From Ignavibacteriales bacterium (lineage in GTDB: Bacteria > Bacteroidota > Ignavibacteria > UBA10030 > SZUA-254): DNA of 64,000 nucleotides. The notes under the pieces are model-generated. The model saw only the letters and a program-made list of their open reading frames with translations. It had not been told where the DNA came from and searched no databases. Shown in pieces: positions 1 through 64,000 of the stretch. Both the position numbers and the translations under genes were made by a program. Positions within the stretch are counted from its first letter, which is position 1. Each line of letters starts with the position of its first letter. The DNA lies in assembly GCA_016214905.1 (NCBI GenBank), contig JACRMQ010000008.1:1-64000 (forward strand), in the 5' to 3' direction.

Positions 1-988
1 CTATTCCGTTCAGCGCCGGTTGAATAGAGTCAATAATTCTTTTAAAATCAACATGATGAAAAACTGTATATGCGACAACAGGAACGAAAACAAGAAACAA
101 TCCCCACTGCGGAATGAGCCGCCAGTTTGTAAGAACATCAGCCATCTTCGCTTCGTGAGCGCTCTTTGCAGATACATTGAATGCCTGATTTCCCTGCCAC
201 GAAAGTTTTGTGTAGATAAGTCCCAGCATACCGATAAAGAAATACCAAAAATTAAAATCTTTTACATTACTTGAGTTGAACGGATTAATCAGCGACGAAT
301 CTGGTGGTGCGCTTGTCAATGCATCTGAGATCTGGGTCCAATTTACCTGCATCATCAATGCAATCACAATCAGCACGAAGACAATATTGACAAAAACGCC
401 CTGAATGAAATCGGTGAACATCACAGCGATTTGTCCGCCTGAGAAAATGAAGTAGATAGGAATAAAAATTACTATCAACATTACAACAGCGAACATTGAG
501 ACAGGTATACCGAGAATATTTATATAATCAGGCAAGCCGCAAAAGTAAATAAAAAAGCGTGCACTTACCGCAGGAAAAATACCGAGATTAATAACACCTG
601 ATACGAATGCCAGCAATCCCGCAAAAATACGAAACTTACGGCTGTAACGGATTTCGAAAAACTGAGCCATCGTAAGGGCTCGTGTTTGCCGGAAGCGATA
701 GACAACCCAGCCGAGAACGCTCATACCGACGAGTATAACTGCCGTCCACATTTCCCACCATCGCAGGTTGAAACCGGCAACATAATTCATCTCGAGCGCA
801 CCGACGACAGTTATTGCACCAAGTGCCGCAGTGCCTTGAAACATGCTGATAACATATCTGCCGCCTGTTCGACCCGCGGCAAGAAAATCTGTCACACTTT
901 TCACAAGTCGTTTACTGATTAGCACCATGCCGAGCATGAGTATTAGTAAAGCGAGTACTATCGACCAATCAATCCAAGTTAAGTTCAA
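1..988 (-). CDS. Sodium:solute symporter (SSS family), 3'-truncated by window edge
   Basis: The open frame runs on the minus strand off the left edge, so about 329 N-terminal residues are present. The only usable start is TTG at 988, because a TAA stop lies directly before it. The protein opens with LNLTWIDWSIVLALLIL and continues with repeated hydrophobic helices, the usual SSS pattern; conserved-looking segments include DFLAAGRTGG after helix 1 and ALGAITVVGALE in helix 2. Family knowledge: these inner-membrane carriers use a sodium gradient to import sugars, amino acids or similar solutes. The neighbours downstream in coordinate (a CBM9-like protein and a GH20 hexosaminidase) suggest an amino-sugar or sugar substrate, which is inference. 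The C-terminus cannot be judged. Confidence 0.85.
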   Translation of the reverse strand, partial: MNLTWIDWSIVLALLILMLGMVLISKRLVKSVTDFLAAGRTGGRYVISMFQGTAALGAITVVGALEMNYVAGFNLRWWEMWTAVILVGMSVLGWVVYRFRQTRALTMAQFFEIRYSRKFRIFAGLLAFVSGVINLGIFPAVSARFFIYFCGLPDYINILGIPVSMFAVVMLIVIFIPIYFIFSGGQIAVMFTDFIQGVFVNIVFVLIVIALMMQVNWTQISDALTSAPPDSSLINPFNSSNVKDFNFWYFFIGMLGLIYTKLSWQGNQAFNVSAKSAHEAKMADVLTNWRLIPQWGLFLVFVPVVAYTVFHHVDFKRIIDSIQPALNGI

Positions 989-1013
989 TTATTTCACTTT
1001 CTAAATTATTTTA

Positions 1014-1084
1014 TCTTTGTGTTCCTGTGCGCCATTAGCAGTAATATTTTTAACCGTAGAGATCGCAAAGTGACGCTAAGAGAG
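1014..1084. repeat. Degenerate intergenic word pair (CTTTGTGTTCC ... CCGTAGAGATCGCAAAG)
   Basis: The gap between the symporter and the CBM9-like gene holds the words ATCTTTGTGTTCCTGTGCGCC and AACCGTAGAGATCGCAAAGTG. They resemble, in inverted orientation to each other, the 'ctttgcgttc/gcaaagacgc' words that recur between genes in many environmental bacterial genomes. Only one set is present in this window, so repeat status is inferred from general familiarity rather than from copies seen here. Confidence 0.35.
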
Positions 1085-1086
1085 TA

Positions 1087-2169
1087 TTAGTCTTTCCAGG
1101 TTCTTCCATCCTGAGAGATGTGCCACTTAGCTTTGCCATTCACCTCAGTTGCAATCACTTCGTATAAATTGGAAGTACTCTGAATTAATGGAACATTATA
1201 TCCATCCATTTTGAGATCAGTTAGACCAAGTTCTTTTAAATCGTCTGTATATTTATGATTCTTCTCGAAGTATTTCTTCTCTTCATAATAGATTTGACGC
1301 AAAGCCCACTTAATATTTTCATCAGTATTAAATTTGAATTGTTCTGCTTCAATTCCGGCAAGCTTATCAGAAAACTGAACGAATCCCCACATCTCCGGAC
1401 AATGCATGTTGATTAATCCCTGCGGCGACCAAACCCAGTTATCTTCTGGAAAAGATTTCCCAGTTTTTGGATCGGTTGTTTTCTGATATTTTCCGTCTTT
1501 TACATCAGTCTTCCATTCCACTCGGGAAAAATTCACCCGCCACTGGTCGCCTGATTTCGGCGGCAAATCTTTATGAGCGCATTCTTTCAGAACATCCCAT
1601 GGGAATGCTATTTCGATTGTCCATCCTTTATCTTTGTCGTATGGCTGATTAACCGTACCGTCAATATGCACTGCTGATTTCAATCCTTTTATATCCCAAG
1701 CATTAACAGCCGGACCGCCATCACGGTATGGCTTGATTAGCAACAAATCCCAAACTGTGTTGAGTGCATTCATCTCAAATTCATAATACTCATGAGTATC
1801 ACCATCAGGATCGATGAACACTTCAAAATCATTGTCATAGAAAATTACCGCATCCCGCTCAGTCAGGTTTGCCCATACATCGGGTTCTTCAAGTTCCGTC
1901 GCAATGTAAAAATATTTTTCATCCCACAGCATTTTTACTTTTGTTTGAAATCGTGGATGAGGTTTATATTCACCTTCAATATCAACAAAGGTTTCTGTCC
2001 ATTCAGTTTTCTCCCAGTTTTGCTCATCGATTCTACCATCTATATTAATCGGTGAGGCGGTTTTATAACAAACATACGCTTCGGGTGAAAAATCTATTTT
2101 CGGATTCGTAACGGGTTGAGCGATAAGTTGTACACCGGTTAGCAGTATTAATAAGAGATATTTTATCAT
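1087..2169 (-). CDS. Secreted carbohydrate-binding family 9-like protein
   Basis: A 360-residue protein with an N-terminal signal peptide (MIKYLLLILLTGVQLIAQ). Residues about 30-255 match the CBM9-like fold seen in many Bacteroidota exported proteins: the INIDGRIDEQNWEKTEWT opening, the FYIATELEEPDVWANLTERD strand block, the DNDFEVFIDPDGDTHEYYEFE calcium/sugar-site region and the WTIEIAFPWDVL segment. Residues 270-360 form a smaller domain of unknown type. Known for the family: binding of sugar chain ends; no catalytic residues are evident. It lies 22 nt downstream of the GH20 gene on the same strand, so it is likely co-transcribed and used in the same glycan-scavenging function. The exact ligand is not readable from sequence. 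Confidence 0.8.
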   Translation of the reverse strand: MIKYLLLILLTGVQLIAQPVTNPKIDFSPEAYVCYKTASPINIDGRIDEQNWEKTEWTETFVDIEGEYKPHPRFQTKVKMLWDEKYFYIATELEEPDVWANLTERDAVIFYDNDFEVFIDPDGDTHEYYEFEMNALNTVWDLLLIKPYRDGGPAVNAWDIKGLKSAVHIDGTVNQPYDKDKGWTIEIAFPWDVLKECAHKDLPPKSGDQWRVNFSRVEWKTDVKDGKYQKTTDPKTGKSFPEDNWVWSPQGLINMHCPEMWGFVQFSDKLAGIEAEQFKFNTDENIKWALRQIYYEEKKYFEKNHKYTDDLKELGLTDLKMDGYNVPLIQSTSNLYEVIATEVNGKAKWHISQDGRTWKD

Positions 2170-2191
2170 ATAATTTTTAAGAATATAACCT

Positions 2192-3784
2192 TTATTTGGT
2201 TGCTCTGAAATTAAATCCGCGATAGTTCAATCGCTGATAATGCGGCTGCAATCGTTTCATGAAATCAGAAAAATCTCTCTGTGACTTTTCCGACCAGACC
2301 ACTTCACTCATCGCAAGCATTCTTGGCAGAACCATGTATTCAACATGTTTTGTGTTGGGCATATATTCACTCCATACGTTGCCCTGCGCGCCCAAAATAT
2401 GTTTGGCTTGTTTCGGTTTAAGCCCTGATGGCATCGGTTCAAATCCATAAACTTTCTCTACCGGTAAGAATCCACCTATTGCTTTCGGTTCACTATCAGG
2501 ATTTGCCTGATAATAATCAAAATAGCAATGCGATGTCGGAGACATTATAACATCATGATTCGCTTTCGCAGCGGCAATCCCGCCTTCCGTTCCGCGCCAT
2601 GACATAACGGTTGCACCCGGAGCAAGACCGCCTTCAAGTATTTCATCCCAACCGACAAGCCGCTTCCCTTTCGATCTTAAAAATCTTTCTATCCTCTGGA
2701 CAAAATAACTTTGCAGTCTATGCTCGTTGCCGAGTTTATTTTTCTTAATTCTTGCCTGACACTTCGGACATTTCTTCCAGCGTTCCTTCGGGCATTCATC
2801 TCCGCCTATGTGAAAATATTTGCCGGGAAACAATGGAATCACTTCACTTAAAACGTCTTTCAAGAATTTGAATGTGCCTTCGTTCCCGGCACAATAAACA
2901 TCTTCGAAAACTCCCCATGTTGTTTCCACTTCAAACGGACCGCCGGTGCATGAAAGCTCTGGATATGCGGCAAGCGCGGCAAGTGCGTGTCCGGGCATTT
3001 CGATCTCCGGCACGATTGTGACAAAACGATCTTGTGCATATTTAACCACTTCTTTGATTTCATTTTGGGTGTAGAAACCTCCGTAAGGCGTGCTGTCGCC
3101 CATTGTTTCTTTACGTTTTGATCCGATTTCTGTCAACTTCGGATATTTTTTTATTTCGATTCTCCATCCCTGATCTTCGGTAAGATGCCAGTGAAATCTG
3201 TTCATCTTATATGATGCAAGAAGATCAATGTACTTCTTCACGAAATCTATTGGAGCAAAGTGCCTGCAGACATCGAGATGCATTCCACGCCAAGTAAAAC
3301 GTGGTTTGTCTTCGATAGTTACGCATGGAATTGACAAGAGTGTATCTCTAATCGGATCACCTTTATAAATTTCCGGCGGGAGAAGCTGGAAAAATGTTTG
3401 CACACTATAAAATAGACCTGCTGGTGTTGAAGATTTTATGACAACCGATTTCTCCGTCGATGAAAATTGGTATCCTTCTTTACCGAGGCGTTTCAGGTTT
3501 GGATCAAGAGAGAGGATGATTGCATTTCCGGATTTCTTTTTTGATGTAGTGATTTCAAAAGGATATCCGGTAGCGGTTCGCAATCGCATGGCAAGCATTT
3601 CAGCGGTTTGTCGAAGCTGTTTAACTGCAATAATTATTCTCGTGCTGTCATTCAACGTAAACGAGCCATCGTGCTGTTCAATGTACGATGGTTTTGGGAT
3701 GATTGAGATTGAGTTTTCCATACTAAAAAGAGTTGAAAAAAATATTAAGCTTGAAAATATTGAAATGACCAGTTTTAACGTCAT
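2192..3784 (-). CDS. Beta-N-acetylhexosaminidase, glycoside hydrolase family 20
   Basis: A 530-residue exported enzyme. A signal peptide covers roughly residues 1-21. Residues 25-160 form the GH20 N-terminal accessory domain (IIPKPSYIEQHDG), followed by the catalytic barrel starting at FTWRGMHLDVCRHF (164-176). The family's catalytic Asp-Glu pair is visible as D329-E330 in HIGGDECP, and the substrate-site segment WHLTEDQGWRIE is at 199-210. Reaction known for the family: release of terminal GlcNAc or GalNAc by substrate-assisted catalysis, from chitobiose, peptidoglycan fragments or glycoproteins. Length is normal. It is first in a minus-strand set with the CBM9-like gene and the SSS carrier, which together suggest outside or periplasmic hydrolysis followed by uptake. 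Confidence 0.95.
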   Translation of the reverse strand: MTLKLVISIFSSLIFFSTLFSMENSISIIPKPSYIEQHDGSFTLNDSTRIIIAVKQLRQTAEMLAMRLRTATGYPFEITTSKKKSGNAIILSLDPNLKRLGKEGYQFSSTEKSVVIKSSTPAGLFYSVQTFFQLLPPEIYKGDPIRDTLLSIPCVTIEDKPRFTWRGMHLDVCRHFAPIDFVKKYIDLLASYKMNRFHWHLTEDQGWRIEIKKYPKLTEIGSKRKETMGDSTPYGGFYTQNEIKEVVKYAQDRFVTIVPEIEMPGHALAALAAYPELSCTGGPFEVETTWGVFEDVYCAGNEGTFKFLKDVLSEVIPLFPGKYFHIGGDECPKERWKKCPKCQARIKKNKLGNEHRLQSYFVQRIERFLRSKGKRLVGWDEILEGGLAPGATVMSWRGTEGGIAAAKANHDVIMSPTSHCYFDYYQANPDSEPKAIGGFLPVEKVYGFEPMPSGLKPKQAKHILGAQGNVWSEYMPNTKHVEYMVLPRMLAMSEVVWSEKSQRDFSDFMKRLQPHYQRLNYRGFNFRATK

Positions 3785-3895
3785 AAAATTTGTTTTTGCT
3801 GTTAACCATAGTTTTAAATTAGAGAAATATCGAAATATTCAATCATTATTCCAAGATATTTTTTACATCCTCTCATAAAAAATATTAATGTTGTA

Positions 3896-3928
3896 TTTTG
3901 AAACTTACCTTTATTCCTTGTATATTTG
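3896..3928 (+). promoter_or_regulatory. Bacteroidetes-type promoter upstream of the tandem-repeat helical protein gene
   Basis: The elements TTTTG (3896-3900) and TATATTTG (3921-3928) match the Bacteroidetes primary sigma factor pattern TTTG-N19-TAnnTTTG, here with a 20-nt spacer. The site lies 80 nt upstream of the start at 4009, in the divergent gap between the GH20 gene and this gene. Confidence 0.55.
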
Positions 3929-4008
3929 CCTATTCAAATATTCATTCTTCTATAATTAACGCTAATTTTAATTACTGCTAAATTTCCATTATAGAAAGGT
4001 ATCCTTGT

Positions 4009-4719
4009 ATGAAATCGTTTTTATTCCTTTTGATATCTATCGTTTTGATTCCTTCTTCAATCATTGCTCAAACCCATGACGAAATGGAATCGCAGGTTCC
4101 TGAACTCAAAGATTTTCACACGGTGATTTTCAAGCTTTGGCACGATGCGTGGCCCAACAAAAATCTCAAATTGATGCAAGAACTTGTGCCCGGTATTGAC
4201 AGCCACCTTGTAAAACTTCAGAAAGTGGAATTACCCGGCATCCTCCGCGATAAAAAAACAAAGTGGGTTGATGGCGTAAAATCTCTGAGCGAAGTCGTCT
4301 CCGAATATAAAAAAGCTGTTGCCACAACAGATACACAGCGAATTATGGATGCCGCAGAAAATTTACATTCGGGTTATGAAAAGCTCGTTCGCACTATTCG
4401 CCCTGTATTGAAAGAAGTGGATGAGTTTCACAAAGTACTCTATCCGCTTTATCATTATTACATGCCGAAATACGAAAAGGACAAGATAAAAACTTCGGTT
4501 ATCGAACTTTCGGCAAGGATGGATTCTCTTCTTAAATACGAATTACCGGAACGCATGATATCGAAACAAAAAGCTTTTCAATCGAAGCGAGCGCAATTAG
4601 CTAAATCAGTGAAATTCCTGGTGAAGGTTGTAAATGAAATAGACGATGAAACAACGGTTGTAGAAGCGATCAAGAAAATGCATACCGATTATCAGGGACT
4701 CGAAGGAATTTTCAATTAA
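4009..4719 (+). CDS. Secreted all-helical protein made of two ~104-residue His-containing repeats
   Basis: A 236-residue protein with signal peptide (MKSFLFLLISIVLIPSSIIAQ, cleavage near residue 20). I do not recognise a named family. The mature part is clearly an internal duplication: residues 36-130 and 140-234 align, with FHTVIFKLWHDAWP matching FHKVLYPLYHYYMP, VELPGILRDKK matching YELPERMISKQ, and LHSGYEKLV matching MHTDYQGLE. Three histidines recur at equal spacing: H37/H141, H45/H149 and H120/H225, plus Y123/Y228. Predicted structure is antiparallel helices. The conserved histidines suggest a metal or heme-like ligand site in each repeat, which is inference. No CXXCH is present. It is followed after 91 nt by the M16 protease pair on the same strand, but no functional link is established. 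Confidence 0.75.
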   Translation: MKSFLFLLISIVLIPSSIIAQTHDEMESQVPELKDFHTVIFKLWHDAWPNKNLKLMQELVPGIDSHLVKLQKVELPGILRDKKTKWVDGVKSLSEVVSEYKKAVATTDTQRIMDAAENLHSGYEKLVRTIRPVLKEVDEFHKVLYPLYHYYMPKYEKDKIKTSVIELSARMDSLLKYELPERMISKQKAFQSKRAQLAKSVKFLVKVVNEIDDETTVVEAIKKMHTDYQGLEGIFN

Positions 4720-4810
4720 GTGAAACATTCCGCCTCAAATTATCGTTACTTAAATAGCCGCAAAAATGGAAAGCGGCAAACATATCAATCAATTATTATG
4801 GAGAAAGACT

Positions 4811-6145
4811 ATGAAAAAAATGATTGGAGTAAGTATATTACTCTTCATGGCAATCTTTATCGGAAACATTGCTGTGGCTGAATCTATTTTCCCTTACAAA
4901 TTTGTGAAAGAAACTTTACCGAATGGTTTAACGGTAATTTTAGTGCCGATGGAAAGTCCGGGCTTGGTCGCGTACTATTCCGTTGTGCGAACAGGAAGTC
5001 GTGATGAAGTTGAGCCGGGCAAATCGGGATTCGCTCATTTCTTCGAGCATATGATGTTCCGAGGTACCAAAAAATATCCCGGAAACGTTTACGATAGCAT
5101 AGTCACAAGCATCGGCGCCGATGCCAACGCCTACACGACTGACGATTACACATGTTATCACATGAACTTCGCAAAGGATGATCTGGAAACGGTAATTGAT
5201 ATTGAATCAGACAGATTTCAAAATTTATATTACGAAAAGCAGCCGTTCCAAACCGAAGCGGGAGCAGTATACGGCGAATACCGTAAAAATGTAACCCAAC
5301 CGTTCGCTCTTCTGAACGAAAAAGTTCAAGACCTAGCGTTCGATTTGCATACTTATAAACACACAACAATGGGTTTCGAAGCTGACATCAAAGCCATGCC
5401 GGAGCAATATGAATATTCTTTATCTTTCTTAAACCGATTCTACCGACCTGAAAATGTTGTAATTCTTATTACAGGTGATGTTGATTCGGACGGAACTATA
5501 AACCTGATAAAAAAATATTACGGCTCATGGCAAAAAGGTTATGTTTCACCGGCTATCCAACCTGAACCACCGCAAACAAAAGAACGAACCGGTGAAGTAG
5601 CATACACCGGTAAAACTTTACCGATAATCGATATCGCTTACAAAGGCGACGCGTTTGATCCGGATAATAAAGATTATGTTGCCGCGATGCTGCTGGGAGA
5701 CATTGCTTTCGGAGAGAACAGCGAACTTTACAAAAAGTTGGTTATTCAGGAACAGAAGGTGCAATTTCTCGGTTCGGGAATTCCGATGAACCGCGATCTG
5801 CCACTTTTCGAAATCTATTCTATGATAAAAAGTGAAGATGATATCAACTACATACGCGATGAAGTTTTTAAAACCTTAGAATCATTTAAAACTAATCCGG
5901 TCGATGATAAAAAGCTTAAAGATCTGAAAAAACGAAATAAATATGGTTTCTTAATGGGTCTGGATACACCTGATCATGTCGCCGGCGGACTTGCCAGGTT
6001 GGTCGCAATCACAGGCGGTATCGATATTGTTGATCGGTTATACACAAAACTTGAAAATATTACAGCGGAAGATATTCAAAAAGCCGCGCAAAAATATTTT
6101 ACTCCCGAGCGGCGCACAGTTGTTGTTTTGAAAGGAGCCAAATAA
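4811..6145 (+). CDS. M16 family zinc metallopeptidase, catalytic subunit
   Basis: An exported peptidase of 444 residues. I chose ATG 4811 over the longer frame from 4766 because GGAGAAAG precedes it at good spacing and the product then begins with a clean signal peptide (MKKMIGVSILLFMAIFIGN...). The zinc motif HXXEH is present as H76-F-F-E79-H80, with the downstream glutamate in the FQTEAGAVYGEY block, so this is the active partner. Family knowledge: bacterial M16B enzymes pair an active chain with an inactive R/Y-type chain to make a clam-shell that degrades peptides. The inactive partner follows immediately, with start and stop codons overlapping. Located in the periplasm or lipid-anchored/outer envelope; substrate unknown. 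Confidence 0.95.
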   Translation: MKKMIGVSILLFMAIFIGNIAVAESIFPYKFVKETLPNGLTVILVPMESPGLVAYYSVVRTGSRDEVEPGKSGFAHFFEHMMFRGTKKYPGNVYDSIVTSIGADANAYTTDDYTCYHMNFAKDDLETVIDIESDRFQNLYYEKQPFQTEAGAVYGEYRKNVTQPFALLNEKVQDLAFDLHTYKHTTMGFEADIKAMPEQYEYSLSFLNRFYRPENVVILITGDVDSDGTINLIKKYYGSWQKGYVSPAIQPEPPQTKERTGEVAYTGKTLPIIDIAYKGDAFDPDNKDYVAAMLLGDIAFGENSELYKKLVIQEQKVQFLGSGIPMNRDLPLFEIYSMIKSEDDINYIRDEVFKTLESFKTNPVDDKKLKDLKKRNKYGFLMGLDTPDHVAGGLARLVAITGGIDIVDRLYTKLENITAEDIQKAAQKYFTPERRTVVVLKGAK

Positions 6146-7656
6146 TGAAAACGATATTTTACGCAATCCTCTCTTTATTCATAATCACGATTACTGCCAT
6201 GACTTTTGCCGAACAAAAAATATCGGATAAGGACTTAGTGCTGCTGCCTGTGAAAAACGATCCTACTATTTCCTTCCGAATCTGGTTCAAAGTCGGTTCA
6301 CAAAACGATCCGAAAGGAAAAGAGGGCTTAGCCAACATTACGGCACAAATGTTGACGGATGCCTCAACCGATAAAAATAGTTACGAGCAGATACTCGACA
6401 AACTTTACCCTTTTGCCGCCGGTTACTCTGCAACGGTCAATGTGGAGATGACCATAATCGAAGGAAGAATCCATAAAGATAATCTTGTTGAATATTATCC
6501 GCTGTTCATGGATGCTATTTTGCATCCGGCATTTAAACAGGAAGATCTCGATAGAATCAAAAGTCAAATATTAAATTATATCGAGAACACTTTACGATAT
6601 GCCAGTGACGAAGAATTGGGAAAAGCAATTCTTTACAACGATATATTCGCGGGAACAGGTTATGGCCATCTTACATCCGGAACAATCGAAGCATTGAAAA
6701 GTATAACTTTGAATGATATCCGGAAATTTTACAAAAAATATTACACTAGGAATAATTTCGTTATTGGAGTCGGTGGTGGATATGATGTGAAGTTGATCGA
6801 TGAATTGAAAAATAATTTATCAACTCTACCGGATGGAATTATAAAATCTCCGGCTAAACCGCGACCGCAGAATATCAACGGACATCAATTCACAATGATA
6901 GAAAAAGACGCCCCGGCTACGGCAATCAGCATGGGCTTTCCGATCAATGTATTACGCGGAACAAAAGATTGGTACGCGCTTGCAATAGCAACATCGTGGT
7001 TGGGTGAGCATCGCAATTCAAGCAGTCATTTGTATCAGGTTATACGCGAAGCACGCGGATTGAATTACGGTGATTACGCATATATCGAGAATTTCCCTAA
7101 CGGCGGAAGGCGCTCAGTGCCGCCGCAGAATGTAAGCAGGAGCCAGCAGATATTCGAAATTTGGATTCGCCCCGTTCCCAACGAAACCCGTCACTTCACA
7201 CTGCGTGCCGCACTCCGTGAATTTAAGAAGCTCGTGGATAACGGCATGACAGAAGATCAATTCAACCTGACAAAAAAATTCTTAAAGAATTATGTTCTCC
7301 ATTACGCGCCGACTACAATGGAGAGGTTGGGGTATGCCATAGACGATAAGTTCTACAATGTCGATGGAAGTCATTTGGAGTTGTTCCGAAAAATGATGAG
7401 TGAATTGAAACATGAAGATGTGAATGCCGCGATTAAAAAACACTGGCAAACTAAAAACATACAGGTTGCGGTTATTACAAAAGACGCACAGTCATTTAAA
7501 AACGCTTTGATTAACGATGTGGTAAGTCCGATTACTTATAAGACTCCGAAACCGGAATCGGTTCTCGCGGAAGATAAAGAGATCGGTTCTTTTCCGATAA
7601 AGGTTAAGCCGAATCAGGTTAAAATAAAAAAGGTTGAGAACCTATTCGTTAAATAA
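6145..7656 (+). CDS. M16 family peptidase-like partner subunit lacking the zinc motif
   Basis: A 503-residue exported protein with signal peptide MKTIFYAILSLFIITITAMTFA. It follows the M16 fold (WFKVGSQNDPKGKEGLANITAQML at the position where HXXEH would sit) but the zinc-binding residues are absent. The C-terminal half has the R...Y pair region in the stretch IREARGLNYGDYAY, characteristic of non-catalytic M16B partners that shape the substrate cavity. Its ATG overlaps the last base of the preceding stop codon, and GGAG lies 8 nt upstream, so the two chains are translationally coupled and should be made in equal amounts. The last 50 residues (Lys/Pro-rich tail) are specific to this protein. 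Confidence 0.9.
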   Translation: MKTIFYAILSLFIITITAMTFAEQKISDKDLVLLPVKNDPTISFRIWFKVGSQNDPKGKEGLANITAQMLTDASTDKNSYEQILDKLYPFAAGYSATVNVEMTIIEGRIHKDNLVEYYPLFMDAILHPAFKQEDLDRIKSQILNYIENTLRYASDEELGKAILYNDIFAGTGYGHLTSGTIEALKSITLNDIRKFYKKYYTRNNFVIGVGGGYDVKLIDELKNNLSTLPDGIIKSPAKPRPQNINGHQFTMIEKDAPATAISMGFPINVLRGTKDWYALAIATSWLGEHRNSSSHLYQVIREARGLNYGDYAYIENFPNGGRRSVPPQNVSRSQQIFEIWIRPVPNETRHFTLRAALREFKKLVDNGMTEDQFNLTKKFLKNYVLHYAPTTMERLGYAIDDKFYNVDGSHLELFRKMMSELKHEDVNAAIKKHWQTKNIQVAVITKDAQSFKNALINDVVSPITYKTPKPESVLAEDKEIGSFPIKVKPNQVKIKKVENLFVK

Positions 7657-7930
7657 ACAGGTCAAACTTAGTTAAATCGAAATATAAAATGGGCGGGTTG
7701 TTCGTCAGATCGGCGATATACCTGCCTTTATTATTTTCATCAAATCTTGTCAAAGTTATCGGGAACTCTAAAAAGTGATAAAAACCTGAGACGGCATCTT
7801 TTGTTAAACCAGCGTGTGGGAAACTTTTCGATAATACTTGTTTCTTGAAATAGAAATCGGTAAAATAGAGTAGCATAAATATACGTTTCTGCTTCCATAT
7901 TGAACGAAATCCATGTTGAAATAACCAATA

Positions 7931-10321
7931 ATGGCAAAGAATCGATCACGACTGACGGTAGCAATTCTAGATTTGGCATTCCTCTGCTTTGCAGCGATAG
8001 CACTGCACCATTTATATCAAAAACCTTTTTTACCTGAACATTATGCAGAAAATTATCCATCGGTAATCAACGGTATTAGCGTGTTGAACGACGAGGAGGC
8101 AGAATTCATACTCAGCAATCTACATCCGGGAGATGAGATTGTTATTGAAAATAATATAAAAGGTACGCGGAACAAAGTACAACTTGAATATTATTATCCG
8201 CGAGCATTTATTATATTTGATGGAATAATTATAGTTTTAATCTTCGTTGTCGGAGCTTTTGTTTATTATCGAAAACCGGAAGACAGATCTTCGCTGGTCT
8301 TTCATTTAGCTTCAACCGCACTTGCAACCGATATAGTTGGGGCGAAAACACTTTACACAATCAACCCTTCGTGGATAGGATATCCTGCCGCCGTAATATT
8401 CTTTCTCGCTTATACCATCGTTCCGGTTTACTTTTTGCATTTCACATTTGTTTTTCCTTCCACGAGATGGAAGAGTTATAAAAAAATAATCGGCTTGCTT
8501 TATACAGTCGGAACGGCTATCGCACTTATACATGCTTCAAAATACCTTCAGGCGGCAAGGGCACAATCAGTTGAGCTTTACCGCGAGACCTCATCGATCT
8601 CTATGATTCAAAACGGCTTCGTATTTTTGTTGCTCCTCTTGGGAATACTCAATTTTATTTATTCATATCAAAAAGCGGAATCTCAATCGGATAAGAAAAA
8701 AATCAGATGGATACTTTACGGTCTTTCTATAGGTCCCTCTCCTTTCGTTTTCTTCTGGGCTTTACCGATCGCCCTGGGATATTCTCCGATCATATCCGAA
8801 ATTCTTTTTAAAATTTTTGTACTATTCATCCCGATCACTTTTGCCACCTCGATTTTGAAGTATCACGCGATGAACATCGATCTAATTATCAACCGCAGTT
8901 CCGTATATCTTATAGTGATCGGTATCGGGCTGGTCACATACATCGGAATCGTCGCTATTATCGCCAAAATTGTTACCGTGTTTACGGTGCAAACATCTTT
9001 AATTGTCTCAACAATTACCGCTACGATGATCGCATTATCGTTTGAACCGATCAGGCGCCGGGTTCAATTAATCGTCGACAGATTATTTTTCCGTGTTGAA
9101 TATGATTTCAGGCAGGCGGAACTGCAATTTATAGATGATATAAAAAAATGCGTGAATATTCAGAATCTTGCTACGCTGTTAATAACCAAAATTGACGATC
9201 TTTTGCAGACTGAACGGATCGGGTTTTTCCGTTACGGTGACGGTAAACATTTGTTGCTCCTCGCGCATCATAATTTTGATCTTTTAGAAAAGCACAGTCT
9301 CCGTATCGACACCGAAAAATTGGGGATTCGGCTCGATCTTCCGATTGCGGTGAAAAATAAAATAGAAGCCGGTATTTTGCACGAAACACCTGATGAGAAT
9401 ATATTTCTTCGCTGGGGAATAGTGCTTGTTTTTCCGTTGATATCAGAACAAAAAGAGGTCATAGGTTTTCTTTCACTGGGTCAAAAAAAATCGGGATTAC
9501 GTTATTCACGCGAAGATATTGACCTGCTGAATTCTATCGTAGTCCAATCTACATTGACAATCGAGCGCATTGAACTTCAACAAAAGTTATTAATTGAACA
9601 AGCCGAAACTCAACGCTTGGAAGAATTGAGCAAACTGAAATCTTACTTTGTATCGAGTGTTTCGCATGATCTGAAAACTCCTCTTACATCCATAAAAATG
9701 TTTGCCGAACTTCTTAGAAACGGTAAAAATATTTCTAAGTCGGACACTCAAGAATATTTAGAAATAATCGAAGGCGAGAGCGAGCGACTGACAAGATTGA
9801 TAAACAACGTTCTAGATTTCTCTAGGATAGAGCGGGGTGTAAAAGAATATCATTTTACCGAAATCGAATTAAATTCACTCATAAAACATGTATTGAAGAT
9901 AATGCATTATCAATTTAAGATCGATAAATGCACAGTGCACACTGACCTCTGCGGCATGGATTGCTATCTCAACGCCGATAAAGATGCGGTTACGGAAGCG
10001 CTCATAAATCTGGTCACGAACTCAATAAAATATTCATACGACATAAAAGAAATCACAATATCAACATACAGAAAAAACGGTTCGGTGGCTCTCGAGGTGA
10101 AAGACAGGGGAATCGGAATTTCTGATGAAGATATTGCTCATATTCTAAAACCTTTTTACAGGGCAAAAGAAAGAAAAACTCTCGGCGCCGGCGGCACCGG
10201 GTTAGGATTGGCAATTGTAAAACATATAATGGATGCTCACAACGGTAAAATAGAAATTCAAAGCTCCCCTGGCACAGGAAGCGTTTTTACATTATTATTT
10301 CCACTCAGCATGGAGGAATAA
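7931..10321 (+). CDS. Membrane-bound sensor histidine kinase with PDZ-like, multi-TM and GAF regions
   Basis: A 796-residue kinase. One N-terminal membrane helix (about residues 10-28) is followed by a short periplasmic PDZ-like segment containing LNDEEAEFILSNLHPGDEIVI, then a block of about seven to eight hydrophobic helices (100-375). A GAF domain spans roughly 400-545. HisKA carries the phospho-acceptor His at residue 579 in SVSHDLKTPLTS, and the ATPase domain shows the N box NLVTNSIKYS, G1 DRGIGIS and G2 GTGLGLAIVKHI. The response regulator gene begins 1 nt after the stop codon, so this is a dedicated pair. The ligand is unknown. The three exported-protein genes downstream may be targets, which is inference from position only. 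Confidence 0.93.
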   Translation: MAKNRSRLTVAILDLAFLCFAAIALHHLYQKPFLPEHYAENYPSVINGISVLNDEEAEFILSNLHPGDEIVIENNIKGTRNKVQLEYYYPRAFIIFDGIIIVLIFVVGAFVYYRKPEDRSSLVFHLASTALATDIVGAKTLYTINPSWIGYPAAVIFFLAYTIVPVYFLHFTFVFPSTRWKSYKKIIGLLYTVGTAIALIHASKYLQAARAQSVELYRETSSISMIQNGFVFLLLLLGILNFIYSYQKAESQSDKKKIRWILYGLSIGPSPFVFFWALPIALGYSPIISEILFKIFVLFIPITFATSILKYHAMNIDLIINRSSVYLIVIGIGLVTYIGIVAIIAKIVTVFTVQTSLIVSTITATMIALSFEPIRRRVQLIVDRLFFRVEYDFRQAELQFIDDIKKCVNIQNLATLLITKIDDLLQTERIGFFRYGDGKHLLLLAHHNFDLLEKHSLRIDTEKLGIRLDLPIAVKNKIEAGILHETPDENIFLRWGIVLVFPLISEQKEVIGFLSLGQKKSGLRYSREDIDLLNSIVVQSTLTIERIELQQKLLIEQAETQRLEELSKLKSYFVSSVSHDLKTPLTSIKMFAELLRNGKNISKSDTQEYLEIIEGESERLTRLINNVLDFSRIERGVKEYHFTEIELNSLIKHVLKIMHYQFKIDKCTVHTDLCGMDCYLNADKDAVTEALINLVTNSIKYSYDIKEITISTYRKNGSVALEVKDRGIGISDEDIAHILKPFYRAKERKTLGAGGTGLGLAIVKHIMDAHNGKIEIQSSPGTGSVFTLLFPLSMEE

Positions 10322-10322
10322 T

Positions 10323-11003
10323 ATGAAAAAAATATTAGTGGTTGAAGACGATCCGGCAATTTTAATCGGACTGGAAGCGGCTCTGCGAGATGAACATTAT
10401 GAAGTAATCACAGCCACCGACGGAGAAAAATGTCACAGAATAGTTAAACAGGAAAAACTCGACTTGATTATTCTGGATATCATGTTACCAAAAAAACACG
10501 GTTTCGAAGTTTGCCGCGATTTACGGAAAGAAGGATTCGACACTCCGATCCTGATTCTTACAAGCAAGAAAGAAGAAGTGGATAAAATATTGGGATTTGA
10601 ATTAGGTGCCGATGATTACGTTACAAAACCGTTCAGTATCCGGGAGCTACAAGCCAGAATCAAAGCCCTCCTGCGGAGGAAAGGAGAAATAAAAAAGGAT
10701 ATCGAAGAATTTACATTCGGTTCCGTTCACATCGACTTTAAAAAACAAGAAGCATTCAAAGGTGAAATACGGATAAAATTTTCAACCAAAGAGATGGAAG
10801 TCTTAAAATATTTGATACTGCGTGAAGGTGAAGTTGTAACCCGTGAAATGCTTCTGGAAGAAGTGTGGGGATACGATAATTTTCCCACTACCCGCACAGT
10901 GGATAATTACATACTTTCATTGAGAAAAAAAATTGAAGATTTGCCGAACGAGCCGAAACACTTGATTACAGTGCATACGGCAGGATATAAGTTTATCAGA
11001 TAA
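10323..11003 (+). CDS. OmpR/PhoB-family DNA-binding response regulator
   Basis: A 226-residue regulator: receiver domain 1-118 with acidic pocket D9/D10, phospho-acceptor D52 in LIILDIMLP, switch Thr80 and Lys102 in TKPF; winged-helix output domain 130-226 with the typical ending TAGYKF. It is directly downstream of the sensor kinase at 7931-10321 and is its evident partner. Family knowledge: dimers bind direct repeats upstream of target promoters. No target site was recognised with confidence in the window. Confidence 0.95.
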   Translation: MKKILVVEDDPAILIGLEAALRDEHYEVITATDGEKCHRIVKQEKLDLIILDIMLPKKHGFEVCRDLRKEGFDTPILILTSKKEEVDKILGFELGADDYVTKPFSIRELQARIKALLRRKGEIKKDIEEFTFGSVHIDFKKQEAFKGEIRIKFSTKEMEVLKYLILREGEVVTREMLLEEVWGYDNFPTTRTVDNYILSLRKKIEDLPNEPKHLITVHTAGYKFIR

Positions 11004-11144
11004 AATAGTTACTCCGGTATTATTCATATTTCGTTTAATTTCGAAATAAGATGATCGATTTTTTACAATTCCATGACAATTTATTAACCGGACTGAATTA
11101 CATTATAATCAAGACAACATACTTCAAACTTATTGGAACGAGTT

Positions 11145-12008
11145 ATGTTTAAAATCTTTGTTATTTATTTTTTTCTAATGTTGATAATAGGCACATCTAT
11201 TCTGCCTGCTCAAACCGATTCAACTGCCGAAAGTTCATATAAAATCACTTTATCCGACGGATCGAATTTTATAGGAACAATTTTAACAGAAACACAATAC
11301 CAGATCAAGCTTAGAACCATTTCAAACATCGAAATGATTATCCCTAAAGATCAAATTAAATCGATGATAAAGTATTCCGGAGAAATTATCTTCGGAGTAC
11401 CGTATCGTTCCGATCCGAACCGCACCAGATTATTTTTTGCACCCACCGCCCGTTCATTAAAATCGGGACAAGGATATTTTTCGGATTATGAATTATTTTT
11501 TCCAATGCTTGCGGTTGGAATCGCCGATCGCATAACTCTCGCAGGTGGTATGTCTTTAATTCCCGGAGCAGAAGAGCAGGCACTCTATTTTGCGCCTAAA
11601 ATCACGGCAATCCATTCAGAAAAATTTGATGTTGCGGGGGGTGTATTGTTCATTCACGTCCCCGACGATGAATCGTATAATTTTGGCATCGCGTACAGCG
11701 TGGCAACATACGGTACAGATCGTGCCGCCCTCACGTGCGGATTGGGTTGGGGATTTGTTGAGGGTGAATTAGCAGATGAACCGATAATATTATTGGGAGG
11801 TGAATTACGTGCATCAAATTCTGTTAAATTTATTACAGAAAACTGGATTCCACCAAATTCCGGCGTGGCGTTGTGTTCAATCGGTATCAGATTTTTTGGA
11901 GATCAGTTAGCCGCCGATTTAGGTTTGCTGACTCCGCTCGGCGGCGCAACAAAGGGGTTTCCATTCATGCCGTGGGTTGGTTTTGTTTATAATTTCGGAC
12001 TTGAATAA
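11145..12008 (+). CDS. Exported protein with N-terminal SH3-like 'DGS..GTI' domain, unknown function
   Basis: About 287 residues from the ATG at 11145; an in-frame TTG at 11133 would add four residues but ATG follows GGAACGAG at plausible spacing. A signal peptide ends near PAQTDSTAE. Residues about 33-75 (ITLSDGSNFIGTILTETQYQ) form the small beta-rich module seen at the N-terminus of many exported FCB-group proteins. The rest is rich in Gly and aromatic residues in alternating pattern, ending in VGFVYNFGLE, consistent with an outer-membrane barrel or beta-sandwich. I do not recognise a functional family. It is followed by two further exported proteins on the same strand. Confidence 0.6.
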   Translation: MFKIFVIYFFLMLIIGTSILPAQTDSTAESSYKITLSDGSNFIGTILTETQYQIKLRTISNIEMIIPKDQIKSMIKYSGEIIFGVPYRSDPNRTRLFFAPTARSLKSGQGYFSDYELFFPMLAVGIADRITLAGGMSLIPGAEEQALYFAPKITAIHSEKFDVAGGVLFIHVPDDESYNFGIAYSVATYGTDRAALTCGLGWGFVEGELADEPIILLGGELRASNSVKFITENWIPPNSGVALCSIGIRFFGDQLAADLGLLTPLGGATKGFPFMPWVGFVYNFGLE

Positions 12009-12052
12009 GTTTTTATTATCACGGATTTCTTCTGAATAAAATGGAGATCATA

Positions 12053-13201
12053 ATGTCAATTAGATTTAAATTGTTATTTTATTTATTGTTCATGTTTCTT
12101 TCCGTATCGAATAATTTACATGCTCAAAATGATATATTGACAGTGATTCTCAGCGCTAAAGTTGGATCATCAATCAATCTGAACGAAAGAAACAAATATT
12201 CCCTTTTCCCTCAATACGAAAATTTTGATTCCGCTACAGTTCACAAAGTTGATAACGGATCTTATTTCATAAGGTTCTTTTTACATGATGAACACGGGAC
12301 CAGTATCGATTCGAATGTTTGGTATTCTGAAAAACTAATAACGACAATTTCTGAAAAGATAGATCATTACGATCAATTAAAAGATGGCAGTTACAAAATT
12401 GGAGATTCGGATGCAAAGATGATATATATAAAAACTGATAACAGGATTTCGGTCCCCGCTGTGGAATCTCCATTTGAAAAACAAGTTCAGAATCAAAATC
12501 AAAATGATCAGATAGATAAAGCATGGTCGGATGAGTTACCATTTCCGAAATACGTTGGAGAAAAAGAAACGACTCGGTGGCATTTAGCTTTTGGTGTCAA
12601 TGTTAGTTCAATTTCTTATGATTTCAGCGGGGTGAATAGAGCATTCTCGGCAATTGAAGATAAATATCGATCTCAAGGTTATACAATTACCCCACACAAT
12701 CAATCGTTTAAAATATCGCCATGGATAGGCGCAACACTCCAGATCAGAGTCTATAATGATTTACATTTTATTGTTGAGACCGGAAATCCAATGAGCAGCG
12801 GAGACTGGGCTTATGGAAGCGAGAAATTTTATATGGTTACAGGATCTTTACTTTATCATTATTATCCTTCTGATAAAAAATGGATGAGGACATATCTCAG
12901 CTTTGGAGTAGGAAAATATTATTACGAAATCAATCGCCGCTACGGAATCAACAATCGAATTAGTGAAACATCTCAAGACGGATCTTTTTACTATCTGGAA
13001 AATCTCAGCAGTTCCGGAGGCAGTACCGGTTATCCGCTCTCATGCGGTATCGAGTTCATTGGCGAGAGCGGATTATCGTGCAGTATTTTCACGAATTACA
13101 CATACGCACCACCAATCGAGATCCAATTGGTGAATGGCGGGAAATCCACTGTCTGTTTAGGTGGAGTCCGCGTAGGTGGAAGAGTTTCTTTATATTTTTA
13201 A
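12053..13201 (+). CDS. Exported protein, probable outer-membrane beta-barrel, unknown function
   Basis: About 382 residues using ATG 12053, which has GGAG eight nt upstream and gives a signal peptide MSIRFKLLFYLLFMFLSVSNNLHAQ. The N-terminal third has no recognisable domain. From about residue 175 onward the sequence shows alternating aromatic/polar strands with Gly-rich turns (WHLAFGVNVSSISYDFSG; YLSFGVGKYYYEI) and ends in a terminal strand GGRVSLYF with final Phe, the usual sign of an outer-membrane barrel. Its neighbours are an exported SH3-like protein and a lipoprotein, likely one transcription unit. Function unknown. Confidence 0.6.
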   Translation: MSIRFKLLFYLLFMFLSVSNNLHAQNDILTVILSAKVGSSINLNERNKYSLFPQYENFDSATVHKVDNGSYFIRFFLHDEHGTSIDSNVWYSEKLITTISEKIDHYDQLKDGSYKIGDSDAKMIYIKTDNRISVPAVESPFEKQVQNQNQNDQIDKAWSDELPFPKYVGEKETTRWHLAFGVNVSSISYDFSGVNRAFSAIEDKYRSQGYTITPHNQSFKISPWIGATLQIRVYNDLHFIVETGNPMSSGDWAYGSEKFYMVTGSLLYHYYPSDKKWMRTYLSFGVGKYYYEINRRYGINNRISETSQDGSFYYLENLSSSGGSTGYPLSCGIEFIGESGLSCSIFTNYTYAPPIEIQLVNGGKSTVCLGGVRVGGRVSLYF

Positions 13202-13219
13202 CCATTCAGGGAAAAAATT

Positions 13220-14794
13220 ATGAAATCAACCTTATTACTTATTTTTCTTGGAATTGTTTTAATAACCTTTGGTATAACCGGATGTTATTATTCAGATAAA
13301 AACATCACACAGCGTTCTCAATTGTGGTCTGCAAAAGAAACAGGACCAATCACTGTGCTTACGGCAGATAGTTCACTTTACACGTTGGATTCTTACACTC
13401 TTACCGACTCCACTCTTATTGGAATTGGTAAGATCCGAAAAAAAGAAGTTCCATCTCTTTTCCATGGTAATATAAAATTAACGGAAATAAAATATATTCA
13501 CGCGAGAGAATCAGATTTTTTAAAATCGATTATAGCTGTAGGTGGCATAGCAGCCGTCGGCTCACTTGTAATATCGAATCTAAATGGAACGAATGGAGCT
13601 ACAGTAACTGAGGATATTCGGCATTACCCGGAATACTCCGGTGGTGGAAGTTCTTGTCCGTATATTTATAGCTGGAACGGTAACCGGTTCATCCTTGATG
13701 GTGAAGCGTTCGGCATCGCTTTCGGGAAATCGCTTGAGCTATGCACATCAACTGTTTTATCTTCTCTTAAAACAGAGAATAAATTATTGAAAATCAAGAT
13801 TTCCAACGAGCGTCCCGAAACTCACTACATAAACAAAATTGAATTGACGGGTGTTGAGACCAATATGAATGCTGCGGTTCACCTTGATGAATTCAATAAT
13901 GCGTGGGCTATATATACTCCGGTAATCCCCTTAAGCGCGAGCGACAATACGGGTAAAGATGTTTTAGAAAAGGTACTTTATGTAGATAATGAATATTGGG
14001 AATCAAATAATATACCTACCGTTACAAGTTCGAATTTTGATGATATCATAGAACTCAATTTTATAAACCATCGAAAAGACGCGTCATTAATTTTGACTGC
14101 CATCAACACGGAATTCAGTCAGGTTGTATTTAAGAATGTTTTTGAATTTCTCGGAGATCAATCGCTCTCATTTTTGCAGTCTGTAGAAAACAATCCTGAG
14201 ATGATTAACTCTCTGCAAAAATGGATTGTGGAAAGTTCAATGAAAGTCAGTCTTTGGAACGGCAGTGAATGGAAGCAGGTTGGATTGCTGCATCCCGAAG
14301 CCACAGCGGTTCCGTTTTCGCGGGTTGTCAGAGTTAATGGAGGTGAAATCAAAAGCGATACAATAAAAATACAACTTAGTTGCCTTGCCGATGTTTGGAA
14401 GTTAGATAGAATCCAGATCGACTGGACACCGACTCAGCAATTAATTCCAAAATCTATTAAAATCATCTCGGCGATCGGACCAAATCAAACTGATTATTCC
14501 GCGCCATTGGCGGAAGTCGATGATAATTACACGGTGTTATTACCACCGGAAAGTATTGAATTGAATTATGAGGCGATAAAACCGGAAACGAACAAAAAGA
14601 TGGTTTATATTTTAGGTGCTCAGGGATACTTGCACGAGTGGTTTCCGCAAAATATATCCGATCAATCGTATTTAACTAATCTACAAATACCCGCGGTACA
14701 ACGGATTGATTATTTAAATATACTGCTCGGGAATAAATCGATGTTTTTACCACCAATTTACGCGGAGTGGGCTGAAACAAAACCCGGAAGATGA
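13220..14794 (+). CDS. Lipoprotein with SCPYIYSWNG motif domain, unknown function
   Basis: A 524-residue protein. The N-terminus MKSTLLLIFLGIVLITFGITGC carries a lipobox with Cys at residue 22, so it is predicted to be lipid-anchored. The segment SCPYIYSWNGNRFILDGEAF (about 150-170) is a motif I have seen in several uncharacterised Ignavibacteria and related exported proteins, where a Cys-Pro pair opens a domain that reads like an immunoglobulin-like fold. The remainder is beta-rich with no catalytic signature. It ends just before a strong bidirectional hairpin. Last of three exported genes after the kinase/regulator pair. Function unknown. Confidence 0.6.
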   Translation: MKSTLLLIFLGIVLITFGITGCYYSDKNITQRSQLWSAKETGPITVLTADSSLYTLDSYTLTDSTLIGIGKIRKKEVPSLFHGNIKLTEIKYIHARESDFLKSIIAVGGIAAVGSLVISNLNGTNGATVTEDIRHYPEYSGGGSSCPYIYSWNGNRFILDGEAFGIAFGKSLELCTSTVLSSLKTENKLLKIKISNERPETHYINKIELTGVETNMNAAVHLDEFNNAWAIYTPVIPLSASDNTGKDVLEKVLYVDNEYWESNNIPTVTSSNFDDIIELNFINHRKDASLILTAINTEFSQVVFKNVFEFLGDQSLSFLQSVENNPEMINSLQKWIVESSMKVSLWNGSEWKQVGLLHPEATAVPFSRVVRVNGGEIKSDTIKIQLSCLADVWKLDRIQIDWTPTQQLIPKSIKIISAIGPNQTDYSAPLAEVDDNYTVLLPPESIELNYEAIKPETNKKMVYILGAQGYLHEWFPQNISDQSYLTNLQIPAVQRIDYLNILLGNKSMFLPPIYAEWAETKPGR

Positions 14795-14807
14795 TTACGA
14801 AAAAAGC

Positions 14808-14845
14808 AGAACTCCGATTTCTTACTAAGAAGAAATCGGAGTTCT
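14808..14845. terminator. Perfect 16-bp hairpin between convergent genes
   Basis: Arms AGAACTCCGATTTCTT (14808-14823) and AAGAAATCGGAGTTCT (14830-14845) pair perfectly over a 6-nt loop. On the minus strand the hairpin is followed by TTTTTT, giving an intrinsic terminator for the cytochrome gene at 14879-16444; on the plus strand the T-run is missing, but the hairpin may still end the lipoprotein transcript. Confidence 0.85.
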
Positions 14846-14878
14846 GAATTAGAAGAATCTCTTGCGATTCAAATGATA

Positions 14879-16444
14879 TTATTTCATGAATAACATTTTC
14901 TTCGTCTGCGTGAATGAACCTGCCTCAAATTTGTATATGTACACGCCGGATGGTACCACCGAACCGAAATCATTGCTACCATTCCACGCGATTTCATATT
15001 TCCCCGGTTTAAATGTTCCGTTCATCAATGTTGCAATACGGTTTCCAAGAATATCATAAATAATCAAACTCGCATTGCCGCTTCTGGGCAGATCGACAAT
15101 TATTTTAGTTGTCGGATTAAACGGATTCGGATAATTTTGCGCTAATTCGAATTTCGAGGGGATACCGTCATCAATAATCTTGACAGCGTTTGAAGGCGTA
15201 AAGTTGGCTATTGCCGATTCGAGTAAACCTTGAGCGTACTGAGTGTTGTGTATACCGCGACTGAGATCGCTCATAACGAAATCATAATTAAATTTCGCCC
15301 GTTTAAACTCATCTGTCGTGGAATCAGCCGGTGAAGCTGCGGCGAGCTTAAGCGATAGTACATTTGCAATGCTGTCGATCATCGTTTGAACTCCGCGATA
15401 ATCGAATGTTGTCGCTAATGTATCAAAATCGCTATGGCAGCCGACGCATGATTTTCCGCTTGGTTCAAAAGTATGACCAGTTTTAGCCGGTTCTGACGGA
15501 CCGTTATACGGTGCTGAAAACATATGGCATGTTATACATTTGTCGGTGATTACGTCCTTATGTGGAGAGCTCTGATAATTATATCCCGCATACTCGTAGC
15601 CGCCTTTTGCTTCGAACATATACGAAGCAGTGTTATGAACTTCATTCCCCGGTGTTGGATTTGCCGGGTCGTACTCGGGATTATGACATTTCTGACATAA
15701 CTGATCTTTAGCAATTCTCAACTGTTTATCGATCGCTTTTGAATGCGGATCATGACATGCGACGCACGAAAGAGGTACTGCGGCATTACCCGGAGGACTT
15801 GTCACATGAGGCACTAAATTTATGGTATCCTTTATAAATTCCATAAATCCCTGGTAGGTATGACAACCGGAACAACTTGAATCGCTACGAAACATGTTGG
15901 TTAGAAAAGGTGAGGCATTCGTATCAGAAAAAGCATGCTTCGAAATCTGCCACTCGGGATATGTTGGTTGCTGATCACGTTTATGGCAACCACCGCAGAG
16001 TTCAGCATTTGGATTTTGGAGTGAACCTTTTATTGGTCCGGTAGCAGGATGATTAGCCGGTGCTGTGGAGCCGATTTGTACGGGTCCATGACAATTTTCG
16101 CATTGTACATTTATTTTCTTCGCGAACTCAGTTGTATTGGCTACTGTAAACGTTCCATCCAGATTGTTAGTGATATAATCATCGGCGCCTTTATTCGCTT
16201 TTGTCGTATCCCAACCGGTTAGATGGCATGGCGCGCAATCGATTTGGTTCTTGACGGATGGTAGCGAATCGTACCCTATCGAATGTAAAGTTTGCGCCCA
16301 TTGAGTGTACTGTATTCTGCCGGCACCTGCATTGCTATGACATGATTTACAGGAGTTAACACCCGAATAATTTTGTGCGAAGGCGGATTGTGAAATTAAA
16401 ATTATGAACGCCGCTAAACTCAAAATAATTTTGGTAATTTTCAT
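14879..16444 (-). CDS. Nonaheme c-type cytochrome with T9SS sorting tail
   Basis: A 521-residue exported protein. Signal peptide 1-23 (ending QSAFAQ). Nine CXXCH heme motifs can be counted between residues 32 and 345: CKSCH, CAPCH, CENCH, CGGCH, CSGCH, CVACH, CQKCH, CITCH and CVGCH. The last 85 residues are a type A T9SS sorting domain, opening with FELAQNYPNPFNPTT and ending GSFTQTKKMLFMK, so the cytochrome should be moved across the outer membrane and anchored on the cell surface. Family knowledge: such multiheme proteins carry electrons, often to external acceptors. A strong sigma-54 promoter lies 129 nt upstream. It is a separate transcription unit from the larger paralogue at 16844-19582, with which it shares heme spacing and tail. 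Confidence 0.93.
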   Translation of the reverse strand: MKITKIILSLAAFIILISQSAFAQNYSGVNSCKSCHSNAGAGRIQYTQWAQTLHSIGYDSLPSVKNQIDCAPCHLTGWDTTKANKGADDYITNNLDGTFTVANTTEFAKKINVQCENCHGPVQIGSTAPANHPATGPIKGSLQNPNAELCGGCHKRDQQPTYPEWQISKHAFSDTNASPFLTNMFRSDSSCSGCHTYQGFMEFIKDTINLVPHVTSPPGNAAVPLSCVACHDPHSKAIDKQLRIAKDQLCQKCHNPEYDPANPTPGNEVHNTASYMFEAKGGYEYAGYNYQSSPHKDVITDKCITCHMFSAPYNGPSEPAKTGHTFEPSGKSCVGCHSDFDTLATTFDYRGVQTMIDSIANVLSLKLAAASPADSTTDEFKRAKFNYDFVMSDLSRGIHNTQYAQGLLESAIANFTPSNAVKIIDDGIPSKFELAQNYPNPFNPTTKIIVDLPRSGNASLIIYDILGNRIATLMNGTFKPGKYEIAWNGSNDFGSVVPSGVYIYKFEAGSFTQTKKMLFMK

Positions 16445-16572
16445 ATCTTTACCTTTCAGTGATTAAATTTGATAACCGTGAATTATTTACCGATAAAAAT
16501 TCCATTACAATTCTCATACAACATACATCGATCTGTTAAATCCAAAATAATGTACAAGGTAATCGGGTAAAT

Positions 16573-16588
16573 TGCAACTGCTATGCCA
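16573..16588 (-). promoter_or_regulatory. Sigma-54 promoter for the nonaheme cytochrome gene
   Basis: On the minus strand the sequence TGGCATAGCAGTTGCA matches the -24/-12 consensus TGGCAC-N5-TTGCA at all but one position, with the invariant GG and GC ten nt apart. The -12 element is 129 nt from the start codon at 16444. Confidence 0.8.
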
Positions 16589-16758
16589 CTAATATATCTT
16601 TGTATTTTTTTTCGGAATGCCGATATTTTAATAAATTTTGAGTGTTTTAAATAAGATGAACCGATATCTGAAGATAAGATTCGGAAAAATGAGTTATATC
16701 ACGCATATTCTATTAAATCTGATCTGATAAAACGATTTTAAATATTCAGATAAAATGA

Positions 16759-16790
16759 AAGAGAGTGGCTTAATGAAAAACCACTCTCTT
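16759..16790 (-). terminator. Intrinsic terminator of the 912-residue cytochrome gene
   Basis: Arms AAGAGAGTGG (16759-16768) and CCACTCTCTT (16781-16790) form a 10-bp stem with a 12-nt loop. Read on the minus strand it is followed by a T-rich stretch (TTTCATTTTATC), 54 nt after the stop codon. Confidence 0.75.
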
Positions 16791-16843
16791 CACCTAATTC
16801 ACATGATCCACCAAGTCACTCGGTGGAAGCGATGTGCTCTATT

Positions 16844-19582
16844 TTACTTCATCAGTATCATCTTACGGGTAAACGATGTTGTACCGGCTTCCATCTTGTA
16901 GAGATAGATACCGCTTGCAACACTCATACCTGCATCGTCTTTTCCGTTCCATGTAACTGATTGATAACCGGCGCTTTGTTCGCCATCGAAGAGCGTCGTT
17001 ACCAGCATACCAAGTGCATTATAAACTGAAATCTTGACATGCTCTGCCTGCGGCAGTTCATAACGGATTTGAGTTGTTGGATTGAACGGGTTCGGATGGT
17101 TTTGCCGTAACGCAAATTCCGTCGGTACTCCGAGTTCATCACCAACACTGGTTACCATTATTGAAACTTCATTGGAATAATTACTTTCGTTACCTGAGAA
17201 ATCGAAAGCTGATACTTTGTAATAGTAGGTCGCACCCACCGTCACCGCGGCATCGGTATACTGAACATCGGCAGTTGTACCTAATGGTGTACCGCTTGGA
17301 ATAAAGTCTGGTGTAGTGCCTCTATACACCGCAAAATATTTGAAATCGGTATCAGTCGGAACACTCATATCTAAACGAACAACACTGCTGCCGCTCTGTG
17401 CCGCAATTGCCGGAGCAAACGGAGCAAGATTATCTATAGAGTAACCGCTCATCGTCGAAGAAGTATAGACCACGTTTGTTGCTGTATAACCAACGACCTC
17501 GAACATGGTAGTCACCAATCCCGATGCCGTTGAATCATATAGCGTTGGTACAACAAGTGAATATATTGTTTGTTTGAGTGCTTTGAACTCACCCACTTTT
17601 GTCCAAACACTGCCGCTCAATAAAACCGCATTACCACCGCCAACTTTTTGCAACATATCTCTGTAAGAGGATGCTGTAACTATGGTTTTACCAAGTGCTA
17701 CTCCGGCTGAATCTTGTCTGAGAACTAAATAGTTCGTAACAGGATCCGGATAATTTTCTGCCGGGAATTTATTCCAGACTATTTGAACTTGTTTGCCCTG
17801 ATCGTTTGGTATATCGGTAATCGAAGCTATTGAGGCAGCTCCGGCTCCCAGCTTTACCATTTCGATTGAAGAACGTAACAATGCCGAGGCATACTCATAA
17901 TTATGAACACCATAGCTACCATCGTTGACAACGAAGAAGTAGTTGTATGCCGCAGCTTTCTGCACAGTCGATAAAAGCGATGATGTATGAGTTAGCGGTT
18001 GAGTAGTATCACCTGTTGTTGCGTGCGGTAATAATACTCTTAACTCTTCCAGTAATGCCTTTATCTTATCTTGGCTTTGTTCAACAAATTCTAACGAGAC
18101 AGTACCGTGACATTCTTTACATCCAACCGGATTGAGTATATCATCAGTAGCATCATCGGGTGTATCATTATCAAATGCAACCCTAAAGGTATGGCCACCA
18201 AGCTTGCCTCTATACTGACTGAATGGAATACCGGGCAATAGAAGTGTATCCGCTCCGGCAATTGTTGCCATATGACACTCTACGCATGTACCCGAAATGC
18301 TTGAGTGGGATGAATTACGATATTGATAACCTGGGAATTGCAATCCGCCCCACGTACCAATTCCGCTCGTTCCTAAAGTAAACGGTGTACCATTAACACC
18401 AGCAATCATTGGACCCTGTAGTGAATAATGTAAACCGCGCCCACTGATTCGAGTCTTATGACATCCATCGCAAGCATCGTCAAGAGAAGCAACTCTCAAC
18501 TGTGCAAAATTTGCATCGCTATGAGGATCATGGCAAGCTGTACATGTAACCGATTGTACATCTGGGTACGGCGCACCTGTAACATTATGACCTAAGTTTT
18601 CAGTAACAAAACCCTGAGCAGTATGGCATTGGGCGCAATTTGCGCTGTTCATGTGTTCCTCCTCACCGGGTTCACCTTTCGCTTTTGCATGGGCAGTACT
18701 GCCCCACTCATAATTTTTGATGTGTCCGAATTTTCGACCATGGCATTGACCGCAAACATCTGCAGAGTAACTGACTGCAATTTTATTGTTCGATTTATCG
18801 CCCATGTGCAAACTGCCCGGACCATGACAATTCTCGCACTGTATATTTGAAACGTTTGCAAGTGTTGGGAAATTTGTTTTAATAGAATCCCAAACACCCG
18901 GATGTTGCGGACTTGGAATTGCAAAACCTAATCCTGTTGCAACATCATCCCATCCACCATTGACGGCAGTTCCGAGCGCATCGTAACCAACCGTATGACA
19001 ATAAACACAGTTCCCTGAATAATGGTCACTGCTATCTACATTATATGCGAATATACCTGCGTGTCCGGTTTTTTCCCAATCGGCCATTTTAGAATCATGG
19101 CATCCGAATCCACAAGATGCAGGATCTGTTGCGGGTCCTGTAATATTTCCTACACCAACCCAATAAGCTGAGTTGATGTAAACGGTTGTTGCACCAGTAC
19201 CATGACTTGTAGTTACGGTAAGATCTACTTTATATTCTCCGGTTGTATCCGGGATAAAATATGTTGTTGTATCTGTATGAACGATTGTTGCAAATCCACC
19301 GGGTGGATTTGTCAATGTCCAATCTTCAGTAATTATTGTATCAATCCAACTATTAATAGGATTGGTTCCGGAAGTATATAATGCTAATGCTTCCAACCAA
19401 ACTTTTTGTCCCTTGCCAACATTTGGTAAACCACTTGATAAAGTGTTAAACCTCCCTGCGGCTTTTAGATCGGGTGAAACTCCTTTTACATTTATTCTTA
19501 CAGTCTGGATCTGTCCGTAACACAGACTCCCCATGGCAAGAATAAGAAGAAGTATTAGAACATTTAATGACAAACGTGACAT
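16844..19582 (-). CDS. Large nonaheme-type c cytochrome with FN3-like domain and T9SS sorting tail
   Basis: A 912-residue exported protein. Signal peptide 1-23. An N-terminal beta domain (25-140) precedes eight CXXCH motifs (CVYCH, CENCH, CGQCH, CAQCH, CTACH, CDGCH, CVECH, CKECH) plus one CX3CH (CGFGCH) that lies first in the series and may bind a ninth heme. Residues about 720-810 are fibronectin type III-like (TYYYKVSAFDFSGNESNYSNEV). The final 85 residues are a T9SS type A sorting domain (FALRQNHPNPFNPTTQIRYE...). Expected location: cell surface. It has a perfect ribosome site (AAAGGAG) and a sigma-54 promoter 51 nt upstream of the start. Together with the neighbour at 14879 it forms a pair of surface cytochromes, probable terminal electron donors to outside acceptors; substrate unknown. 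Confidence 0.93.
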   Translation of the reverse strand: MSRLSLNVLILLLILAMGSLCYGQIQTVRINVKGVSPDLKAAGRFNTLSSGLPNVGKGQKVWLEALALYTSGTNPINSWIDTIITEDWTLTNPPGGFATIVHTDTTTYFIPDTTGEYKVDLTVTTSHGTGATTVYINSAYWVGVGNITGPATDPASCGFGCHDSKMADWEKTGHAGIFAYNVDSSDHYSGNCVYCHTVGYDALGTAVNGGWDDVATGLGFAIPSPQHPGVWDSIKTNFPTLANVSNIQCENCHGPGSLHMGDKSNNKIAVSYSADVCGQCHGRKFGHIKNYEWGSTAHAKAKGEPGEEEHMNSANCAQCHTAQGFVTENLGHNVTGAPYPDVQSVTCTACHDPHSDANFAQLRVASLDDACDGCHKTRISGRGLHYSLQGPMIAGVNGTPFTLGTSGIGTWGGLQFPGYQYRNSSHSSISGTCVECHMATIAGADTLLLPGIPFSQYRGKLGGHTFRVAFDNDTPDDATDDILNPVGCKECHGTVSLEFVEQSQDKIKALLEELRVLLPHATTGDTTQPLTHTSSLLSTVQKAAAYNYFFVVNDGSYGVHNYEYASALLRSSIEMVKLGAGAASIASITDIPNDQGKQVQIVWNKFPAENYPDPVTNYLVLRQDSAGVALGKTIVTASSYRDMLQKVGGGNAVLLSGSVWTKVGEFKALKQTIYSLVVPTLYDSTASGLVTTMFEVVGYTATNVVYTSSTMSGYSIDNLAPFAPAIAAQSGSSVVRLDMSVPTDTDFKYFAVYRGTTPDFIPSGTPLGTTADVQYTDAAVTVGATYYYKVSAFDFSGNESNYSNEVSIMVTSVGDELGVPTEFALRQNHPNPFNPTTQIRYELPQAEHVKISVYNALGMLVTTLFDGEQSAGYQSVTWNGKDDAGMSVASGIYLYKMEAGTTSFTRKMILMK

Positions 19583-19632
19583 AAAACATCTCCTTTAATA
19601 TGTACGTAATAATGAGTTAACCGGATAATTAG

Positions 19633-19648
19633 CGCAATATATATGCCA
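19633..19648 (-). promoter_or_regulatory. Sigma-54 promoter for the 912-residue cytochrome gene
   Basis: Minus-strand TGGCATATATATTGCG: -24 box TGGCAT, five spacer bases, -12 box TTGCG, with GG and GC at the required ten-base separation. The -12 box is 51 nt from the start codon at 19582. Confidence 0.75.
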
Positions 19649-19709
19649 TTTATCCAATGCAGCGGAATATACAAATTTAATTGAATTTTGCAAATTCTAT
19701 CTTCCGATA

Positions 19710-19736
19710 TCTCATCACTGATAATAACTGATGAGA
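19710..19736. promoter_or_regulatory. Inverted repeat, candidate activator site upstream of the sigma-54 promoter
   Basis: TCTCATCA (19710-19717) and TGATGAGA (19729-19736) are perfect inverted arms separated by 11 nt. The centre is about 75 nt upstream of the -24 box at 19643-19648, a usual position for enhancer-binding protein sites. No gene ends here that would need a terminator. Confidence 0.45.
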
Positions 19737-19978
19737 ATTTTAACTCACCATCCAACCCACTCGTAAATAGTCTTGATCAACTCACTTAATTACTCGCTAC
19801 AGACTCGTCTGCAATCAATTTTAAATTGTAGAATTTTCTGTCCGAATTTTTGAGAAATTTTCAATTTATTTTTTTGCTTTATGAAAATCATCATTTCTTA
19901 AATGAATAGAAGATATTTTCATGAAAAATATTCTGGCATACAAATGAAACCTTCATGCTATCAAGAATGGAGAACGGT

Positions 19979-20461
19979 ATGAAGGTAAATCTTAAATATG
20001 GATTTTTTTTAATCCTGGTTAATATGATCTCGCTTAATGCGTTATCTCAAAACCTCGGTTCAATTCGAATTCCATCATCGCAACTCGATTATGAATCTCG
20101 ACATTGTATGAGATGTCACGATGGTTCTCGCGGACAAACGATTGAACTACGACCGGTAAACGCTCCGATTGAATTTGACCGCGGATTATGGATGAGAACA
20201 AAAAATCATTCTATCGGGATGTCGTACTCCGAAACTGAAAATAAAAATCCCCGAGAGTATGTACCGGTAGGTGCATTGAATCCGAACATTAAACTCATCG
20301 ATGGAAAAATTGGGTGCTTGAGCTGCCATGTGGCAAAACCACAGCTGCTTGCATCGTTATCGGTTGAAACAAATTCTGCGGATAATGAATGTGGAGTTGA
20401 TGTCGAAGGAACAACTAAAGCTTTTAAGGGAAACCTTTGTCTCTATTGCCATAGAAAATAA
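19979..20461 (+). CDS. Small triheme c-type cytochrome
   Basis: About 160 residues from ATG 19979, chosen because GGAGA lies eight nt before it and the signal peptide MKVNLKYGFFLILVNMISLNALSQ then begins cleanly; an in-frame ATG at 19955 is less likely. Three heme motifs are seen: CMRCH, CLSCH and CLYCH, the last five residues from the C-terminus. Additional histidines (for example in TKNHSIGM) could serve as distal ligands. Likely periplasmic electron shuttle. It is the only plus-strand gene in the cytochrome island and ends in a strong terminator hairpin. Confidence 0.85.
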   Translation: MKVNLKYGFFLILVNMISLNALSQNLGSIRIPSSQLDYESRHCMRCHDGSRGQTIELRPVNAPIEFDRGLWMRTKNHSIGMSYSETENKNPREYVPVGALNPNIKLIDGKIGCLSCHVAKPQLLASLSVETNSADNECGVDVEGTTKAFKGNLCLYCHRK

Positions 20462-20488
20462 TAATTCATTTTAAATAGCCCCCTCCAT

Positions 20489-20522
20489 AATTCGCCGAGA
20501 AAGTTATCTCTTTCGGCGAATT
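20489..20522 (+). terminator. Terminator of the triheme gene overlapping the facing gene's end
   Basis: Arms AATTCGCCGA (20489-20498) and TCGGCGAATT (20513-20522) make a 10-bp stem, followed on the plus strand by TGTTTTGCTTTCTTTTTT. The right arm lies inside the last codons of the facing minus-strand gene (stop at 20504). Confidence 0.8.
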
Positions 20523-21586
20523 TGTTTTGCTTTCTTTTTTAAAACTTTTGCTTCGTCACTTTTACCGACTTTCTCTAATAATTCTGCCCGAAGCATAGGA
20601 ATTCTGTAATCATATGGTGAAAGTTCTGCGGCTCGGTTCATCTCCTCTTCTGAAACGCTGAGTCTACCCATCATTCCAAACAAATATCCCAAATAACAAT
20701 GCGCAATCGCAATGGTATCGGATTGTTGCAACACTTTTTTTAGAATATCCAATGCTTGCGTGGTATCTCCCTGTTTCGCCGCAATCAATCCCGATAAACT
20801 GAGTGCTTCAATTGAACCCGGAATAATTTTAAGAGCAATTGAAATATTTTTATCTGCTATTTCGATGTTCGATTCCTCAAGCGCAACTTCGGTCAAGAGA
20901 ATCAGTGGTTCTGCAAAACCAGTGTCAATAGAAGCTGCTTCTTGCGCATATTTTTTCGCAGTATCAAGTTCTCCGCGATTGAACTTCATACCTGCCATAT
21001 TATAAAGACGTAGCGCATGTTTGTCGGGTTGACGAGAAAACTTGTGTTGTACAGTCAGATTGCGTTTCCCTTCAAATCGCTCACGGACAAACTCGAACAA
21101 TTGTTCCCTACCCACGATAGTGAAACCAGAAAGATGATAAACAATCTTTCCTTGTTCATCTATAACAAATGTAGTTGGGACTGCAATAACACCATATTGG
21201 CGAAATGTTTTAAGCTGTTCATCGAAAACAATTGGAAATGATATTTTCTTCTTGCTTATTGTTTCGACAATCCGTTGCTTCAACGAGTCGGAAATTGCTT
21301 GTTGCTCTACACATACTCCAACAGCATCCAACACTTGCGTATGATAGCGATTATATAATTCTTCTACCGTATCAATCATTTCAATTGAGTCGTGACCCCA
21401 TGTAGCCCAGAATAAAACGATCGTAAATTTTCCGGTAAACCGTTTCTCGGTTGAAAAAATGTTCCCGTTTATATCCTTCAGACTGAAATCCGGAGCTTGC
21501 GATTGCATCGCTAATTGGGAATAGACCTGTGTTACGGTGATTAAAAGAAATATTAAATATCTCATTTGACTTTTAATAATTACCAT
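20504..21586 (-). CDS. TlpA/redoxin-like exported protein with TPR repeats and no CXXC
   Basis: About 360 residues. The open frame extends to 21613; ATG 21586 (MVIIKSQMRYLIFLL) or ATG 21565 (MRYLIFLL) give better signal peptides, and the choice between them is uncertain. An AhpC/TlpA-type thioredoxin fold follows (PDFSLKDINGNIFS; FTIVLFWATW; cis-Pro in VIAVPTTFVID). At the active-site position, where TlpA has WCXXC, this protein reads WATWGHDS: both cysteines are missing, so it cannot act as a normal disulfide reductase. The C-terminal half is TPR-like (four or so repeats, e.g. EALSLSGLIAAKQGDTTQAL). It lies directly downstream of the 15-heme cytochrome gene, so a scaffolding or chaperone role in cytochrome handling is plausible but unproven. 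Confidence 0.8.
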   Translation of the reverse strand: MVIIKSQMRYLIFLLITVTQVYSQLAMQSQAPDFSLKDINGNIFSTEKRFTGKFTIVLFWATWGHDSIEMIDTVEELYNRYHTQVLDAVGVCVEQQAISDSLKQRIVETISKKKISFPIVFDEQLKTFRQYGVIAVPTTFVIDEQGKIVYHLSGFTIVGREQLFEFVRERFEGKRNLTVQHKFSRQPDKHALRLYNMAGMKFNRGELDTAKKYAQEAASIDTGFAEPLILLTEVALEESNIEIADKNISIALKIIPGSIEALSLSGLIAAKQGDTTQALDILKKVLQQSDTIAIAHCYLGYLFGMMGRLSVSEEEMNRAAELSPYDYRIPMLRAELLEKVGKSDEAKVLKKKAKQIRRKR

Positions 21587-21613
21587 CACCCATTCTTTCA
21601 ACGTGGATAACAA

Positions 21614-22969
21614 TTATTCCTCATCCGTTTTTTCAATAAGGGTCTCGTTTTTATTTCTCTTATAACTAAATGGTGCATGGCATCCCGGAGAACATTTTCC
21701 GCCATTCGGTTCTTTCTCGAACTTGATCGGTAGCATCCACTGGCCGAATGGAACCGCCTCGCGGATGTGTCTGTCATAATTGCTCGCATGAGTTTCATGG
21801 CATGCACGGCAGGTTCGCCCTTTAACTTTTTTGTTGACATGAAGATAATGAAGATTCCTGCTACCATCCCGGAATCCCGTTAATGTCATGGTTGCAGGAT
21901 CTTGTACGAGTGTATTTTGGTGACAGTTGAAACAAAGCTCATATTTCTCCGGAGCAAAGGGTGAATAAAACTCCGGCGGGTATGTTTGAGTTAAGAGGCG
22001 GAAATTTTGCGAGCCATGAACTTCATGGCATCCCGAACAGTCGCGTTCGCGGATTGGACCGTGCCAATTGATATTTTTATCGAACAATGTCTTCATATCC
22101 GAGAGTTTGCTGCCTTTCGCAACCAACTGCTTATCATGACATTTCAGGCAAAGCGTCATCGGTTCTTCTGTAAGTTGTTTTATATGGTTTGCCGTGTGCG
22201 GAGAATGACAAGCCATACACTTTTTTTCTTCATCAAGAGCTAAATGCTTCACCGACATTTTAGTCGTTGAATTTTGAATCGCAGGATGACAAGCAAAGCA
22301 TTGATCCGGAGGGTTTGAACTTAATAAAAATTTTGCATCAGCACTGTGTGGATTATGGCACTTAGCGCAATTTTCACGTGCAGGTTTATGCATATTTTTT
22401 GCTGCCGCGAATGATTCCTGAAAATCTGTGTGACATTGAAAACAAAGCTCGTTAGTCTCTTTCGAAAGCAATTTCGATTTCTCGCTCATGTGCGGAAGAT
22501 GACACGATAAACATTCACCTTCTGCTGCCGGTCCATGTGTGAATTTTTTAGTCATAAGATTTTTGGGGTGACACGAAAAACAGAGATCACTTGTTGAAGA
22601 TTTCCTTAATTGAAATTGTCTATCCGACTGGTGAGGGTCATGGCACTTCGTGCATTCTCCTTTCGCAACAGGCAAATGTAGGTTTCCTTTTTTCTCCATC
22701 GGTTCGTGACATTTATTGCATGTCTCTTCTGAATTTTTTATCGGAACAAATTTATGTTTTTCATCTTTTACAAGTTGATGGCAGGTAATACATTCACCAA
22801 CCGCAGCAGGGCCGTGCACAAATTTTGCCTTGCCAATACCGCTATGACACTTTGCCGTGACGCAAGATTCTTTTGGTTTTTCCTGGGCAAATCCTGTATT
22901 GCCTAATTTCAATGAAAGAATTAAAAAAGACACAATAATTATACAAATTATACGTTTCATATCAAGCAC
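21614..22969 (-). CDS. Multiheme c cytochrome (13 CXXCH plus two variant sites) of the doubled-CXXCH type
   Basis: A 451-residue exported protein with signal peptide (about 1-28). Thirteen CXXCH motifs occur at regular 15-35 residue spacing: CITCH, CNKCH, CTKCH, CFSCH, CLSCH, CFQCH, CAKCH, CFACH, CMACH, CLKCH, CSGCH, CFNCH, CRACH. In addition, CVTAKCH (CX4CH) near the N-terminus and CSPGCH (CX3CH) near the C-terminus look like two more heme sites, giving up to 15. The repeated pattern CHxPH / GPAAxGxCxxCH is that of the doubled-CXXCH (DmsE/MtrA-like periplasmic) family. Such proteins act as heme wires through or near the outer membrane. Overlapping context: the redoxin-TPR gene follows on the same strand. 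A weak TGGCAT box lies upstream (22992-23007). Confidence 0.92.
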   Translation of the reverse strand: MLDMKRIICIIIVSFLILSLKLGNTGFAQEKPKESCVTAKCHSGIGKAKFVHGPAAVGECITCHQLVKDEKHKFVPIKNSEETCNKCHEPMEKKGNLHLPVAKGECTKCHDPHQSDRQFQLRKSSTSDLCFSCHPKNLMTKKFTHGPAAEGECLSCHLPHMSEKSKLLSKETNELCFQCHTDFQESFAAAKNMHKPARENCAKCHNPHSADAKFLLSSNPPDQCFACHPAIQNSTTKMSVKHLALDEEKKCMACHSPHTANHIKQLTEEPMTLCLKCHDKQLVAKGSKLSDMKTLFDKNINWHGPIRERDCSGCHEVHGSQNFRLLTQTYPPEFYSPFAPEKYELCFNCHQNTLVQDPATMTLTGFRDGSRNLHYLHVNKKVKGRTCRACHETHASNYDRHIREAVPFGQWMLPIKFEKEPNGGKCSPGCHAPFSYKRNKNETLIEKTDEE

Positions 22970-23032
22970 CCATAAAATATAATATTTGATTTGTGATGAT
23001 CATGCCAAAATTATTCCGATTCATTTATTAAA

Positions 23033-24505
23033 TCATGCAACAACCGGGAAATTAATTCCGATTGAACTTTGATGATGTTTCGTTGAATGGTGATCCCCTT
23101 GCATATACTTTTTCAGGAAAGAATTTTTCATCATCAGTCTGGTGGCAAGCAACAAATAATCTCTTCTAAATACATTCGTATCGGCTGAAAATTGGGGTAC
23201 CTTCCACATATAAAATTGTTTATAACAATTTACGATAGCGTTATTAATCTCATCGAGTGTCATCGTTTTTGGTTTTACAATCGGAGTTATGAGATTATAT
23301 TTTGAATAATCCCATTCTTCGATATAAGGTTTTAAATCTTTATATAAATCAGAGTAGGGCCAAGGTGTGATTGCAAGAAAATGTCCGAAATCGGGATTGT
23401 AGTGTTTAGCAAGCTCTAATGTAGTGGCTATTGATTCCTGCGTTTCATCCGGCATCCCAAGAACGAATGAGCATTCCGATATCATTCCGTTGGCAGCTAT
23501 CAATCTGAGCGTCTCTTGAGATTGTTCGCACTTGATATCTTTCTTAAAAACATCAAGAGATGCCTGGTTGGTAGCTTCAACTCCGACATAAACGTGTAAT
23601 ATGTTTGCTTTGCGGTATTTCCATAAAATCTTTTCATCGCGAAGGATATCTTCAACCCGAGTTTCCATCAAAAGAGACATATCCATATTTTCATGAATCA
23701 ATCTATCCAAAATCTCTTCCCAACGCTCACCGTTTTTTGTTGGATATTCATCCGATACCATCGCCACATTCACGCCGAATTTACTGTTGAGCAACTTAAG
23801 CTCATCAACAAATTTTTCCGCAGTCAATTCGCGATAACTCTTCTCCCAGAATTTTTGCTGTGAGCAGAAAATACAATCGTGCGGACAGCCGCGTGATGAA
23901 TTAATCGTTGCCATCCTCGATTTGGGTAGAACGTAAAATGTATACAAACTGTAATCGAGCAAATCCCAAGCCGGATCAAGCGAGTTTAAATCGGTTACAA
24001 ACGCCTGCGGACGTGTTGCAATAATTTTGTTTTCATCTTTATAAACAATCCCCGAAACCTTACCAAGATCATTGTCCCCATTGAGACAATTTAAAAGCGC
24101 GGGCATGGTTATTTCACCCTCTCCTCTCACAATGAAGTCTATGAACTGCGGAAAAAGCGAGAATAATTCATCGTACTGAAACGATGGATGAACATTCCCG
24201 AGCACGGTAAGAGCCGAAGGTTTTTCTTCTCTTGAAATTTTTAAAACTTCCGTTGCAGCAACGATACTTGCAGTGATAGAAGAAACACCGAGCATGTCGT
24301 ATTCTTTACCGCGAAGATATTCCCGAATCTCTTCGAGCGAATGCTGAAGCGACATGCTGTCGTATATCTCCACATTGTAGCCATGCTTTCTTAATTCACC
24401 CGCGATATATACGAGTCCAAGGGGGGGCCAGAGTCCGGCAGACTCCAGAACTCCCGAATGATACGGCGGTGTTGCGAGTATTATATTTTTAATTTTCTTT
24501 TTCAT
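23033..24505 (-). CDS. B12-binding-type radical SAM protein
   Basis: A 490-residue cytoplasmic enzyme. Residues 5-145 match the cobalamin-binding Rossmann-like domain of class B radical SAM enzymes (VYIAGELRKHGYNVEIYD; LGVSSITAS), although the classic DXHXXG histidine motif is not clear. The radical SAM core has C207-X3-C211-X2-C214 in SRGCPHDCIFC for the 4Fe-4S cluster, followed by the usual TIM-barrel segments. Family members methylate or rearrange unactivated carbons (hopanoids, bacteriochlorophyll, antibiotics); the substrate here is unknown. Its start overlaps the stop of the CcsA gene (TAATG), so it is the last gene of the cytochrome operon and may modify a cofactor, lipid or protein needed there. 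That link is inference. Confidence 0.85.
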   Translation of the reverse strand: MKKKIKNIILATPPYHSGVLESAGLWPPLGLVYIAGELRKHGYNVEIYDSMSLQHSLEEIREYLRGKEYDMLGVSSITASIVAATEVLKISREEKPSALTVLGNVHPSFQYDELFSLFPQFIDFIVRGEGEITMPALLNCLNGDNDLGKVSGIVYKDENKIIATRPQAFVTDLNSLDPAWDLLDYSLYTFYVLPKSRMATINSSRGCPHDCIFCSQQKFWEKSYRELTAEKFVDELKLLNSKFGVNVAMVSDEYPTKNGERWEEILDRLIHENMDMSLLMETRVEDILRDEKILWKYRKANILHVYVGVEATNQASLDVFKKDIKCEQSQETLRLIAANGMISECSFVLGMPDETQESIATTLELAKHYNPDFGHFLAITPWPYSDLYKDLKPYIEEWDYSKYNLITPIVKPKTMTLDEINNAIVNCYKQFYMWKVPQFSADTNVFRRDYLLLATRLMMKNSFLKKYMQGDHHSTKHHQSSIGINFPVVA

Positions 24506-25344
24506 TAAGGGACAAAATATTCAGAGTGTAACGATTTAGCCACGAACGGTAAAATAAAAATTGTGAAGATCGACATCGCGAAACATGTGACGAGGAACAT
24601 TGCCGATTTTTTTCCGCGCAATTTCCAGAAAACACGTAAGTGAGCAAAGATACCATACATCAACCAGGTAATTAACGACCAGGTTTCAATCGGGTCCCAG
24701 CCCCAGTATCGTCCCCAGCTTACATCAGCCCAAATCGACCCGGCAATTATATTTATCGTCCAAAATATAAATCCGAAACCGGCAAACTTGTAACTGTAAT
24801 CGTCGAGGATTTCCAGTGCTGGGAATTTCTGGTATCTAGGTTTCGATTCATTTTTTTCTTTTAGCAGATAGAGAACCGCAGCGCCTAAAGAAATAATGAT
24901 CGAACCCGCGGCGAGTTTCGCAAAACCAACATGGAGAACTAACCAAAAGCTCCGCAAAGATGGGGGCAAGTTCACCATCTGAGGATTCGTGAACAATGCC
25001 ACAGTAACCATAAAGAAAACAACCGGAATCACGAATAATCCTGCTGGTTGAATTTTTTTCCACTTCAAACTAAATGCTAAAAACAATACTACTGTAATCC
25101 ATGCATCGGAGGATAGCACTTCATACCGTGTCATGTATGGACCGTGTCCCTGCTCTATCCATCTTAAAAGAAGTGCAACGGAATGCGGAATCAACCCGAT
25201 TGCAGCAACTGCCAAAGCTTTTTTTATGTAGTTATCATTTTTAAAAACTAAACTGTATGCAAATAGAAATGTCGATACGATGTAGCAAACTACAGCCACC
25301 CAATGTATGATCACTTCATACTTCAACCATACGAGTTCCGACAT
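24505..25344 (-). CDS. ccsA: Cytochrome c assembly protein, CcsA/ResC family
   Basis: A 279-residue inner-membrane protein with about eight hydrophobic helices. The tryptophan-rich heme-handling signature is visible as WGRYWGWDPIETWSLITWLMYG (quoted here in part: WGWDPIETWSLITW), with conserved histidines elsewhere such as HVGFAKLAAG and HLRVFW. Family knowledge: system II cytochrome c biogenesis, in which CcsA with CcsB/ResB exports heme and attaches it to CXXCH. The ResB gene overlaps upstream by about 29 nt, and a good ribosome site (AAGGAG) precedes the start. Its presence inside the multiheme operon supplies dedicated heme-attachment capacity. Confidence 0.92.
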   Translation of the reverse strand: MSELVWLKYEVIIHWVAVVCYIVSTFLFAYSLVFKNDNYIKKALAVAAIGLIPHSVALLLRWIEQGHGPYMTRYEVLSSDAWITVVLFLAFSLKWKKIQPAGLFVIPVVFFMVTVALFTNPQMVNLPPSLRSFWLVLHVGFAKLAAGSIIISLGAAVLYLLKEKNESKPRYQKFPALEILDDYSYKFAGFGFIFWTINIIAGSIWADVSWGRYWGWDPIETWSLITWLMYGIFAHLRVFWKLRGKKSAMFLVTCFAMSIFTIFILPFVAKSLHSEYFVP

Positions 25345-26704
25345 TCAGTACTCCTTCCTCGATATAAAGTGATTCAATTAATTCATTGAACTCGTAATCA
25401 AAAATCGCTTTCTCTCTTCTTGCAACTCCTCCGAACGCAAGCTTCCAATTCTTTCCCACTTGATCAACAGAAATTAAAATCGTACTCGTCGGGAATACAT
25501 AAACCATCACCAAGCCGATTAAAATTAATCCGAAACCGATGAAGGCATAAGGGACAAAAGGATTTTTCGTTACTATCAATCCGCTCCAGAATCGGATGTC
25601 AGAAAATGTCAGATTTGAATTTTCAAGTTTAATCGATTCACCCGGTTTAATGTTGCCCGAAAATTTCTTTTCACCTTGTTTGAATATTTCCATATAAAGT
25701 TCAGGATTCTTTAGTTCAAAAGATTGAATCGCGGGATCGGGAATCAATTTCATGGTCAGAATGTAATCTGTTGTCGGGAAATCGGACGTTCCAAAGTATG
25801 GTTTGCCTAATTTACCGGGGTGGTCAAGCGAAAAATAAGCAGGAATTGTTTGACCATCAATTTCAAGATTCAATCCAATTGTGTAACCAAAAGAAGTTGA
25901 CTGATAAATTTTTACGCCATCAATTTCGTAAGGTTCATTGATAGAAAGTTTGGCGGGAATCGGCGACTCGTTATCTCTGCCGATTAATACGGAGCTTTTT
26001 AAAGATTTTATATCACCGTTGGAATAATATTCGGGTGAGAAATTTTGAAGCGAGACATTTATTGGCAGCGTGAACTCTTTCGCCAGCATACCGTTTTCTG
26101 TGTTTAAGAAATCTGCTTTCACACCGAAGAATGTATCTCTCTCAAGCAGCTGGACAAATCCCCTGTTCTGAAAAAGATATGTGCCCAAACCGGTAATAAT
26201 TATGAGTGTTAAACCTAAATGAAAAACAGTTGTTCCCCATCTGCTGATGGGGTTCTTTCGCATTGAATACAAATTATCGGATTTATAGGACAACACAAAT
26301 CCCTTCTTTTGAATTTTCTCTAAAATTATATCTAATGACTTTTTCTCAGAAATTAGAAAGGCAAAGTAATTTTTAAAATTCCTATCGGTAACAACGGAAT
26401 TCTGCATTCCATCTGATCGCTTAACTGACAAATAAAGATTAAACAACGAATAGACAACAACAACAAGTAACACGGATATCACCACGAAAAATATTTCAGA
26501 AGTGAACACCCCATTAAGATTCAGAGATTCAGCTACATTGGCAAGAGTTCCGTTTGCTTCTTTCCATTGGTTGTACTGCTCTGGTGACGTGGCTGAAATT
26601 TGCGGAATAATCAATCCGATTAAACTCAAAATGCCAATGGAAGATATCAACAACAGAGCGGTTGAACGAGATAGAATAATATGTTGAAATTTTTTATGGA
26701 TCAT
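25316..26704 (-). CDS. resB: Cytochrome c biogenesis protein ResB/CcsB family
   Basis: About 462 residues from ATG 26704, chosen because AGGTGG precedes it and the product MIHKKFQHIILSRSTALLLISS begins with a membrane helix; the open frame reaches 26809 only because it overlaps the preceding cytochrome gene. Three N-terminal helices, a long periplasmic domain (about 180-420, containing the LNFSP/INEPYEIDGVKIYQSTSFGY block typical of ResB) and a last helix (PFVPYAFIGFGLILIGLVMVYVFP) match the family. Role: partner of CcsA in system II heme delivery. It overlaps the end of the cytochrome gene at 26694 and the start of ccsA, indicating tight translational coupling. Confidence 0.9.
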   Translation of the reverse strand: MIHKKFQHIILSRSTALLLISSIGILSLIGLIIPQISATSPEQYNQWKEANGTLANVAESLNLNGVFTSEIFFVVISVLLVVVVYSLFNLYLSVKRSDGMQNSVVTDRNFKNYFAFLISEKKSLDIILEKIQKKGFVLSYKSDNLYSMRKNPISRWGTTVFHLGLTLIIITGLGTYLFQNRGFVQLLERDTFFGVKADFLNTENGMLAKEFTLPINVSLQNFSPEYYSNGDIKSLKSSVLIGRDNESPIPAKLSINEPYEIDGVKIYQSTSFGYTIGLNLEIDGQTIPAYFSLDHPGKLGKPYFGTSDFPTTDYILTMKLIPDPAIQSFELKNPELYMEIFKQGEKKFSGNIKPGESIKLENSNLTFSDIRFWSGLIVTKNPFVPYAFIGFGLILIGLVMVYVFPTSTILISVDQVGKNWKLAFGGVARREKAIFDYEFNELIESLYIEEGVLNVGTRMVEV

Positions 26705-28631
26705 AACCACCTGCGTTTGAATGTGTTGTGCAACCGCTTTGAGTGCTGTAGCAATTTGATTTTGAATATCCGGTGCGACTAGCCGCTTTCTTAAACCCCC
26801 ATATAACATTCACGTTTATAGCACCATCTCTGTATGCGTAAGGAGCAACATCAGAATTATAAGTAATTAACCTGCTTCGTTTAGCGCCATGAGGTACAGC
26901 TATATGGCAACTAACACATGGAATTCCAGTATAAGCTTTTCCGCCAATTGTTACAGAGCGAGAAGCATGTTCTGAGTGAGCATTATTTTGCCAAGTTGTG
27001 CCAACACGTAACGGATGACAACCTACACAGAAAAGATCGGTTGCCCAATTATTAGTGTTACTGTTAATGTCTCGAAGTGTCCACAAATTCGTTCCACCTG
27101 CATTTGTTGGCCAGTACTGAGCATTAGGTAGAGCGGCTGTCCCCCGCAACATAAATTTTCGAACAGAACCATGTGGACCTTGCGGAACAGTAGCAGATGT
27201 AACCTGATCGTTCCCGTGACAATCGGAACAATACATCGTTTGTGTGCCAACGCTGTTCCAAGCAGTAGACATTTGTGATGTTGCGAGTAATTTTGGAGTA
27301 CCTGAACCCGTTTGGTTATTTAATGCGTATTGAACCGGATGAACTGATTTGTTCGCAACATTATATTCCATCGCCTGGTCGGTAATATTTATACCGGATG
27401 GACCAACTATGGTAGTTACACCATTAACAGCGGTTCCAAATGCGTTGTAAGAATGACATCGAAAACATATCTGATTTTCCTGTGTAACCGGATTGGTCGC
27501 TGTAAAAGTTGTCGGTTGGGTCCATATTGCGGCAGTACCTGGAATAACACCCCCAACACCGGTTAAGACATTTGATACGGCATTACTCTTCAATGTATGT
27601 AATCCATCTTTTGCCTGATGACCATTGTGGCAATCGTAACATTCGGCATGCCTGTTAGGAACATTTAAGCTCGTTGAGTTATCAGGATTTTTGTGTTTCG
27701 CGCTGACAGTATTCGTCGGATGTTTATAAGTTTTATTTGCCTGTGTTTGGATATCTTTTGTATTGGCTCCCGGAGTGGTTGAACCATGACAGCTTGTTTG
27801 ATAACAAGTACTTTCCTCGGCAAAATCTAATAAATAAGGTATACCTTGACCGTTGTGCGATTGATGGCAATTTCGGCAAGCCCATTCACCAATTGTAGTA
27901 GCCGTTGATCCCGGTGGCGTATAACTTTGAGTAGAAGTTTTATGAATAGATGTTGCCCAATTTGTTTTATTATGGCAGAAGGTGCAAAGAGCTGCATTAG
28001 CGTTTGAGATTTGTAGAAATTTTCCGTTTGTGTTATGATGCGGTTCATGACATGAAGTGCATTCAACTTTACCGGTGGAGGCATCAGGATCCAATTTTAT
28101 TGGAGTGGCCCATGGCCATGTTCTTGAAACCAACTCCGGATCCTTTGTAGGATCGTATCCGAATCCCACGGGATGATCGTTCGCTAAAGATGTACCCACA
28201 TTCGTTGATTGAACTGCTGGCAATGTTGTTACACCACTCGCCATAGATATACTTCCTGCAGATCCAGATCCGGTGGTATTATAAACTGCACCGATAGCGA
28301 TTGTTCCGTCGTGGCAAGCCAAACATAATTTTGATTTTGTACCCGGTTGCGTTGAGGCCGGATAACTTTTTGAAGTGAGATAGTCGCTACTATATAATGT
28401 ATATGTAGCTGCAGTCGGTTGATGATTCCATAATTGTGAAGTAACTTGTTTACTGTGCGGAGTGTGGCAAAATACGCAAATCTGAGTTTCGCTGGTTGCT
28501 TTAATTGTACCGGTACCTGTTGTGCTTAAATTATGTTTCGAGTTTATAATACTTGTCTGAGAATAGCCTAAACAGAACATCAAGAATGAGGTAGACCCGG
28601 TTAACAGTATTTTTAAAAATTTTAATTTCAC
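26694..28631 (-). CDS. Multiheme c cytochrome (10 CXXCH plus one CX4CH) with an N-terminal tetraheme module
   Basis: A 645-residue exported protein starting at GTG 28631, whose GTGA overlaps the stop of the NHL gene before it. Signal peptide 1-24. Residues 27-235 repeat the tetraheme module of the two small cytochromes in this operon: SKHNLS, CVFCHTPH, CLACHDG, NDHPVGFGY, CTSCHEPHH, CTFCHNK. Beyond this lie CRNCH, CYQTSCH (CX4CH), CYDCH, CFRCH, CSDCH, CVGCH and CVSCH. The extreme C-terminus has a further Cys pair (NCYSTQSGCTTH) that is not a heme motif. Thus it reads as a tetraheme subunit enlarged by seven more heme sites. Probable extracellular or outer-membrane electron carrier; partner NHL protein encoded immediately upstream. 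Confidence 0.92.
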   Translation of the reverse strand: MKLKFLKILLTGSTSFLMFCLGYSQTSIINSKHNLSTTGTGTIKATSETQICVFCHTPHSKQVTSQLWNHQPTAATYTLYSSDYLTSKSYPASTQPGTKSKLCLACHDGTIAIGAVYNTTGSGSAGSISMASGVTTLPAVQSTNVGTSLANDHPVGFGYDPTKDPELVSRTWPWATPIKLDPDASTGKVECTSCHEPHHNTNGKFLQISNANAALCTFCHNKTNWATSIHKTSTQSYTPPGSTATTIGEWACRNCHQSHNGQGIPYLLDFAEESTCYQTSCHGSTTPGANTKDIQTQANKTYKHPTNTVSAKHKNPDNSTSLNVPNRHAECYDCHNGHQAKDGLHTLKSNAVSNVLTGVGGVIPGTAAIWTQPTTFTATNPVTQENQICFRCHSYNAFGTAVNGVTTIVGPSGINITDQAMEYNVANKSVHPVQYALNNQTGSGTPKLLATSQMSTAWNSVGTQTMYCSDCHGNDQVTSATVPQGPHGSVRKFMLRGTAALPNAQYWPTNAGGTNLWTLRDINSNTNNWATDLFCVGCHPLRVGTTWQNNAHSEHASRSVTIGGKAYTGIPCVSCHIAVPHGAKRSRLITYNSDVAPYAYRDGAINVNVIWGFKKAASRTGYSKSNCYSTQSGCTTHSNAGGYDP

Positions 28632-29626
28632 TTCATATACCTGAATATCTGCAATCGTTTATTAAGTGAATCGACAATATAAATTGTATCATTTTTGTCT
28701 ATAGCTATACCGCTCGGATTCATAAACTCACCATCACCTGAACCTTTGCTTCCAACAACTAATAATAACACTCCATTATTATCAAAAATTTGAAAATTAT
28801 CCATCAACGCATCCGTTACATAAACATGACCTTCAGAATCGAGCGCAATCGACTTGGGGTTTGCAAAACTGCCCCCGCTGTTTCCTACCCCCCCGAATTG
28901 TCCCATGAACTTGCCGGACGCATCACACATTTGAATCCGAAAATTCAGCGCATCCACAATATACATTGAGTTGCCAGCGCATAACTGGACCGGATAATTA
29001 AATTCTCCATCTCCACTGCCGCGTTTCCCGAATTCTGATATGTAATTTCCGCTCAGATCGAAAACGAAAATTTTATTCTGCCCCGTATCAACAATATATA
29101 ACTTCCCATTGATGATCTGAATACCTGTGGGTCTTACAAAATTATTCCGGATTACGAATTGCAGTGAGAGGTCATCGTCTAAAACTAAAATTTCTTTCCG
29201 TTCCGAATCGGAGATATATAAATAACCATTCGATGCAAAAGCCAAACCTACGGGTGATTGAAACCGGCCAATCTTTGTTTCTGTGATGACTGAATATTCT
29301 TTATCATCCAGATTTAAAATGTGAATACATTTTGCACCCGGATCGGATATATAGATAACGCCCGATGGGGAAACCGTAATTCCGACCGGTTGAACAAATC
29401 CGTGCCTGGTTTCCATCCCGCCGAACAAAAAACTCAGCACACGAGAAAAAAATCCCTTCTCTGATGCTACCTCATCTAAATTTGAAATTGTGCGGAGATG
29501 TTTTACTCTCGTTTTTTGTGGTAATTGTGGCCAAACAAGTTCCGCGGAAGAACTTTGAGGCACTGCTTGTTCCATCAAAAAAATAGTGCTAAGCGATAAT
29601 ATTATGACCCGACAAATTTTTAACAT
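28628..29626 (-). CDS. NHL-repeat beta-propeller protein (copy C), exported
   Basis: A 332-residue exported protein. The signal peptide ends near residue 24; unlike its two paralogues it has no lipobox cysteine. Residues 27-70 carry the shared lead ELVWPQLPQKTRVKHLRT... and residues 75-330 contain about six NHL repeats (e.g. GSGDGEFNYPVQLC, GDGEFMNPSGIAID, NDTIYIVDSLNKRLQIF), predicted to fold as a six-bladed propeller. NHL propellers are usually protein-binding platforms, not enzymes. It overlaps the start of its partner multiheme cytochrome by 4 nt. Third member of a triplicated NHL-plus-cytochrome cassette. Confidence 0.88.
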   Translation of the reverse strand: MLKICRVIILSLSTIFLMEQAVPQSSSAELVWPQLPQKTRVKHLRTISNLDEVASEKGFFSRVLSFLFGGMETRHGFVQPVGITVSPSGVIYISDPGAKCIHILNLDDKEYSVITETKIGRFQSPVGLAFASNGYLYISDSERKEILVLDDDLSLQFVIRNNFVRPTGIQIINGKLYIVDTGQNKIFVFDLSGNYISEFGKRGSGDGEFNYPVQLCAGNSMYIVDALNFRIQMCDASGKFMGQFGGVGNSGGSFANPKSIALDSEGHVYVTDALMDNFQIFDNNGVLLLVVGSKGSGDGEFMNPSGIAIDKNDTIYIVDSLNKRLQIFRYMK

Positions 29627-29681
29627 GCTTAATTATAATATTTTCTCGCATTGAAACAAAGCAGTGCCTTAAGTTAAATAT

Positions 29682-30368
29682 TTACTTTACGTGGCATGTA
29701 AAACAGAGTTCGCTGTTGGAATTCGATACCCTTAAAAATGTGGACACACCGGTAACACCATGCGGATCATGACAACTACCGCATTCGAGTGTTGCTGACG
29801 CTGCGGTTGTACCGTAAAGAGTTAACGATCTCGTCGGTGATGTTGCATCGACAGATACTTTTGTACCCGCAACTGTTTCCGTTCTTAAATCAGCATCTGT
29901 TAATCGACTTGTATTGTAAACAAAACCAATCGGGTGATCATTGGTTAGGTTTGTTCCAAGCCCCGTGTACCCTGTTGTATCAATTTTACCTGGAGCTGTA
30001 AAAACCGGAGCTGTTCCGGCACCGCTACCTGGATTATTCACAACGCTTGCCAATGTTATAGTACCATCGTGGCAGCTTAAACAATTTTTCGATACTGCAC
30101 CCGGTTGCGGAACGGTTTGCTCCATAGTCGGACTGGAATAAACCGCATATGATGCAGTAGAGGCAGTCCGATTCCAGAGCAAGCTTGAACTCTGTGTAGA
30201 GTGTGGAGTATGGCAAAAAACGCAAACCTCGGTATAAGTGCTAGACGTGGTTTTCGGACCGGTTGTGGTTGAACCGAATGATAAATCGTGTTTACTGTTT
30301 CTGATCTGTGCAGATCCAACAACTGCAACAACCAAAATCAGTGTTATGATGTTTAGTAAGTATTTCAT
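29682..30368 (-). CDS. Tetraheme c cytochrome (copy B), candidate OmcE-like nanowire subunit
   Basis: A 228-residue exported protein; signal peptide 1-20. Four heme motifs: C49-X2-C52-H53, C96-X2-C99-H100, C196-X2-C199-H200 and C222-X2-C225-H226. Only four other histidines exist, H27 (SKHDLS), H56 (CHTPH), H145 (NDHPIGF) and H203 (CHDPHG), exactly enough to complete four bis-His hemes. The same pattern recurs in the 33431 gene and in the N-terminus of the 26694 gene. Size, heme number and ligand economy resemble OmcE of Geobacter, which polymerises into extracellular filaments; this comparison is from memory and structure is not shown. A perfect ribosome site (AAGGAG) precedes ATG. It follows its NHL partner after 60 nt of ATT-repeat DNA. 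Confidence 0.9.
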   Translation of the reverse strand: MKYLLNIITLILVVAVVGSAQIRNSKHDLSFGSTTTGPKTTSSTYTEVCVFCHTPHSTQSSSLLWNRTASTASYAVYSSPTMEQTVPQPGAVSKNCLSCHDGTITLASVVNNPGSGAGTAPVFTAPGKIDTTGYTGLGTNLTNDHPIGFVYNTSRLTDADLRTETVAGTKVSVDATSPTRSLTLYGTTAASATLECGSCHDPHGVTGVSTFLRVSNSNSELCFTCHVK

Positions 30369-30379
30369 ACGTAACTCCT

Positions 30380-30436
30380 TTAAGATATTAATTAATTATT
30401 ACTGTTATTACTATTATTACTTTTATTATTATTCAT
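30380..30436. repeat. ATT/AAT trinucleotide-rich tract before the tetraheme gene
   Basis: The gap between the NHL lipoprotein and the tetraheme gene is almost wholly TTA/ATT units (for example TTATTACTATTATTACTTTT). It begins inside the NHL stop codon region and ends before the ribosome site of the tetraheme gene. It is likely a slippage-prone or unstructured leader that keeps the ribosome site open. Confidence 0.6.
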
Positions 30437-31436
30437 TACCGATAAACTGAAAAACCTGAACGCGTGCGTTTAACTGATCTACAACATAAATATAATTGTC
30501 TTTATCTATAAAAATTCCAGCAGGTAATTGAAATTCAGCAATACCTGCACCTGCCTGTCCAACAAACATCAACGCTTCACCTTTATCGTTGAACAGTTGG
30601 AAATTATCGAATGCGGCATCGACGACATAAATATGTTCGAATGAATCGAGCGCTATACCTTTGGGACGTGAAAAATTCCCGGGTGTATTTCCAAGTTGTC
30701 CGAATTTTGATATGAAGTTCCCGTCAATATCGAAAATCTGAACTCGTCCGTTTATAGTATCAACTATATAAACTTTATTATTACGTACTGTGATATTTGT
30801 CGGAAAATTAAACTCGCCATCATTACCACCCCGCTTGCCGAACGTGAATAAAAATTTACCTTCATCGTTATAAACTTTAACCAAATGATTATTAGTGTCG
30901 ACAATATATAATCGGTTAGAGGTCGAGTCATAAGCTATTCCCGTTGGTGAAGCAAATTCATTTTCTTCTCCGATTCCAAATAATAGATTACCCTCTATGT
31001 CGTACGCAAAAACACGCTTAACTTTTGAATCGGCAATGAACACTTTATTTGATGGAGTAATTGCAATACCGATCGGAGATTGAAGCTTCGCGCTTCCTTT
31101 ATCGCCGATCAATCGAATTTGTTTTTGAGTAACATCGAATACGAATACCTTTTTCAAACTCGTATCTGAAACATAAATATTCTTTGTGGCATCAACCGCA
31201 ACAGCATACGGCCGCTCGAAAGTTGTACCTGCATTTTCACCCGCAAGCGCTTTTAGAACCTTATCAATTCCTGATGATTCAAAAAAATCTTTTCCTTTTA
31301 TGATATTTACCATTTTTATTCGGGGTGTTTCGGGTGGCGGAGGCCAGACATAATCAGGAATTGCTTCCTTCGATGCGCCGCAACCGAAAAGCAAGAGTAA
31401 ATAAAAGTATATAATTATATGTGTAAATGATTTCAT
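30429..31436 (-). CDS. NHL-repeat beta-propeller lipoprotein (copy B)
   Basis: About 335 residues from ATG 31436; an in-frame TTG at 31454 is weaker. The N-terminus MKSFTHIIIYFYLLLLFGCGAS carries a lipobox with Cys 19, predicting a lipid anchor in the outer membrane. The shared lead YVWPPPPETPRIKMVNI is followed by about six NHL repeats (GGNDGEFNFPTNITV, PGNFSRPKGIALDSFEHIYVVD). It is a paralogue of the NHL proteins at 28628 and 34196 and precedes a tetraheme cytochrome, as they do. Probable role: docking or assembly platform for the partner cytochrome, an inference from constant gene pairing. Confidence 0.9.
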   Translation of the reverse strand: MKSFTHIIIYFYLLLLFGCGASKEAIPDYVWPPPPETPRIKMVNIIKGKDFFESSGIDKVLKALAGENAGTTFERPYAVAVDATKNIYVSDTSLKKVFVFDVTQKQIRLIGDKGSAKLQSPIGIAITPSNKVFIADSKVKRVFAYDIEGNLLFGIGEENEFASPTGIAYDSTSNRLYIVDTNNHLVKVYNDEGKFLFTFGKRGGNDGEFNFPTNITVRNNKVYIVDTINGRVQIFDIDGNFISKFGQLGNTPGNFSRPKGIALDSFEHIYVVDAAFDNFQLFNDKGEALMFVGQAGAGIAEFQLPAGIFIDKDNYIYVVDQLNARVQVFQFIGNE

Positions 31437-31689
31437 TATCTTTAGATTGTTCAATTATTGTGCCTTTATAAATTATCGTTTTAATTCAACTAATACGGTT
31501 TTCCATATCACAAATGATATTAATTGTGCCATATAACACTATGCGAAAAAACATAAAATTTAGGACTGGAGCGTTAATTTCGTTAATGCCGGAACTAACA
31601 ACTCCAATCCTTTCTCTCAGGCAAGGGGTATTGCGAAGAGAGTTATTTATGATTTCAAATTTTAGCCTTTGGATCTTGGAATCAATCAT

Positions 31690-33378
31690 TTATAATCCAA
31701 TATTAAAAGGTCTTGCTATGCTGAACCAGATGTCGTGACGGGTATCTATGAACCTGAATTCCTGCAACCGCAACTGAAATGCAAGTGCCCGCCAGCCATA
31801 AACGAATTCGATTGTTTGTTCAAAATATGGTCTTCTATAATATATATCATACGATCGGTTGAGACGATAATTCATTGATAGATCTTGTATAAAGAAACGA
31901 CCACTATTTATATTTGCCATCAGTCCGTATAAATGGCCTGAAATACCGTTTGATATCCAACTTATACTACCTTCAACTGAAATTGTAAAAGGGCTATATA
32001 AGTAGAGAGACATATTCAATTGCTCTCTTAATTTTATCGTTTGATATTTATAAAAAAGCTCGTTTGTATTTGACCGTCGTTCATTGTGAAATTCAACACC
32101 TGTTTGAGAATTTATTTCGTACGGTAATGTTTTACCGAGCGTCATATTCAACATATTATTTATCTCATCTCGCCCAAGATATCCCTTAATCCTGGTCATG
32201 TTAAACGATTGATTAACGTTTATTTGATATCCACCCGATGTAGTTTGAAGACTGTTTGTCAAACCCCCAACGTAAGACCTCTGACCTAAAAGGGAAACTT
32301 GCTTTGCATAACCGAACGATAATCCGTTGGAAAATGTGATGTCGCTGATCGATCTCATATGTTGTATTGTTCCGGTTCCTGTTAAATTATCGGTGCGTTG
32401 TTTGTAACTGCCGTTCTGCTGAAGATAAATATCGTAAGTCGATTGGTTGCCAAACGAAATTGCGTAATTAAAATTTTCATTCTGCAAAAACTGAATAGTT
32501 TGTCCTATACCCAGCGTTGTTGACGATGCTGATTGAGAGCTTGCATTTCGAGTCAATATATTAGTGTTAAGCCTGAATTTCTCGAACAATGTACCGTTAT
32601 AAATACCATTGGCATTTATCATAGATGTATTTTCGAACTTATAATATTCTGAAGTAATATCTGCATGATGATTGGGGGAAAATTCTTTGTTACCGCTCAT
32701 CTGGAACCGGAGGTACCTTAACCTGTTGTTCGTAAAACTTTCGTAATTCTCACTAAGAGACCCGGATAAACTAAACGAACCATCCTGTGTGGATTGAGAC
32801 ATATTAACAATAAGCTCCTGCATAACTTGATTGAACCGGTTCAACGACAGATCCGACCAATGACGGTTTCGTTGATATGCAACGGATGTTGTTGGCAAGA
32901 ATTTTAAACTCATGGTCGACAACTCAATGCGCTGTTGTTGTTGCCGATAGTCATTGAAGCCGACATTAAATTTACTGAATTGTGAAGATGATTTGATTTG
33001 TTGATCTCTGGCAGAAAACGATAGTCGCACCGGCAATCGTTGCAGAGCATTGACATTCAGATCATAGAACCCGATAACGGTTTGCTTGTAAGAACTGTTG
33101 ACTCCGGCAAAAGATGAAGTGTTATAATTTATATTGATGTTGGTGCGGGCATCGAAGGAAAAAATCATGGGGGACAAAATATAACCCGCCGTCCCCAAAA
33201 TAAATTGTGGATTCTTGCGTACCAATTTATAAAAAGCGCCGCCGCTATAAGCATCCTGATATTGATGCTGATACCTCAGTTCACCACCAATTGATGAAAA
33301 CTGACTGACCCCATTATAAATAGATAGCACTAATAAAAGCGCTATAATAAATACTCGCTTCACTTTTCCCCTTGCCAA
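31690..33378 (-). CDS. Predicted outer-membrane beta-barrel protein of the cytochrome operon
   Basis: A 562-residue protein with signal peptide (MARGKVKRVFIIALLLVLSIYNGVSQ). The rest is made of alternating aromatic/polar strands of about ten residues with Asn/Ser/Gly-rich turns, many Tyr and Gln, no cysteine motifs and no soluble domain, as expected for a large outer-membrane barrel of about 20 or more strands. I do not recognise a named family. It is encoded between tetraheme copy A and NHL copy B on the same strand, so it is a candidate for the pore that lets electrons or exported cytochromes cross the outer membrane, similar in role to porin-cytochrome conduits. That role is inferred from context. 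Confidence 0.75.
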   Translation of the reverse strand: MARGKVKRVFIIALLLVLSIYNGVSQFSSIGGELRYQHQYQDAYSGGAFYKLVRKNPQFILGTAGYILSPMIFSFDARTNININYNTSSFAGVNSSYKQTVIGFYDLNVNALQRLPVRLSFSARDQQIKSSSQFSKFNVGFNDYRQQQQRIELSTMSLKFLPTTSVAYQRNRHWSDLSLNRFNQVMQELIVNMSQSTQDGSFSLSGSLSENYESFTNNRLRYLRFQMSGNKEFSPNHHADITSEYYKFENTSMINANGIYNGTLFEKFRLNTNILTRNASSQSASSTTLGIGQTIQFLQNENFNYAISFGNQSTYDIYLQQNGSYKQRTDNLTGTGTIQHMRSISDITFSNGLSFGYAKQVSLLGQRSYVGGLTNSLQTTSGGYQINVNQSFNMTRIKGYLGRDEINNMLNMTLGKTLPYEINSQTGVEFHNERRSNTNELFYKYQTIKLREQLNMSLYLYSPFTISVEGSISWISNGISGHLYGLMANINSGRFFIQDLSMNYRLNRSYDIYYRRPYFEQTIEFVYGWRALAFQLRLQEFRFIDTRHDIWFSIARPFNIGL

Positions 33379-33386
33379 AATTGTTT

Positions 33387-33415
33387 GTGCGACTCATCTT
33401 TGAGATGAGCCGCAC
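33387..33415 (-). terminator. Hairpin between tetraheme copy A and the barrel gene
   Basis: Arms GTGCGACTCATCT and AGATGAGCCGCAC (33387-33399 and 33403-33415) pair over 13 positions with one mismatch and a 3-nt loop. No T-run follows on the minus strand, so it more likely stabilises the upstream cytochrome mRNA or partly attenuates than fully terminates. Confidence 0.6.
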
Positions 33416-33430
33416 AATATTAACTGTTGC

Positions 33431-34096
33431 TTACTTAATATGACATGAAATACAAAGAACGCCACCATCGCTTGAAACACGAGTCATTTTGCTCGTGCCA
33501 TGCGGGTTGTGGCAGCTACCGCATTGCATCATATCGTTGTAAAGCGGTAAATTGTTTAATGGGGTGGCTTGTAATGCGCCGTCAGCAGTTACTAATGCTG
33601 CGTCGTATACAAAGTTCACCGGATGTGTATGTGATAAACCGGTTCCATATTTGGTTCCACCATGAAGATTGGCTGCATCACCAACTGTCTGGTTTTCTAT
33701 TGCGGTTGTCCATGTGCCACCATAGGGGCGTTTTTCATATGCTGTTGTGGTGAACAACGCACTACCATCGTGGCAGCTCATACACATTGAACTGACATTA
33801 TCCTGACCAGTCGCTAATGCGGTTGGTGTGGCATCCATTGTTGCGCTTGAATAGACACCATATGCGGTTCCTGCTGTCAACGCTTTACGCGACCATAGCG
33901 GTGCTTTGATTCCGGTTGAAGGAACGTGTGGGGTATGACAATATGCGCAAACCTTCTCCGATGCACCCTTGATGGTGTTCGCAGAGGAAGCTGCAAAGTT
34001 GTGCTTACTTGTAGCCATTCCTAATGTTGGTGTTTGACTCATTACGAATGTTGTTGCTACGAGTATCATTACTGCTACAACTAAAAGTTGTTTCAT
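33431..34096 (-). CDS. Tetraheme c cytochrome (copy A), candidate OmcE-like nanowire subunit
   Basis: A 221-residue exported protein; signal peptide 1-20. Heme motifs CAYCH (C50-H54), CMSCH (C105-H109), CGSCH (C192-H196) and CISCH (C215-H219). The distal-ligand histidines follow the same plan as copy B: H32 in SKHNF, H57 in CHTPH, H158 in THPVNF and H199 in CHNPHG; H145 and H156 are extra. A perfect ribosome site (AAGGAG) precedes the ATG, suggesting high expression. It follows NHL lipoprotein copy A and precedes an mRNA hairpin and a beta-barrel gene. Family resemblance and filament formation are inferred, as for copy B. Confidence 0.9.
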   Translation of the reverse strand: MKQLLVVAVMILVATTFVMSQTPTLGMATSKHNFAASSANTIKGASEKVCAYCHTPHVPSTGIKAPLWSRKALTAGTAYGVYSSATMDATPTALATGQDNVSSMCMSCHDGSALFTTTAYEKRPYGGTWTTAIENQTVGDAANLHGGTKYGTGLSHTHPVNFVYDAALVTADGALQATPLNNLPLYNDMMQCGSCHNPHGTSKMTRVSSDGGVLCISCHIK

Positions 34097-34195
34097 AAAT
34101 TACTCCTTGATTAATGATTTTGTTTTTACTGCCTCGTGATTGAACAGAATCCTTTCCCTCATGAGGCATTGAGGAAGTGGATTTTTGATTTTTAA

Positions 34196-35212
34196 CTAAT
34201 CTACTTTTAACAGTTGAAATACCTGTATCCTCTGGTTCAACTGGTCTGCAACGTAAATTGTATTTTTTTGGTCGATTGAAATTCCGACTGGATTTTGAAA
34301 TCCCCAATTATCTTTATTAGAGAACCTACCTACATACATAAGCAGTTCAAAATTCTGATTAAAGATCTGATAGTTTTGATGCATTGCATCGACTACATAG
34401 ATATTTTGATACGTATCGAGAGCTATACCCTTGGGACGTGCGAATGTGCCAAAGATATTCCCTTGCTGTCCGTATTTCCGTAAAAACTTTCCTTGTGAGT
34501 CGAACTGTTGTATCCGGAAATTAAACGCATCCACTACATAAATATTTCCTGCCGTATCAACTGCAACGCTTTGAGGGAAATTAAATTCACCATCTGCATC
34601 ACCGCGCTTACCTATCGTCAATAATGAATCTCCGCTTTCGGAATAAATAAATACCTGATGATTTTTGTTATCTGCAACAACCACCCGTTTATTCAATTTA
34701 TCGTATTCAACATCAACCGGGTTCTGGAAAGCACCTGACTTTCCGATAAGATTTAAAAATTTCCCTTCAGGAGTAGTGACAACAACCTGACCAATTTCTG
34801 CAATACCGATGAATAATTTCCCATTTCCGTAAGCAAGTCCAAGCGGATTGCCGAGCGGAACGGGAATATTTTCTCCAAGAACTGAAACCTTTTTCTGTTT
34901 TTCATCAAAGACTATGATACCCTGCGCAACATCGGTAACAAAGATTAATCCATTACCATCGCTGCAAACATCGAATGGACGAGAAAGTGCGATGGTTCCT
35001 GTTTTCCCGGTTAAAGCTTGAGCGAAAATTCCAAACTTTGAAAGAAAATCGTCTTCACTCGAAAAAGTTTTTACATATTTAATGCGTGCTTCATCAGGCG
35101 GGCTGGGCCAAACAACATCTTCTTTCTGAATATTCTTTGAACCACATCCATAGAATGAGTTGGCACAAATTACTGTTACAACTATCAATATTTTTTTCAA
35201 TATATCTTTCAT
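34196..35212 (-). CDS. NHL-repeat beta-propeller lipoprotein (copy A)
   Basis: About 338 residues; ATG 35212 gives MKDILKKILIVVTVICANSFYGC with a lipobox Cys at residue 23, while an in-frame ATG at 35221 adds three residues; neither has a strong ribosome site. The lead VVWPSPPDEARIKYVKTF matches the paralogues, then about six NHL repeats follow (RGDADGEFNFPQSVAVD, NIYVVDAFNFRIQQFD, FARPKGIALDTYQNIYVVD). Predicted outer-membrane-anchored propeller. It is followed by tetraheme copy A after about 100 nt containing an imperfect TGCCTC/GAGGCA hairpin. Pairing with a cytochrome is the same as for the other two copies. Confidence 0.9.
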   Translation of the reverse strand: MKDILKKILIVVTVICANSFYGCGSKNIQKEDVVWPSPPDEARIKYVKTFSSEDDFLSKFGIFAQALTGKTGTIALSRPFDVCSDGNGLIFVTDVAQGIIVFDEKQKKVSVLGENIPVPLGNPLGLAYGNGKLFIGIAEIGQVVVTTPEGKFLNLIGKSGAFQNPVDVEYDKLNKRVVVADNKNHQVFIYSESGDSLLTIGKRGDADGEFNFPQSVAVDTAGNIYVVDAFNFRIQQFDSQGKFLRKYGQQGNIFGTFARPKGIALDTYQNIYVVDAMHQNYQIFNQNFELLMYVGRFSNKDNWGFQNPVGISIDQKNTIYVADQLNQRIQVFQLLKVD

Positions 35213-35230
35213 AATCAACATAGATAAACT

Positions 35231-36160
35231 TTACTTGTGTGGATCATCCTTTTTTTCGTTCTTCTTATCATCCGGATTTCCCGGTTTATTGACTTCTTCT
35301 TCAGACGGAATCGGTTGAATAGTTTGCCCGATACCTTTTTCCTCTGTAGACATTTTTTCCATATCTTCAAATGATGGAATAACAACCTTCAGTGCTGCAG
35401 GCGGCTTCGGAGACAAGTTCAAATCGGCAGTGGCAAGTGAAAAGCCAGCGGAAAAAATCCACGACGACATCGGCTTAGAGTGCATATAACCACCGCTAAT
35501 TTGAACGCTGATGTTGGAAAAGATTCTAACCATTCCGCTCAGCATACCTTGTTTTTCTCTCATCCCGAAATAATTATAGATGCCTTCACCGCCAATTTTA
35601 AATTCACTGCTTAGAGGATATGTTCCGCCAACGGCAGTCACCGGTAAATATTTATGGTTAATATTCATAGCTCCGGCAATTACGATTGGATTAAAATTAC
35701 CAATCGATCTGCCGCCGATGAAGAAGAACCGCGTAGTATTCTGTGGAAACAGTCCCTTCTCAGACGAGAGCGGTGATGAGATGGTTTCACACCAGATGGC
35801 AAGATGCCCAATCACAGGAACCCTGAACGGCAGAAGAAACTTACCACCGATTCCATATGAGACATCTGAACTGATTGCACCTGTTTGCTCGCTGTACATT
35901 GAAATAAACGCTTCGAGATTTGTCGAAAATCCGCCATGAAGAGTGTACACATTAAATCCTTTCATGCCGCCACGAAGGAAATCAACGCGACTCATATTGA
36001 CACGCAACTGGGAAGATGGCGCAACGGAAATTGTGGGAGCTATGACGATGCTCGATCCGCCGGAAATTCCTAAATCGGTAAATGTTGTTTGCGCGGTGGC
36101 AATAGTTGCCATAGCAAACAATAAACAGAGTGATCGGTATGTATTTACTTTTGATGACAT
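35231..36160 (-). CDS. Exported beta-rich protein, probable outer-membrane protein with acidic/Lys tail
   Basis: About 309 residues from ATG 36160 (MSSKVNTYRSLCLLFAMATIATAQ signal peptide); another ATG is three codons earlier. Both starts lie inside the end of the octaheme gene, so translation is coupled. Residues 30-240 show repeated amphipathic strands (VSYGIGGKFLLPFRV, RFFFIGGRSIGNFN, ISVQISGGYMHS) typical of a small outer-membrane barrel. The C-terminal 60 residues are Pro/Glu/Lys-rich and disordered, likely facing the periplasm. No known family recognised. With the 562-residue barrel it gives the operon two outer-membrane candidates. Confidence 0.7.
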   Translation of the reverse strand: MSSKVNTYRSLCLLFAMATIATAQTTFTDLGISGGSSIVIAPTISVAPSSQLRVNMSRVDFLRGGMKGFNVYTLHGGFSTNLEAFISMYSEQTGAISSDVSYGIGGKFLLPFRVPVIGHLAIWCETISSPLSSEKGLFPQNTTRFFFIGGRSIGNFNPIVIAGAMNINHKYLPVTAVGGTYPLSSEFKIGGEGIYNYFGMREKQGMLSGMVRIFSNISVQISGGYMHSKPMSSWIFSAGFSLATADLNLSPKPPAALKVVIPSFEDMEKMSTEEKGIGQTIQPIPSEEEVNKPGNPDDKKNEKKDDPHK

Positions 36161-37368
36161 TGCATACACACTGCCATTGAACCGCCGCCGGCTTTCAACA
36201 ATGATTGGTTTTCAGAGCCATGCGGTTTGTGGCAACTTACACATGAAATTTCTTCGTTCGATTCTTTATTCAATTTCGAAAATCGGAGCGGATGCTTATC
36301 AACAGGGTGATTCACGAGATGATTTTCATGACATCCCGTGCACAACCTATAAATTTCTTTTTTTAATATATTCGGTTGATCGGACGCATGCGGTGAATGA
36401 CAGATACCACAATCGTTTGCCACCGGATGCTGCACCGCTGAGTTTTCAACTTCATCTTTTTTCTCGGAGTGGCAATCGTAGCAAACACCCGGTACTCCTT
36501 TCGCAACAATTTCAATATTTTTTTCTGCTGATCGTTCATGGCAAACTGAACAATCTTTAGGTTCTGCTGCGGGTCCATGTTTCACTAATCCTCCGGCGAT
36601 TTGCGTGTGACACAGGCCGCAATTCTCGCGCAAACCTTGGGCATTCACTTCACCGGGTAATTCTTCATGACAGGTCGCACATGTCGATGCAAGTTGTGAA
36701 CCATGGAAATGTGCTTCACGCGATTCACTGCTTCGAGCGTCTGATACGAACCGGATGTAAAATTCTTTCGAATCGTTTTTATTACCGTTATCGGCAAAAT
36801 ATATTCTGTTCACACCGGGCAATAATTGTATCGACGTGTAATATAAAATCTGATCAGGATTAAGTGGGTCGAGATGAGTTGAAGTGTAAACGGTATCTTT
36901 CCATCCTCTAATATGAAGCAGAACATGTGAAGCACTTATATTTTGAACCTGATTGATAATTTCGGCGAATTGCGGTAATTGCCAAAAAGATCGAACAGTT
37001 ACAGTATCTGTATAAGAAAAATTAACCGAATCGGCTTTTGAGAATCCGTTGTAAAACAGAAAAGAGGTAGATACTAATTCGAGCGTCGACTTCGGAGGAA
37101 ATAATTTAAAAACCTCTTTGGCAAAATTATCTTTATTGGTCTTGTTGCTGATATCAATCAATTTTTCAACCGACCATTGAGTGGAAATTAATAAGCCGGC
37201 CGTTTGTTCCTTTGGTGCCGATATTAAAAACAATTGTCCCTGATCGAATGCGAGCGAATCCGGATATATCGGTGCTAGAACCGTTAATGTAGACCTCGGT
37301 GCATCGCCCAGAAAACAGACAATGCAAAGAACGAATAGAATTGATATTGTGAGATATTTATTAATCAT
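36145..37368 (-). CDS. Octaheme c cytochrome with a beta-rich N-terminal domain
   Basis: A 407-residue exported protein, first gene of the long operon. The signal sequence is MINKYLTISILFVLCIVCFLG. Residues 25-215 contain no heme motif and look like a beta-sandwich. Eight CXXCH motifs fill residues 225-407: CATCH, CGLCH, CSVCH, CYDCH, CGICH, CTGCH, CVSCH and CMQCH, with the doubled-CXXCH style words CHSPHAS and CHKPHGS. The last heme motif is three residues from the end. Likely periplasmic or outer-membrane-associated electron carrier. Its transcription can be assigned to the sigma-54 promoter at 37401-37416, 33 nt upstream of the start. Confidence 0.92.
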   Translation of the reverse strand: MINKYLTISILFVLCIVCFLGDAPRSTLTVLAPIYPDSLAFDQGQLFLISAPKEQTAGLLISTQWSVEKLIDISNKTNKDNFAKEVFKLFPPKSTLELVSTSFLFYNGFSKADSVNFSYTDTVTVRSFWQLPQFAEIINQVQNISASHVLLHIRGWKDTVYTSTHLDPLNPDQILYYTSIQLLPGVNRIYFADNGNKNDSKEFYIRFVSDARSSESREAHFHGSQLASTCATCHEELPGEVNAQGLRENCGLCHTQIAGGLVKHGPAAEPKDCSVCHERSAEKNIEIVAKGVPGVCYDCHSEKKDEVENSAVQHPVANDCGICHSPHASDQPNILKKEIYRLCTGCHENHLVNHPVDKHPLRFSKLNKESNEEISCVSCHKPHGSENQSLLKAGGGSMAVCMQCHQK

Positions 37369-37400
37369 TTGTAGAAACAGTGAAGCGTATGAATTATTTG

Positions 37401-37416
37401 TGCATGTTTAATGCCA
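37401..37416 (-). promoter_or_regulatory. Sigma-54 promoter of the cytochrome/NHL operon
   Basis: Minus-strand TGGCATTAAACATGCA: -24 box TGGCAT, five bases, -12 box ATGCA; GG and GC are ten bases apart as required. It lies 33 nt before the octaheme start codon and is the only clear promoter for the 14-kb operon running to 23033. Confidence 0.7.
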
Positions 37417-37452
37417 GATTATTTCATTATTTATTAACTATTTTCGGCATTT

Positions 37453-37483
37453 TGGCAACCACCCTTTGGGGTGGTGTGTGCCA
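37453..37483. promoter_or_regulatory. Inverted repeat, candidate enhancer-binding site for the operon
   Basis: ACCACCC (37458-37464) and GGGTGGT (37469-37475) form inverted arms around a 4-nt centre, flanked by outer arms TGGCA and TGCCA. The centre is about 50 nt upstream of the -24 box. It could alternatively be a weak terminator of the lone receiver gene, but no T-run follows it. Confidence 0.45.
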
Positions 37484-37585
37484 TTACACTCATACGATTG
37501 CGTGATATATCTTCAAGGTTGAGAACGGGTAAATCGTGATTTGGTATAATGTTAACTGGATTTACAGACTAAGAAATCAGTGCTT

Positions 37586-37993
37586 TCACTTTCTAAGATT
37601 TGAAGTGAATCTGCTTAGAAGATCTGGAATCTCAGCCAGGTTAAAAGGTTTTTCAATGAAACGATCGACTGAAGATTGTAAATTATTTTGGTATGCGAGA
37701 GAGTCTCCATAAGCACTCATCATAATAACAGGCACATTTGGGAAATTTGCTTTTATTTTAGAAGCGACCTGAAAACCATCTATATTCGGCAGCTTGTAAT
37801 CTGTCAGCACAATGTCAAAATGCGATGATAATGATTTTTCAATCGCTTCCTCTCCGCTATCAACTATAGTCACGGCAAAACCGGCTTTCCTGAGAACGTG
37901 AGATAACGACCATCCGATAAGAGCTTCATCTTCTACGATCAAAACTTCTATCAGTGAACTTTGTTTTTTGGGTATAGATTCAATAAGATTCAT
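37586..37993 (-). CDS. Single-domain response regulator (receiver only)
   Basis: A 135-residue protein made only of a CheY-like receiver: acidic residues E21/D22, phospho-acceptor D65 in IVLTDYKLPNIDG, Lys115 in EKPF. There is no output domain. It lies between the sigma-54 activator and the cytochrome operon it probably controls. Likely roles are phosphate sink, phosphorelay intermediate or competitor for the heme-bearing kinase at 39517. Its stop codon is about 170 nt upstream of the sigma-54 promoter of the cytochrome operon. Confidence 0.9.
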   Translation of the reverse strand: MNLIESIPKKQSSLIEVLIVEDEALIGWSLSHVLRKAGFAVTIVDSGEEAIEKSLSSHFDIVLTDYKLPNIDGFQVASKIKANFPNVPVIMMSAYGDSLAYQNNLQSSVDRFIEKPFNLAEIPDLLSRFTSNLRK

Positions 37994-38138
37994 AGCAGAC
38001 TTTAATAAATGACAAAGTCTGTGCCACCAATCTCATTTCATAAAATGGTAGAAAAACTAAGAATTGGATTATTGATGAATTATAAATCTAATCAGTTGTG
38101 AGTTAAATAACTCAACTGAGTGATTCGCCTCATCCGTC

Positions 38139-39506
38139 TCATAATAGATTGTGCTTCTTCATTCTGTAGCGCAGCGTATCTCGGCTGATCTTCAAAATCT
38201 TGGCAGCTTGCGATTGGTTGGAGTTAGTTTTTTCAAGCGCTCTCGATAAAATTTGCTTTTCTATATCATCTAACGATTGACCAGATGAGCCAAGCTCGAA
38301 CGCAAATTCGGGTTTTTCATGTCTTAATTTATGAATGTGCCCTAGCTCTATCGAGTGCGAAAAAATATATTCTCCATCGTCCATTAAAACAGCACGTTCA
38401 ACAACATTTCTTAATTCGCGGACATTACCGGGCCATTCATATTCTAAAAATATTTTTTTTGCTTCCTCAGAAACACCTTTAAAATTCTTATGAAAAGCAA
38501 TGTTGAATTCATGAACGAAATATTCGGCAAGCGTTATGATATCGTCACCGCGATCACGAAGCGGCGGCATTTGAATAGTTGCAACGTTTAATCTGTAATA
38601 CAAATCGGAGCGAAATTTATCTTGTTTCACCAATTGTTCGAGCGGTTGATTTGTTGCAGCAATGATGCGGACATCGACACTTATATCATGAGTCCCACCC
38701 ACTCTTTGGAATACCTTTTGTTCCAGCACTCTTAACAATTTAACTTGAACTTTTGGAGATATATCTCCTATCTCGTCGAGTAAAATCGTTCCGCTATCAG
38801 CAATCTCAAATAAACCCTTTTTCTGTTGACGAGCATCCGTGAAGGCGCCTTTCTCGTGACCGAATAATTCGCTTTCAACAAGCGTTTCCGTAAGCGCAGA
38901 AAAATTCACAGGTAAAAAAGATTTATCACGCCTATCGCTGAGAAAATGAATCGCTTTTGCCGCAAGCTCTTTTCCCGTTCCGCTCTCACCGGTAATCAAC
39001 ACCGTTGTGCCGCTGCTTTGAGCAATTTTATTGATCTGCTCACCAACCTTCTTCATTGGCGGAGACGAACCGAGTATTCCGGAAAATCCGCCGTTCTTTT
39101 CTTGATCTTTCAACAATTGTGCAACCTGACGTTTCAATCGCGTTGATTCGCAAGCTCTCTCGAGGATTATTTTTAATTCTTCGATATTCAACGGTTTAGT
39201 TATATAATCAAAAGCTCCCAGCTTTAGCGCCTTAACTGCGGTATTGGACTTATCGACTGCCGTCAACATGATTACTGGCATAATTCTGTTGGTTTGCTGT
39301 ATTTCAGTCAAAAGATCTATTCCTGTCCCATCTGGTAACATCTGATCTAAAATCATGATATCGGGATCATTATCGTCGATTGCCCGGCGAGCAGAATTGA
39401 CCGATTCTGCTTCGATAACTTCGAATCCGCTCTTAATTAATTCTTGCTTCAACGACCATCGGATCAGACGCTCGTCGTCAACAATCAATATTTTTTTGCA
39501 ATACAT
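38139..39506 (-). CDS. Sigma-54-dependent NtrC-family response regulator
   Basis: A 455-residue activator with three domains: receiver 1-120 (phospho-acceptor D54 in IMILDQMLPDG, Lys104 in TKPL), AAA+ ATPase 142-375 (Walker A GESGTGKE 173-180, sigma-54 contact loop GAFTDA 220-225, Walker B ILLDEIGDI, arginine-rich DVRIIAATN) and Fis-type HTH at the C-terminus (ending ILKISRDTLRYRMKKHNLL). The contact loop reads GAFTDA rather than GAFTGA, a known natural variant. The kinase gene is 10 nt upstream on the same strand. Because three cytochrome units in the window carry sigma-54 promoters, this is the obvious activator; direct binding is inference. Confidence 0.95.
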   Translation of the reverse strand: MYCKKILIVDDERLIRWSLKQELIKSGFEVIEAESVNSARRAIDDNDPDIMILDQMLPDGTGIDLLTEIQQTNRIMPVIMLTAVDKSNTAVKALKLGAFDYITKPLNIEELKIILERACESTRLKRQVAQLLKDQEKNGGFSGILGSSPPMKKVGEQINKIAQSSGTTVLITGESGTGKELAAKAIHFLSDRRDKSFLPVNFSALTETLVESELFGHEKGAFTDARQQKKGLFEIADSGTILLDEIGDISPKVQVKLLRVLEQKVFQRVGGTHDISVDVRIIAATNQPLEQLVKQDKFRSDLYYRLNVATIQMPPLRDRGDDIITLAEYFVHEFNIAFHKNFKGVSEEAKKIFLEYEWPGNVRELRNVVERAVLMDDGEYIFSHSIELGHIHKLRHEKPEFAFELGSSGQSLDDIEKQILSRALEKTNSNQSQAAKILKISRDTLRYRMKKHNLL

Positions 39507-39516
39507 TTTACCGTGA

Positions 39517-41043
39517 CTAGTCTATTTTTTTGGGAAGTATTATTGTTACTGTTGTACCTACATTAACATGGCTTTCAATCGAAATTGTTCCACCATGTTG
39601 TTCAATTATGCGTTTTGTAATCGTCATCCCCAATCCTGTGCCTTTATGTTTAGTAGTATAGAATGGTTGAAAAACACAACTCAATTGTTCGGCTGGAATT
39701 CCTCTCCCGGTATCTCTAACTTCAATTTTTACTTTTGTTTCTGAATCGTAAACAAGGACATCAACTACTCCTTTACCGTCAAGCGCTTGCAAAGCATTTA
39801 ATGTGATGTTCCATAAAATTTGCTGAATTTGTTTTTTATCGGCATTTATTGAGATTTTATTTGACGTGAGATTGGTACGGATATCCGCGTTTATTTGTTT
39901 GCTTTGGGGAGATAACAACCCGATTGTTCTTCGAATAATTTCAGCAATATCTATTTCAACAAATTCAGGTTTAACCGGTCTTGCGTAACTCAACAAATCG
40001 TTAATCGCATAATTTACTCGTTCAAGTTGTGCTATCATTTCAGCAATAATTTCTTTTCGTTCATCATCAACTTTTGTCTCGTTATTGAAAATATGCAGAG
40101 CTCCAAGAACTCCGGCAATAGGATTTTTTATCTCATGGGCGATTCCTGCAGCCATTTCTCCTGTGGTTGCTAATCTATCTGCATGTTCCATCTGTATTTG
40201 GTGAAGATCACGAATTTTTTCGTTAGCATCGTTCAACCGATATGTTAATCGGTTGAATGCACGCATGACGCTTGTTACTTCATCTTCCCTTTCTGGGACT
40301 ATCAATTCACTGAATTGTACTCGTTCTCCTTTTTCATATCTATCAATCTGCTGTTCAACTTCACCGATTTGATTCCGCAATTTTTTTATGGGGCGTAAAA
40401 CCACGACAAGAAGTGCAATGAAAAGCATCGCAGCAAGACCAACGAACGTTATGATTGTCATTAAAATATTCGTCGTTCTATGCTGCATCGCAACACTGCG
40501 GATATCATCCATAGATATTTTTACGCCAAGAAAACCTTTTGTCGATGTTGGCTCGGTATGACATCGAAAACAATCGGTTTTTTTTTCTATGGGAGTTATG
40601 ATGTACTCATATGTTAATCCATTCTCATTAATAAATAAGAATTTTTCACCGGGATATTCAGGAAGCGCTTTAAAACTTTCGATTGGTAGTTTTTCTGTCC
40701 TCCCACTTGAACTGGCACCTAATTTTATTTCACCATCTTCACCAAGAATCAGAATATCGGTCGCCTGATGGGTTGAAACCATCCTGTTCAACGCTGATTG
40801 CAACTGCTGATTTTCACCACTCATCATGATATATTCGAGCAGAGTCTTGCTTAACTCTGCCACACCGTGGGCTTGCGATTGTGAACCCCTTTCTAACATT
40901 CTATAACCGGTATAGTGGGCAAAATAAACGAACCCCCCGCCAGCGAGAATGAACACAAACAGCATGGCAACGGCGATTTTTGCCGTTAATGAGGGAAATA
41001 TCTTATCAAGGAGCTTAATTATGTTGATATTATTAATATGCAC
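39517..41043 (-). CDS. Sensor histidine kinase with a CXXCH heme-binding motif in its periplasmic domain
   Basis: A 508-residue kinase. Membrane helices at about 21-42 and 192-216 bracket a periplasmic sensor domain (45-190). Inside it, shortly before the second helix, lies C158-F-R-C161-H162, a c-type heme attachment motif (DCFRCHTEP). HAMP follows (217-270), then HisKA with H303 in GIAHEIKNPIAG, and an ATPase domain with DTGRGIPAEQL and KGTGLGMTITK. It forms an operon with the sigma-54 regulator. Since the periplasmic side is where heme is attached, the kinase should be a hemoprotein that reads redox state, a gas ligand or heme supply, and so controls the nearby cytochrome genes. Heme binding is inferred from the motif. 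Confidence 0.93.
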   Translation of the reverse strand: MHINNINIIKLLDKIFPSLTAKIAVAMLFVFILAGGGFVYFAHYTGYRMLERGSQSQAHGVAELSKTLLEYIMMSGENQQLQSALNRMVSTHQATDILILGEDGEIKLGASSSGRTEKLPIESFKALPEYPGEKFLFINENGLTYEYIITPIEKKTDCFRCHTEPTSTKGFLGVKISMDDIRSVAMQHRTTNILMTIITFVGLAAMLFIALLVVVLRPIKKLRNQIGEVEQQIDRYEKGERVQFSELIVPEREDEVTSVMRAFNRLTYRLNDANEKIRDLHQIQMEHADRLATTGEMAAGIAHEIKNPIAGVLGALHIFNNETKVDDERKEIIAEMIAQLERVNYAINDLLSYARPVKPEFVEIDIAEIIRRTIGLLSPQSKQINADIRTNLTSNKISINADKKQIQQILWNITLNALQALDGKGVVDVLVYDSETKVKIEVRDTGRGIPAEQLSCVFQPFYTTKHKGTGLGMTITKRIIEQHGGTISIESHVNVGTTVTIILPKKID

Positions 41044-41162
41044 TTACTAAGATAAGAATTTTTTTTGAATTTTGTTGCGTTAAATCACGCATCACTGCTT
41101 TCTTGCTGTTTTCAGAGATTTAATTGAATTAAAAAGATACGATTATCTGAAAAGAAAAATAA

Positions 41163-41756
41163 TTATAAGTCTGACTTCAGGAGGGAGAGATATTGAAACG
41201 AGGTATTAATATTCTCAAAAGTTAAAGATGAATTCTTTTGAAAATATTTTTCGAAAGGAAATATTTTTAGTTTACAATTTTTAATAAAATTGTGGACAGA
41301 AAGATTCTTATTATTGAGCGCAATCTCCAACTCGGTGCGACAACTATTTTTATATATGCCGGGGAATGGTTGAACATTACCATTAATTGAGTATGTGATA
41401 ATATCACCATCATCGGATAATTTAATTAAAGAATGTATAACTTCTTTTTCAATCATGGGAATGTCGCACGATGTAACAAATAAATTTTTACGGATGTTTA
41501 TCATCGCAGCATGAATGCCAGCAAGTGGTCCAGAATTTTTATAATGATCGTTGTAAATTGGCAGATTCATAAATTTATATACTTCCAAATCATCCGAAAT
41601 GACAATTACTTTTTCAAAAAAATATTTCAGTGTTTCAGCGATATGTTGAATAAACGGTTTGCCGCGGAATTCGAGCATTGCTTTATTCTGTCCCATCCGT
41701 GAACTTTTCCCGCCGGCGAGGATTACCCCAACGATATGTGTTCTTAATTCTATCAA
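41163..41756 (-). CDS. mobA: Molybdenum cofactor guanylyltransferase
   Basis: A 197-residue cytoplasmic enzyme with the nucleotidyltransferase opening VGVILAGGKSSRMGQNKAML (GTP-binding loop) near residue 9 and the metal-binding block TSCDIPMIEKE around residue 97. Reaction known for MobA: transfer of GMP to molybdopterin-Mo to form the guanine dinucleotide form of the cofactor, which Psr/Phs/DMSO-reductase family enzymes require. It is last in the Moco operon, 4 nt after the MOSC gene, and fits the molybdoenzyme encoded upstream at 49283. Confidence 0.93.
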   Translation of the reverse strand: MIELRTHIVGVILAGGKSSRMGQNKAMLEFRGKPFIQHIAETLKYFFEKVIVISDDLEVYKFMNLPIYNDHYKNSGPLAGIHAAMINIRKNLFVTSCDIPMIEKEVIHSLIKLSDDGDIITYSINGNVQPFPGIYKNSCRTELEIALNNKNLSVHNFIKNCKLKIFPFEKYFQKNSSLTFENINTSFQYLSLLKSDL

Positions 41757-41760
41757 TCAA

Positions 41761-42243
41761 TTATCCCAACACTTCTGTATTAATTATTTTTGGTACGGTA
41801 ACGATATAGATTTCATCACCGATTTTAACAATCCCACCTTTTAGTACTCGCGCGAAGATGCCCTCCCGAGGCATAACACAATCACCTGCATGATAATAAA
41901 TTGCGCATTTGGAATGACATTCTTTTCCGATTTGAGTTATTTCTAATACTGACCCTCCAATAATTATTTTGTCACCGATGAATAATTGTGGAAGATTCAA
42001 AAATTCTGTCGTGATGTTCTCTGCGAAGGCTCCCGGTCGGACGTTTAATCCCTTTGCGTGCATCTTTTTAATGCTCTCAATTGCAAGAAAGCTTATCTGA
42101 CGATGCCATTTGCCGGCGTGTACATCACCTTCTATCCCCCAGTCTTCGATGAGCTTCACGCCATCAACATTTGTCTTGGGGATCCCTTTTTTCTTGCTGA
42201 TATTAAGGGCAACGATTTTGCCTTTTGATTCGTTATTAGTCAT
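41761..42243 (-). CDS. MOSC domain protein
   Basis: A 160-residue protein consisting of one MOSC domain: VDGVKLIEDWGIEGDVHAGKW near the N-terminus, RPGAFAENITTE in the middle and the conserved Cys in GKECHSKCAIYY. Small stand-alone MOSC proteins are associated with molybdenum cofactor handling or sulfur transfer; the Cys is thought to carry sulfide. It lies between moeA and mobA. The specific step is not known. Confidence 0.88.
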   Translation of the reverse strand: MTNNESKGKIVALNISKKKGIPKTNVDGVKLIEDWGIEGDVHAGKWHRQISFLAIESIKKMHAKGLNVRPGAFAENITTEFLNLPQLFIGDKIIIGGSVLEITQIGKECHSKCAIYYHAGDCVMPREGIFARVLKGGIVKIGDEIYIVTVPKIINTEVLG

Positions 42244-42322
42244 TCGTATTTCGTTATTTGCTGTTTGATGTTAAAAAGCTTTGAGCAGTGAGCTTTGAGT
42301 ATGTAGAATCAGTTCAATCATT
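42244..42322. repeat. Intergenic short-word repeats (AGCTTTGAG twice, TTCGTATTTCG)
   Basis: The gap between moeA and the MOSC gene has AGCTTTGAG at 42277-42285 and again at 42291-42299, beside a CGTATTTCGTTATTTG stretch. Similar TTCGATATTCG/TTTCGAAATACG words appear at 45555-45589 and 47751-47770. They are non-coding filler of a kind seen between genes in many environmental genomes. Confidence 0.45.
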
Positions 42323-43537
42323 TCACTTCATCAACTCAACTTTAACATTAGAACCCTTTTTCAGGATCAACGCTTCTACCGGGAAATGAATTAAACAATT
42401 GGCATCTGCCATTCCGCTGAGCATATGAGAACCTTGCCCTTTTGTTGGTGTAACAACTATTTCATTTCTCGAATTGGCTGTAAGCAATCCACGCACTAAT
42501 TCAAGTCGACCTGAACGCTTCTTTAGCTCCTCATCCAATTTCGCGCATAATATTATCGGCTGATGTTTATTTTCCCCCATCATCTTTCTGATAGCCGGTT
42601 TTACTATTTGATTGAAGATGAGCAGCGAAGCTACAGGATTTCCGGGCAAGCCGAAAATAAGCTTCTTTCCTTTTACTCCGAAGTAAGTCGGCTTTCCAGG
42701 CTTAATGGCGATTCGCCAGAATATTTTCTTAATCTTTAATTTATCAAATATTCCCTGCACGTAATCATACTCACCCACTGAGATTCCACCAGAGACGAGT
42801 AATAGATCCGATTTCTTTAAACCGAGTCTAATCTTTTTCAACAATTCAGCTTTATTGTCTTTAGCAATACCTAAATTAATTGCATCAATATCCATTTGTC
42901 TCAATGAGGAGGAAAGAGTATAAAAATTTGAATCGTAGATTTGTCCGAATTTTAATTTCTTTCCTATTTCAACAAGTTCGTTGCCCGTTACCAGGACAGC
43001 GACTCTTGGTTTTTTAAAAACTCTGATCTTTTTAATTCCTAACGAAGTCAACAATCCAACAACCGAAGGACTGATTTGTGTATACTTCGGAAGGATCATT
43101 TTCCCTTTTCTAAATTCTTCACCTTTGTATCGAAAATTATCTCCTAATTTTGGCGAGGTATAAAAGAAGATAGTGATTCCTTCCTTTTTTGTAAATTCTT
43201 TCATCACCACAGCATCGATGCCAGAAGGAATTGGTGCACCGGTTAAAATTCGTAAACATTCGCCTCGATGTATTTTAATTTTCGAAGAATCACCTGCTTT
43301 AATTTCACCAACTAACTTTAGCGCCGCGGGATTTTCATCGTTTGCATTTATGAGGTCTGCGATCTTGACACCATAACTATCCACGGCTGAAGAAGTAAAT
43401 CTCGGAAGATCGGAAATTGCGGATAGATCCTTAGCTAAAAATAATCCCAAAGAATCTTCGATGTTGACGACTTCGGTGCCAATACCACCGGAATACTTCA
43501 GCACTAACCGTAATGCGCTATTATAATCTGTTAACAT
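42323..43537 (-). CDS. moeA: Molybdopterin molybdenumtransferase
   Basis: About 404 residues from ATG 43537. The frame is open to 43579, but MoeA proteins start as MLTDYNSALRLVLK does here and the longer form overlaps the preceding gene. Typical segments: SSAVDSYGVKIAD, GECLRILTGAPIPSGIDAVVMKE and the MPT-binding GGISVGEYDYV, plus the C-terminal beta domain. Reaction: inserts molybdate into adenylylated molybdopterin. It lies 23 nt after the moaC-moaB fusion gene in the Moco operon. Confidence 0.95.
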   Translation of the reverse strand: MLTDYNSALRLVLKYSGGIGTEVVNIEDSLGLFLAKDLSAISDLPRFTSSAVDSYGVKIADLINANDENPAALKLVGEIKAGDSSKIKIHRGECLRILTGAPIPSGIDAVVMKEFTKKEGITIFFYTSPKLGDNFRYKGEEFRKGKMILPKYTQISPSVVGLLTSLGIKKIRVFKKPRVAVLVTGNELVEIGKKLKFGQIYDSNFYTLSSSLRQMDIDAINLGIAKDNKAELLKKIRLGLKKSDLLLVSGGISVGEYDYVQGIFDKLKIKKIFWRIAIKPGKPTYFGVKGKKLIFGLPGNPVASLLIFNQIVKPAIRKMMGENKHQPIILCAKLDEELKKRSGRLELVRGLLTANSRNEIVVTPTKGQGSHMLSGMADANCLIHFPVEALILKKGSNVKVELMK

Positions 43538-43560
43538 TGTAATTATTCGATTTGCATTGT

Positions 43561-44469
43561 TTAGTGAGTTTCCATCCACAGCATTTTAAATGCGTGTAAT
43601 AACGGCGGAAAAAGTGCGTCGAGAGATTCGGTAACACCTTTCTTTGAACCCGGCAGATTTACAATAATTGTTTTGCCGCGAATACCGGCTTTACCTCGCG
43701 AGAGCATTGAGTATGGCGTACGTTCTTGCCCGTAAACGCGCATCGCTTCAGGAATTCCGGGAATTTCTCTTTCGATTACTCCCATGGTTGCTTCGGGAGA
43801 AAAATCCCTCGGACTGAATCCTGTGCCTCCGGTTGTCATAACCAAATCGAGCTTCATATCATCCGAGTAATCGATTAATTTCGATTTAATCGTTTCTGCA
43901 TCATCGGGGATAATGGAATAATCAGCTACAATAATTCCATGTTTAACTAATCTGTCTTGAATTATTTTTCCAGACTCATCGCTTTTCTTTCCCGCAGAAA
44001 TAGAATCCGACATTACAAGCACCGCGGCACGCAAAGGTTTTTTGAATTCAGTTTTAAAATCAGACTTGCCACCTTTTTTACTGATGAGTTTGATAGATAA
44101 AATTTCCATTTCTTCATCAAACATTTTCATCATGTCGTAAAGTGTAAGAACGGCAACGGATGCAGCCATCAGCGCTTCCATCTCAACGCCGGTTTTGTAA
44201 ATCGCTTTTACTGTAATTGTAACATCAATTTTCTTATCCCCCAACTCAAAATCGACACCAACATAATCAACAGGGATCGGGTGACAGTAAGGAATAATCT
44301 GACTCGCGTTTTTTGCTGATTGAACAGCAGCTACTTTTGCAACAGAAAGGGGATCGCCTTTGGGGATTTTATTTTGATGGATGAGTTCAATAGTATTGTT
44401 TGATAATTTGAGCGTCGCGCGCGCAACCGCAGTCCTCAGTGTTTTAGTTTTATTTGAGATATCGATCAT
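43561..44469 (-). CDS. moaCB: Fused cyclic pyranopterin monophosphate synthase and molybdopterin adenylyltransferase
   Basis: A 302-residue fusion. Residues 1-145 are MoaC (opening MIDISNKTKTLRTAVARA; core IPYCHPIPVDYVGVDFEL; VEMEALMAASVAVLTLYDM), which forms cPMP. Residues 147-302 are MoaB/Mog (AAVLVMSDSISAGKKSDESG; VMTTGGTGFSPRDFSPEA; the LPGSKKGV motif), which adenylylates molybdopterin. Joining the two in one chain couples an early and a late step of the pathway; such MoaC-MoaB fusions are known in several phyla. Located between moaA and moeA in the same operon. No MoaD/MoaE genes are in this window. Confidence 0.93.
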   Translation of the reverse strand: MIDISNKTKTLRTAVARATLKLSNNTIELIHQNKIPKGDPLSVAKVAAVQSAKNASQIIPYCHPIPVDYVGVDFELGDKKIDVTITVKAIYKTGVEMEALMAASVAVLTLYDMMKMFDEEMEILSIKLISKKGGKSDFKTEFKKPLRAAVLVMSDSISAGKKSDESGKIIQDRLVKHGIIVADYSIIPDDAETIKSKLIDYSDDMKLDLVMTTGGTGFSPRDFSPEATMGVIEREIPGIPEAMRVYGQERTPYSMLSRGKAGIRGKTIIVNLPGSKKGVTESLDALFPPLLHAFKMLWMETH

Positions 44470-44551
44470 AATGCTGATTCACTGTTAGTTGTAATTAGGA
44501 TTTTATATTTAGTACCGTTTTTACTTTTTAATTTTTACTATTTAATTGATA

Positions 44552-45538
44552 TTAACCACCTATTTGTATCATGCTTCTATTTTCAATTTTTACTAATTCT
44601 TCCGAAACAGGATGTTCAAATTGTTTTTGCAGAACAGCCGAGCGAATTATTTTTTCAATTGATTCATCGGATCGATTGCTTCGTAACGCAGAATGCAAAT
44701 TAATTTCTGCTTGATGAAAAAGACAAGACTTGATGGAGCCATCAGCAGTCAGTCTGATTCTGTTACAGGTTCCACAGAAATGATCTGACATCGATGTAAT
44801 GAAACTAACCGTTCCAACAAACCCATCAATCCAAAAATCTTTTGTTACCGAATTTTCAGACTGAGATTCCACAGGTTGCAATTCAAACTTCTTATCAATA
44901 GTTTCCATCATCTGTTGAAATGAAACAAATTTTGCCCGATTCCACTGATTAAACTTGAACGGCATATATTCAATGAAGCGGACATTGATCGGTTTTCCTC
45001 TCACAAATTCGATAAAATCCAGGAGCTCATCGTCGTTGATACCCCCCATGACTACCATATTCAATTTCAGTGGTTGAAAACCCGTTTCAAGCGAAGCATA
45101 TATTCCATCAATGACATCATCGAAATGTTGCCTGCCTGAAATCATTTCGAACCGCGAAGGTCTAAGAGAATCTAGACTGACATTCAAATTGGTAAGTCCA
45201 GCTTGTTTCAATTCCCTGGCAAATGATTTTAGCAAAACTCCGTTTGTCGTCATGCCGATAATCTGAATTCCGGGAATGGCTGATAATCTATGGATGAGCC
45301 TTGGTAAATCTTTTCTCACAAGCGGTTCACCACCGGTCAAGCGAATCTTCTTCACTCCCATCAACGCAAATATTCTCGTCAGGCGCTCAACCTCATCGAA
45401 TGTAAGTATCTCACTCCGCTCCTTTAACCGTATACCTTGCGGTGGTATGCAATAGCTGCAACGAAGATTACACCTATCCGTTACTGAAATACGGAGATAA
45501 TCGTGCTTGCGGTTATATGTATCTGTCAGATGAGTCAT
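44552..45538 (-). CDS. moaA: GTP 3',8-cyclase (molybdenum cofactor biosynthesis protein A)
   Basis: A 328-residue radical SAM enzyme. N-terminal cluster motif CNLRCSYC in RISVTDRCNLRCSYCIPP (residues about 17-34); second cluster cysteines in FCGTCNRIRLTADGSIKSCLF (about 258-278); C-terminal Gly-Gly ending (MIQIGG) needed for activity in MoaA. Reaction: converts GTP to 3',8-cH2GTP, the first step of Moco synthesis. First gene of the Moco operon; no clear ribosome site was seen, and a 378-nt leader with a probable Moco-type riboswitch and terminator lies upstream, so this operon is likely controlled by cofactor level. Confidence 0.96.
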   Translation of the reverse strand: MTHLTDTYNRKHDYLRISVTDRCNLRCSYCIPPQGIRLKERSEILTFDEVERLTRIFALMGVKKIRLTGGEPLVRKDLPRLIHRLSAIPGIQIIGMTTNGVLLKSFARELKQAGLTNLNVSLDSLRPSRFEMISGRQHFDDVIDGIYASLETGFQPLKLNMVVMGGINDDELLDFIEFVRGKPINVRFIEYMPFKFNQWNRAKFVSFQQMMETIDKKFELQPVESQSENSVTKDFWIDGFVGTVSFITSMSDHFCGTCNRIRLTADGSIKSCLFHQAEINLHSALRSNRSDESIEKIIRSAVLQKQFEHPVSEELVKIENRSMIQIGG

Positions 45539-45613
45539 TTGATAATGGATATTTGATGTTCGATATTCGTTATTAATTATTCGACATTAATTCTGCTATC
45601 ATTAAAATAAAAA

Positions 45614-45641
45614 TCCCCATCTCTTATGGAAAGGACGGGGA
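45614..45641 (-). terminator. Intrinsic terminator between aptamer and moaA (expression platform)
   Basis: Minus-strand stem TCCCCGTC (45641-45634) with GATGGGGA (45621-45614), 8 bp with one G-U, 12-nt loop, followed directly by TTTTTATTTT. It stands 76 nt before the moaA start, so full termination would silence the whole Moco operon. The terminator's 5' side contains TCCTTTCC, complementary to GGAAAGGA in the aptamer's last strand. Confidence 0.85.
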
Positions 45642-45722
45642 GTTAGACATTGCATCATTGTTTCATCGAATCATTAGACCAATGTTACAATGTTAAAATG
45701 AATAAATGATAAGATTATTTAT

Positions 45723-45804
45723 CTCTCCTTTCCAAGTCGGGTGGCAATACCGTTTCTAGTATTACCGTTTTCCAATCTTATTCGTATGAGTAAGACGGGA
45801 AGAG
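45723..45804 (-). promoter_or_regulatory. Probable molybdenum/tungsten cofactor riboswitch aptamer
   Basis: On the minus strand: closing stem CTCTTC with GGAGAG; a TCTTA/TAAGA hairpin; a GGTAATAC/GTATTGCC hairpin; then GCCACC and, after five bases, TTGGAAAGG. The words TTGCCACC and TGGAAAGG match, as I remember it, the moaA leader riboswitch of E. coli, here without the P3 arm, the form associated with tungsten-type variants. Location before moaA and the overlap of GGAAAGGA with a terminator sequence fit transcriptional control by Moco. Confidence 0.6.
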
Positions 45805-45916
45805 TTTACGAACTCATCGATCCTGATTCCATATTCAAATACTTGAACTTAGGAAGCGGGACTCGGAGTAATTTACAAAGAACGAACTTTCTCAAATATA
45901 ATACATTTAAGAAAGC

Positions 45917-46570
45917 TTAACAACCTTCTTTTTTCTTCTTTTTGCCTGCCGTCGGAGCGGATCCTCCGGTCGGCATTTCAAGTTTCGGCATCGGTTTTTT
46001 CGAAGATACTTCTTCCGTAGCGCCGCCGACTTGCGGCGAGCCGCCGAAGAATTTGCTCACTTCTTTCATTTTTTCGAATGCGGTGGTTTGTTCAGGAGTT
46101 GCGTTTTGTGCAAGTTTTGGGAAAAGAATTTTATCTGCCCATTCTTCCAACCCACCGAACAGCATGTATACAGCTTTATATCCATTTGCCCTTAACAACA
46201 TCCACGCTTGAGCTGAATGGATACCGCCTTCCGAGTATAAAACAATTTTTTCATTCCGTAATAACGGATATTGATTCAACTCTGCTAACGGAACTAGTTC
46301 TGCTGAGGGAATATGGTACTCGTTGAATTCTTTTTCTGTTCTGAGATCGAGTAGTTTAAAATCGCTCTTTCCCTGAATTATCCAATCGGCAAGCTCTTCT
46401 GCAGATACGTGGTCAACTGTTTTGTCCACGATGAGCGACAACTCTTTAGTATCCAATGTAACAGAGCTTCCACGGTAAGGATTACCTGCAAATATCGCGA
46501 TTAATCCAAGAATAAATGCCAGCAGGGCAAGTTTTTTATTCAACGAAAGTTTTGGAAAAAAGTTTTTCAC
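45917..46570 (-). CDS. Membrane-anchored rhodanese-like protein without the catalytic cysteine
   Basis: A 217-residue protein starting at GTG 46570, with GGAG eight nt upstream. One N-terminal membrane helix (12-30), then a rhodanese domain (about 48-140: LLDLRTEKEFNEYHIPSA ... GGLEEW). The active-site loop, normally C-X-X-G-X-R/S after a hydrophobic strand, reads IVLYSEGGIHSAQAW, with Ser113 in place of the sulfur-carrying cysteine. A flexible Pro/Gly/Lys-rich tail ends in KKKKKEGC, leaving Cys217 as the last residue. It is the end of the sulfur operon, 2 nt after the YeeE/YedE gene. Possible sulfur-relay role through the tail cysteine is speculative. Confidence 0.85.
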   Translation of the reverse strand: MKNFFPKLSLNKKLALLAFILGLIAIFAGNPYRGSSVTLDTKELSLIVDKTVDHVSAEELADWIIQGKSDFKLLDLRTEKEFNEYHIPSAELVPLAELNQYPLLRNEKIVLYSEGGIHSAQAWMLLRANGYKAVYMLFGGLEEWADKILFPKLAQNATPEQTTAFEKMKEVSKFFGGSPQVGGATEEVSSKKPMPKLEMPTGGSAPTAGKKKKKEGC

Positions 46571-46572
46571 GA

Positions 46573-47172
46573 TTACGGCTCCACTATTTTATTACCAAGT
46601 TTTTTTTCTGCCCATTCAGCGGCGGCAAATCCACCTATTGCCATCATGACAACGGCAAATACTAAAATTCCATATGGAATATTGAATAATTGTGAAAGTG
46701 TAATCTGCCCCATCGGTGTGGAGTTGTAGAAATTGCTTACAAGCGGGAAGATTTCACCGAAGATGAATATACCGACAACAATACCGAGTAAGTAGACCAT
46801 TCCGTCTATCTTTCCGGTGACGGCTGAAACACACGAAGTGCCTGGACAATACCCACCGATCACAAATCCGAATCCTAAAAGTAATCCGCCGATTGTTTGT
46901 GGAACGATGTATGTTGGATTCAAGTAAACCAATGATAAATCCATCCAACCGATCACTGATAAATAATAAATACCGACCATCGCCGTAATGATTGCCGTGA
47001 ACATTACTTTGAAAACCGTGAGATCATTGAAGTAAAATTGAGCCGCCAATTTACGTCCATTACCGAATCCTGCCCTCTCTAAGAAAAATCCGAATCCGAT
47101 ACCAATAACAAATGCAATAACTAAACTAACATCATCGCCGAATAATCCATATTTAAAAAAAGGTGTGTTCAT
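46573..47172 (-). CDS. YeeE/YedE family sulfur transporter, second half-size protein
   Basis: About 199 residues from ATG 47172, which overlaps the preceding stop codon (ATGA) and is nine nt from AGGAG; an ATG six nt earlier is too close. Four to five membrane helices with conserved segments FGFFLERAGFGNGRKLAAQF and GGYCPGTSCVSAVTGK, the latter holding the two cysteines of the family. Known for YeeE/YedE (TsuA): thiosulfate or related sulfur uptake through stacked cysteines. Bacteria often encode it as two half proteins, as here with 47169-47711. Confidence 0.9.
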   Translation of the reverse strand: MNTPFFKYGLFGDDVSLVIAFVIGIGFGFFLERAGFGNGRKLAAQFYFNDLTVFKVMFTAIITAMVGIYYLSVIGWMDLSLVYLNPTYIVPQTIGGLLLGFGFVIGGYCPGTSCVSAVTGKIDGMVYLLGIVVGIFIFGEIFPLVSNFYNSTPMGQITLSQLFNIPYGILVFAVVMMAIGGFAAAEWAEKKLGNKIVEP

Positions 47173-47711
47173 CTCCATTGTCTCCTAAAAAAGTATGCAA
47201 ACATATAAGCACCACCAAAAACAGCAAGTATAAATGCCCAACTGCCGACGTTCAGAACGGCGCCCCCAGTCAGCGCCTGACCGCTTGTGCAACCACGAGC
47301 AAGTTTTGCACCGATACCCATTATTGCCCCACCGACAAATGCATAGAGTAATCTGCCGCTGACAGAAATGTGAGGACCTTTCTCGACTGTCTTTTTAATT
47401 CTTCCCGCAAGCGCGCCGGAAATAAATCCACCGGCTAATACTCCAAGCACTTCGAAAACGAGCCAGTCTTTCAACGGACTTTTTGTTGTATCAGCAAGAT
47501 ATTCATTGTAAAATTCATTTGCCTTCGCATGTTCGGGAGCGATTGCACTGACACCTGTTGCTACAAGCGAGGAGAATGCGCCTGACGCGCCAAGCCCGCG
47601 CCCCATGATAACGTACGATAAAAGAAGCACGAGTCCCAAACCCATACCGGAAAGATACGGATTCCAGTATGGCTTTGGACCGTGTTGAACTTCGTTTGAT
47701 GTTGATGACAT
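47169..47711 (-). CDS. YeeE/YedE family sulfur transporter, first half-size protein
   Basis: A 180-residue membrane protein with about four helices and the family motif ARGCTSGQALTGGAVLNVGS (Cys near residue 148). A longer loop (about 55-85) faces outside. It overlaps the second YeeE/YedE gene by 4 nt, so the two halves are made together and presumably pair. Position after the polysulfide/thiosulfate reductase genes suggests supply or return of the sulfur substrate across the inner membrane. Confidence 0.9.
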   Translation of the reverse strand: MSSTSNEVQHGPKPYWNPYLSGMGLGLVLLLSYVIMGRGLGASGAFSSLVATGVSAIAPEHAKANEFYNEYLADTTKSPLKDWLVFEVLGVLAGGFISGALAGRIKKTVEKGPHISVSGRLLYAFVGGAIMGIGAKLARGCTSGQALTGGAVLNVGSWAFILAVFGGAYMFAYFFRRQWR

Positions 47712-47789
47712 AATATTATCCTTTATTAATCCTTCGTTAAATACTAAATCCTAATTTCGAAATACGAAACAATTTCCAATATCAAAATT

Positions 47790-48734
47790 CTAAAATGCAG
47801 CATCTACCCAGTGCGTATACTGTCCAGCGTAAACAATCACAAACCTCAAAACTAATCCACCCACAATTACCATGATCGGCGCTATTGGAGTATGTTTGAT
47901 TTTATGATTCACTGCCAATAGTTGTAATATCAACGGAATCACAATTCCAATTCCTAATACAAATACCCAGAATGCAGGTGCATATAATCCACTCAAAAGT
48001 ACAAGAGCCGATTGAATATGTACTTTTGTTGATGTTAGCATTCCGATTATAAATAAACCGATAACGAATATTTCAAGTATTAAAAAACCGTTATCAGCTT
48101 TTGCAAGCAACTCTCTTTCCTCAACTCTCTTTGCAACCATGTGAACGAACGCTGATGCGGCAGATAATCCTGATACTAAGAATAAAAGCCAGAGCATCGA
48201 ACTGTTCCACAAAGGGCGCGCACCTAACGCGCTTAATAATACTCCGGTATAGATTCCAAGCAATCCACCCAGCAACATATTGACGACACCAATATTTTTC
48301 ACTGCATATTTATGCTGCTGGAGTTTTTCGGAAATCCCAACCATCCATGGAAATTTCCTCGAAAAATATTCAGGCACGTTGACCAAGAAACTGGCAATCA
48401 TAGTTGGATAAACAACGATTAATATCCACGCACCCCACGACATAGGCGAGGTAGCTTTGAATGTTAAATACAATCTCCACGTGTATAGCTTATGCTCAAG
48501 ATCGAGGAACAATGCAAACATGCCTGCGCTCAGAATTATCATTCCTAATAACGGAAGCGATCGGCACACACATGCTTTGTCTTTGTATTTTCCTTTGAAA
48601 ATGAAATAACCGGTAATGATCATCATCCCGGCAACCAATCCGCCTATAAAAAGATAAACCGGAATTTCCCATCCCCAGATGTGGAGTGACGGATCGACCA
48701 ATTCGTTATGACGTGTTGTTGTATACTCGTTCAT
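47790..48734 (-). CDS. psrC: NrfD/PsrC-type membrane anchor subunit of the sulfur-compound reductase
   Basis: A 314-residue integral membrane protein with about eight helices. The start region (LHIWGWEIPVYLFIGGLVAGMMI) and the later segment MSWGAWILIVVYPTMIA are standard for NrfD/PsrC. Family role: quinol oxidation and anchoring of the iron-sulfur and molybdenum subunits on the periplasmic face. It is 6 nt downstream of the ferredoxin-like subunit gene. Residues for quinone binding cannot be assigned with certainty from sequence alone. Confidence 0.93.
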   Translation of the reverse strand: MNEYTTTRHNELVDPSLHIWGWEIPVYLFIGGLVAGMMIITGYFIFKGKYKDKACVCRSLPLLGMIILSAGMFALFLDLEHKLYTWRLYLTFKATSPMSWGAWILIVVYPTMIASFLVNVPEYFSRKFPWMVGISEKLQQHKYAVKNIGVVNMLLGGLLGIYTGVLLSALGARPLWNSSMLWLLFLVSGLSAASAFVHMVAKRVEERELLAKADNGFLILEIFVIGLFIIGMLTSTKVHIQSALVLLSGLYAPAFWVFVLGIGIVIPLILQLLAVNHKIKHTPIAPIMVIVGGLVLRFVIVYAGQYTHWVDAAF

Positions 48735-48740
48735 ATCACC

Positions 48741-49280
48741 TCACACTAAATAAAACATTTGTGGTTTTGTTCCTGCTTCTGGAATCAATGAATGATTTTT
48801 TCTTGATGCAAGAAGCTTGCTTACCTGACTGTTCGGATCGTCTAAATCTCCGAAGTACATGCAATGGGTCGGACAAACCGAAACACAAGCAGGATCCAAT
48901 CCCCTCTCAACCCGGTGAACGCAGAAAGTACATTTGTCCGCGTAACCTTCGGGATGAATAAACCTTGCATCATACGGACACGATGCGAGGCATGCCTTGC
49001 AACCTATACATAAATCGTGAGTTACGAGAACTATGCCGCCAAGATCGTGCACATGACTTGCCCCTGTGGGACAGCAATAAACACACGGAGGATTATCGCA
49101 ATGGTTACAACGTTCAGTTCTGATTTCCATATGAAGATCAGGATTTTTACCGCGTACATCCTGCACTATCCAATCGCGGTTGAATGCTTCGGGAACATCG
49201 TTTTCTGTTTTACATGCAACAACACAATCCATGCAGCCGACGCATTTTTTCGTATCAATCACCATTCCAAATCGTGCCAT
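48741..49280 (-). CDS. psrB: Four-cluster ferredoxin-like electron transfer subunit
   Basis: A 179-residue protein of the DmsB/PsrB/PhsB family. Sixteen cysteines form four [4Fe-4S] sites in the typical order: CVGCMDCVVACK, CNHCDNPPCVYCCP, CIGCKACLASCP and CTFCVHRVERGLDPACVSVCP. It carries electrons between the PsrC quinol site and the molybdenum subunit. Two nt separate it from the catalytic subunit gene. No own signal peptide is seen, so export would be by hitch-hiking with the TAT-bearing PsrA subunit. Confidence 0.95.
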   Translation of the reverse strand: MARFGMVIDTKKCVGCMDCVVACKTENDVPEAFNRDWIVQDVRGKNPDLHMEIRTERCNHCDNPPCVYCCPTGASHVHDLGGIVLVTHDLCIGCKACLASCPYDARFIHPEGYADKCTFCVHRVERGLDPACVSVCPTHCMYFGDLDDPNSQVSKLLASRKNHSLIPEAGTKPQMFYLV

Positions 49281-49282
49281 GA

Positions 49283-51472
49283 TTATCCCTCCATCTCGAT
49301 TGTTACGAAATTCACATTCATGCCGGTTCCTCCCATAAGCGGATCGGTTTCGAAACGTGTCAGCAGTTGCGAATCACTTGCTCCTTTTCCGAATGCATGT
49401 TTCAATCCCTTCGCGGTATGACCGAAACCGTGCACCATGTAAATACAATCCTGCCTGATTCTTTCCGTCACTTTAACTTTTACTTTATTGCTCACCACTC
49501 CATCCTGATTTTTTAATTTGATATACTCGCCGCTCTTTAAGCCGTAACGCTCGGCGATGTTTGCATTCAACCAAACTTCATTCTCCGGCATCGCATCGGA
49601 TAAAATTCTGTTGCTCTGGGTTCGGCTAAAAGAATGAACCGGCGCTCTGCCGTACAATAATCTGAACGAACCAGCCGGTCCGCCTGCTGGTCGTTTATAT
49701 TTCGGAACAGGATCGAAACCTGCTTGTTGAAGTTGAAGTGAAAAGAATTCTATCTTTCCTGAAGGAGTTGGGAATTCCGCAGGCACACCTTCATCAAAAT
49801 AATTCGGCTGGTTGGCTCCGAGTATGATGCCGTTCTTTTTCAGCTCATCAAAACTTAATCCCGCGGCGGTTATGCGATGGTTGATGTACTCTTCGACATC
49901 TTTCCATGGATAATAATTCCCAAATCCTAATTTCTCCGCAAGTTTCTTCGCGATCCACCAGTTTGGCTTTTGCTCATGCGGCGATTCAACTACCGGCTGA
50001 CGCAAAGCAACAAACGAATCACGGAACCACTCGACATTGATATCATCGTACCGCTCAAGATAAACCGATTCGGGAAGCACAACGTCTGCCCATCCTGCAA
50101 TCTCGCTCGGAATTACATCAACCACAACCATCAAATCTAAATTCTGAATTGCTTGTTTTGTAATATCTTCGTTTGGTAATGCCTGAAGAAGATTCGTTGC
50201 ATAAACAAACCATCCCTTGATCGGATATGGATTTCCTGTAAGAGTAGCTTCACGAATTCCGGTGGTAATCGCTTCATGTGCGAACGGATATTTTTTATTG
50301 GGATTATCGACTTTCTCTTTCGCAGGAGTTGGATATGCCGGATACGGATAACCGGGAACATCCATATTTACCGGATAATAGAATCCGCCTTTTCTTCCCC
50401 AGCTTCCCATGAGCGCGTTCAGCAATGCAATTGCTCTACTGCGCTGTGCATCGTCGCCGTACCAGGTAACGTGCCTGCCGGGATGAATTAGCGTTGCCGG
50501 TTTGTACCGTGCCATCTCACGTGCGGTTGCTCGAATCAGTTTCGGCTCGATCCCTGTTTCCGGATAAGCCCACTCAGGAGTGTAAGATAAAATCTCCGCC
50601 TTGAACTGCTCAAATCCGAATCCGTATTTCTCAACGTACTCTTTGTCATACAGATTTTCAGAAACAATAACATTCATCCATGCAAGAAGCAGCGCGAGAT
50701 CGGTTCCGGGTTTTATGGGTAGATAATATTTTGCTTTACTCGCGGCAACCGAGAAGCGCGGATCGACAACTATAATCGAGGCATCGTTCTGTACCGCATC
50801 GGCAAATTCCTGTGCCTGAGTATTGTGCATATTCTCGCCAAGGTGGCTTCCAATAAGCACTAGACATTGCGAGTTTTTAATATCTGTTCGTTCCGGCGAA
50901 CTGACATCTTCGCCGTACGTAAGTTTGAAACCGACATCTCTTGGTCCTCGGCATTGCGCAAACGATGGTGCCGCAAAGTTGATAGCACCGTAAGCTTTCA
51001 AAGTGTGTTTTAGAAAATTCACGCCAATACCATGACTGAATAACGCCATCGATTCAGCTCCGTACTGAGATTTTATTTTTTGCATTTTATCGGCGATGTA
51101 ACCGAGGGCTTCATCCCACGTGACTTCTTTCCACATCTCTTCTCCGCGTTCTTGAGTACGAATTAACGGCGAGCGCAATCTATCCGGGTCATAATGTGCA
51201 CCGATACCTCCGGTGCCACGCGGACACAACCGACCTCTGCTAAGAGGATCAAGAGGATTACCTTCAACTTTCCACAGTTTGCCGTTGCGGAGATAAGCTA
51301 TCGCTCCGCATTTCCAGAAACATATATCGCAAAAGGTTGGAATTTTTTGGATACCTTTTTGCTTTGCAGCATCAGAAGTTTCGATTGCTTTTGATATGGT
51401 TCCTACTGCTGCTGCCGCGGCTATTGTAGCGCCGGATATTTTTAAAAATTTTCTTCTAGATAGTGGATTCAT
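49283..51472 (-). CDS. psrA: Molybdopterin oxidoreductase, Psr/Phs (polysulfide/thiosulfate reductase) type catalytic subunit
   Basis: A 729-residue enzyme. TAT signal SRRKFLK at residues 5-11. N-terminal cluster: C48-X2-C51-X3-C55 and C83 for [4Fe-4S]. The likely Mo ligand is Cys174 in SFAQCRGPRD, cysteine being usual for the PsrA/PhsA branch. The C-terminal MGD-binding domain holds LLYGRAPVHSFSRTQSNR and IAERYGLKSGEYIKL. Substrate is inferred from branch and neighbours: polysulfide or thiosulfate; arsenate or tetrathionate cannot be ruled out. It overlaps the MerR gene by 17 nt, and the Moco genes lie downstream on the same strand. Confidence 0.92.
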   Translation of the reverse strand: MNPLSRRKFLKISGATIAAAAAVGTISKAIETSDAAKQKGIQKIPTFCDICFWKCGAIAYLRNGKLWKVEGNPLDPLSRGRLCPRGTGGIGAHYDPDRLRSPLIRTQERGEEMWKEVTWDEALGYIADKMQKIKSQYGAESMALFSHGIGVNFLKHTLKAYGAINFAAPSFAQCRGPRDVGFKLTYGEDVSSPERTDIKNSQCLVLIGSHLGENMHNTQAQEFADAVQNDASIIVVDPRFSVAASKAKYYLPIKPGTDLALLLAWMNVIVSENLYDKEYVEKYGFGFEQFKAEILSYTPEWAYPETGIEPKLIRATAREMARYKPATLIHPGRHVTWYGDDAQRSRAIALLNALMGSWGRKGGFYYPVNMDVPGYPYPAYPTPAKEKVDNPNKKYPFAHEAITTGIREATLTGNPYPIKGWFVYATNLLQALPNEDITKQAIQNLDLMVVVDVIPSEIAGWADVVLPESVYLERYDDINVEWFRDSFVALRQPVVESPHEQKPNWWIAKKLAEKLGFGNYYPWKDVEEYINHRITAAGLSFDELKKNGIILGANQPNYFDEGVPAEFPTPSGKIEFFSLQLQQAGFDPVPKYKRPAGGPAGSFRLLYGRAPVHSFSRTQSNRILSDAMPENEVWLNANIAERYGLKSGEYIKLKNQDGVVSNKVKVKVTERIRQDCIYMVHGFGHTAKGLKHAFGKGASDSQLLTRFETDPLMGGTGMNVNFVTIEMEG

Positions 51473-51920
51473 ATTTTTCAGTTATCCCTATAATTCTATT
51501 TTTAATTGAAGTACAATCGAAAGCTTCTTTATAGACAGGGCACGACCTGCAATCGCGTGTATCGCAACTGTTTTTCGGATGATCGAAAGTCCAGCATGCT
51601 TTGGTATGATTTCTAAATGCTTCACAATGCTCGCGGTCTTGCTGCGAACAATTTACTATTTCCCAGCAAGGAATCAGAGCGTGGATTCGTTGTAGGCCTG
51701 CTATGCCGATTTTTTCTTCGTTGATAGCACGGCGGATACATTTCAACCGCTCAATATCCGACTGCGAGTAAAGGCGATGACTCGATTCTTTTTGGAACGG
51801 CAGGATTAATCCGGCGCGCTCGTACATCCTCACTGTATGTACGGAGATTCCAAGCATCTTCGCCGCAGTGCTTATTGAATAGAGTGGTGTATCCTGATTT
51901 TGAATTATTTCTGATCTCAT
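51456..51920 (-). CDS. MerR-family regulator with cysteine-rich C-terminal domain
   Basis: A 154-residue regulator. Residues 13-80 are a MerR winged helix (LYSISTAAKMLGISVHTVRMYERAGLI). Residues 85-136 hold eight cysteines: C85, C91, C99, C109, C119, C124, C127, C136, starting CWEIVNC and ending CRSCPVY, as in the so-called two-CW domain. A further Cys is at 61. Such an array could bind a metal or iron-sulfur cluster, or sense sulfide or polysulfide through thiol changes. The gene overlaps psrA and heads its operon, so local control of the reductase is very likely. A 28-bp palindrome lies upstream. Confidence 0.9.
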   Translation of the reverse strand: MRSEIIQNQDTPLYSISTAAKMLGISVHTVRMYERAGLILPFQKESSHRLYSQSDIERLKCIRRAINEEKIGIAGLQRIHALIPCWEIVNCSQQDREHCEAFRNHTKACWTFDHPKNSCDTRDCRSCPVYKEAFDCTSIKNRIIGITEKYESTI

Positions 51921-52260
51921 AAAAAAATTAAAGTTTCATGGTAGGCCTATCGAACCATGACCTAATGATTTAAAATTATGCCTCGATCCGTGTAGGGGGA
52001 TCATAGTTGGTATTTATAAATATCAACTATTATGCCAGCGATAAATGTAGGATTTTGATTGAAAAGATTGGAAATTTGAAAGATTTTAAAGATTGTTTTT
52101 CAAAATGGAAAATGGTGTTCGGGACGGAGTTTCAGAATTGATTTTCTTAAAGTAACCTAACCCCATTCTCTTCATCGTTATGCTTGGGATATATTTCCTC
52201 AGAAACACTAGTGACAAAGCAAAATTATAGTGACCAGAGAGTTCTAAGAATTTGGTTTAC
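51921..52260. other. 340-nt intergenic region with a 28-bp palindrome
   Basis: No gene is supported here. The region contains the promoter area of the MerR-psr operon, including the palindrome at 52003-52030, and the end of the HEAT operon on its right. 52031-52180 is purine-rich without recognisable structure. Confidence 0.6.
52003..52030. promoter_or_regulatory. 28-bp near-perfect palindrome, candidate MerR operator
   Basis: ATAGTTGGTATTTA (52003-52016) and TAAATATCAACTAT (52017-52030) are inverted copies with one mismatched pair. It lies 83-110 nt before the MerR start. MerR-type proteins bind dyads in their own promoters, so autoregulation is plausible. Confidence 0.55.
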
Positions 52261-53385
52261 TCAATTTTTTACCATCTCCACTATCGCATCAAGCGCGCGG
52301 CTGTCTTCCGTTTGTCCTAACCAAAATATTGCCGATTTTCGAACCTCAACACTTGGATGTGATCTTGCAATTTTTATCAGCGATGGTATCGATTCTTCAT
52401 CGTCAAGCTGGCTGATTGCAAACACCACCTGCTTTTGCACTTCTGTATCGTCATCGTTTTGTATTATATCTTCAATAACAGCGACAGCTTTTTCACTCGC
52501 CCTTTGACTGAGCCAGAATATCGCTTTATTTCTAACATTACGATTTTCGGCTTTGCGTGCTAATTTAACCAACGAATCGGTTGCATTTTTATTTTCCATT
52601 TCACTCACAGAAAAAACAGCTTTTTCCATCACATCCTCCGATTTGTCTTTTTGTGCCGCTTGCATCAGAGCTGTTAATGCGGCATCCGTATTTTGCTGTC
52701 CGATCCAAAAAGCAGATTCTTCACGAATAGAATTCTTATAATCACCAATCAAAATTTCTTTAAGAAATAAAAATCCTTTTTCGCCCGGATCATGAATCCC
52801 GGCAGCCCGCACTATATCTTCCTGAATTTCAATCGAATAATGATCGTTGAATTGATCAACCAGAAAAGAAACACTCTCTTCATTATCGAAACTGTTCAGC
52901 CATATCAACGGATCGTTTTTAAGAGTCACCTTCAAAGAGAGGTTGCTTATTTTAATCTCGTCAAAAATCTTGTTTCCAGTTCGATCAAAATGAAAAAGGA
53001 TTCCAACTTCCTTTTCGATCTTCCTGTTGTTTCCATTACTATTTCCGATAGAAACATTTCCTTCGATAATTTGGCAATCATTATCACCAATTTTTATTTC
53101 GTCGATGTTTTTGATTTGCACGCCTGAGATAACCTCGGCGAGTGAAGGACGATTCCGTCTATCATCGGAAGAATAAGAACCGATGAATGAATTTTCTTCC
53201 ATCGATTTTTTAATACTATAACCAATCCAGTATCCATCCCGATAACCCTTTGTTATCGCTTCTTTATGAACTTGATCGAAGTATTCTTCAATATTTTTTT
53301 GAACAATCGTTTGTCCGAATACGCCAAAACAAAACGCTGATACTAAGAGCAATAATAATATCACTGACCAAGCTGAATTTTTCAT
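52261..53385 (-). CDS. Exported HEAT-repeat protein
   Basis: About 374 residues from ATG 53385, which has AAGGAG seven nt upstream; a GTG two codons earlier overlaps the preceding stop. Signal peptide MKNSAWSVILLLLLVSAFCFGVFGQ. Residues 30-150 form a domain of unknown type; 155-374 are about seven HEAT-like repeats of 31 residues (EDVMEKAVFSVSEMENKNATDS; EVQKQVVFAISQLDDEESIPS). HEAT solenoids bind proteins. Second HEAT gene of the sigma/anti-sigma operon. Function unknown. Confidence 0.85.
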   Translation of the reverse strand: MKNSAWSVILLLLLVSAFCFGVFGQTIVQKNIEEYFDQVHKEAITKGYRDGYWIGYSIKKSMEENSFIGSYSSDDRRNRPSLAEVISGVQIKNIDEIKIGDNDCQIIEGNVSIGNSNGNNRKIEKEVGILFHFDRTGNKIFDEIKISNLSLKVTLKNDPLIWLNSFDNEESVSFLVDQFNDHYSIEIQEDIVRAAGIHDPGEKGFLFLKEILIGDYKNSIREESAFWIGQQNTDAALTALMQAAQKDKSEDVMEKAVFSVSEMENKNATDSLVKLARKAENRNVRNKAIFWLSQRASEKAVAVIEDIIQNDDDTEVQKQVVFAISQLDDEESIPSLIKIARSHPSVEVRKSAIFWLGQTEDSRALDAIVEMVKN

Positions 53386-53387
53386 AA

Positions 53388-54974
53388 TCACTCCTTGGGC
53401 TTGCCTTCTAAAATTTCAACAAGTGCAGCGCGGGCTTTCTCGGTTCCTATTTGTCCGAGGGCGGTTACTGCCGCGCTCCGTATTTTTCTATCTGTACCTT
53501 TTTTAGCGACGTCGGTTAGCACCGGAACCGCCTCGTCGTTTTCACAGTTACCGAGCGCCATGATTGCTACCTGCTGCAAATCTGGATCATGACTTTCTTG
53601 AAGTATCTTTACAAGAACTTTAACTGCCGCGGGATTATCTTCATTTGCAATTTGATAAATCGCCTGCCTCTGTATTTCGGGTGATTTTGTTTTTTCAATA
53701 ATCGTGAGCATCAGGTCTGCATTTTTTCCTTCGGATGCGTTGTTAAGCGCATAGAGAGCAGTTTTTGCTATCTTTTCATCTGTATGGCTAATAGCGATAT
53801 CAACTAAAAAATTTCTTACCGATTCGCCGCCGTGATTTCCCAAACTGTAAAGAGCAGCCTCCTGAACTTTTTCTTCTTTGCTTGTGCGAAACAGTTCTTT
53901 GAGAACCGCGAATGCTTCTTCGTTATCAATGTTGCCGAGAGAATAAGTTGCGGTAACCCGAAGTTTTTCATCCTCACCCGATAACGCCGCTTCTTTGAGC
54001 GTGCTGAGCGCAATTTCATCATCACGGTTGACAAGTGAATACATCGCGGCTTCACGCGCTCCGCGGTGCTTCGATTCTTTCATAACTCTCAGCAATTCCT
54101 TTGAAGCTTCTTTCGTATCAACATTACTTAGTGCGTAAGTGGCAGCTTTGGCAACCTCCACATCATTATCGGTGCGGGCTAATTCGCCGAGAAACGGAGC
54201 AATCCCCGCTTCATCCGTATTGCCCAAAGAATAAAGAGCGGCAGTTCTAATATCAACATCAGTATTCGATTTGATGATTTGCTTAAGATATCCAACCGCA
54301 TCGTCACCGCCTGCATTTGCGAGAGCATATATAGCATCTTTCCTGATTTTAGGATTCGGATCTTTTGTTGCTATCTCATTTAATTTTTTTCGGCTTTCAG
54401 GTTTTTCAATGTTCCCAAGCATGTAAACAATGTTCGATCTTAATTTATCGCTCTTTGTATTATCATAAAGCGATGCGAGTGTTGGAAGTGATTTTTGATC
54501 TTCCATATTACTTAGCGCGTACAGTGCGGCAAGTTTTACCTCTTCATCTTCGTTTTCATCCATCCCGCGAACTATATCCTTATACTGCGGCTTCCCTTCT
54601 TTCGCAAGCTGTGATGCCAGGCTCAGCATTGCCGATTTTGCGTCTTTAGCCCACTTGCTATGTGAATACGATTTTAGAAAGTCCTGATAGCATTGGAAAA
54701 CAGTTTCTCTGTTATCGCCTAATTTATCTTTTGTGAAGCACTGCCAGTAACGCGCGGCATCGGCGTAATTACTTTTTGGATATTGACGGTAATAATCGGT
54801 AAAAGCTTTTTGTGCCTCTGTCCATTTCTCGTCTAGTATAAATCCGTATGCCTTCTCGTAATCTTTCATCGCTTCTTTTTGTTTCGATTCTTGCCCGCTC
54901 ATGATATTAACCATGACTGTTATGATGGTTATCATCATTAAAAATCTTTTAAATGTGAATTTATTGTTTGTCAT
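53388..54974 (-). CDS. Exported protein with TPR-like head and long HEAT-repeat solenoid
   Basis: A 528-residue protein with signal peptide (about 1-28) and a GGAGA ribosome site. Residues 35-130 resemble the TPR-type beginning of YbgF/BamD-like proteins (AYGFILDEKWTEAQKAFTDYY). From 140 to the end run about twelve HEAT repeats of 31 residues (EEVKLAALYALSNMEDQKS; KIRKDAIYALANAGGDDAVGYL; KIRSAAVTALGQIGTEKARAAL). A curved peptide- or protein-binding solenoid in the periplasm or envelope is expected. It is between the anti-sigma gene and the second HEAT gene, so stress sensing or damage handling is a reasonable but unproven guess. Confidence 0.88.
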   Translation of the reverse strand: MTNNKFTFKRFLMMITIITVMVNIMSGQESKQKEAMKDYEKAYGFILDEKWTEAQKAFTDYYRQYPKSNYADAARYWQCFTKDKLGDNRETVFQCYQDFLKSYSHSKWAKDAKSAMLSLASQLAKEGKPQYKDIVRGMDENEDEEVKLAALYALSNMEDQKSLPTLASLYDNTKSDKLRSNIVYMLGNIEKPESRKKLNEIATKDPNPKIRKDAIYALANAGGDDAVGYLKQIIKSNTDVDIRTAALYSLGNTDEAGIAPFLGELARTDNDVEVAKAATYALSNVDTKEASKELLRVMKESKHRGAREAAMYSLVNRDDEIALSTLKEAALSGEDEKLRVTATYSLGNIDNEEAFAVLKELFRTSKEEKVQEAALYSLGNHGGESVRNFLVDIAISHTDEKIAKTALYALNNASEGKNADLMLTIIEKTKSPEIQRQAIYQIANEDNPAAVKVLVKILQESHDPDLQQVAIMALGNCENDEAVPVLTDVAKKGTDRKIRSAAVTALGQIGTEKARAALVEILEGKPKE

Positions 54975-54988
54975 TTTTATTTCTCCAA

Positions 54989-55798
54989 TTATAATTTAGT
55001 GTTTTCAGATTTATCGTTAGACGATTCGCGAACCGCAGATTTAATTTCTTCAACATTGATCTTAAACAAGATCGATTTTTGATCAACACCCCTTTTCACC
55101 ATCTCAACGGCAGGTACACCAGGCTTCACTTCGATGTTAGCAAGCTGCATAAGTATAATTTCAAGATCGCCGATAAGCTGTTTTAGCTGCTGCTGATCGG
55201 GTTTATCAAGCGCGGTTTTTAAATAACTCGCCCTTTGAATTAATTGCCTTGAAATTTTTTGCTGCTTTGAAAATGTAACTTCGGAGTATCCGTTATCGTT
55301 TGCGTTCATTACGCCCAGAAGTAAACCTTTCGATTTGCTAAGATACACAAGCGCCTGAGTGGTAACAGAATCTACGTCATTCTTGGAAACAACCGGATTT
55401 TGAACAATAATTTTATCAGTGTTTGGATTTGACAACCAAACTGTCCGCCCGATAAAAATTCCGACAACGATAAGTAGCACAGCAGCAATACCGTATGCCC
55501 ATGATGGAATTTGAGACGGATGGAATTGGAATTTTTCTTTGAGTGGTGCCGGTTTGATTTCCTTCAGATCCGAATTAATTTTACCATGAACAGCTTTCCA
55601 GTGCAACTCCCAGTCGATTTCATTTAGATTAACACCCTCGCGCTTATTCATGATATTAACGGTGTCTTGCATTTTTTCATATTGTGCTGAGCAACCTTTG
55701 CATGATACTATGTGTGCTTCAAATTCCGCTTTTGAATCCTGAGTAAGCTCATCATAAAGAGCTTCGACTATTTTATCCTGACATTGTTTGCAATTCAT
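54989..55798 (-). CDS. Anti-sigma factor with zinc-finger N-terminus
   Basis: About 269 residues from ATG 55798 (AGGA eight nt upstream; ATG 55804 overlaps the sigma gene stop). The zinc-binding anti-sigma domain is at the N-terminus: CKQCQDKIVEALYDEL ... HIVSCKGCSAQYE, with the HX3CX2C set. One membrane helix at about 108-126 (WAYGIAAVLLIVVGIFIGRTVW) leads to a periplasmic domain of about 140 residues. It should hold the ECF sigma factor encoded just upstream and release it on an envelope signal. No sequence shows what that signal is. Confidence 0.92.
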   Translation of the reverse strand: MNCKQCQDKIVEALYDELTQDSKAEFEAHIVSCKGCSAQYEKMQDTVNIMNKREGVNLNEIDWELHWKAVHGKINSDLKEIKPAPLKEKFQFHPSQIPSWAYGIAAVLLIVVGIFIGRTVWLSNPNTDKIIVQNPVVSKNDVDSVTTQALVYLSKSKGLLLGVMNANDNGYSEVTFSKQQKISRQLIQRASYLKTALDKPDQQQLKQLIGDLEIILMQLANIEVKPGVPAVEMVKRGVDQKSILFKINVEEIKSAVRESSNDKSENTKL

Positions 55799-55800
55799 GA

Positions 55801-56382
55801 TCATTTTCCTTCCAATCCTAAATCTTTTTTATAGAATGCTAATTCCTGCTGTAACTTCTGAAGCGCGCGAAAAAGAAGTGTCTTCACCGTGCCATCTGCT
55901 ATCTCCAGTGTTTTCGCAATCTGTTTAAGAGAAAGATCGTGATAGTGACGCAAAACGAATACTGATCTCTCGCGCGGTGTAAGCTGCTTCAATGCTTTCT
56001 CAATATTTTCTTGAATGATTGAGGAATCCGTTATTTTATCGGGTGCGATATTTGTGGAATGACAGGCATTTTTATTCTCACTGTTTTCTATCTCTTCCTG
56101 CTTTTTCATTACCTTTGTTGCACCTGATTTATGATGATCGTAACAACTGTTTACCGTGATTCGATACAGCCAGGAACTCCATTTTGAATCGCCGCGGAAT
56201 TTATTCAACGAGCGATATGCTTTTAGAAACACTTCCTGTGAAAGATCTTCAGCATCATGACGATTGCTCGTGAGATCGTACGCGAGACGGAACACATTTA
56301 CTCTCGCACTCTCCACAAGCAGGCGGAATGATTCCATGTCGCCGCGCTGTGCGCGGTTGATCAGTTCCCGCTCGTCTGTCAT
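55801..56382 (-). CDS. ECF RNA polymerase sigma factor (RpoE-like)
   Basis: About 193 residues from ATG 56382, preceded by AAGGA at six nt; ATG 56400 is less good. Region 2 is seen in FRLAYDLTSNRHDAEDLSQEVFLKAYRSL and region 4 in LTPRERSVFVLRHYHDLSLKQIAKTLEIADGTVKTLLFRAL (parts cited). It heads an operon with its anti-sigma factor and two exported HEAT proteins, which are presumably part of its regulon. Such sigma factors in this phylum usually respond to envelope stress. Confidence 0.95.
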   Translation of the reverse strand: MTDERELINRAQRGDMESFRLLVESARVNVFRLAYDLTSNRHDAEDLSQEVFLKAYRSLNKFRGDSKWSSWLYRITVNSCYDHHKSGATKVMKKQEEIENSENKNACHSTNIAPDKITDSSIIQENIEKALKQLTPRERSVFVLRHYHDLSLKQIAKTLEIADGTVKTLLFRALQKLQQELAFYKKDLGLEGK

Positions 56383-56492
56383 TGCTTTTCCTTCATTCAT
56401 TACTTAAGACGAAAGTTGTATATCGAAAGTTTACATTTATAATTATTCTTGAAAGAAGGACGAAATATCAGATTACATCTGAATAAATGTCG

Positions 56493-57245
56493 TTAAAGAG
56501 ATGCAATCAACAATTTAATTGCCGCTATTATCAGTACAACGCCGAGTAATCTTCTTAGGGTTTGATTTGAAAATTTCTTTGCTCCCCATATCGAGCCAAC
56601 GAATCCTCCCAAAATTGCTGCCGCCATGAATGGCATAAATGCGGCGGTTGAAAATCTGCCGTCAATAATTCTTCCGCCAATTCCTGAAATGGAATTGACG
56701 ACAATAAATAGTGCCGCTGTTGCGGCGGTAAATTTGGGATCAGCCCATTTCATTAGCAATATTATCGGACTCAGAAAAATACCACCGCCAACTCCAACGA
56801 TTCCCGATATGAAACCGATCAATCCGCCTGCAGGTAACGCAATTATCGGATGTGGCTTTTTGTAAATTGGTTCGCCTGCAGTTACAGTTTCAGATTTAAT
56901 TACTAAACGCAACGACGCCACAATAAGCGCGAGCGCAAGCAACACACCATAATAATTTTTTGGAACGGATAACATGCCTCCGATAAAAGAGAGGGGAATT
57001 GAAGTCAACAAAAACGGAATAGTGAGTTTTGCAGAATAATACCCTGATCGGAAATAAGAGTAAAATGCAATTCCGGCTACTACGATATTTACGAGCAATG
57101 CGGTTGAAGCCATTTCATCCGGTTTGAATGCCATGAATGATAAAACCGCCAGATACCCCGATGCGCCACCATGCCCCACCGAAGAGTAAAGCACGGCGAT
57201 AATAAAAAATATGAGTGAAATTAAAAGTATGATTGAGATATCCAT
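56493..57245 (-). CDS. TauE/SafE family sulfite exporter/permease
   Basis: A 250-residue inner-membrane protein with about eight helices and the duplicated family motif: GHGGASGYLAVLSFMAF near residue 25 and GFISGIVGVGGGIFLSPIILL near 145. TauE/SafE proteins move sulfite, sulfoacetate or related organosulfur anions. The sulfur operon lies about 5 kb away, so a sulfur-related role is possible, although the gene stands alone between the sigma operon and DUF2851. Confidence 0.9.
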   Translation of the reverse strand: MDISIILLISLIFFIIAVLYSSVGHGGASGYLAVLSFMAFKPDEMASTALLVNIVVAGIAFYSYFRSGYYSAKLTIPFLLTSIPLSFIGGMLSVPKNYYGVLLALALIVASLRLVIKSETVTAGEPIYKKPHPIIALPAGGLIGFISGIVGVGGGIFLSPIILLMKWADPKFTAATAALFIVVNSISGIGGRIIDGRFSTAAFMPFMAAAILGGFVGSIWGAKKFSNQTLRRLLGVVLIIAAIKLLIASL

Positions 57246-57333
57246 AAGGATAATAATATAAAAATTTATCGGATATTTTCTTGCTCGATAAAATCACGCC
57301 AATCGGTCAGTTACATTCGACATTTGAATTACG

Positions 57334-58869
57334 CTAATTTAAATTCTGAATGCAATTGCCGATCAAACAATCGCCGCATCTTCCTTCCATGCAATAGAAT
57401 TTATAAAGTTGGATCGCGCCCTGCTGTAACATCGCGGAATCTAGCTTAAGTTTCCCTCTGACAATCTGTTGATCAATCGTTTTAGTTATCGTGTTCCCCG
57501 CAGATGCGGGAGATAATTCTAAAAGTTTGATTGCCCCATGGCGTACATCTTTATCTTTAAATATCCTTGCGTAAAGCATCAATACCGGAACGACAGCATT
57601 CAGCATTATATCGTCTGCCCGGTTTTTACCGATGAGTGTCATAATTTCTTTACCGGCTATTTCTCCAAATCTGTAGTGCGTTTTCCAAAACCGATCTGCA
57701 CACACAACAAACATTGTTTGAATTATTCGATATTTATCCTTTTCATCAGTCTCATTGTTTTTTATTGTTTGAATAACCGGTTTGAATAAACCCTTCTGAA
57801 TAATTGTATTGAGCAGCCGAGCCGCTGCCGCGATTCGCACCGTTGGGAAATTATCGGGGCGCAACCTGAAGAACTGCCAATCTGAACTTCTCAAAGATTT
57901 ATTTTTAATATTTAAATTATATTTTTTCCGGATCGTCCTCAGCAACCGAATATAATTTTTACTTTCCAAGTCCATATCTTTTTTCGGAACGGGAAGCAAA
58001 TCTGCCGCTCCGATAAGTATCGATTGAATAATAACCTCATGATGTTCAGGGCATGAGTTGATAAAGATATCGTTGATGAATTTTAATCTGACATTTCGCG
58101 CCAGACGAAGAAACGACTCTTGGTTTTTTGAATAACCGAGTGCTTCCATCACTCCTTCATAAAGCATCTGATCCCAGTATTTAATATTCCGGTAATCACC
58201 GGCTGAATATTTCTGGGCCGGTGACGGAAGCTCATCCGGATTAAGACCGAACGGAACATCTCCATAATTTGGTGGGGGTTCTTTGATCTGAAAACGATCT
58301 TCATTTATGAGTTCTTTAATCCGTTCTTCAAAACGCCTAACCTTCAACTCCATTCGCTCGATGCTTAACTTATTGAGAAACTTTCTTATCAATGATTCTT
58401 CCACGTCTATATTCTTCTCATAGCATTTTAAAGTCCGCAAGCGTTCAGACCTTTCATCGAGAATCATTTTCCCCCAGATGGAACGCAACGTGGAATTTAA
58501 TTGCTTTTCCAATGACAAAATTGGAATTCGTCTTTTACTTTTTGTTAACGTTGATGATATTTCAGGATCGGCGCTGAAGACTACATGCAAAATAACCGAG
58601 TTGTACTTCGGATCTTTGTGATGACCGTGCGTTAACCAATCATTGCTTCGTTGATGAATTTCGACATCACCCCGATACATTACACCGTTTATGCGTAGAA
58701 CAGAGTTCATATAATCGGGGCCGGCATCGCTGTTTGATTGACCGGTTGAAATAATTTGAACAGGTTGGTTATCGGTGGTTTTTAATTTCAACGCCGAAAA
58801 TTGTTGATTCGTCCAGAGCTGTTTCAGAAACCGTTCCGGAATATTGTAAGTTGGATTTTTTGATTTCAT
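57334..58869 (-). CDS. DUF2851 family protein
   Basis: A 511-residue protein recognised as DUF2851 from NSDAGPDYMNSVLRINGVMYRGDVEIH near residue 47 and the histidine-rich segment THGHHKDPKYNSVILHVVF. Cysteines at the C-terminus, CMEGRCGDCLIGNC, look like a metal-binding knuckle. The N-terminal GD-E-H-type pattern recalls metal-dependent nucleases, which is only a suggestion. The family is common in Bacteroidota and has no known function. It precedes no obvious partner; pyrF lies 24 nt upstream on the same strand. Confidence 0.88.
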   Translation of the reverse strand: MKSKNPTYNIPERFLKQLWTNQQFSALKLKTTDNQPVQIISTGQSNSDAGPDYMNSVLRINGVMYRGDVEIHQRSNDWLTHGHHKDPKYNSVILHVVFSADPEISSTLTKSKRRIPILSLEKQLNSTLRSIWGKMILDERSERLRTLKCYEKNIDVEESLIRKFLNKLSIERMELKVRRFEERIKELINEDRFQIKEPPPNYGDVPFGLNPDELPSPAQKYSAGDYRNIKYWDQMLYEGVMEALGYSKNQESFLRLARNVRLKFINDIFINSCPEHHEVIIQSILIGAADLLPVPKKDMDLESKNYIRLLRTIRKKYNLNIKNKSLRSSDWQFFRLRPDNFPTVRIAAAARLLNTIIQKGLFKPVIQTIKNNETDEKDKYRIIQTMFVVCADRFWKTHYRFGEIAGKEIMTLIGKNRADDIMLNAVVPVLMLYARIFKDKDVRHGAIKLLELSPASAGNTITKTIDQQIVRGKLKLDSAMLQQGAIQLYKFYCMEGRCGDCLIGNCIQNLN

Positions 58870-58892
58870 GTATCCTCCTCATGAAATATTAT

Positions 58893-59714
58893 TTATCCGA
58901 AATATTTTTCCCTGATTAAATTAATTTCTTTTTTAATTTTAATTGCTTCTTCACGTGCCTTTACAGCAAAGTTATCATCGCTTGAAGCGAAGATGATTCC
59001 ACGACTAACGTTGATAAGCGCCAGTAAACCATTTTTATCACAACCATTACGTATTGTCGCTTCCATGTCACCTTTTTGCGCACCGATGCCGGGAATTAAC
59101 AACGGCATTTCCGGAATCATTTCGCGAATACGTTTTAATTCGTCCGGGTGAGTGGCGCCCGCCACAAGGCCGATATTTTTCTTTACATTCCAGCCGGTGG
59201 CTTTCGCGACCACGTGCTCGTATAGCGGTCTGCCGTTCACATCTAAATATTGAAAATCGTGCGAACCGGGATTGGATGTTATAGCGAGAATGAACGCGCA
59301 GTGGTTTTCATCTTTTATGAACGGTTCGATCGAATCCTTTCCCATGTAAGGATTCACTGTGGCAGAATCGAATTTCCAATCATCAAAAATAATTTTCGCA
59401 TATTGCTCGGCAGTATTCCCAATATCTCCACGCTTACCATCCGCGATTGTGATAATTTCCTTTGGAATTAACTCCAAAGTTTTATGTATTGTCTCATACC
59501 CACGCTCACCGGCAGATTCATAGAATGCAAGATTAAGTTTATAAGCACACGCAAAATCGGACGTGGCTTCAATTATATGCCTATTAAACTCAAGTTGTGG
59601 ATTGTTGGTGCTTTGGAGTAATGTCGGAATTTTAGAGACATCTGTATCGAGTCCGATACAGAGTAAAGATTTATTTTTATTTTGAATAAACTTTAATTTC
59701 TCCAGAAATCTCAT
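58893..59714 (-). CDS. pyrF: Orotidine 5'-phosphate decarboxylase, type 2
   Basis: About 273 residues from ATG 59714 (MRFLEKLKFIQNKNKSLLC); the frame is open to 59810, but that extension overlaps the S9 peptidase gene and is unlike the family. The family start LLCIGLDTDVSKIP and the catalytic Lys-Asp loop ITIADGKRGDIGNTAEQYA are both visible, as is the type 2 phosphate site LIPGIGAQKGD. Reaction: OMP to UMP in pyrimidine synthesis. The dcd gene for dCTP deamination lies 2 kb upstream on the same strand. Confidence 0.95.
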   Translation of the reverse strand: MRFLEKLKFIQNKNKSLLCIGLDTDVSKIPTLLQSTNNPQLEFNRHIIEATSDFACAYKLNLAFYESAGERGYETIHKTLELIPKEIITIADGKRGDIGNTAEQYAKIIFDDWKFDSATVNPYMGKDSIEPFIKDENHCAFILAITSNPGSHDFQYLDVNGRPLYEHVVAKATGWNVKKNIGLVAGATHPDELKRIREMIPEMPLLIPGIGAQKGDMEATIRNGCDKNGLLALINVSRGIIFASSDDNFAVKAREEAIKIKKEINLIREKYFG

Positions 59715-59782
59715 TGTGGTTTCACTCTCTTTTTCATTATTCCGGCAATCCAGTTCTTCAATAATCCATTCACTAGATTTTT

Positions 59783-61843
59783 TTATTTCTTCAAATATTC
59801 TGCAAGCCACTCAAAAACGGATTTATGCCAGAACTCGCTGTTCTGCGGTTTTAAAACTCCGTGTCCTTCATCCGGGAAAGAGATGAACTTCGATTTAATT
59901 CCCATGCGCTGAAGAGTTGTGAACAACTGCATTCCTTCAGAAACAGGGACGCGGTAATCAAGCTCGTTATGAATTATGAGCATCGGAGTTTTATATTTCA
60001 AAAGATTTTTTGCATGAGCATGCGGAGAGAATTTATTATACTCCTCCGGTGCGTCCCAAGGTGTTCCGCCATGTTCCCACTCATCGAACCAAACTTCCTC
60101 CGTTGTTCCATACATTGAGAAGAAGTTGTAGATGCTTGCATGTGTGATTATGGTTTTAAATTTACCGGATTGTGTCGCAAGCCAGTTCATAAAGTAACCG
60201 CCATATGAGGCGCCTGCGGCAGCCATTTTACTGTTATCAACGTATGGCAGCTTTTCTACATATTCAACACCTTTCATAACATCTTCGTATGCTTTTCCAC
60301 CCCAATCACCCGTTATCTCATTGACAAATTTTTGACCGAAACCTGTTGAACCTCTTGGATTTGGAGCGAGAATCACATACCCTTGCGCCGCCCACATTTG
60401 TTCGTTCCATCTGTAATGCCAGCCGTTTTCCCATGCGCCCTGTGGTCCACCATGAACCATCAGAACTAACGGATATTTTTTTGACGCATCGAAGTTGGGT
60501 GGTTTGATTAACCAGGCTTGAATTGTCGCATCGGCAGCACCTGTGTAGGTAATACTTTCCGCCTCATTCATTGTGATGTTTGAGAAAAGCTCATCGTTGA
60601 TACCGGTGAGTTTCTTAATGTTTTTTCCATCTGATGATGAACGATAAAGTTCGGCAGATCTTGAGAGTGTATGTTTTGAAAAACAAATCAACTTGCCGTC
60701 GTTTGAAAGCGTAACTTCACTATTTACACCCCCTTCGATTACTTTTGTAATTTTTTTATCTTTCAAAGAAAGAAAATAAATTTGTTGGTTTGCTTTTTCT
60801 TCCGAGGTGAAATATATTTTACTGTTGTCTCCGGTCCATTGAAAAGCTCCAACAGAGGCATCGAATTTTTCCGACATGCTTTCTATGCTTCCGGTCGAAC
60901 GGTTGTACATCATTAATTCAAATTTATCTGCCTCAAAACCGGGTGTGCGCTGAGCGCGGTAAGCGATATATTTTCCATCGTTGGAAAATCTGGGGAAGCC
61001 GTCTGCCGCAGGATTTGTGGTGATTTGTTTTCGATTCGTTCCGTTTATTGAAACCGCGTAAATATCGTGGTTCGTGTTCCACGCTTCATTTTCAGTCGGG
61101 GTTGCGGTATACGCGATATCTTTTCCATCGGGTGAGAAAGCAAAATCATCGCCGGCAGAAAATGTGGAAGATGTTGGTACCGCATCGCGATCGCCCGGAG
61201 TTATATCTTTGGGCTCCCCGCTTTCAATGTCTTGTACAAAGATATGCTGTCGCTTATCATCAACCCACGCGTTCCAATGTTTGTAAAAAAGTTTTGTCAT
61301 GACGTGAGCTTTCACTTTACTCTTCGCTTTGGCACCTTCTTTCTTTTGATTCAACTCATCGCTTTCTTTGAACGGCTTATCGGAAAATTCAGGATAAACA
61401 GTTGAAACAAAAGCTATTTTTTTCCCGTCCGGTGACCAAACGGGGTTAGAAGCACCTGTAAATAACGTGGTAAACTGACGAGCTTCTCCGCCATCAACAT
61501 CTATCAACCATATTTGACCGTCACCCGACCGGGTGGAAATAAAAGCAATTGTTTTACTATTAGGCGACCAGCGCGGATTTGCATCACTGCCAGGATTGGA
61601 AGTAAGACGCTTCATTTCACCGCCAGATGAGGGCATCAACCATAAATCGCTGTTCATCTTATTTGCTTCTTTATTGACTTCCGTGATAACAAAACATATC
61701 CATTTTCCATCAGGAGAAACTTGAGGGTCGCTCGCTCTTTTTATCCGGAACATATCTTCGATTTCAAGTGGACGTTTAGTTTGTGCGATTATGATCGATG
61801 TTATCGCCAAAATCAAAGTGAATATGAGAATCAATTTTTTCAT
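59783..61843 (-). CDS. S9 family prolyl oligopeptidase-type serine peptidase, exported
   Basis: About 686 residues from ATG 61843, chosen for the AAGGA ahead of it and the clean signal peptide MKKLILIFTLILAITSIIIAQ; the open frame adds seven residues upstream. The N-terminal half is a seven-bladed WD40/TolB-like propeller (DPQVSPDGKWICFVITEV; ANPRWSPNSKTIAFISTR). The alpha/beta hydrolase half has catalytic Ser546 in GASYGGY, Asp629 in NELDYRV and His661 in DEGHGV. Family role: dipeptidyl or acylaminoacyl peptidase acting on short peptides in the periplasm. Monocistronic or with pyrF. Confidence 0.95.
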   Translation of the reverse strand: MKKLILIFTLILAITSIIIAQTKRPLEIEDMFRIKRASDPQVSPDGKWICFVITEVNKEANKMNSDLWLMPSSGGEMKRLTSNPGSDANPRWSPNSKTIAFISTRSGDGQIWLIDVDGGEARQFTTLFTGASNPVWSPDGKKIAFVSTVYPEFSDKPFKESDELNQKKEGAKAKSKVKAHVMTKLFYKHWNAWVDDKRQHIFVQDIESGEPKDITPGDRDAVPTSSTFSAGDDFAFSPDGKDIAYTATPTENEAWNTNHDIYAVSINGTNRKQITTNPAADGFPRFSNDGKYIAYRAQRTPGFEADKFELMMYNRSTGSIESMSEKFDASVGAFQWTGDNSKIYFTSEEKANQQIYFLSLKDKKITKVIEGGVNSEVTLSNDGKLICFSKHTLSRSAELYRSSSDGKNIKKLTGINDELFSNITMNEAESITYTGAADATIQAWLIKPPNFDASKKYPLVLMVHGGPQGAWENGWHYRWNEQMWAAQGYVILAPNPRGSTGFGQKFVNEITGDWGGKAYEDVMKGVEYVEKLPYVDNSKMAAAGASYGGYFMNWLATQSGKFKTIITHASIYNFFSMYGTTEEVWFDEWEHGGTPWDAPEEYNKFSPHAHAKNLLKYKTPMLIIHNELDYRVPVSEGMQLFTTLQRMGIKSKFISFPDEGHGVLKPQNSEFWHKSVFEWLAEYLKK

Positions 61844-61890
61844 TTTAAAATCCTTTCTTTTCATTTTTAAATCGCATAAAGTTTATTATC

Positions 61891-62424
61891 TCAAAAATTT
61901 TTCCACATCATAGATTCAACAGGTTTATTTGTTTTTTTATTGTATTTAGCATTTATCTTTTTGAAGTATGGTGTTTCAACTTCGCCGCCGATTTCAAAAT
62001 ATATCAATTGACCGATCGGCATCCCGGCATAAATGCGAACCGGTTGCCGAACCGAAATTTCCAATGTCCATGTATTTTTGAAACCGACATCACCTTTCCC
62101 TGCGGTTGCATGGATATCTATTCCAAGCCGACCGATGCTGCTTTTACCTTCAAGGAAAGGAACATGTTTGTGTGTTTCAGTATACTCCTTTGTCACGCCA
62201 AGATATAGCTTACTCGGTACAAGAATTAATCCTTCTTTAGGAATTCTGAAAGTGCGAACCGGATTATGTTTTTTCGCGTCGAGAATTTCACACTTATACA
62301 TCGATAACCAATCACCGAGATGTACATCGTAACTATTCGAACCGAGATTGCTGCGGTTAAACGGAGAAATAATAATTGTTCTTTTTTTTATTTCGCTTAA
62401 TATCTGTTTGTCAGTAAGAATCAT
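61891..62424 (-). CDS. dcd: dCTP deaminase
   Basis: A 177-residue protein matching Dcd: start MILTDKQILSEIKK, substrate-site segments NLGSNSYDVHLGDW and EGKSSIGRLGIDIHATAGKGD, and the C-terminal GQLIYFEIGG block. The conserved Glu of the deamination site lies in TWTLEISVRQP. Reaction: dCTP to dUTP (or, in bifunctional forms, dUMP), feeding thymidylate synthesis. Whether it is the bifunctional form cannot be decided here. Confidence 0.93.
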   Translation of the reverse strand: MILTDKQILSEIKKRTIIISPFNRSNLGSNSYDVHLGDWLSMYKCEILDAKKHNPVRTFRIPKEGLILVPSKLYLGVTKEYTETHKHVPFLEGKSSIGRLGIDIHATAGKGDVGFKNTWTLEISVRQPVRIYAGMPIGQLIYFEIGGEVETPYFKKINAKYNKKTNKPVESMMWKNF

Positions 62425-62554
62425 AAGTTAAAAATATTAGACCGGGGTTATGTTGATTTGATAATTTAATAAATTTTAGGGGAGATACCAAGACGGTGGA
62501 AGAGCGTGGATTAATTAGTTTGAAGCGATAGAAGAACATTTAATTTTCGGAATT

Positions 62555-63277
62555 TCACCACTTCTTCCAACTCGTCCGCATTCGTAACACACCGTTTATA
62601 TTAAATTTTGTTTTCAATTCTTTTAATAAAGGGCGAGCTTCATCGGCGGTATCAAAGGTTCCTACCCACACCAGATAGAGAAGATTTTTTCCATCGAGCA
62701 AGTTTTCGTAAACAGTTGACCGATATCCGTTCGCAACAAGTTTCTGTTGAAGTTTGACTGCATTTTCTTTCAGCGAGAACGCTCCAATTTGCACAGCCCA
62801 TTCTTCACCTTTCGCCCGCGGTTGATTATTCCTTGACGAAAAACTGTCCTGGTTAGTTCTTTGCTGATTTAGATAACCGGTGGTAACATAAGGTGAAGAC
62901 GGATAGGTATTTTCTAATTTTTTAAAACTTTGTTCCGCCTCGGCGAATGTTCCGGATTGCAGGTTGTATTCGAACAAGCGTGCTAATGCATCGTCTGCCC
63001 ATTCGCTTCTCGGAAAACTGTCGACAATAGTTCTAAAACATCTGATAGATTCATTCTCATTCGAAGCGATTAAACCTTCAACGTAAATGATACCTGCGGT
63101 ACGGGGAATTTTTCTCTGCAAATCCGACACCCTCGGGACCACAATGTCGCTTTTCCCTTCAGAAATAAGGCGCACATATTCGAAAATCTTACGTTCGTAT
63201 ATCTGGGAGTCTGAAAAGGAATTACCAAACAAAAGAAATAAAAGAACGAAAAGTAGCCGTAACTGCAGATTTCGCAT
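62555..63277 (-). CDS. Exported SPOR-domain protein with TPR region
   Basis: A 240-residue protein with signal peptide MRNLQLRLLFVLLFLLFGNSFS. Residues 30-135 are TPR-like (DDALARLFEYNLQSGTFAEAEQSF). Residues 160-240 form a SPOR domain (EEWAVQIGAFSLKENAVKLQQ ... LYLVWVGTFDTADEARPLL), which binds denuded peptidoglycan at division sites. Likely a periplasmic cell-envelope or division protein. It is divergent from the coiled-coil gene at 63473. Confidence 0.9.
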   Translation of the reverse strand: MRNLQLRLLFVLLFLLFGNSFSDSQIYERKIFEYVRLISEGKSDIVVPRVSDLQRKIPRTAGIIYVEGLIASNENESIRCFRTIVDSFPRSEWADDALARLFEYNLQSGTFAEAEQSFKKLENTYPSSPYVTTGYLNQQRTNQDSFSSRNNQPRAKGEEWAVQIGAFSLKENAVKLQQKLVANGYRSTVYENLLDGKNLLYLVWVGTFDTADEARPLLKELKTKFNINGVLRMRTSWKKW

Positions 63278-63472
63278 GCACTGAATCCCCTATGTAATCG
63301 AAACGGTGAATTTGAGCAAAAAATACATTTTTTTCAATTAAATGTCAAATTTCAATCGGGGATGCCAAAAAGTGACAAATGTTTGAAGGCGTTTGAATTT
63401 GTACTCTATTTTTATATATTAACATTGTGAATAACATGATGCAAAGTATTTTGATAGAAAAGGGGAAACGAA

Positions 63473-64000
63473 TTGCTGGATTCAAAATATATTCCAAAAA
63501 ATCAGATGGATCAGGCACCTGAATCTTCTCGTGAAATTTTCCGTCAGTGCCTTCGACAAGCGGATAGATTTATTATAGAAGGAAAATTTTCAGAAGCAAA
63601 ACAGCAATTAGCTGAAGCTAAAAAAATAGATTCCCGAAATCCATTTATTATAGCGTTCGAGGAAAGAATTGCATTATTCGAAAATAAAATAAATACCATC
63701 CATAAGCAACCGACCGCTACACAAAAAGAACCCGAACCTCAAACCCAACCGGAGACAATTACTCCATCATCGTCAACAACCGAAACTCTTTCTCGTGAAA
63801 TAATTGAACTTCAGCTTAGGCAAAGTATTGAAACGGAATTCAAAACCCGTTACACAGAAGAGCTTCGAAAAGCCGAAGAGCAAGCCGCCAGGTTACTTGA
63901 AGAAGAAAGAATTGCCCTGCAACAGCAACAGCATTTGCTTCATGCTCGGTACGAAGAACAAATATCCACAGCCCGGAAACAATTAGACGATGAATTTCAG
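63473..64000 (+). CDS. Coiled-coil protein of unknown function, 3'-truncated by window edge
   Basis: The frame continues past the right edge, giving 176 residues. A stop codon (63455-63457) limits the start to TTG 63473, which has AGGGG eight nt upstream, or ATG 63506. Residues 15-60 resemble a TPR-like helix pair (FRQCLRQADRFIIEGKFSEAKQQL). A Pro/Thr/Gln-rich linker (about 78-105) leads to a highly charged coiled coil (ELRKAEEQAARLLEEERIALQQQQ). Not recognised; related in style to cytoskeletal or response-regulator-linked scaffold proteins. Confidence 0.7.
   Translation, partial: MLDSKYIPKNQMDQAPESSREIFRQCLRQADRFIIEGKFSEAKQQLAEAKKIDSRNPFIIAFEERIALFENKINTIHKQPTATQKEPEPQTQPETITPSSSTTETLSREIIELQLRQSIETEFKTRYTEELRKAEEQAARLLEEERIALQQQQHLLHARYEEQISTARKQLDDEFQ

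Follow-up and report, generated by a model that had tools for sequence, protein, structure and literature searches.

Organization of the locus

The window analysed here is a 64,000-nucleotide stretch of contig JACRMQ010000008.1 from an Ignavibacteriales bacterium of the subsurface. Two genes on its minus strand, cyt1 and cyt2, encode nonaheme cytochromes that end in a type IX secretion system (T9SS) type A sorting domain, and an island of cytochrome, cytochrome assembly and outer-membrane genes lies beside them (Table 1). Both proteins have a charged start, a hydrophobic stretch and A/G-X-A/G before Q, recognized by eye in the translations as a Sec signal peptide. Assignment of cyt2 as a lipoprotein, suggested by a Cys near the end of its signal peptide, was rejected because there is no lipobox. 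At its first heme site, cyt2 has the CX3CH form CGFGCH; most homologues carry CXXCH at this position.

Table 1. Features of the cyt1–cyt2 locus and the adjoining island (positions in the window).
Feature	Position	Strand	Basis
cyt1, nonaheme OcwA-type cytochrome with T9SS type A tail, 521 aa	14879..16444	minus	ORF with exactly these ends; 9 CXXCH
cyt1 Sec signal peptide, residues 1–23, ending AFA before Q	16376..16444	minus	by eye; helix 2–23 in AF2 model
cyt1 heme core, residues 32–337, nine CXXCH	15434..16351	minus	nine motifs invariant across 19 family members
cyt1 C-terminal three-helix region, residues 349–414, as in OcwA/NrfA	15203..15400	minus	model helices 349–368, 378–392, 401–414
cyt1 T9SS type A sorting domain	14879..15142	minus	TIGR04183; beta-sandwich in model
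cyt2, nonaheme cytochrome with T9SS type A tail, 912 aa	16844..19582	minus	ORF with exactly these ends; 8 CXXCH + CGFGCH
cyt2 heme core, residues 157–492	18107..19114	minus	alignment of family
cyt2 T9SS type A sorting domain, from NHPNPFNPTT	16844..17101	minus	TIGR04183
Small triheme cytochrome, conserved neighbour	19955..20461	plus	3 CXXCH; same place in G154, G597
Redoxin/TPR protein, conserved neighbour	20504..21613	minus	AhpC-TSA + TPR; synteny
13-heme MtrA-like cytochrome, candidate periplasmic conduit part	21614..22969	minus	13 CXXCH; MtrA of 6r2q, E = 3e-15
CcsA, System II cytochrome c assembly	24505..25344	minus	PF01578, 130.6 bits
ResB/CcsB, System II cytochrome c assembly	25316..26809	minus	PF05140, 138.8 bits
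Decaheme protein, OmcE-like N-terminal part	26694..28631	minus	10 CXXCH; 7tfs, E = 3.9e-31, residues 14–222
OmcE-like tetraheme filament cytochrome (predicted)	29682..30368	minus	OmcE 7tfs, E = 3.9e-39, nearly whole length
562-aa outer-membrane beta-barrel, candidate conduit porin	31690..33378	minus	all-beta AF2 model with some 28 strands
Second OmcE-like tetraheme cytochrome	33431..34096	minus	7tfs, E = 1.1e-21
Octaheme cytochrome, start of conserved block	36145..37368	minus	8 CXXCH; order kept in at least 5 relatives

The tail of cyt1 starts with QNYPNPFNPTT, 85 residues before the end, and closes with KKMLFMK; the corresponding sequences in cyt2 are QNHPNPFNPTT and RKMILMK. TIGR04183 matched at 36.9 bits (E = 2.7e-9) in cyt1 and 38.9 bits (E = 6.1e-10) in cyt2, against a cut-off of 23, which bears out the preliminary description of two nonaheme-type cytochromes with T9SS type A tails. 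PF18962 scored 25.7 for cyt1, slightly below its cut-off of 27, and 29.1, above the cut-off, for cyt2. FlgD_ig (PF13860) matched the same stretch in both proteins. The AF2 model of cyt1, built without hemes, was of moderate confidence (pLDDT 73.6, pTM 0.67). Its C-terminal domain resembled PorU in the CTD region of that protein (6za2, Z = 10.4), and also PorZ and mirolase; the match to the RgpB CTD was weak.

An OcwA-type heme core

The core profile of the family matched OcwA of Thermincola potens (TherJR_2595; 6I5B) with an E-value of 1.6e-31 and OmhA of Carboxydothermus ferrireducens (6QVM) with an E-value of 9.2e-28. When the cyt1 model was compared with known structures by VIA, OcwA gave Z = 17.6 over 333 residues and OmhA Z = 16.6; the next best match to this moderate-confidence model was an NrfA/octaheme-type entry with Z = 12.4. 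In the heme-core tree, cyt1 forms a long branch.

Alignment of 19 family members showed that the nine heme sites are invariant and that six distal-type His residues are conserved in 18–19 of the sequences. A Met directly after heme 8 is present in 17 of the 19, as is one further His. In OcwA, six hemes are bis-His coordinated, one is His-Met and two are open (PMC6703420). The six conserved distal-type His residues and the one Met agree in number with this ligation, so far as can be judged from the alignment and a model without hemes. The OcwA heme domain also closes in a three-helix bundle, and the protein is a terminal reductase located on the cell surface (PMC6703420).

The likeness to OcwA thus comprises the nine hemes, the heme core, the three C-terminal helices and conserved positions of putative distal ligands, and by analogy cyt1 and cyt2 would also be terminal reductases of the extracellular type. 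However, OcwA belongs to a monoderm host and has no T9SS tail; identity to the proteins described here is about 26% over the aligned part, and cyt2 has extra N- and C-terminal domains. OmhA, a surface Fe(III) reductase, has a related core, but it carries eleven hemes and is attached to the S-layer of a Gram-positive host. On balance, cyt1 and cyt2 are likely to belong to the OcwA/OmhA group of terminal reductases of the cell surface as its Gram-negative members, or else to be closely related to that group.

We considered the possibility that the cytochromes are exported by the T9SS, but reduce or detoxify soluble substrates (nitrite, hydroxylamine or other oxyanions) rather than respire solid acceptors. 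The predicted cyt1 core is related to the NrfA/octaheme reductase type of fold, and OcwA itself reduces nitrite, though slowly, and reacts with hydroxylamine (PMC6703420). However, both of the nearest relatives with a solved structure reduce Fe(III) at the cell surface, and the genes share their island with OmcE-like and MtrA-like cytochromes. We therefore regard a soluble-substrate role as unlikely, although it retains some weight, and prefer the assignment to the surface reductase group.

A candidate conduit in the island

The OmcE-like tetraheme proteins are predicted to be filament cytochromes from their alignment to OmcE. The AF2 model of the large barrel was of low confidence (pLDDT 69, pTM 0.44); its top match by VIA was MtrB (6r2q_B, Z = 16.3), but this was tied with other barrels. 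The barrel is kept in 8 of the 15 genomes of the window's family and none was found in 99 other genomes of the class; it is thus family-specific. In three members of the window's family (G102, G154 and G597), the conserved conduit/filament block closes with cyt2 or another T9SS-tailed cytochrome. Several others have a cyt2 homologue with no barrel/OmcE block adjoining it (the L168/L169 loci, G238 and G069).

The preliminary description had proposed that T9SS export provides a route to external electron acceptors different from porin–cytochrome conduits, and that both routes occur in one island. The T9SS tails and outer-membrane genes are indeed real, and the MtrA-like cytochrome and the 562-aa barrel constitute a candidate conduit. 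The T9SS, however, carries protein and not electrons over the outer membrane, so that a conduit is still needed, and the claim of a different route finds no support in that form. Cytochromes that are released or anchored outside and fed by soluble shuttles, for example, could in principle form such a route, and the homologues lacking an adjoining block would be consistent with this. Yet a cytochrome that has been exported is unable to span the membrane, and the tailed cytochromes of G102, G154 and G597 are part of the block itself, making independence from the conduit improbable. A more fitting reading is that the T9SS-borne cytochromes and the conduit complement each other within a single system.

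T9SS machinery and distribution of the tail

Absence of the T9SS core genes had been named as a finding that would speak against export. The genome encodes SprA (1050 bits), PorU (962 bits) and, at 273 bits against a cut-off of 250, PorV; the regulator PorX scored 717 bits. It also encodes 120 T9SS type A tails. Searches with the GldL and GldM motor models gave no match in the genome, and none in the control genomes either. Of the 25 proteins with at least three CXXCH motifs in the regions of the genome that were read, only 3 have a T9SS tail, and the tail is thus not a general feature of the cytochromes of this organism. The C-terminal sorting domain is of the same family and fold as in known type A cargos (gingipain RgpB, the PorU CTD). 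These cargos are chiefly proteases, glycosidases and adhesins, whereas the predicted cargo here is multiheme c-type cytochromes, for which we found no precedent as T9SS cargo in the literature searched.

A survey of homologues in the class gave a uniform result: all 68 complete homologues with at least eight CXXCH motifs carry the tail, which is thus not there by chance, and in all class homologues the spacing of the NxPNPFNP motif and the basic C-terminal stretch from the end is constant. Across phyla, TIGR04183 matched 32 of 32 homologues from SprA-bearing lineages and none of 41 from Verrucomicrobiota, Acidobacteriota, Chloroflexota and others. Among the genomes tested, SprA scored above the cut-off in 26/26 with tailed homologues, compared to 0/24 with untailed ones. 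This match reflects as few as one and at most four evolutionary changes, and is thus nearly a phylum-level correlation. The arrangement of core and tail is class-wide, occurs in sister phyla too, and is not special to this island. Neither this class-wide occurrence nor the OcwA-type heme core had figured in the preliminary description. No description of a T9SS combined with an OcwA-type multiheme cytochrome was found in the open-access literature, including the Melioribacter papers.

Three homologues were candidates for a tail-less form and were rejected as such. In that of L166, core and tail are in the same frame, split by one in-frame stop, and the two from Glassbacteria have variant motifs (NSPNPF/NAPNPF) with TIGR04183 above the cut-off.

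That the C-terminal domain is instead a generic Ig-like domain of FlgD_ig type, with the cytochromes remaining periplasmic, is very improbable: FlgD_ig does score above PF18962 on both tails, and PF18962 falls just short for cyt1, but TIGR04183 is above its cut-off, motif and basic end keep their fixed position in every class homologue, and the tail domain occurs exactly where SprA occurs.

Proposed pathway and implications

We consider it likely that cyt1 and cyt2 are OcwA-type terminal reductases that are loaded with heme in the periplasm, delivered to the outside by the T9SS and fed through the conduit. Both proteins would be made with a Sec signal peptide. Attachment of their nine hemes would take place in the periplasm, with the island's CcsA/ResB System II pair as the probable machinery, and folding would follow. 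The type A C-terminal domain would then direct the folded proteins through the SprA translocon, and PorU would remove this domain or exchange it for a surface anchor. Once outside, the cytochromes may pass electrons to metal oxides, shuttles and possibly nitrite or hydroxylamine. These electrons would be supplied by the MtrA-like 13-heme protein and the large beta-barrel, with OmcE-like filament cytochromes presumably alongside. Counted against this explanation are the lack of motor-model matches, the nearly phylum-level correlation between tail and SprA, a FlgD_ig score equal to that of the T9SS model, the moderate, heme-less AF2 model and the long branch of cyt1.

A wider version, in which the T9SS is the general delivery system for heme-loaded OcwA-type reductases in SprA-bearing phyla (Ignavibacteriota, KSB1, Calditrichota, Fidelibacterota and Glassbacteria), and in which these dock on the conduit and OmcE-like filament of the same block in the window's family, is more tentative and perhaps doubtful as a whole.

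OmcA and MtrC of Shewanella oneidensis are loaded with heme in the periplasm and then brought to the surface via type II secretion. The order proposed for cyt1 and cyt2, with a secretion system acting after periplasmic heme loading, is similar; however, OmcA and MtrC are lipid-anchored, use type II secretion and have a fold unrelated to that of cyt1 and cyt2. The pathway raises the question of whether the T9SS can export a folded protein with nine covalent hemes, for which cultivated relatives such as Melioribacter and Stygiobacter come into view. If it is correct, diderms of the FCB group place large hemoproteins on their surface in a way that differs from that of Shewanella, which uses type II secretion and a lipid anchor. 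This would connect the OcwA reductases of Gram-positive bacteria with a broad range of Gram-negative bacteria from the subsurface. The OcwA-type core with a type A tail would also be a marker predicting extracellular respiration in uncultured genomes.

Two tailed cytochromes of the OcwA type

In both cyt1 and cyt2, the adjacent nine-heme cytochromes of the window, a type A T9SS sorting domain scored above the curated cut-off at the C-terminus, with the motifs given in the preliminary description (NYPNPFNPTT in cyt1, NHPNPFNPTT in cyt2). The heme 1 position of cyt2 is occupied by the CX3CH motif, CGFGCH. The Pfam model of the sorting domain scored slightly below its cut-off in cyt1, and the same tail region was also matched by FlgD_ig; the tail was therefore tested further, as described below. 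A third T9SS-tailed multiheme cytochrome lies elsewhere in the genome, outside the island (L071:5997-8591; 864 aa, six CXXCH plus one longer motif). The three plus-strand ORFs beside cyt1 (11133-14794; 291, 386 and 524 aa) had no Pfam or NCBIfam match.

Features of the cytochrome island and the adjoining tailed cytochromes
Feature	Position	Strand	Description
cyt1	14879-16444	minus	exported multiheme cytochrome, nine CXXCH, T9SS type A tail
cyt2	16844-19582	minus	exported multiheme cytochrome, eight CXXCH and one CX3CH, T9SS type A tail
Decaheme	26694-28631		OmcE-like N-terminus
OmcE-like tetraheme	29682-30368		
562-aa protein	31690-33378		predicted beta-barrel, no Pfam family
OmcE-like tetraheme	33431-34096		
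Octaheme	36145-37368		start of island

When a 19-core profile was compared with solved structures, OcwA of Thermincola potens (6i5b) ranked first (E = 1.6e-31), followed by 6qvm (E = 9.2e-28), the undecaheme S-layer cytochrome of Carboxydothermus. In the AlphaFold2 model of cyt1 (pLDDT 73.6, pTM 0.67), the heme domain is accompanied by three C-terminal helices and by a beta-sandwich, for which the C-terminal domains of PorU, PorZ and mirolase were structural matches. In VIA-align, too, OcwA came top (Z = 17.6 over 333 residues, rmsd 4.2), ahead of 6qvm (16.6); NrfA and octaheme nitrite reductases scored 12.4 or less. OcwA is a cell-surface nonaheme terminal reductase with a three-helix bundle, in which six hemes are bis-His, one is His-Met and two are open (PMC6703420). 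Six distal-type histidines are conserved in 18–19 of the 19 family members, and a Met after heme 8 in 17, which, as a sequence count, matches the heme ligation of OcwA in number. Gavrilov and colleagues placed OcwA within a clade of Gram-negative nonahemes (PMC7829351); the portion of their account of this clade drawn on here does not mention the T9SS.

The tail follows the T9SS

The preliminary description depended on T9SS core genes, and the outer-membrane part is indeed present in this genome (3.3 Mb, 99.6% complete): one full SprA and one PorU, with PorV adjoining PorU and PorX adjoining SprA. The genome encodes 120 type A tails. NCBIfam models of the GldL and GldM motor proteins had no matches here; they were equally silent in the control genomes, so this null does not show absence. 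The T9SS motor may have diverged in this lineage beyond what such models recognise.

With cyt1 and cyt2 each as query, we looked for homologues in 245 genomes of the class; a heme-core profile lacking the tails was run against 395 genomes of the phylum. On the fetched loci, the tail closes every one of the 68 distinct complete proteins that have eight or more CXXCH. Scanning named genomes yielded 80 loci from many phyla. By NCBIfam scan, TIGR04183 was found in 32/32 complete homologues from Ignavibacteriota, Bacteroidota, KSB1, Calditrichota, Fidelibacterota and Glassbacteria, and in 0/41 from Verrucomicrobiota, Kiritimatiellota, Acidobacteriota, Chloroflexota, Sumerlaeota and others. (Proteins were grouped by motif first; two Glassbacteria proteins were added later on their variant motifs.) Among the 50 genomes tested, SprA scored above cut-off in all 26 with tailed proteins and in none of the 24 with untailed ones. 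The Fisher value, 8e-15, overstates this association, because the heme-core tree needs only four gains or losses of the tail, and only one is forced by strongly supported branches. The tail thus follows the presence of the T9SS, over few independent events.

One cyt2 homologue (L166:9884-12742) has its nine-heme core and tail part split by a single in-frame stop, either a sequencing error or a broken gene. Untailed homologues from Verrucomicrobiota (L181, L183, L184 and others) share a conserved region of their own, ≈240 residues long, beyond the last heme, and six of the 41 untailed proteins contain TSP3 repeats. The post-heme region is perhaps another surface-attachment module.

A stable block with variable neighbours

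The island opens with the octaheme, followed by an NHL protein and an OmcE-like tetraheme. After the 562-aa protein come another NHL/OmcE-like pair, one further NHL protein, the decaheme, and ResB and CcsA. A radical SAM protein, a 13-heme MtrA-like cytochrome, a redoxin and a triheme then lead to cyt2 and cyt1. Three OmcE-like tetraheme domains, one of them the decaheme N-terminus, and three NHL propellers lie in one conserved block; OmcE is the filament cytochrome of Geobacter. The 562-aa protein was predicted, at low confidence, to be an all-beta barrel of ≈28 strands, for which VIA ranked MtrB top (Z = 16.3), though unrelated barrels scored equally well. Of 15 genomes in its family, 8 encode the protein, against none of the 99 others sampled from the class. 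In the solved-structure library, 6r2q chain A is labelled "Cystathionine beta-synthase", but 6r2q is the Mtr complex and this chain the multiheme cytochrome MtrA.

As far as contigs extend, the block order is kept in six relatives (G102, G154, G223, G592, G596 and G597). Cyt2 comes after the block in G102 and G154, is missing from G597, and occurs in G238 and G069 without the block within the stretch examined. In G154 and G597, the place of cyt1 is taken by a different T9SS-tailed cytochrome of 627 aa and seven hemes (L260:1574-3457, L261:15342-17225; ≈28% identical). The putative conduit and filament block is therefore stable and the tailed cytochromes beside it variable, and the slot adjoining the island seems exchangeable.

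Proposed export route

Covalent heme attachment occurs in the periplasm, and the T9SS transports folded proteins; we know of no precedent for its exporting a protein to which nine hemes are covalently bound. Most likely, cyt1 and cyt2 would first be exported by Sec, receive their hemes from System II in the periplasm, fold, and leave through SprA, after which the tail would be removed and the proteins attached at the surface or released.

The preliminary description had presented the T9SS and porin-cytochrome conduits as different routes. The tails and T9SS genes speak for delivery by the T9SS, but electrons still require a conduit to cross the outer membrane, and the contrast therefore runs together how proteins are delivered and how electrons are transferred. 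Porin-cytochrome clusters of Ignavibacteria have already been described (PMC7399161). The original observation thus holds, and its interpretation is supported in part. With location, anchoring and substrate as we infer them, cyt1 and cyt2 would be surface reductases of the OcwA type that carry a signal for T9SS delivery: a new variation on a known kind of protein, widespread across SprA-bearing lineages.

Follow-up and report, generated by a model that had tools for sequence, protein, structure and literature searches.

Activation of sigma-54 promoters by enhancer-binding proteins (EBPs) is a classical class of regulatory mechanism. Control of this type over a cytochrome complex has been described by comparative genomics in Desulfovibrio vulgaris, where the EBP DVU3142 acts on ohcBAC (PMC4641369), and in a study of Geobacter sulfurreducens RpoN, omcB was raised in the RpoN+ strain (PMC2725144). 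Among sensors, the Tll0287-like domain PF11845 has been described as a covalent-heme Cache domain with a CxxCH motif located between its last two strands (preprint PMC12889525).

The locus considered here belongs to an Ignavibacteriales bacterium (assembly GCA_016214905.1, G000 below) and was studied in the first 64,000 nucleotides of contig JACRMQ010000008.1, referred to as the window. In our opinion, it is highly probable, judging from the sequence, that one two-component system controls a cytochrome regulon in this genome through sigma-54 promoters and a common enhancer, and the relatives appear to keep the same wiring, including sites, palindromes and gene order.

Predicted Sigma-54 Promoters of the Island

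The features of the island are collected in Table 1. Three minus-strand sites that begin with TGGCAT and keep GG-N10-GC were found exactly where the preliminary description had placed them, and each of them precedes a multiheme unit as it had stated: the ORFs of the 521-aa cytochrome, the 912-aa cytochrome and cytA, with 9, 8 and 8 CxxCH motifs, begin at distances of about 130, 50 and 34 bp, respectively. These three sites are real and fit the pattern YTGGCAY with GG-N10-GC, but the count for the island was too low, and at least four predicted promoters are present there, to which a remote one is added. A strict sigma-54 site was found neither in the gaps of the long operon (31440-31720 read) nor upstream of the kinase, 13-heme, porin, NHL2 and 168-aa genes. 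Scans for sigma-70 promoters, compared with shuffled sequence, were slightly above chance in the first of two stretches and not above chance in the second. The genome has one rpoN gene (Sigma54_DBD match, E 3.7e-57).

Table 1. Predicted regulatory elements and genes of the cytochrome island (positions in the window)
Feature	Position	Strand	Remarks
Sigma-54 (-24/-12) promoter, 9-heme cytochrome with T9SS tail	16573..16588	-	TGGCATAGCAGTTGCA
Sigma-54 promoter, 8-heme 912-aa cytochrome	19633..19648	-	TGGCATATATATTGCG
Sigma-54 promoter, long conduit operon (cytA first)	37401..37416	-	TGGCATTAAACATGCA
Fourth sigma-54-like promoter, before receiver gene	38011..38026	-	TGGCACAGACTTTGTC, GG-N10-GT
Enhancer (UAS) palindrome, 9-heme (521-aa) cytochrome	16690..16705	-	TGCGTGATATAACTCA, 117 bp upstream of -24 element
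UAS palindrome, 912-aa cytochrome	19732..19747	-	TGAGTTAAAATTCTCA, 99 bp upstream of -24 element
UAS palindrome, cytA	37477..37492	-	TGAGTGTAATGGCACA, 76 bp upstream, degenerate
Tandem UAS palindromes, receiver gene	38099..38132	-	TGAGTTATTTAACTCA (38099-38114), TGAGGCGAATCACTCA (38117-38132)
UAS palindrome, kinase	41076..41091	-	TGCGTGATTTAACGCA, 33 bp ahead of kinase start
9-heme c-type cytochrome (521-aa), T9SS type A sorting tail	14879..16444	-	9 CxxCH
912-aa multiheme cytochrome, T9SS type A sorting tail	16844..19582	-	8 CxxCH
cytA, 8-heme cytochrome, first gene of operon	36145..37368	-	8 CxxCH
Remainder of cytA operon	20504..36169	-	Same strand, short gaps
Predicted outer-membrane beta-barrel	31690..33378	-	Signal helix, then about 28 strands, MtrB-like size
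Stand-alone receiver-domain protein	37586..37993	-	Syntenic in relatives
NtrC-type response regulator	38139..39506	-	Receiver PF00072, AAA+ PF00158, Fis-type HTH PF02954
Membrane histidine kinase, predicted periplasmic Cache-like sensor, one CxxCH	39517..41043	-	

A pattern search for TGGCAY-N6-TGC (GG-N10-GC) over the whole genome (3.32 Mb, 10 contigs) gave 28 matches, compared with 19 for the pattern read backwards. Twenty of the 28 are situated within ORFs, so the bare motif does arise by chance, and the -24/-12 sites might be regarded as chance matches in AT-rich intergenic DNA. However, all eight intergenic matches are correctly oriented, being 20–130 bp ahead of an ORF on the same strand, and the island accounts for three of them, although only about 0.18 matches are expected by proportion in this 21-kb interval. 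An off-spacing control, in which the spacer had one extra base, resulted in 19 matches, with 17 in ORFs and none of the remainder within 130 bp of a gene start. Moreover, the sites are conserved at 39–78% protein identity, and this cross-genus conservation comes close to excluding chance, which we consider an extremely improbable explanation.

The remaining five intergenic sites lie ahead of hemN, a divergent exopolysaccharide pair and two lipoprotein genes, one of which forms part of a lipoprotein/outer-membrane pair. Thus, sigma-54 sites are not exclusive to cytochrome genes in this genome. Such sites before unrelated genes are to be expected, and the regulon question is undecided by them. 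The clustering at cytochromes that a genome search was supposed to reveal was seen for three of the eight intergenic sites but not for the other five. Equally good sites before unrelated genes, which the preliminary description had counted against a regulon, do exist for the bare promoter motif; because of them, the regulon is defined here by the enhancer and not by the promoter motif.

Putative Target Genes

The stretch of about 17 kb from 37368 to 20504 appears to be one operon, because its genes lie on the same strand with mostly short or negative gaps (the largest one is 236 bp, 31455-31689). After cytA, it encodes a 312-aa protein, three NHL beta-propeller proteins and 4-, 4-, 10- and 13-heme cytochromes, as well as a predicted beta-barrel, ResB and CcsA-type proteins of cytochrome c maturation, a radical SAM protein and a thioredoxin-TPR protein. 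The model of the predicted barrel has a pLDDT of 78.9 and a pTM of 0.52, and no Pfam match was found for it. A large predicted beta-barrel is encoded here beside multiheme cytochromes, which is the arrangement by which porin-cytochrome conduits are recognized. Between the two units of T9SS-tailed cytochromes, there is a terminator-like hairpin (16791-16758), and these cytochromes likely reach the cell surface through type IX secretion. Surface electron transfer would be the natural reading of this gene content. Not all cytochromes of the genome enter the regulon, because the loci C7:221581, C7:230178 and C5:106459 have neither a sigma-54 site nor the palindrome.

Directly upstream of the island and on the same strand (41163-51920), molybdenum-cofactor genes (mobA, MOSC, moeA, moaC/mog-like and moaA) are located together with a Psr/Phs-like molybdoenzyme operon (Tat-signal molybdopterin subunit, FeS, NrfD, sulfur-transport pair and rhodanese) and a MerR-like gene. 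This order is kept in G006 and partly in G002, and a different molybdoenzyme operon lies near the kinase in G005. Just past the other end of the island (7931-11003), a second two-component system, consisting of a large kinase and an OmpR-type regulator, is encoded. The hemN gene (anaerobic coproporphyrinogen oxidase; L035/L052, C7:214085 and C7:215989), which has a sigma-54-type site, adjoins a different EBP, and no palindrome of the cytochrome regulon was found at this gene. Divergent sigma-54-type sites at C7:871615-871985 (L040/L041) belong to Wzc-like and Wza-like exopolysaccharide genes with an EBP-like gene beside them.

The Shared Palindrome

A 16-bp palindrome, TGRGTN6ACYCA, is found 75–117 bp upstream of the island sigma-54 sites. 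Its consensus was initially recognized by visual inspection of orthologous cytA and receiver promoters, including the receiver promoter of this genome, and the matrix used for testing was retrained on other genera only, without this genome and its congener G001. The top hits of this matrix in the 64-kb window are, in order, 16690, 38099, 41076, 38117, 7397, 37477 and 19732. Six of these seven coincide with the four promoters and the kinase, and the exception, 7397, is inside an M16 peptidase gene. In this genome, the cytA palindrome has two mismatches and that of the 912-aa gene has one.

When each of the 28 promoter-like matches was scored for a palindrome at 55–130 bp upstream, the island sites occupied ranks 1–3 (19.2, 11.0 and 9.1) and the next score was 6.3; the chance of obtaining these ranks is 1/3276 if ranks are random. 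Scores at the five other intergenic sigma-54-type sites do not exceed 6.5. A score of at least 8.5 is reached by 0.8% of window segments at the 75-bp scale, the segments with the sites themselves being included. The relaxed palindrome TGNGTN6ACNCA occurs at 19 distinct places in the genome, with three of them at island promoters and another before the remote tetraheme gene. Pattern searches and loci refer to the whole genome, and matrix scans refer to the window and chosen upstream regions.

No sigma-54 site was found beside the kinase palindrome (41076-41091), which is kept in G001, G006 and G002. Its position before the kinase suggests feedback, likely in the form of autoregulation of the system.

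The Two-Component System

About 14 full EBPs were recognized among 20 PF00158 matches in the genome, and one of the sites might be served by another of them. The loop of the regulator has GAFTDA instead of the usual GAFTGA, as in all orthologs examined and in one other EBP of this genome. The best NCBIfam hits are AtoC, NtrC and ZraR for the regulator and AtoS and ZraS for the kinase, all of them below the family cut-offs.

The CxxCH motif of the kinase (C158, C161 and H162) is invariant in 10 orthologs within an otherwise variable domain, predicted to be periplasmic, and this supports the term "heme-linked" used for the system in the preliminary description. In the predicted topology, the motif is placed between the last two strands, with a pLDDT of about 56–77 in this part. 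The match of the window's kinase to PF11845 is sub-threshold (17.2 bits against 24.1), and the same domain is below the cut-off in eight of 10 orthologs (best E 0.0038). A fold search with the kinase model returned kinase cores only and did not reach the sensor part. The stand-alone receiver protein (37586-37993) has its own sigma-54-like promoter and tandem enhancers, and its position is conserved; it might be a phosphate sink or participate in feedback.

Conservation in Related Genomes

The gene order kinase-regulator-receiver-cytA is kept in eight relatives across one order. Counting this genome, 10 of 11 have the sigma-54 site ahead of the cytA ortholog, and it persists at protein identity down to 23–26% (G036); no canonical site was found before cytA in G020. 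In seven of nine genomes, a sigma-54-like site with GC or GT at -12 precedes the receiver gene, GC being present in two relatives. Homologs of the 521-aa gene have the site at an equal distance (-146) in G001 (TGGTACGATAGTTGCA) and G006 (CGGCACGGCAGTTGTA), and the palindrome TGTGTGATATAGCCCA is located in G006 about 255 bp before this homolog, at a matching distance. The 912-aa ortholog of G006 is preceded by the site TGGCACGGTGATTGCG and, upstream, by the palindrome TGGGCTAATACCCTCA at -98, and TGGCATTCCTTGTGCA was found before the homolog in G005. Better copies of the cytA palindrome are present in relatives at -74 and -93, and the top palindromes in the leave-one-out analysis stand ahead of the kinase, receiver, cytA and 912-aa cytochrome genes.

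In G005 and G007, which have no cytA, the kinase, regulator and receiver are present, and sigma-54 sites with palindromes are situated before the receiver gene and before other genes that encode multiheme proteins. A regulator ortholog is absent genome-wide in G003 and G008 (G008 has a short contig, but its genome completeness is 99%), and the palindrome near cytA is weak (8.7) or misplaced (10.1) there, compared with 11.0–22.4 in nine regulator-bearing genomes.

In view of the number of EBPs in the genome and the degenerate state of two of the three palindromes, it may be supposed that the sites are real sigma-54 promoters which are served by different activators and do not form a single cytochrome regulon. 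Such a situation seems unlikely to us, because the same palindrome occurs at matching distances at all the sites and in relatives, is absent from other sigma-54-type sites of the genome and is weak or missing in genomes that have lost the regulator. The common palindrome, conserved across genera, also supports the earlier proposal that one neighbouring NtrC-type regulator serves all three promoters.

The system is narrow in its distribution, because a search of 395 genomes from the whole phylum gave matches at E <= 1e-150 in only three, namely, in the present genome, G004 and G104. The order kinase-regulator-receiver-cytA was observed in a second family of the class (L163 and L273) with TTGA/TTGT at -12 and a variant, TGGGGAATATTMCCCA-like palindrome, which suggests co-evolution of the regulator and enhancer. 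Among cytochrome clusters adjacent to NtrC-type genes in Deferribacteraceae and Nitrospiraceae, whose regulators have 37–47% identity and are of doubtful orthology, a sigma-54-like site precedes the cytochrome in L170 and L186, and none was found in most others. In L170, a Deferribacteraceae MAG, TGGCACAGTTAATGCT (5508) lies 48 bp ahead of a tetraheme gene that directly follows an NtrC-type gene, and like wiring may exist in another phylum.

The Remote Locus

The remote locus C7:126239-126955 comprises a 4-heme gene followed by the genes of an NHL protein and a 14-heme cytochrome, with two palindromes upstream. The sequence TGGTAT-N5-TTGA before the tetraheme gene is conserved in G000, G001 and G006, and TTGA is a plausible sigma-54 variant, because it also occurs at -12 ahead of cytA in two more distant genomes with the system (L163 and L273). 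This locus probably belongs to the regulon.

The TATAAT overlapping TGGTATAATAATTGA at the same locus may instead be read as a vegetative promoter. Along with the palindrome near the kinase start, which has no sigma-54 site, it could indicate that the palindrome binds some other regulator, such as a repressor acting on vegetative promoters, GG-N10-GC being incidental. We find this very unlikely, as GG and the GC/GT/GA spacing are kept across genera while the flanks diverge, the distance from the palindrome to the -24 element stays within 67–117 bp, and the palindrome is found together with the Fis-type HTH regulator.

Proposed Mechanism and Its Significance

From the sites, palindromes, their conservation and co-occurrence, we infer promoter activity, binding, phosphotransfer, heme, signal and a role in electron transfer, which together give the following scheme of sigma-54 control by one two-component system. 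The kinase probably binds c-type heme via CxxCH in its predicted Cache-like domain, and this heme would signal either the redox state of the periplasm or the presence of a heme ligand, for instance, NO or O2. The kinase would then phosphorylate the NtrC-type activator, which, as expected from the class of activator, would oligomerise on TGRGTN6ACYCA and remodel sigma-54 RNA polymerase at TGGCAY-N6-TGC. The putative targets are the receiver gene, the 17-kb cytA operon of porin-cytochrome, NHL and maturation genes, the two T9SS-tailed multiheme cytochromes and, probably, the remote locus, with feedback on the kinase-regulator system through the palindrome before the kinase.

In a broader sense, there is, in our estimate, an even chance that surface electron transfer in an order of uncultured Bacteroidota-type bacteria has this NtrC-type system, sensing through c-type heme, as its dedicated and vertically retained master switch. 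The switch would jointly control the outer-membrane conduit, T9SS-tailed cytochromes and maturation genes and recruit new cytochromes by the placing of the enhancer and sigma-54 promoter before them when lineages change their cytochromes.

For lineages without genetics, the scheme offers a regulatory logic of extracellular electron transfer that can be tested. From the motif pair (enhancer and -24/-12), it can be predicted which multiheme genes, out of many, are used jointly, and heme-linked periplasmic sensing becomes a candidate signal. The predicted co-control of T9SS-tailed cytochromes with the porin-cytochrome operon suggests that both belong to a common surface pathway.

Comparison with Known Systems

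According to the preliminary description, such control is not known for this group, and no open-access literature joining sigma-54, multiheme cytochromes and Ignavibacteria was found, which is weak evidence. The claim holds for the group to this extent, but sigma-54 control of cytochromes as such is known in Desulfovibrio (PMC4641369) and Geobacter (PMC2725144).

Similarity to the DVU3142/ohcBAC system consists in sigma-54 promoters and an EBP motif before a multiheme (octaheme) cytochrome complex, although in that case the regulator gene diverges from a single small inner-membrane/periplasmic operon (PMC4641369), whereas a two-component system, several units with the beta-barrel, NHL proteins and T9SS-tailed cytochromes, and a remote locus are predicted to be involved here. 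RpoN of G. sulfurreducens likewise ties sigma-54 to cytochromes of extracellular electron transfer; however, its regulon is global, including nitrogen, flagella and pili, and the accessible part of that study does not link a cytochrome island to any one heme-linked system (PMC2725144).

The kinase and the receiver-AAA+-Fis HTH activator resemble ZraSR, AtoSC and NtrBC but differ from them in the CxxCH sensor domain and targets. In the sCache_heme (DUF3365/Tll0287) sensors, including Geobacter GSU0582 and GSU0935, a periplasmic Cache-like fold has CxxCH before the last strand, as predicted here (PMC12889525, PMC3460858), whereas the window's kinase matches the Pfam family only below the threshold. 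Mtr/Pcc porin-cytochrome conduits share with this island a beta-barrel encoded beside multiheme cytochromes, but the predicted barrel of the island has no family-level sequence match and NHL proteins are interleaved. Summarizing these comparisons, the locus may be considered a new regulon of the type formed by an NtrC-type activator and sigma-54, notable for its span, heme-linked sensor and the group in which it is found.

Follow-up and report, generated by a model that had tools for sequence, protein, structure and literature searches.

Does the minus strand of the window, a stretch of 64,000 nucleotides from an Ignavibacteriales bacterium that was analyzed as a whole, encode an OmcE-type cytochrome filament, and if so, how might such a filament be attached to the cell? 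An earlier note on this DNA had drawn attention to three genes for NHL proteins, each followed by the gene of a cytochrome with a common tetraheme module, and had suggested that the third cytochrome, extended by seven heme sites, might be a filament subunit turned into a cap or base. The ORF list of the window bore out this pairing, with all six genes on the minus strand. The core of the locus is as follows.

34196..35221, minus strand: NHL beta-propeller lipoprotein (Pfam NHL; lipobox C26), upstream of the 221-aa tetraheme
33431..34096, minus strand: 221-aa free tetraheme cytochrome of the OmcE family (phmmer), a copy conserved at the same place in relatives
31690..33378, minus strand: large outer-membrane beta-barrel of 562 aa, about 28 predicted strands, no plug (AlphaFold2)
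30429..31454, minus strand: NHL beta-propeller lipoprotein (Pfam NHL; lipobox C25), upstream of the 228-aa tetraheme
29682..30368, minus strand: 228-aa free tetraheme cytochrome of the OmcE family, probable filament subunit (phmmer; four CXXCH and four distal His)
28628..29626, minus strand: NHL beta-propeller without lipobox (Pfam NHL), overlapping the start of the undecaheme gene by 4 bases
26694..28631, minus strand: 645-aa undecaheme cytochrome (10 CXXCH and one CX4CH), UetJ-like, candidate filament anchor or terminator
27954..28631, minus strand: OmcE module of the undecaheme, residues 1-226 (phmmer to 7tfs)
26697..27953, minus strand: seven-heme extension of the undecaheme, residues 227-645 (hhalign to separate heptaheme genes)

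The 228-aa protein has CXXCH motifs at positions 49, 96, 196 and 222. As the note had counted, its only other histidines are H27, H56, H145 and H203, and alignment located all four positions in each of the other copies: H32, H57, H158 (by alignment) and H199 in the 221-aa protein, which has H145 and H156 in addition, and H33, H59, H153 and H198 in the OmcE module of the 645-aa protein. In a phmmer search of all PDB chains, the best match of all three tetraheme modules was the OmcE filament 7tfs (E=3.9e-39 for residues 5-228 of the 228-aa protein; E=1.1e-21, with full-length homology, for the 221-aa protein; E=3.9e-31 for residues 14-222 of the undecaheme). The second match was each time 9yuq, a putative multiheme cytochrome c (E=1e-32 for the 228-aa protein). 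Conservation of the distal histidines among 117 free tetrahemes from many phyla was nearly complete (H27, 115/117; H56, 105/117; H145, 116/116; H203, 117/117), and in the fused proteins it reached 33/33 at each of the four positions. The match to OmcE in heme number and size noted earlier thus extends to full-length homology with 7tfs, with the heme and distal histidines all conserved. Both free proteins have four CXXCH motifs in about 220-240 aa, and by their sequences they are members of the OmcE family.

OmcE is reported to polymerize (PMC12954529), and its heme 2 is described as being ligated by a histidine of the neighboring subunit (PMC12203936). As heme 2 of OmcE takes its neighbor's histidine, a count of four distal histidines is compatible with a polymer and with a closed monomer alike. 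The N-termini of the free tetrahemes resemble signal peptides in sequence. We infer that the 228- and 221-aa proteins would be exported and would polymerize.

The undecaheme has 10 CXXCH motifs and one CX4CH motif, 11 heme sites altogether; seven of them lie beyond the tetraheme module, as the note had counted. The 11 heme-motif histidines are invariant in 20/20 aligned undecahemes, and so are exactly 11 other histidines (33, 59, 153, 198, 230, 259, 313, 328, 338, 431 and 487). Most homologues have a further C-terminal CX3-8CH site; the window protein reads CX6CTTH there, and to judge by this motif the site looks lost. Proteins that start with an OmcE module and carry 10-12 hemes are spread over Bacteroidota, Campylobacterota and Proteobacteria (Gamma-, Beta- and Alphaproteobacteria and one Deltaproteobacterium). 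The AlphaFold2 model of the 645-aa protein was of low confidence (pLDDT 35, pTM 0.18) and was left unused.

The two parts of the undecaheme also occur as adjacent genes. In loci of Nitrospirota and Geobacteraceae (L157-L162), an NHL gene is followed by a separate tetraheme gene and then by a separate heptaheme gene. The fused extension aligns with these heptahemes (hhalign 99.9%, E=1e-33), while a control set of other multihemes reached E=1e-6 over 74 columns. Against that control set, the separate heptahemes score E=3e-19, so that shared heme motifs contribute to the similarity. In a maximum-likelihood tree of 78 OmcE modules, one branch divides the 28 fused and six split modules from the 44 free tetrahemes (support 97/93; 98% of bootstrap trees). 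Heptaheme-linked OmcE modules therefore form one cross-phylum clade apart from the free ones. That clade includes the module of the 645-aa protein, which is not a local copy, and the word "triplicated" in the note does not hold as an evolutionary statement. Local tandem triplication, with all Bacteroidota modules placed together, was weakly rejected (p-AU 0.043, for a grouping named after the tree had been seen); for the Nitrospirota modules, it was rejected (p-AU 0.0009).

The two types of protein also occur together. Of 296 genomes sampled evenly across the phylum, the heptaheme query matched four and the OmcE query the same four. Each of these has at least two OmcE modules, one of which is not part of the heptaheme protein. 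Among 60 nearer relatives, all 11 positive genomes carry both the free tetraheme and the undecaheme type.

NHL repeats are clear in all three propeller proteins (Pfam PF01436, E 1e-25 to 1e-31). Within genome loci collected with the 228-aa query, and hence with statistics that apply to OmcE-like loci only, an NHL gene lies at most 600 bp from an OmcE-like tetraheme gene in 70 of 79, in 68 of them on the same strand. A placement control took in only the 73 loci that hold both genes: adjacency was observed in 68/73, and random placement gave 16.8 on average and 27 at most. These counts were made on stop-to-stop frames, as the greedy ORF caller had missed genes in GC-rich loci. NHL genes beside OmcE-type genes are thus the rule across phyla and not peculiar to the window locus, nor is the pairing new to it: NHL genes adjoin OmcE-like genes in the Geobacteraceae loci L026 and L039, an OmcE homologue of Geoalkalibacter is accompanied by two NHL genes (PMC12016550), and NHL proteins are described as part of the Uet pathway (PMC10734462). 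By a heuristic pattern, a lipobox is usual in NHL proteins beside free tetrahemes (64/83) and rare in those beside undecahemes (4/18).

The NHL-cytochrome pairs do not simply stand head to tail, since the gene for the 562-aa barrel lies between the first and the second NHL-tetraheme pair. A gap of 235 bp follows the barrel gene, so that the single operon of the note is likely rather than certain. A search for sigma-54 promoters gave no excess above chance (25 observed, 25.7 expected). The barrel model is confident (pLDDT 86.5), and Foldseek/VIA matched it to outer-membrane barrels of a general kind, among them MtrB (6r2q_B, TM 0.40), FimD and LptD. By hhalign, the protein is homologous to the Campylobacterota barrel at the equivalent place (96.6%); with gammaproteobacterial Uet-like barrels, no homology was detectable (5.7%). 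On either side of this core lie further cytochrome, maturation and regulatory genes.

39517..41043, minus strand: histidine kinase with one CXXCH in the sensor region (HisKA/HATPase_c; orthologues upstream of the cluster in relatives)
38139..39506, minus strand: NtrC-type response regulator (sequence; orthologues in relatives)
37586..37993, minus strand: single-domain response regulator (sequence; orthologues in relatives)
36145..37368, minus strand: 407-aa octaheme cytochrome with an N-terminal heme-free domain (8 CXXCH; conserved in relatives)
35231..36169, minus strand: 312-aa protein, possibly a small barrel (orthologues at the same place in relatives)
25316..26809, minus strand: ResB-like protein of cytochrome c maturation (sequence; phmmer hits next to ccsA in other loci)
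24505..25344, minus strand: CcsA-like cytochrome c maturation protein (sequence; phmmer matches in other loci)
21614..22969, minus strand: 451-aa multiheme cytochrome, probable periplasmic partner (13 CXXCH and two CX3-4CH)

Proteins similar to the octaheme adjoin OmcE genes in Geobacteraceae and Campylobacterota, and a multiheme of the 451-aa type lies directly downstream of the undecaheme gene in L116 and L120. The 312-aa protein had no Pfam match and no homology to other barrels. Relatives of the same family and order keep the gene order: histidine kinase, NtrC-type regulator, response regulator, octaheme, 312-aa protein, NHL, 221-type tetraheme, barrel, an optional pair of NHL and 228-type tetraheme, NHL, undecaheme. 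The optional pair is missing from five relatives (G002, G003, G004, G012 and G014), which have two pairs. The locus can therefore be described as an NHL-tetraheme-barrel-NHL-undecaheme unit with one extra NHL-tetraheme pair.

How does the cluster compare with known systems? It shares with OmcE of Geobacter sulfurreducens (7tfs) a tetraheme of about 230 aa with four CXXCH motifs and four distal histidine positions; unlike OmcE, it has two diverged free copies and a fused undecaheme in one cluster, and its filaments are putative. In the Uet pathway of Ca. Tenderia electrophaga and Gallionella, UetA is described as an extracellular tetraheme, UetJ as an undecaheme, UetC as a barrel and UetHI as NHL proteins (PMC10734462). 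The gammaproteobacterial loci L040, L041 and L074 encode a tetraheme, a peptidyl-prolyl isomerase (PPIase), a barrel, trihemes, further heme-free genes, an NHL protein and an undecaheme, which agrees with the composition reported there for Uet (PMC10734462). The window has an undecaheme, a tetraheme, NHL proteins beside both and a beta-barrel, in a similar order. However, each of its tetrahemes has its own NHL gene, its barrel is not detectably homologous to the gammaproteobacterial ones, and its cluster has neither a PPIase (UetB) nor, among its ORFs, a triheme set (UetDEG). As the PPIase and the trihemes are missing, we class it not as Uet but as a related OmcE-type cluster. Nitrospirota, Campylobacterota and Gammaproteobacteria carry a PPIase gene near the tetraheme gene; the window cluster has ResB and CcsA maturation genes and no PPIase gene nearby, and the rotamase genes of this genome sit on contig C7. 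UetJ (Tel_16545) is probably homologous to the 645-aa protein, which was compared with the undecahemes of the Uet-type gammaproteobacterial loci and is homologous to them.

The osc operon of OmcS wires likewise encodes a filament cytochrome alongside other proteins, OscD being proposed for morphology and OscE/F/G for secretion (PMC13194489). OmcS differs in being a hexaheme without sequence similarity to OmcE, whereas the free cytochromes of the window are tetrahemes, and the window cluster has no OscH-type chaperone gene. OscD is reportedly beta-propeller-like (Shen 2025). With MtrCAB, the locus shares a large barrel and multiheme cytochromes weakly similar to DmsE/MtrA models. A search for MtrB/MtrC family members found none: the barrel was unmatched, and the DmsE and OmcA/MtrC scores were below the NCBIfam cut-offs.

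The reading that we consider reasonably probable is that the cluster serves extracellular electron transfer of the OmcE type: the free tetrahemes probably polymerize, and the undecaheme would end the chain or anchor it at the large outer-membrane barrel. The exported tetrahemes would be joined head to tail, with one histidine per subunit serving as a ligand to a heme of the neighboring one, as in OmcE. The undecaheme would act as a specialized terminal subunit, its OmcE module joining the chain and its seven-heme wire linking the chain to the cell; the 562-aa barrel is the most likely point of attachment or passage. Its anchor role is proposed because of the fusion, the split genes, the co-occurrence and the clade structure, of which fusion and co-occurrence show association but do not tell one filament end from the other. 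The NHL propellers are probably surface assembly or stabilizing factors; those of the free tetrahemes would carry a lipid anchor, that of the undecaheme none. Electrons would be fed in from the periplasm by the 8- and 15-heme proteins, a direction that we infer, and the heme-containing two-component system may control expression.

Other explanations do without filaments, and the in vivo role of cytochrome filaments in extracellular electron transfer is itself described as disputed (PMC11077965). The cluster might be a Uet-like porin-cytochrome conduit, with the undecaheme spanning or capping the barrel and the tetrahemes serving as monomeric surface cytochromes for minerals or electrodes. This is unlikely, even though Uet is described in such terms (PMC10734462) and the gene order of the window resembles that of the Uet-type gammaproteobacterial loci, for the tetrahemes are full-length homologues of a protein reported to polymerize (PMC12954529) and have the same ligand set. 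Far less probable still is that the free tetrahemes are common soluble electron shuttles of the periplasm that have nothing to do with surface filaments: they also match general doubled-CXXCH and cytochrome c3/c7 profiles, but their best relatives over the full length are OmcE and 9yuq, and their genes stand beside those of NHL lipoproteins and an outer-membrane barrel.

If filaments are formed, the undecaheme could sit at the distal end, as a cap or tip from which electrons leave to the outside, and not at the cell as a base. The fusion and clade data say only that it ends or joins a chain, and sequence alone cannot tell base from tip; thus the note's "cap or base" is supported by fusion, split genes and co-occurrence as a pair of options, not as a choice between them. 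In several phyla, the undecaheme gene has a barrel gene in its vicinity, and we regard a tip as quite unlikely. There is a modest chance that the 221- and 228-aa subunits form two different filaments, or a mixed polymer, under different conditions. They share only about 40% identity and belong to different clades, and two or more OmcE-like genes are present in many other loci; this suggestion, drawn from sequence, is compatible with an anchored OmcE-type filament.

More generally, we propose, tentatively and at somewhat less than even weight, that UetJ-like undecahemes are terminal or anchoring subunits of OmcE nanowires, with a seven-heme wire plugging the filament into the barrel, and that adjacent genes do the same in Nitrospirota and Geobacteraceae. 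If true, this two-part module would be a general answer to how nanowires are attached to cells, in a field where the assembly, anchoring and cell wiring of cytochrome nanowires were largely unknown according to a 2025 review (PMC12307469). The comparison names a specific, testable protein, a filament-subunit domain with a multiheme wire conserved in several phyla, and its two-gene version occurs in Geobacteraceae, relatives of a genetically tractable model. The link between undecahemes and OmcE was not met in a literature search that missed the main Uet, OmcE and osc papers, so its novelty is uncertain. A fourth OmcE-like gene of the same genome lies on contig C7 (C7:126239-126940), with its own NHL gene, which is T9SS-tailed, and a 14-heme gene beside it.

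The two halves of the 645-aa undecaheme cytochrome correspond to separate, adjoining tetraheme and heptaheme genes in Geobacteraceae and Nitrospirota, the pairs lying at the following loci (locus coordinates).

L157, 7821-9791: tetraheme and heptaheme gene pair
L158, 13973-16020: tetraheme and heptaheme gene pair
L159, 5093-7013: tetraheme and heptaheme gene pair
L160, 6713-8731: tetraheme and heptaheme gene pair
L161, 6091-8000: tetraheme and heptaheme gene pair
L162, 8314-10292: tetraheme and heptaheme gene pair

The C-terminal twelfth heme-like site of the undecaheme protein (window 26694-26760, minus strand) is degenerate, reading CX6CTTH; most homologues keep this site as CX3-8CH. Among the free OmcE-family tetrahemes, the 228-type copy of the relative G020 (L123, 9900-10325) is only ~141 aa long and retains all four CXXCH motifs, possibly having been shortened by an internal deletion.

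A fourth OmcE-like gene was found on another contig of the same genome, with two companion genes.

L115, 5633-10013 (G000:C7:122632-127012): gene set with the fourth OmcE-like gene

The OmcE-like protein has 258 aa; its neighbours are a T9SS-tailed NHL protein and a 14-heme protein carrying a P_proprotein domain, and the set is shared by genomes G006 and G036. This arrangement suggests a cell-surface role for the NHL partners. Within the window, two further multiheme cytochromes are probably exported to the surface, because their sequences end in type IX secretion domains (FlgD_ig/Por_Secre_tail).

14879-16444, minus strand: multiheme cytochrome, C-terminal type IX secretion domain
16844-19582, minus strand: multiheme cytochrome, C-terminal type IX secretion domain

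The sensor region of a histidine kinase (39517-41043, minus strand) contains a single CXXCH (CFRCH), and the kinase is a possible c-heme redox sensor. The molybdopterin biosynthesis cluster is preceded by a molybdenum cofactor riboswitch (RF01055, 60.6 bits; 45709-45880, minus strand). Close to these genes, in a stretch of raised GC content (0.44), lies a molybdopterin oxidoreductase whose membrane subunit is of the NrfD type (47790-51472, minus strand).

Follow-up and report, generated by a model that had tools for sequence, protein, structure and literature searches.

Regulski et al. (2008; PMC2408646) described Moco RNAs, the family RF01055, as having at most five helices, P1 to P5, and the Rfam consensus contains one P3 hairpin. 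The gene correlations given in that account assigned P3 to Moco and tied P3-less RNAs to Tuco and tungsten use, and in the part of this founding work that deals with binding, direct ligand binding was not demonstrated, as the instability of the compounds prevented this (PMC2408646). The same account described terminator platforms for some members and ribosome-site occlusion for the Escherichia coli platform (PMC2408646), and RNA-seq ends in the E. coli moaA leader suggest termination (PMC12121620). A Moco RNA has also been reported from Caldithrix abyssi, phylum Calditrichaeota (PMC5317091).

Here we describe a member of this family from an Ignavibacteriales genome, a group that NCBI taxonomy places under Ignavibacteriota. 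We refer to the whole 64-kb stretch of DNA that was analyzed as the window. With RF01055 as set out in the 2008 account (PMC2408646), the window RNA shares P1, P2 with its tetraloop receptor, P4 with a GAAA loop, P5, the GGAAAGG word, and the position ahead of moaA; it differs in P3, which consists of two abutting hairpins (46 nt), whereas the family has one or none. With the E. coli moaA Moco RNA, which scores 103.4 bits with RF01055, it shares the family, moaA as the first controlled gene, and the GGAAAGG core, but in the E. coli RNA P3 is one hairpin and the aptamer ends at the moaA start codon. The Caldithrix RNA (PMC5317091) resembles it in lying outside the 2008 taxa and in a moaA-moaC-moeA-MOSC locus.

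A Moco riboswitch aptamer ahead of moaA

The moaA leader is a Moco riboswitch of the known family RF01055. Rfam cmscan matched RF01055 to positions 45880-45709 of the minus strand, between a rhodanese gene (end 45917) and moaA (start 45538), with 60.6 bits (E = 4.6e-12) against a curated gathering score of 36 bits, which bears out the call of a Moco-family riboswitch before moaA made in the initial annotation. This was the sole Rfam match at gathering score in the 64-kb window, and RF01055 has a single copy genome-wide. The alignment takes in the full model (1-135), with 49 nt of the target at P3 bridged by a local end; that is, the Rfam model skips the window's P3 region. The whole leader also folds more stably than 200 shuffled versions of it (z = -4.4). 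The aptamer and the genes that follow it, all on the minus strand, are as follows.

45709..45880, minus strand: Moco riboswitch aptamer, RF01055 bounds (cmscan)
45865..45868, minus strand: P1 5' strand CUCC, partner GGAG at 45725-45728 (Rfam alignment; covariation alignment)
45820..45862, minus strand: P2, with internal loop CCUAAG (45848-45853)/UAUGG (45829-45833) as tetraloop-receptor region (Rfam alignment, fold, covariation)
45802..45815, minus strand: P3a, GAGUU-CGUA-AACUC, 5 bp with a 4-nt loop, 14 nt (fold, covariation, relatives)
45770..45801, minus strand: P3b, second P3 hairpin, 32 nt, directly abutting P3a (fold, covariation)
45743..45766, minus strand: P4, with GAAA tetraloop at 45753-45756 (Rfam alignment, covariation)
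45725..45741, minus strand: P5 (CC/GG), junction signature UUGGAAAGG, and P1 3' strand GGAG (Rfam alignment, relatives)
44552..45538, minus strand: moaA, first gene of the controlled operon (Pfam Mob_synth_C, Radical_SAM)
43561..44469, minus strand: moaC-mogA/moaB fusion (Pfam MoaC and MoCF_biosynth)
42323..43579, minus strand: moeA (Pfam)
41761..42243, minus strand: MOSC-domain protein (Pfam)
41163..41756, minus strand: mobA-like nucleotidyltransferase (Pfam)

The features that define the family, namely P1 (with one mismatch), P2, P4, P5, the conserved central junction, a GNRA (GAAA) loop on P4 with a receptor in P2, and placement ahead of Moco biosynthesis genes, are all present. In the window P1 is short, with four core pairs and an adjoining A-A mismatch; across 15 relatives this helix is 93% paired. 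Both family words picked out initially are real, GCCACC being the 3' end of P4 and UUGGAAAGG lying at 45735-45727. P5 takes the forms CCUCCC/GGAAAGG, CCUGCC/GCAAAGG, and CCUUCC/GAAAAGG among relatives. Across the RF01055 matches of the class, P5 and the 3' signature co-vary, as CCUCCC/UUGGAAAGG, CCUGCC/UUGCAAAGG, and CCUUCC/UUGAAAAGG. Judging from the family and the genes, the ligand of the window RNA would be the cofactor.

The bounds needed revision. The initial span ended at 45804 and missed the aptamer's 5' half, 45805-45880, with the CUCC of P1, P2, the tetraloop receptor, and most of P3a; as a consequence, CTCTTC/GGAGAG was taken as the closing stem and P3 was overlooked. That stem fails among the 15 relatives, in which its cells are paired at 56.7% compared to 57.8% in shuffles, with no covariation. 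It also uses nucleotides of P3a and P3b, the real P1 being CUCC (45868-45865) paired with GGAG (45728-45725).

Upstream of the riboswitch lies a set of co-directional genes (45917-51472), which stops 36 nt short of the aptamer. These genes encode a MerR regulator, a molybdopterin oxidoreductase, NrfD, sulfur-transport (YeeE/YedE-like) proteins, a rhodanese, and an iron-sulfur protein (called by its sequence). Rhodanese and YeeE genes precede the riboswitch in four relatives as well (G011, G128, G148, and G172).

Two hairpins at the P3 site

The less ordinary feature of this RNA is its sensor arm P3, which is predicted to form from two hairpins rather than one or none. Far from lacking a P3 arm, as had been suggested, the RNA has P3a and P3b side by side between P2 and P4, with covariation for both. 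RF01055 members have P3 absent or as a single hairpin; since P3 is optional in the family, the double P3 marks a variant and does not exclude the RNA from RF01055. It departs from the 2008 description (PMC2408646), whose supplementary alignment may hold unremarked examples.

To place the double P3 among relatives, we pooled RF01055 matches from a class sample and a phylum sample (n = 72, all genomes from one phylum) and left out two half aptamers and one probable chance match. By folds classed by eye, the 69 usable matches comprised 22 with a double P3, 4 with a single P3, and 43 without P3. The double-P3 matches came from 21 genomes, with nine family labels in the class and one outside it, and P3a has 5 bp and a 4-nt loop in most of them.

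Fifteen double-P3 members were aligned to the 35-pair fold with both hairpins. Standard pairs made up 89.4% of this fold compared to 67.8% in shuffles, there were 117 double-change cells compared to 39, and covariation was 0.611 compared to 0.228 (at most 0.20 for slid versions), all values being somewhat favored by the fold having been partly read from the same 15 sequences. Double changes fell in four of five P3a pairs and in all four basal P3b pairs tested across these relatives. A covariance model built from the 15 sequences and run on the same genomes returned no additional double-P3 members. A possible interaction of the P3a loop (UUCGUA) with the P3b loop (UACGAA), seen by eye in the window, was set aside, as the loops differ in most relatives.

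Any role for the double P3 would be an inferred one. It occurred with the GGAAAGG form of the core in 22 of 22 matches, and 27 of the 43 P3-less RNAs carried the GCAAAGG form. One reading, which we regard as rather unlikely, is that RNAs with the double P3 form a subtype of Moco riboswitch that is distinct in both structure and function, is linked to the C-G form of P5, and differs from other members in ligand preference or affinity. A related alternative, that two-hairpin P3 has shifted ligand preference toward another Moco form (e.g., a dinucleotide) or a precursor while keeping the same terminator platform, would draw on the same association and on the constancy of P3a, but we judge it improbable given that the downstream genes are an ordinary Moco set and the family's conserved junction words are unaltered.

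A predicted terminator platform

The sequence between the aptamer and moaA, and that just ahead of the aptamer, contain the following elements.

45893..45923, minus strand: promoter-like TTG-N20-TATATTTG, which would start a transcript just ahead of the aptamer (sequence)
45726..45734, minus strand: antiterminator 5' strand UGGAAAGGA, overlapping P5, the junction, and the P1 3' strand (9-bp complement)
45627..45635, minus strand: antiterminator 3' strand UCCUUUCCA, in the terminator 5' arm and loop (9-bp complement)
45604..45641, minus strand: intrinsic terminator, UCCCCGUCCUUUCCAUAAGAGAUGGGGA plus UUUUUAUUUU (hairpin energy, relatives)

The promoter-like element resembles what we take to be the Bacteroidota-type consensus, and a transcription start site near the aptamer is likewise suggested by sequence. 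In relatives, TATATTTG is kept in G011, is TATATTT in G148, and is reduced to TTATAATT in G128. The terminator consists of a stem-loop at 45641-45614 (-14.7 kcal/mol) and a U tract at 45613-45604, and G148 and G172 have similar hairpins. Between aptamer and terminator, the spacer at 45722-45642 has short CATTG/AATGA-like repeats, as does the same place in G148, G172, and G001.

A terminator whose 5' side complements the aptamer had been noted initially, and this complementarity held up. UGGAAAGGA and UCCUUUCCA form a perfect 9-bp pairing, and the exact complement TCCTTTCC/GGAAAGGA, which is 9 bp with flanking A/T counted, was reached by about 0.2 to 0.4% of shuffles. The mutual exclusion proposed for the two pairings was reproduced in folding: a leader cut just past the terminator 5' arm and loop had the antiterminator as its minimum free energy structure (-67.0), and constrained folding of the full leader gave -77.7 with aptamer and terminator compared to -71.6 with the antiterminator forced.

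Comparison of relatives' leaders, which the initial annotation had named as a check, revealed that the terminator's word changes with that of the aptamer. UUUCC occurred in terminators behind GGAAAGG-type aptamers in 10 of 25 cases, and UUUGC never; behind GCAAAGG-type aptamers, UUUGC occurred in 3 of 23, and UUUCC never. No locus was crossed, and one GCGAAGG locus has a terminator with UUCGC, a matching change. The Fisher value for this match, 0.003, is only a guide because the loci are related. A perfect complement of at least 7 bp was found at 11 of 49 terminator loci, where 0.7 were expected and the maximum in 300 shuffles was 5, a count that likewise takes related loci as independent. The remaining loci, with pairing below 7 bp, may use other pairings.

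The folds and the matching words across relatives support an OFF switch acting by termination, and we consider it very probable that this Moco riboswitch represses its operon in that way. The direction of switching is taken from the family and the genes. A transcript would begin a short distance ahead of 45880. Binding of the cofactor would keep P1 (CUCC/GGAG) and the GGAAAGG junction within the aptamer, the hairpin at 45641-45614 would form, and RNA polymerase would halt at the U tract ahead of moaA. Without ligand, UGGAAAGGA and UCCUUUCCA would pair, the aptamer-side UCCUUUCC engaging the terminator-side GGAAAGGA, and the terminator would be blocked, such that moaA-moaC/mogA-moeA-MOSC-mobA would be transcribed.

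The co-directional genes that end 36 nt before the aptamer could instead mean that the hairpin constitutively terminates the upstream sulfur/molybdoenzyme operon, with the aptamer acting on translation or on nothing. We consider this very unlikely, because, here and in other relatives, the 5' arm and loop of the hairpin are complementary to the aptamer core and track its sequence. In addition, moaA, directly downstream of the leader, starts some 65 nt past the U tract, far enough from the aptamer that the latter would not be expected to occlude the moaA start.

P3, tungsten, and distribution across the class

Aldehyde ferredoxin oxidoreductase (AOR) is the main tungsten enzyme. We sought its AFOR_N domain (PF02730), the only tungsten-related domain covered, in 67 genomes of the RF01055 set, many of them drafts; the one match was in G290, whose RNA is classed as single-P3, and among the 42 genomes with P3-less RNAs (many drafts) there was none (0/42). 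P3-less RNAs in genomes without AOR fit poorly with the idea that P3 loss marks Tuco, which weakens that rule; it is not refuted, because AOR alone was searched and many of the genomes are drafts. That the window RNA itself is a Tuco-type (tungsten cofactor) riboswitch, a form the initial annotation had allowed, is highly improbable: it belongs to the family in which the 2008 account linked P3-less RNAs to Tuco (PMC2408646), but it has P3, as two hairpins, and its genome has no AFOR_N match, PF02730 being the sole measure of tungsten-enzyme genes.

The riboswitch is spread across the class without being universal. The initial annotation took Moco riboswitches not to be known from this phylum, which agrees with the list of taxa in the 2008 account, where the phylum does not appear (PMC2408646), but 65 of 391 genomes in the class sample have RF01055 matches with E <= 0.001, and in 62 of these the score exceeds the Rfam cut-off. 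In the family-level group, moaA is present in 14 of 15 genomes and the riboswitch in only 4. The 30-bit match in G606 is weak and probably arose by chance, and a plasmid nucleotide search returned nothing relevant. No riboswitch is listed in the gene tables around four plasmid moaA genes, tables that hold no RNA features and of which one belongs to an unannotated record.

Several loci in the sample differ in other respects. The two half aptamers (G172:C93 10743-10612, L050; G354:C59 775-655, L075) have the P1 5' strand, P2, and P3a, then a common TTTGCAGCTC, without P4 or GGAAAGG; the one in G172 lies ahead of a DUF2283 gene, upstream of a full aptamer. In G198 (L063), G207 (L028), and G140 (L089), the first open reading frame past the riboswitch encodes a TonB-dependent-receptor-like protein, called from a Pfam Plug domain in G140 and by resemblance in the other two, which suggests outer-membrane uptake of molybdate or a cofactor-related compound. 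In G001 (L076), G126 (L035), G143 (L024), G189 (L082), and G204 (L034), the first or second open reading frame encodes a membrane protein with a motif like WGxxEIxxGTxLHxxKIPFRG. Pfam gave no match for two of these proteins, which are possible transporter components under Moco control.

For annotation, the locus gains a well-supported expression platform, and its double P3 falls outside what the Rfam model describes. The clade includes RNAs with no P3, a single P3, or a double P3, nearly all of them from genomes in which AOR had no match, and offers natural material with which to test the role of P3. If the double-P3 subtype were real, it and the P3-less RNAs in AOR-less genomes would overturn the simple rule that P3 means Moco and no P3 means Tuco.
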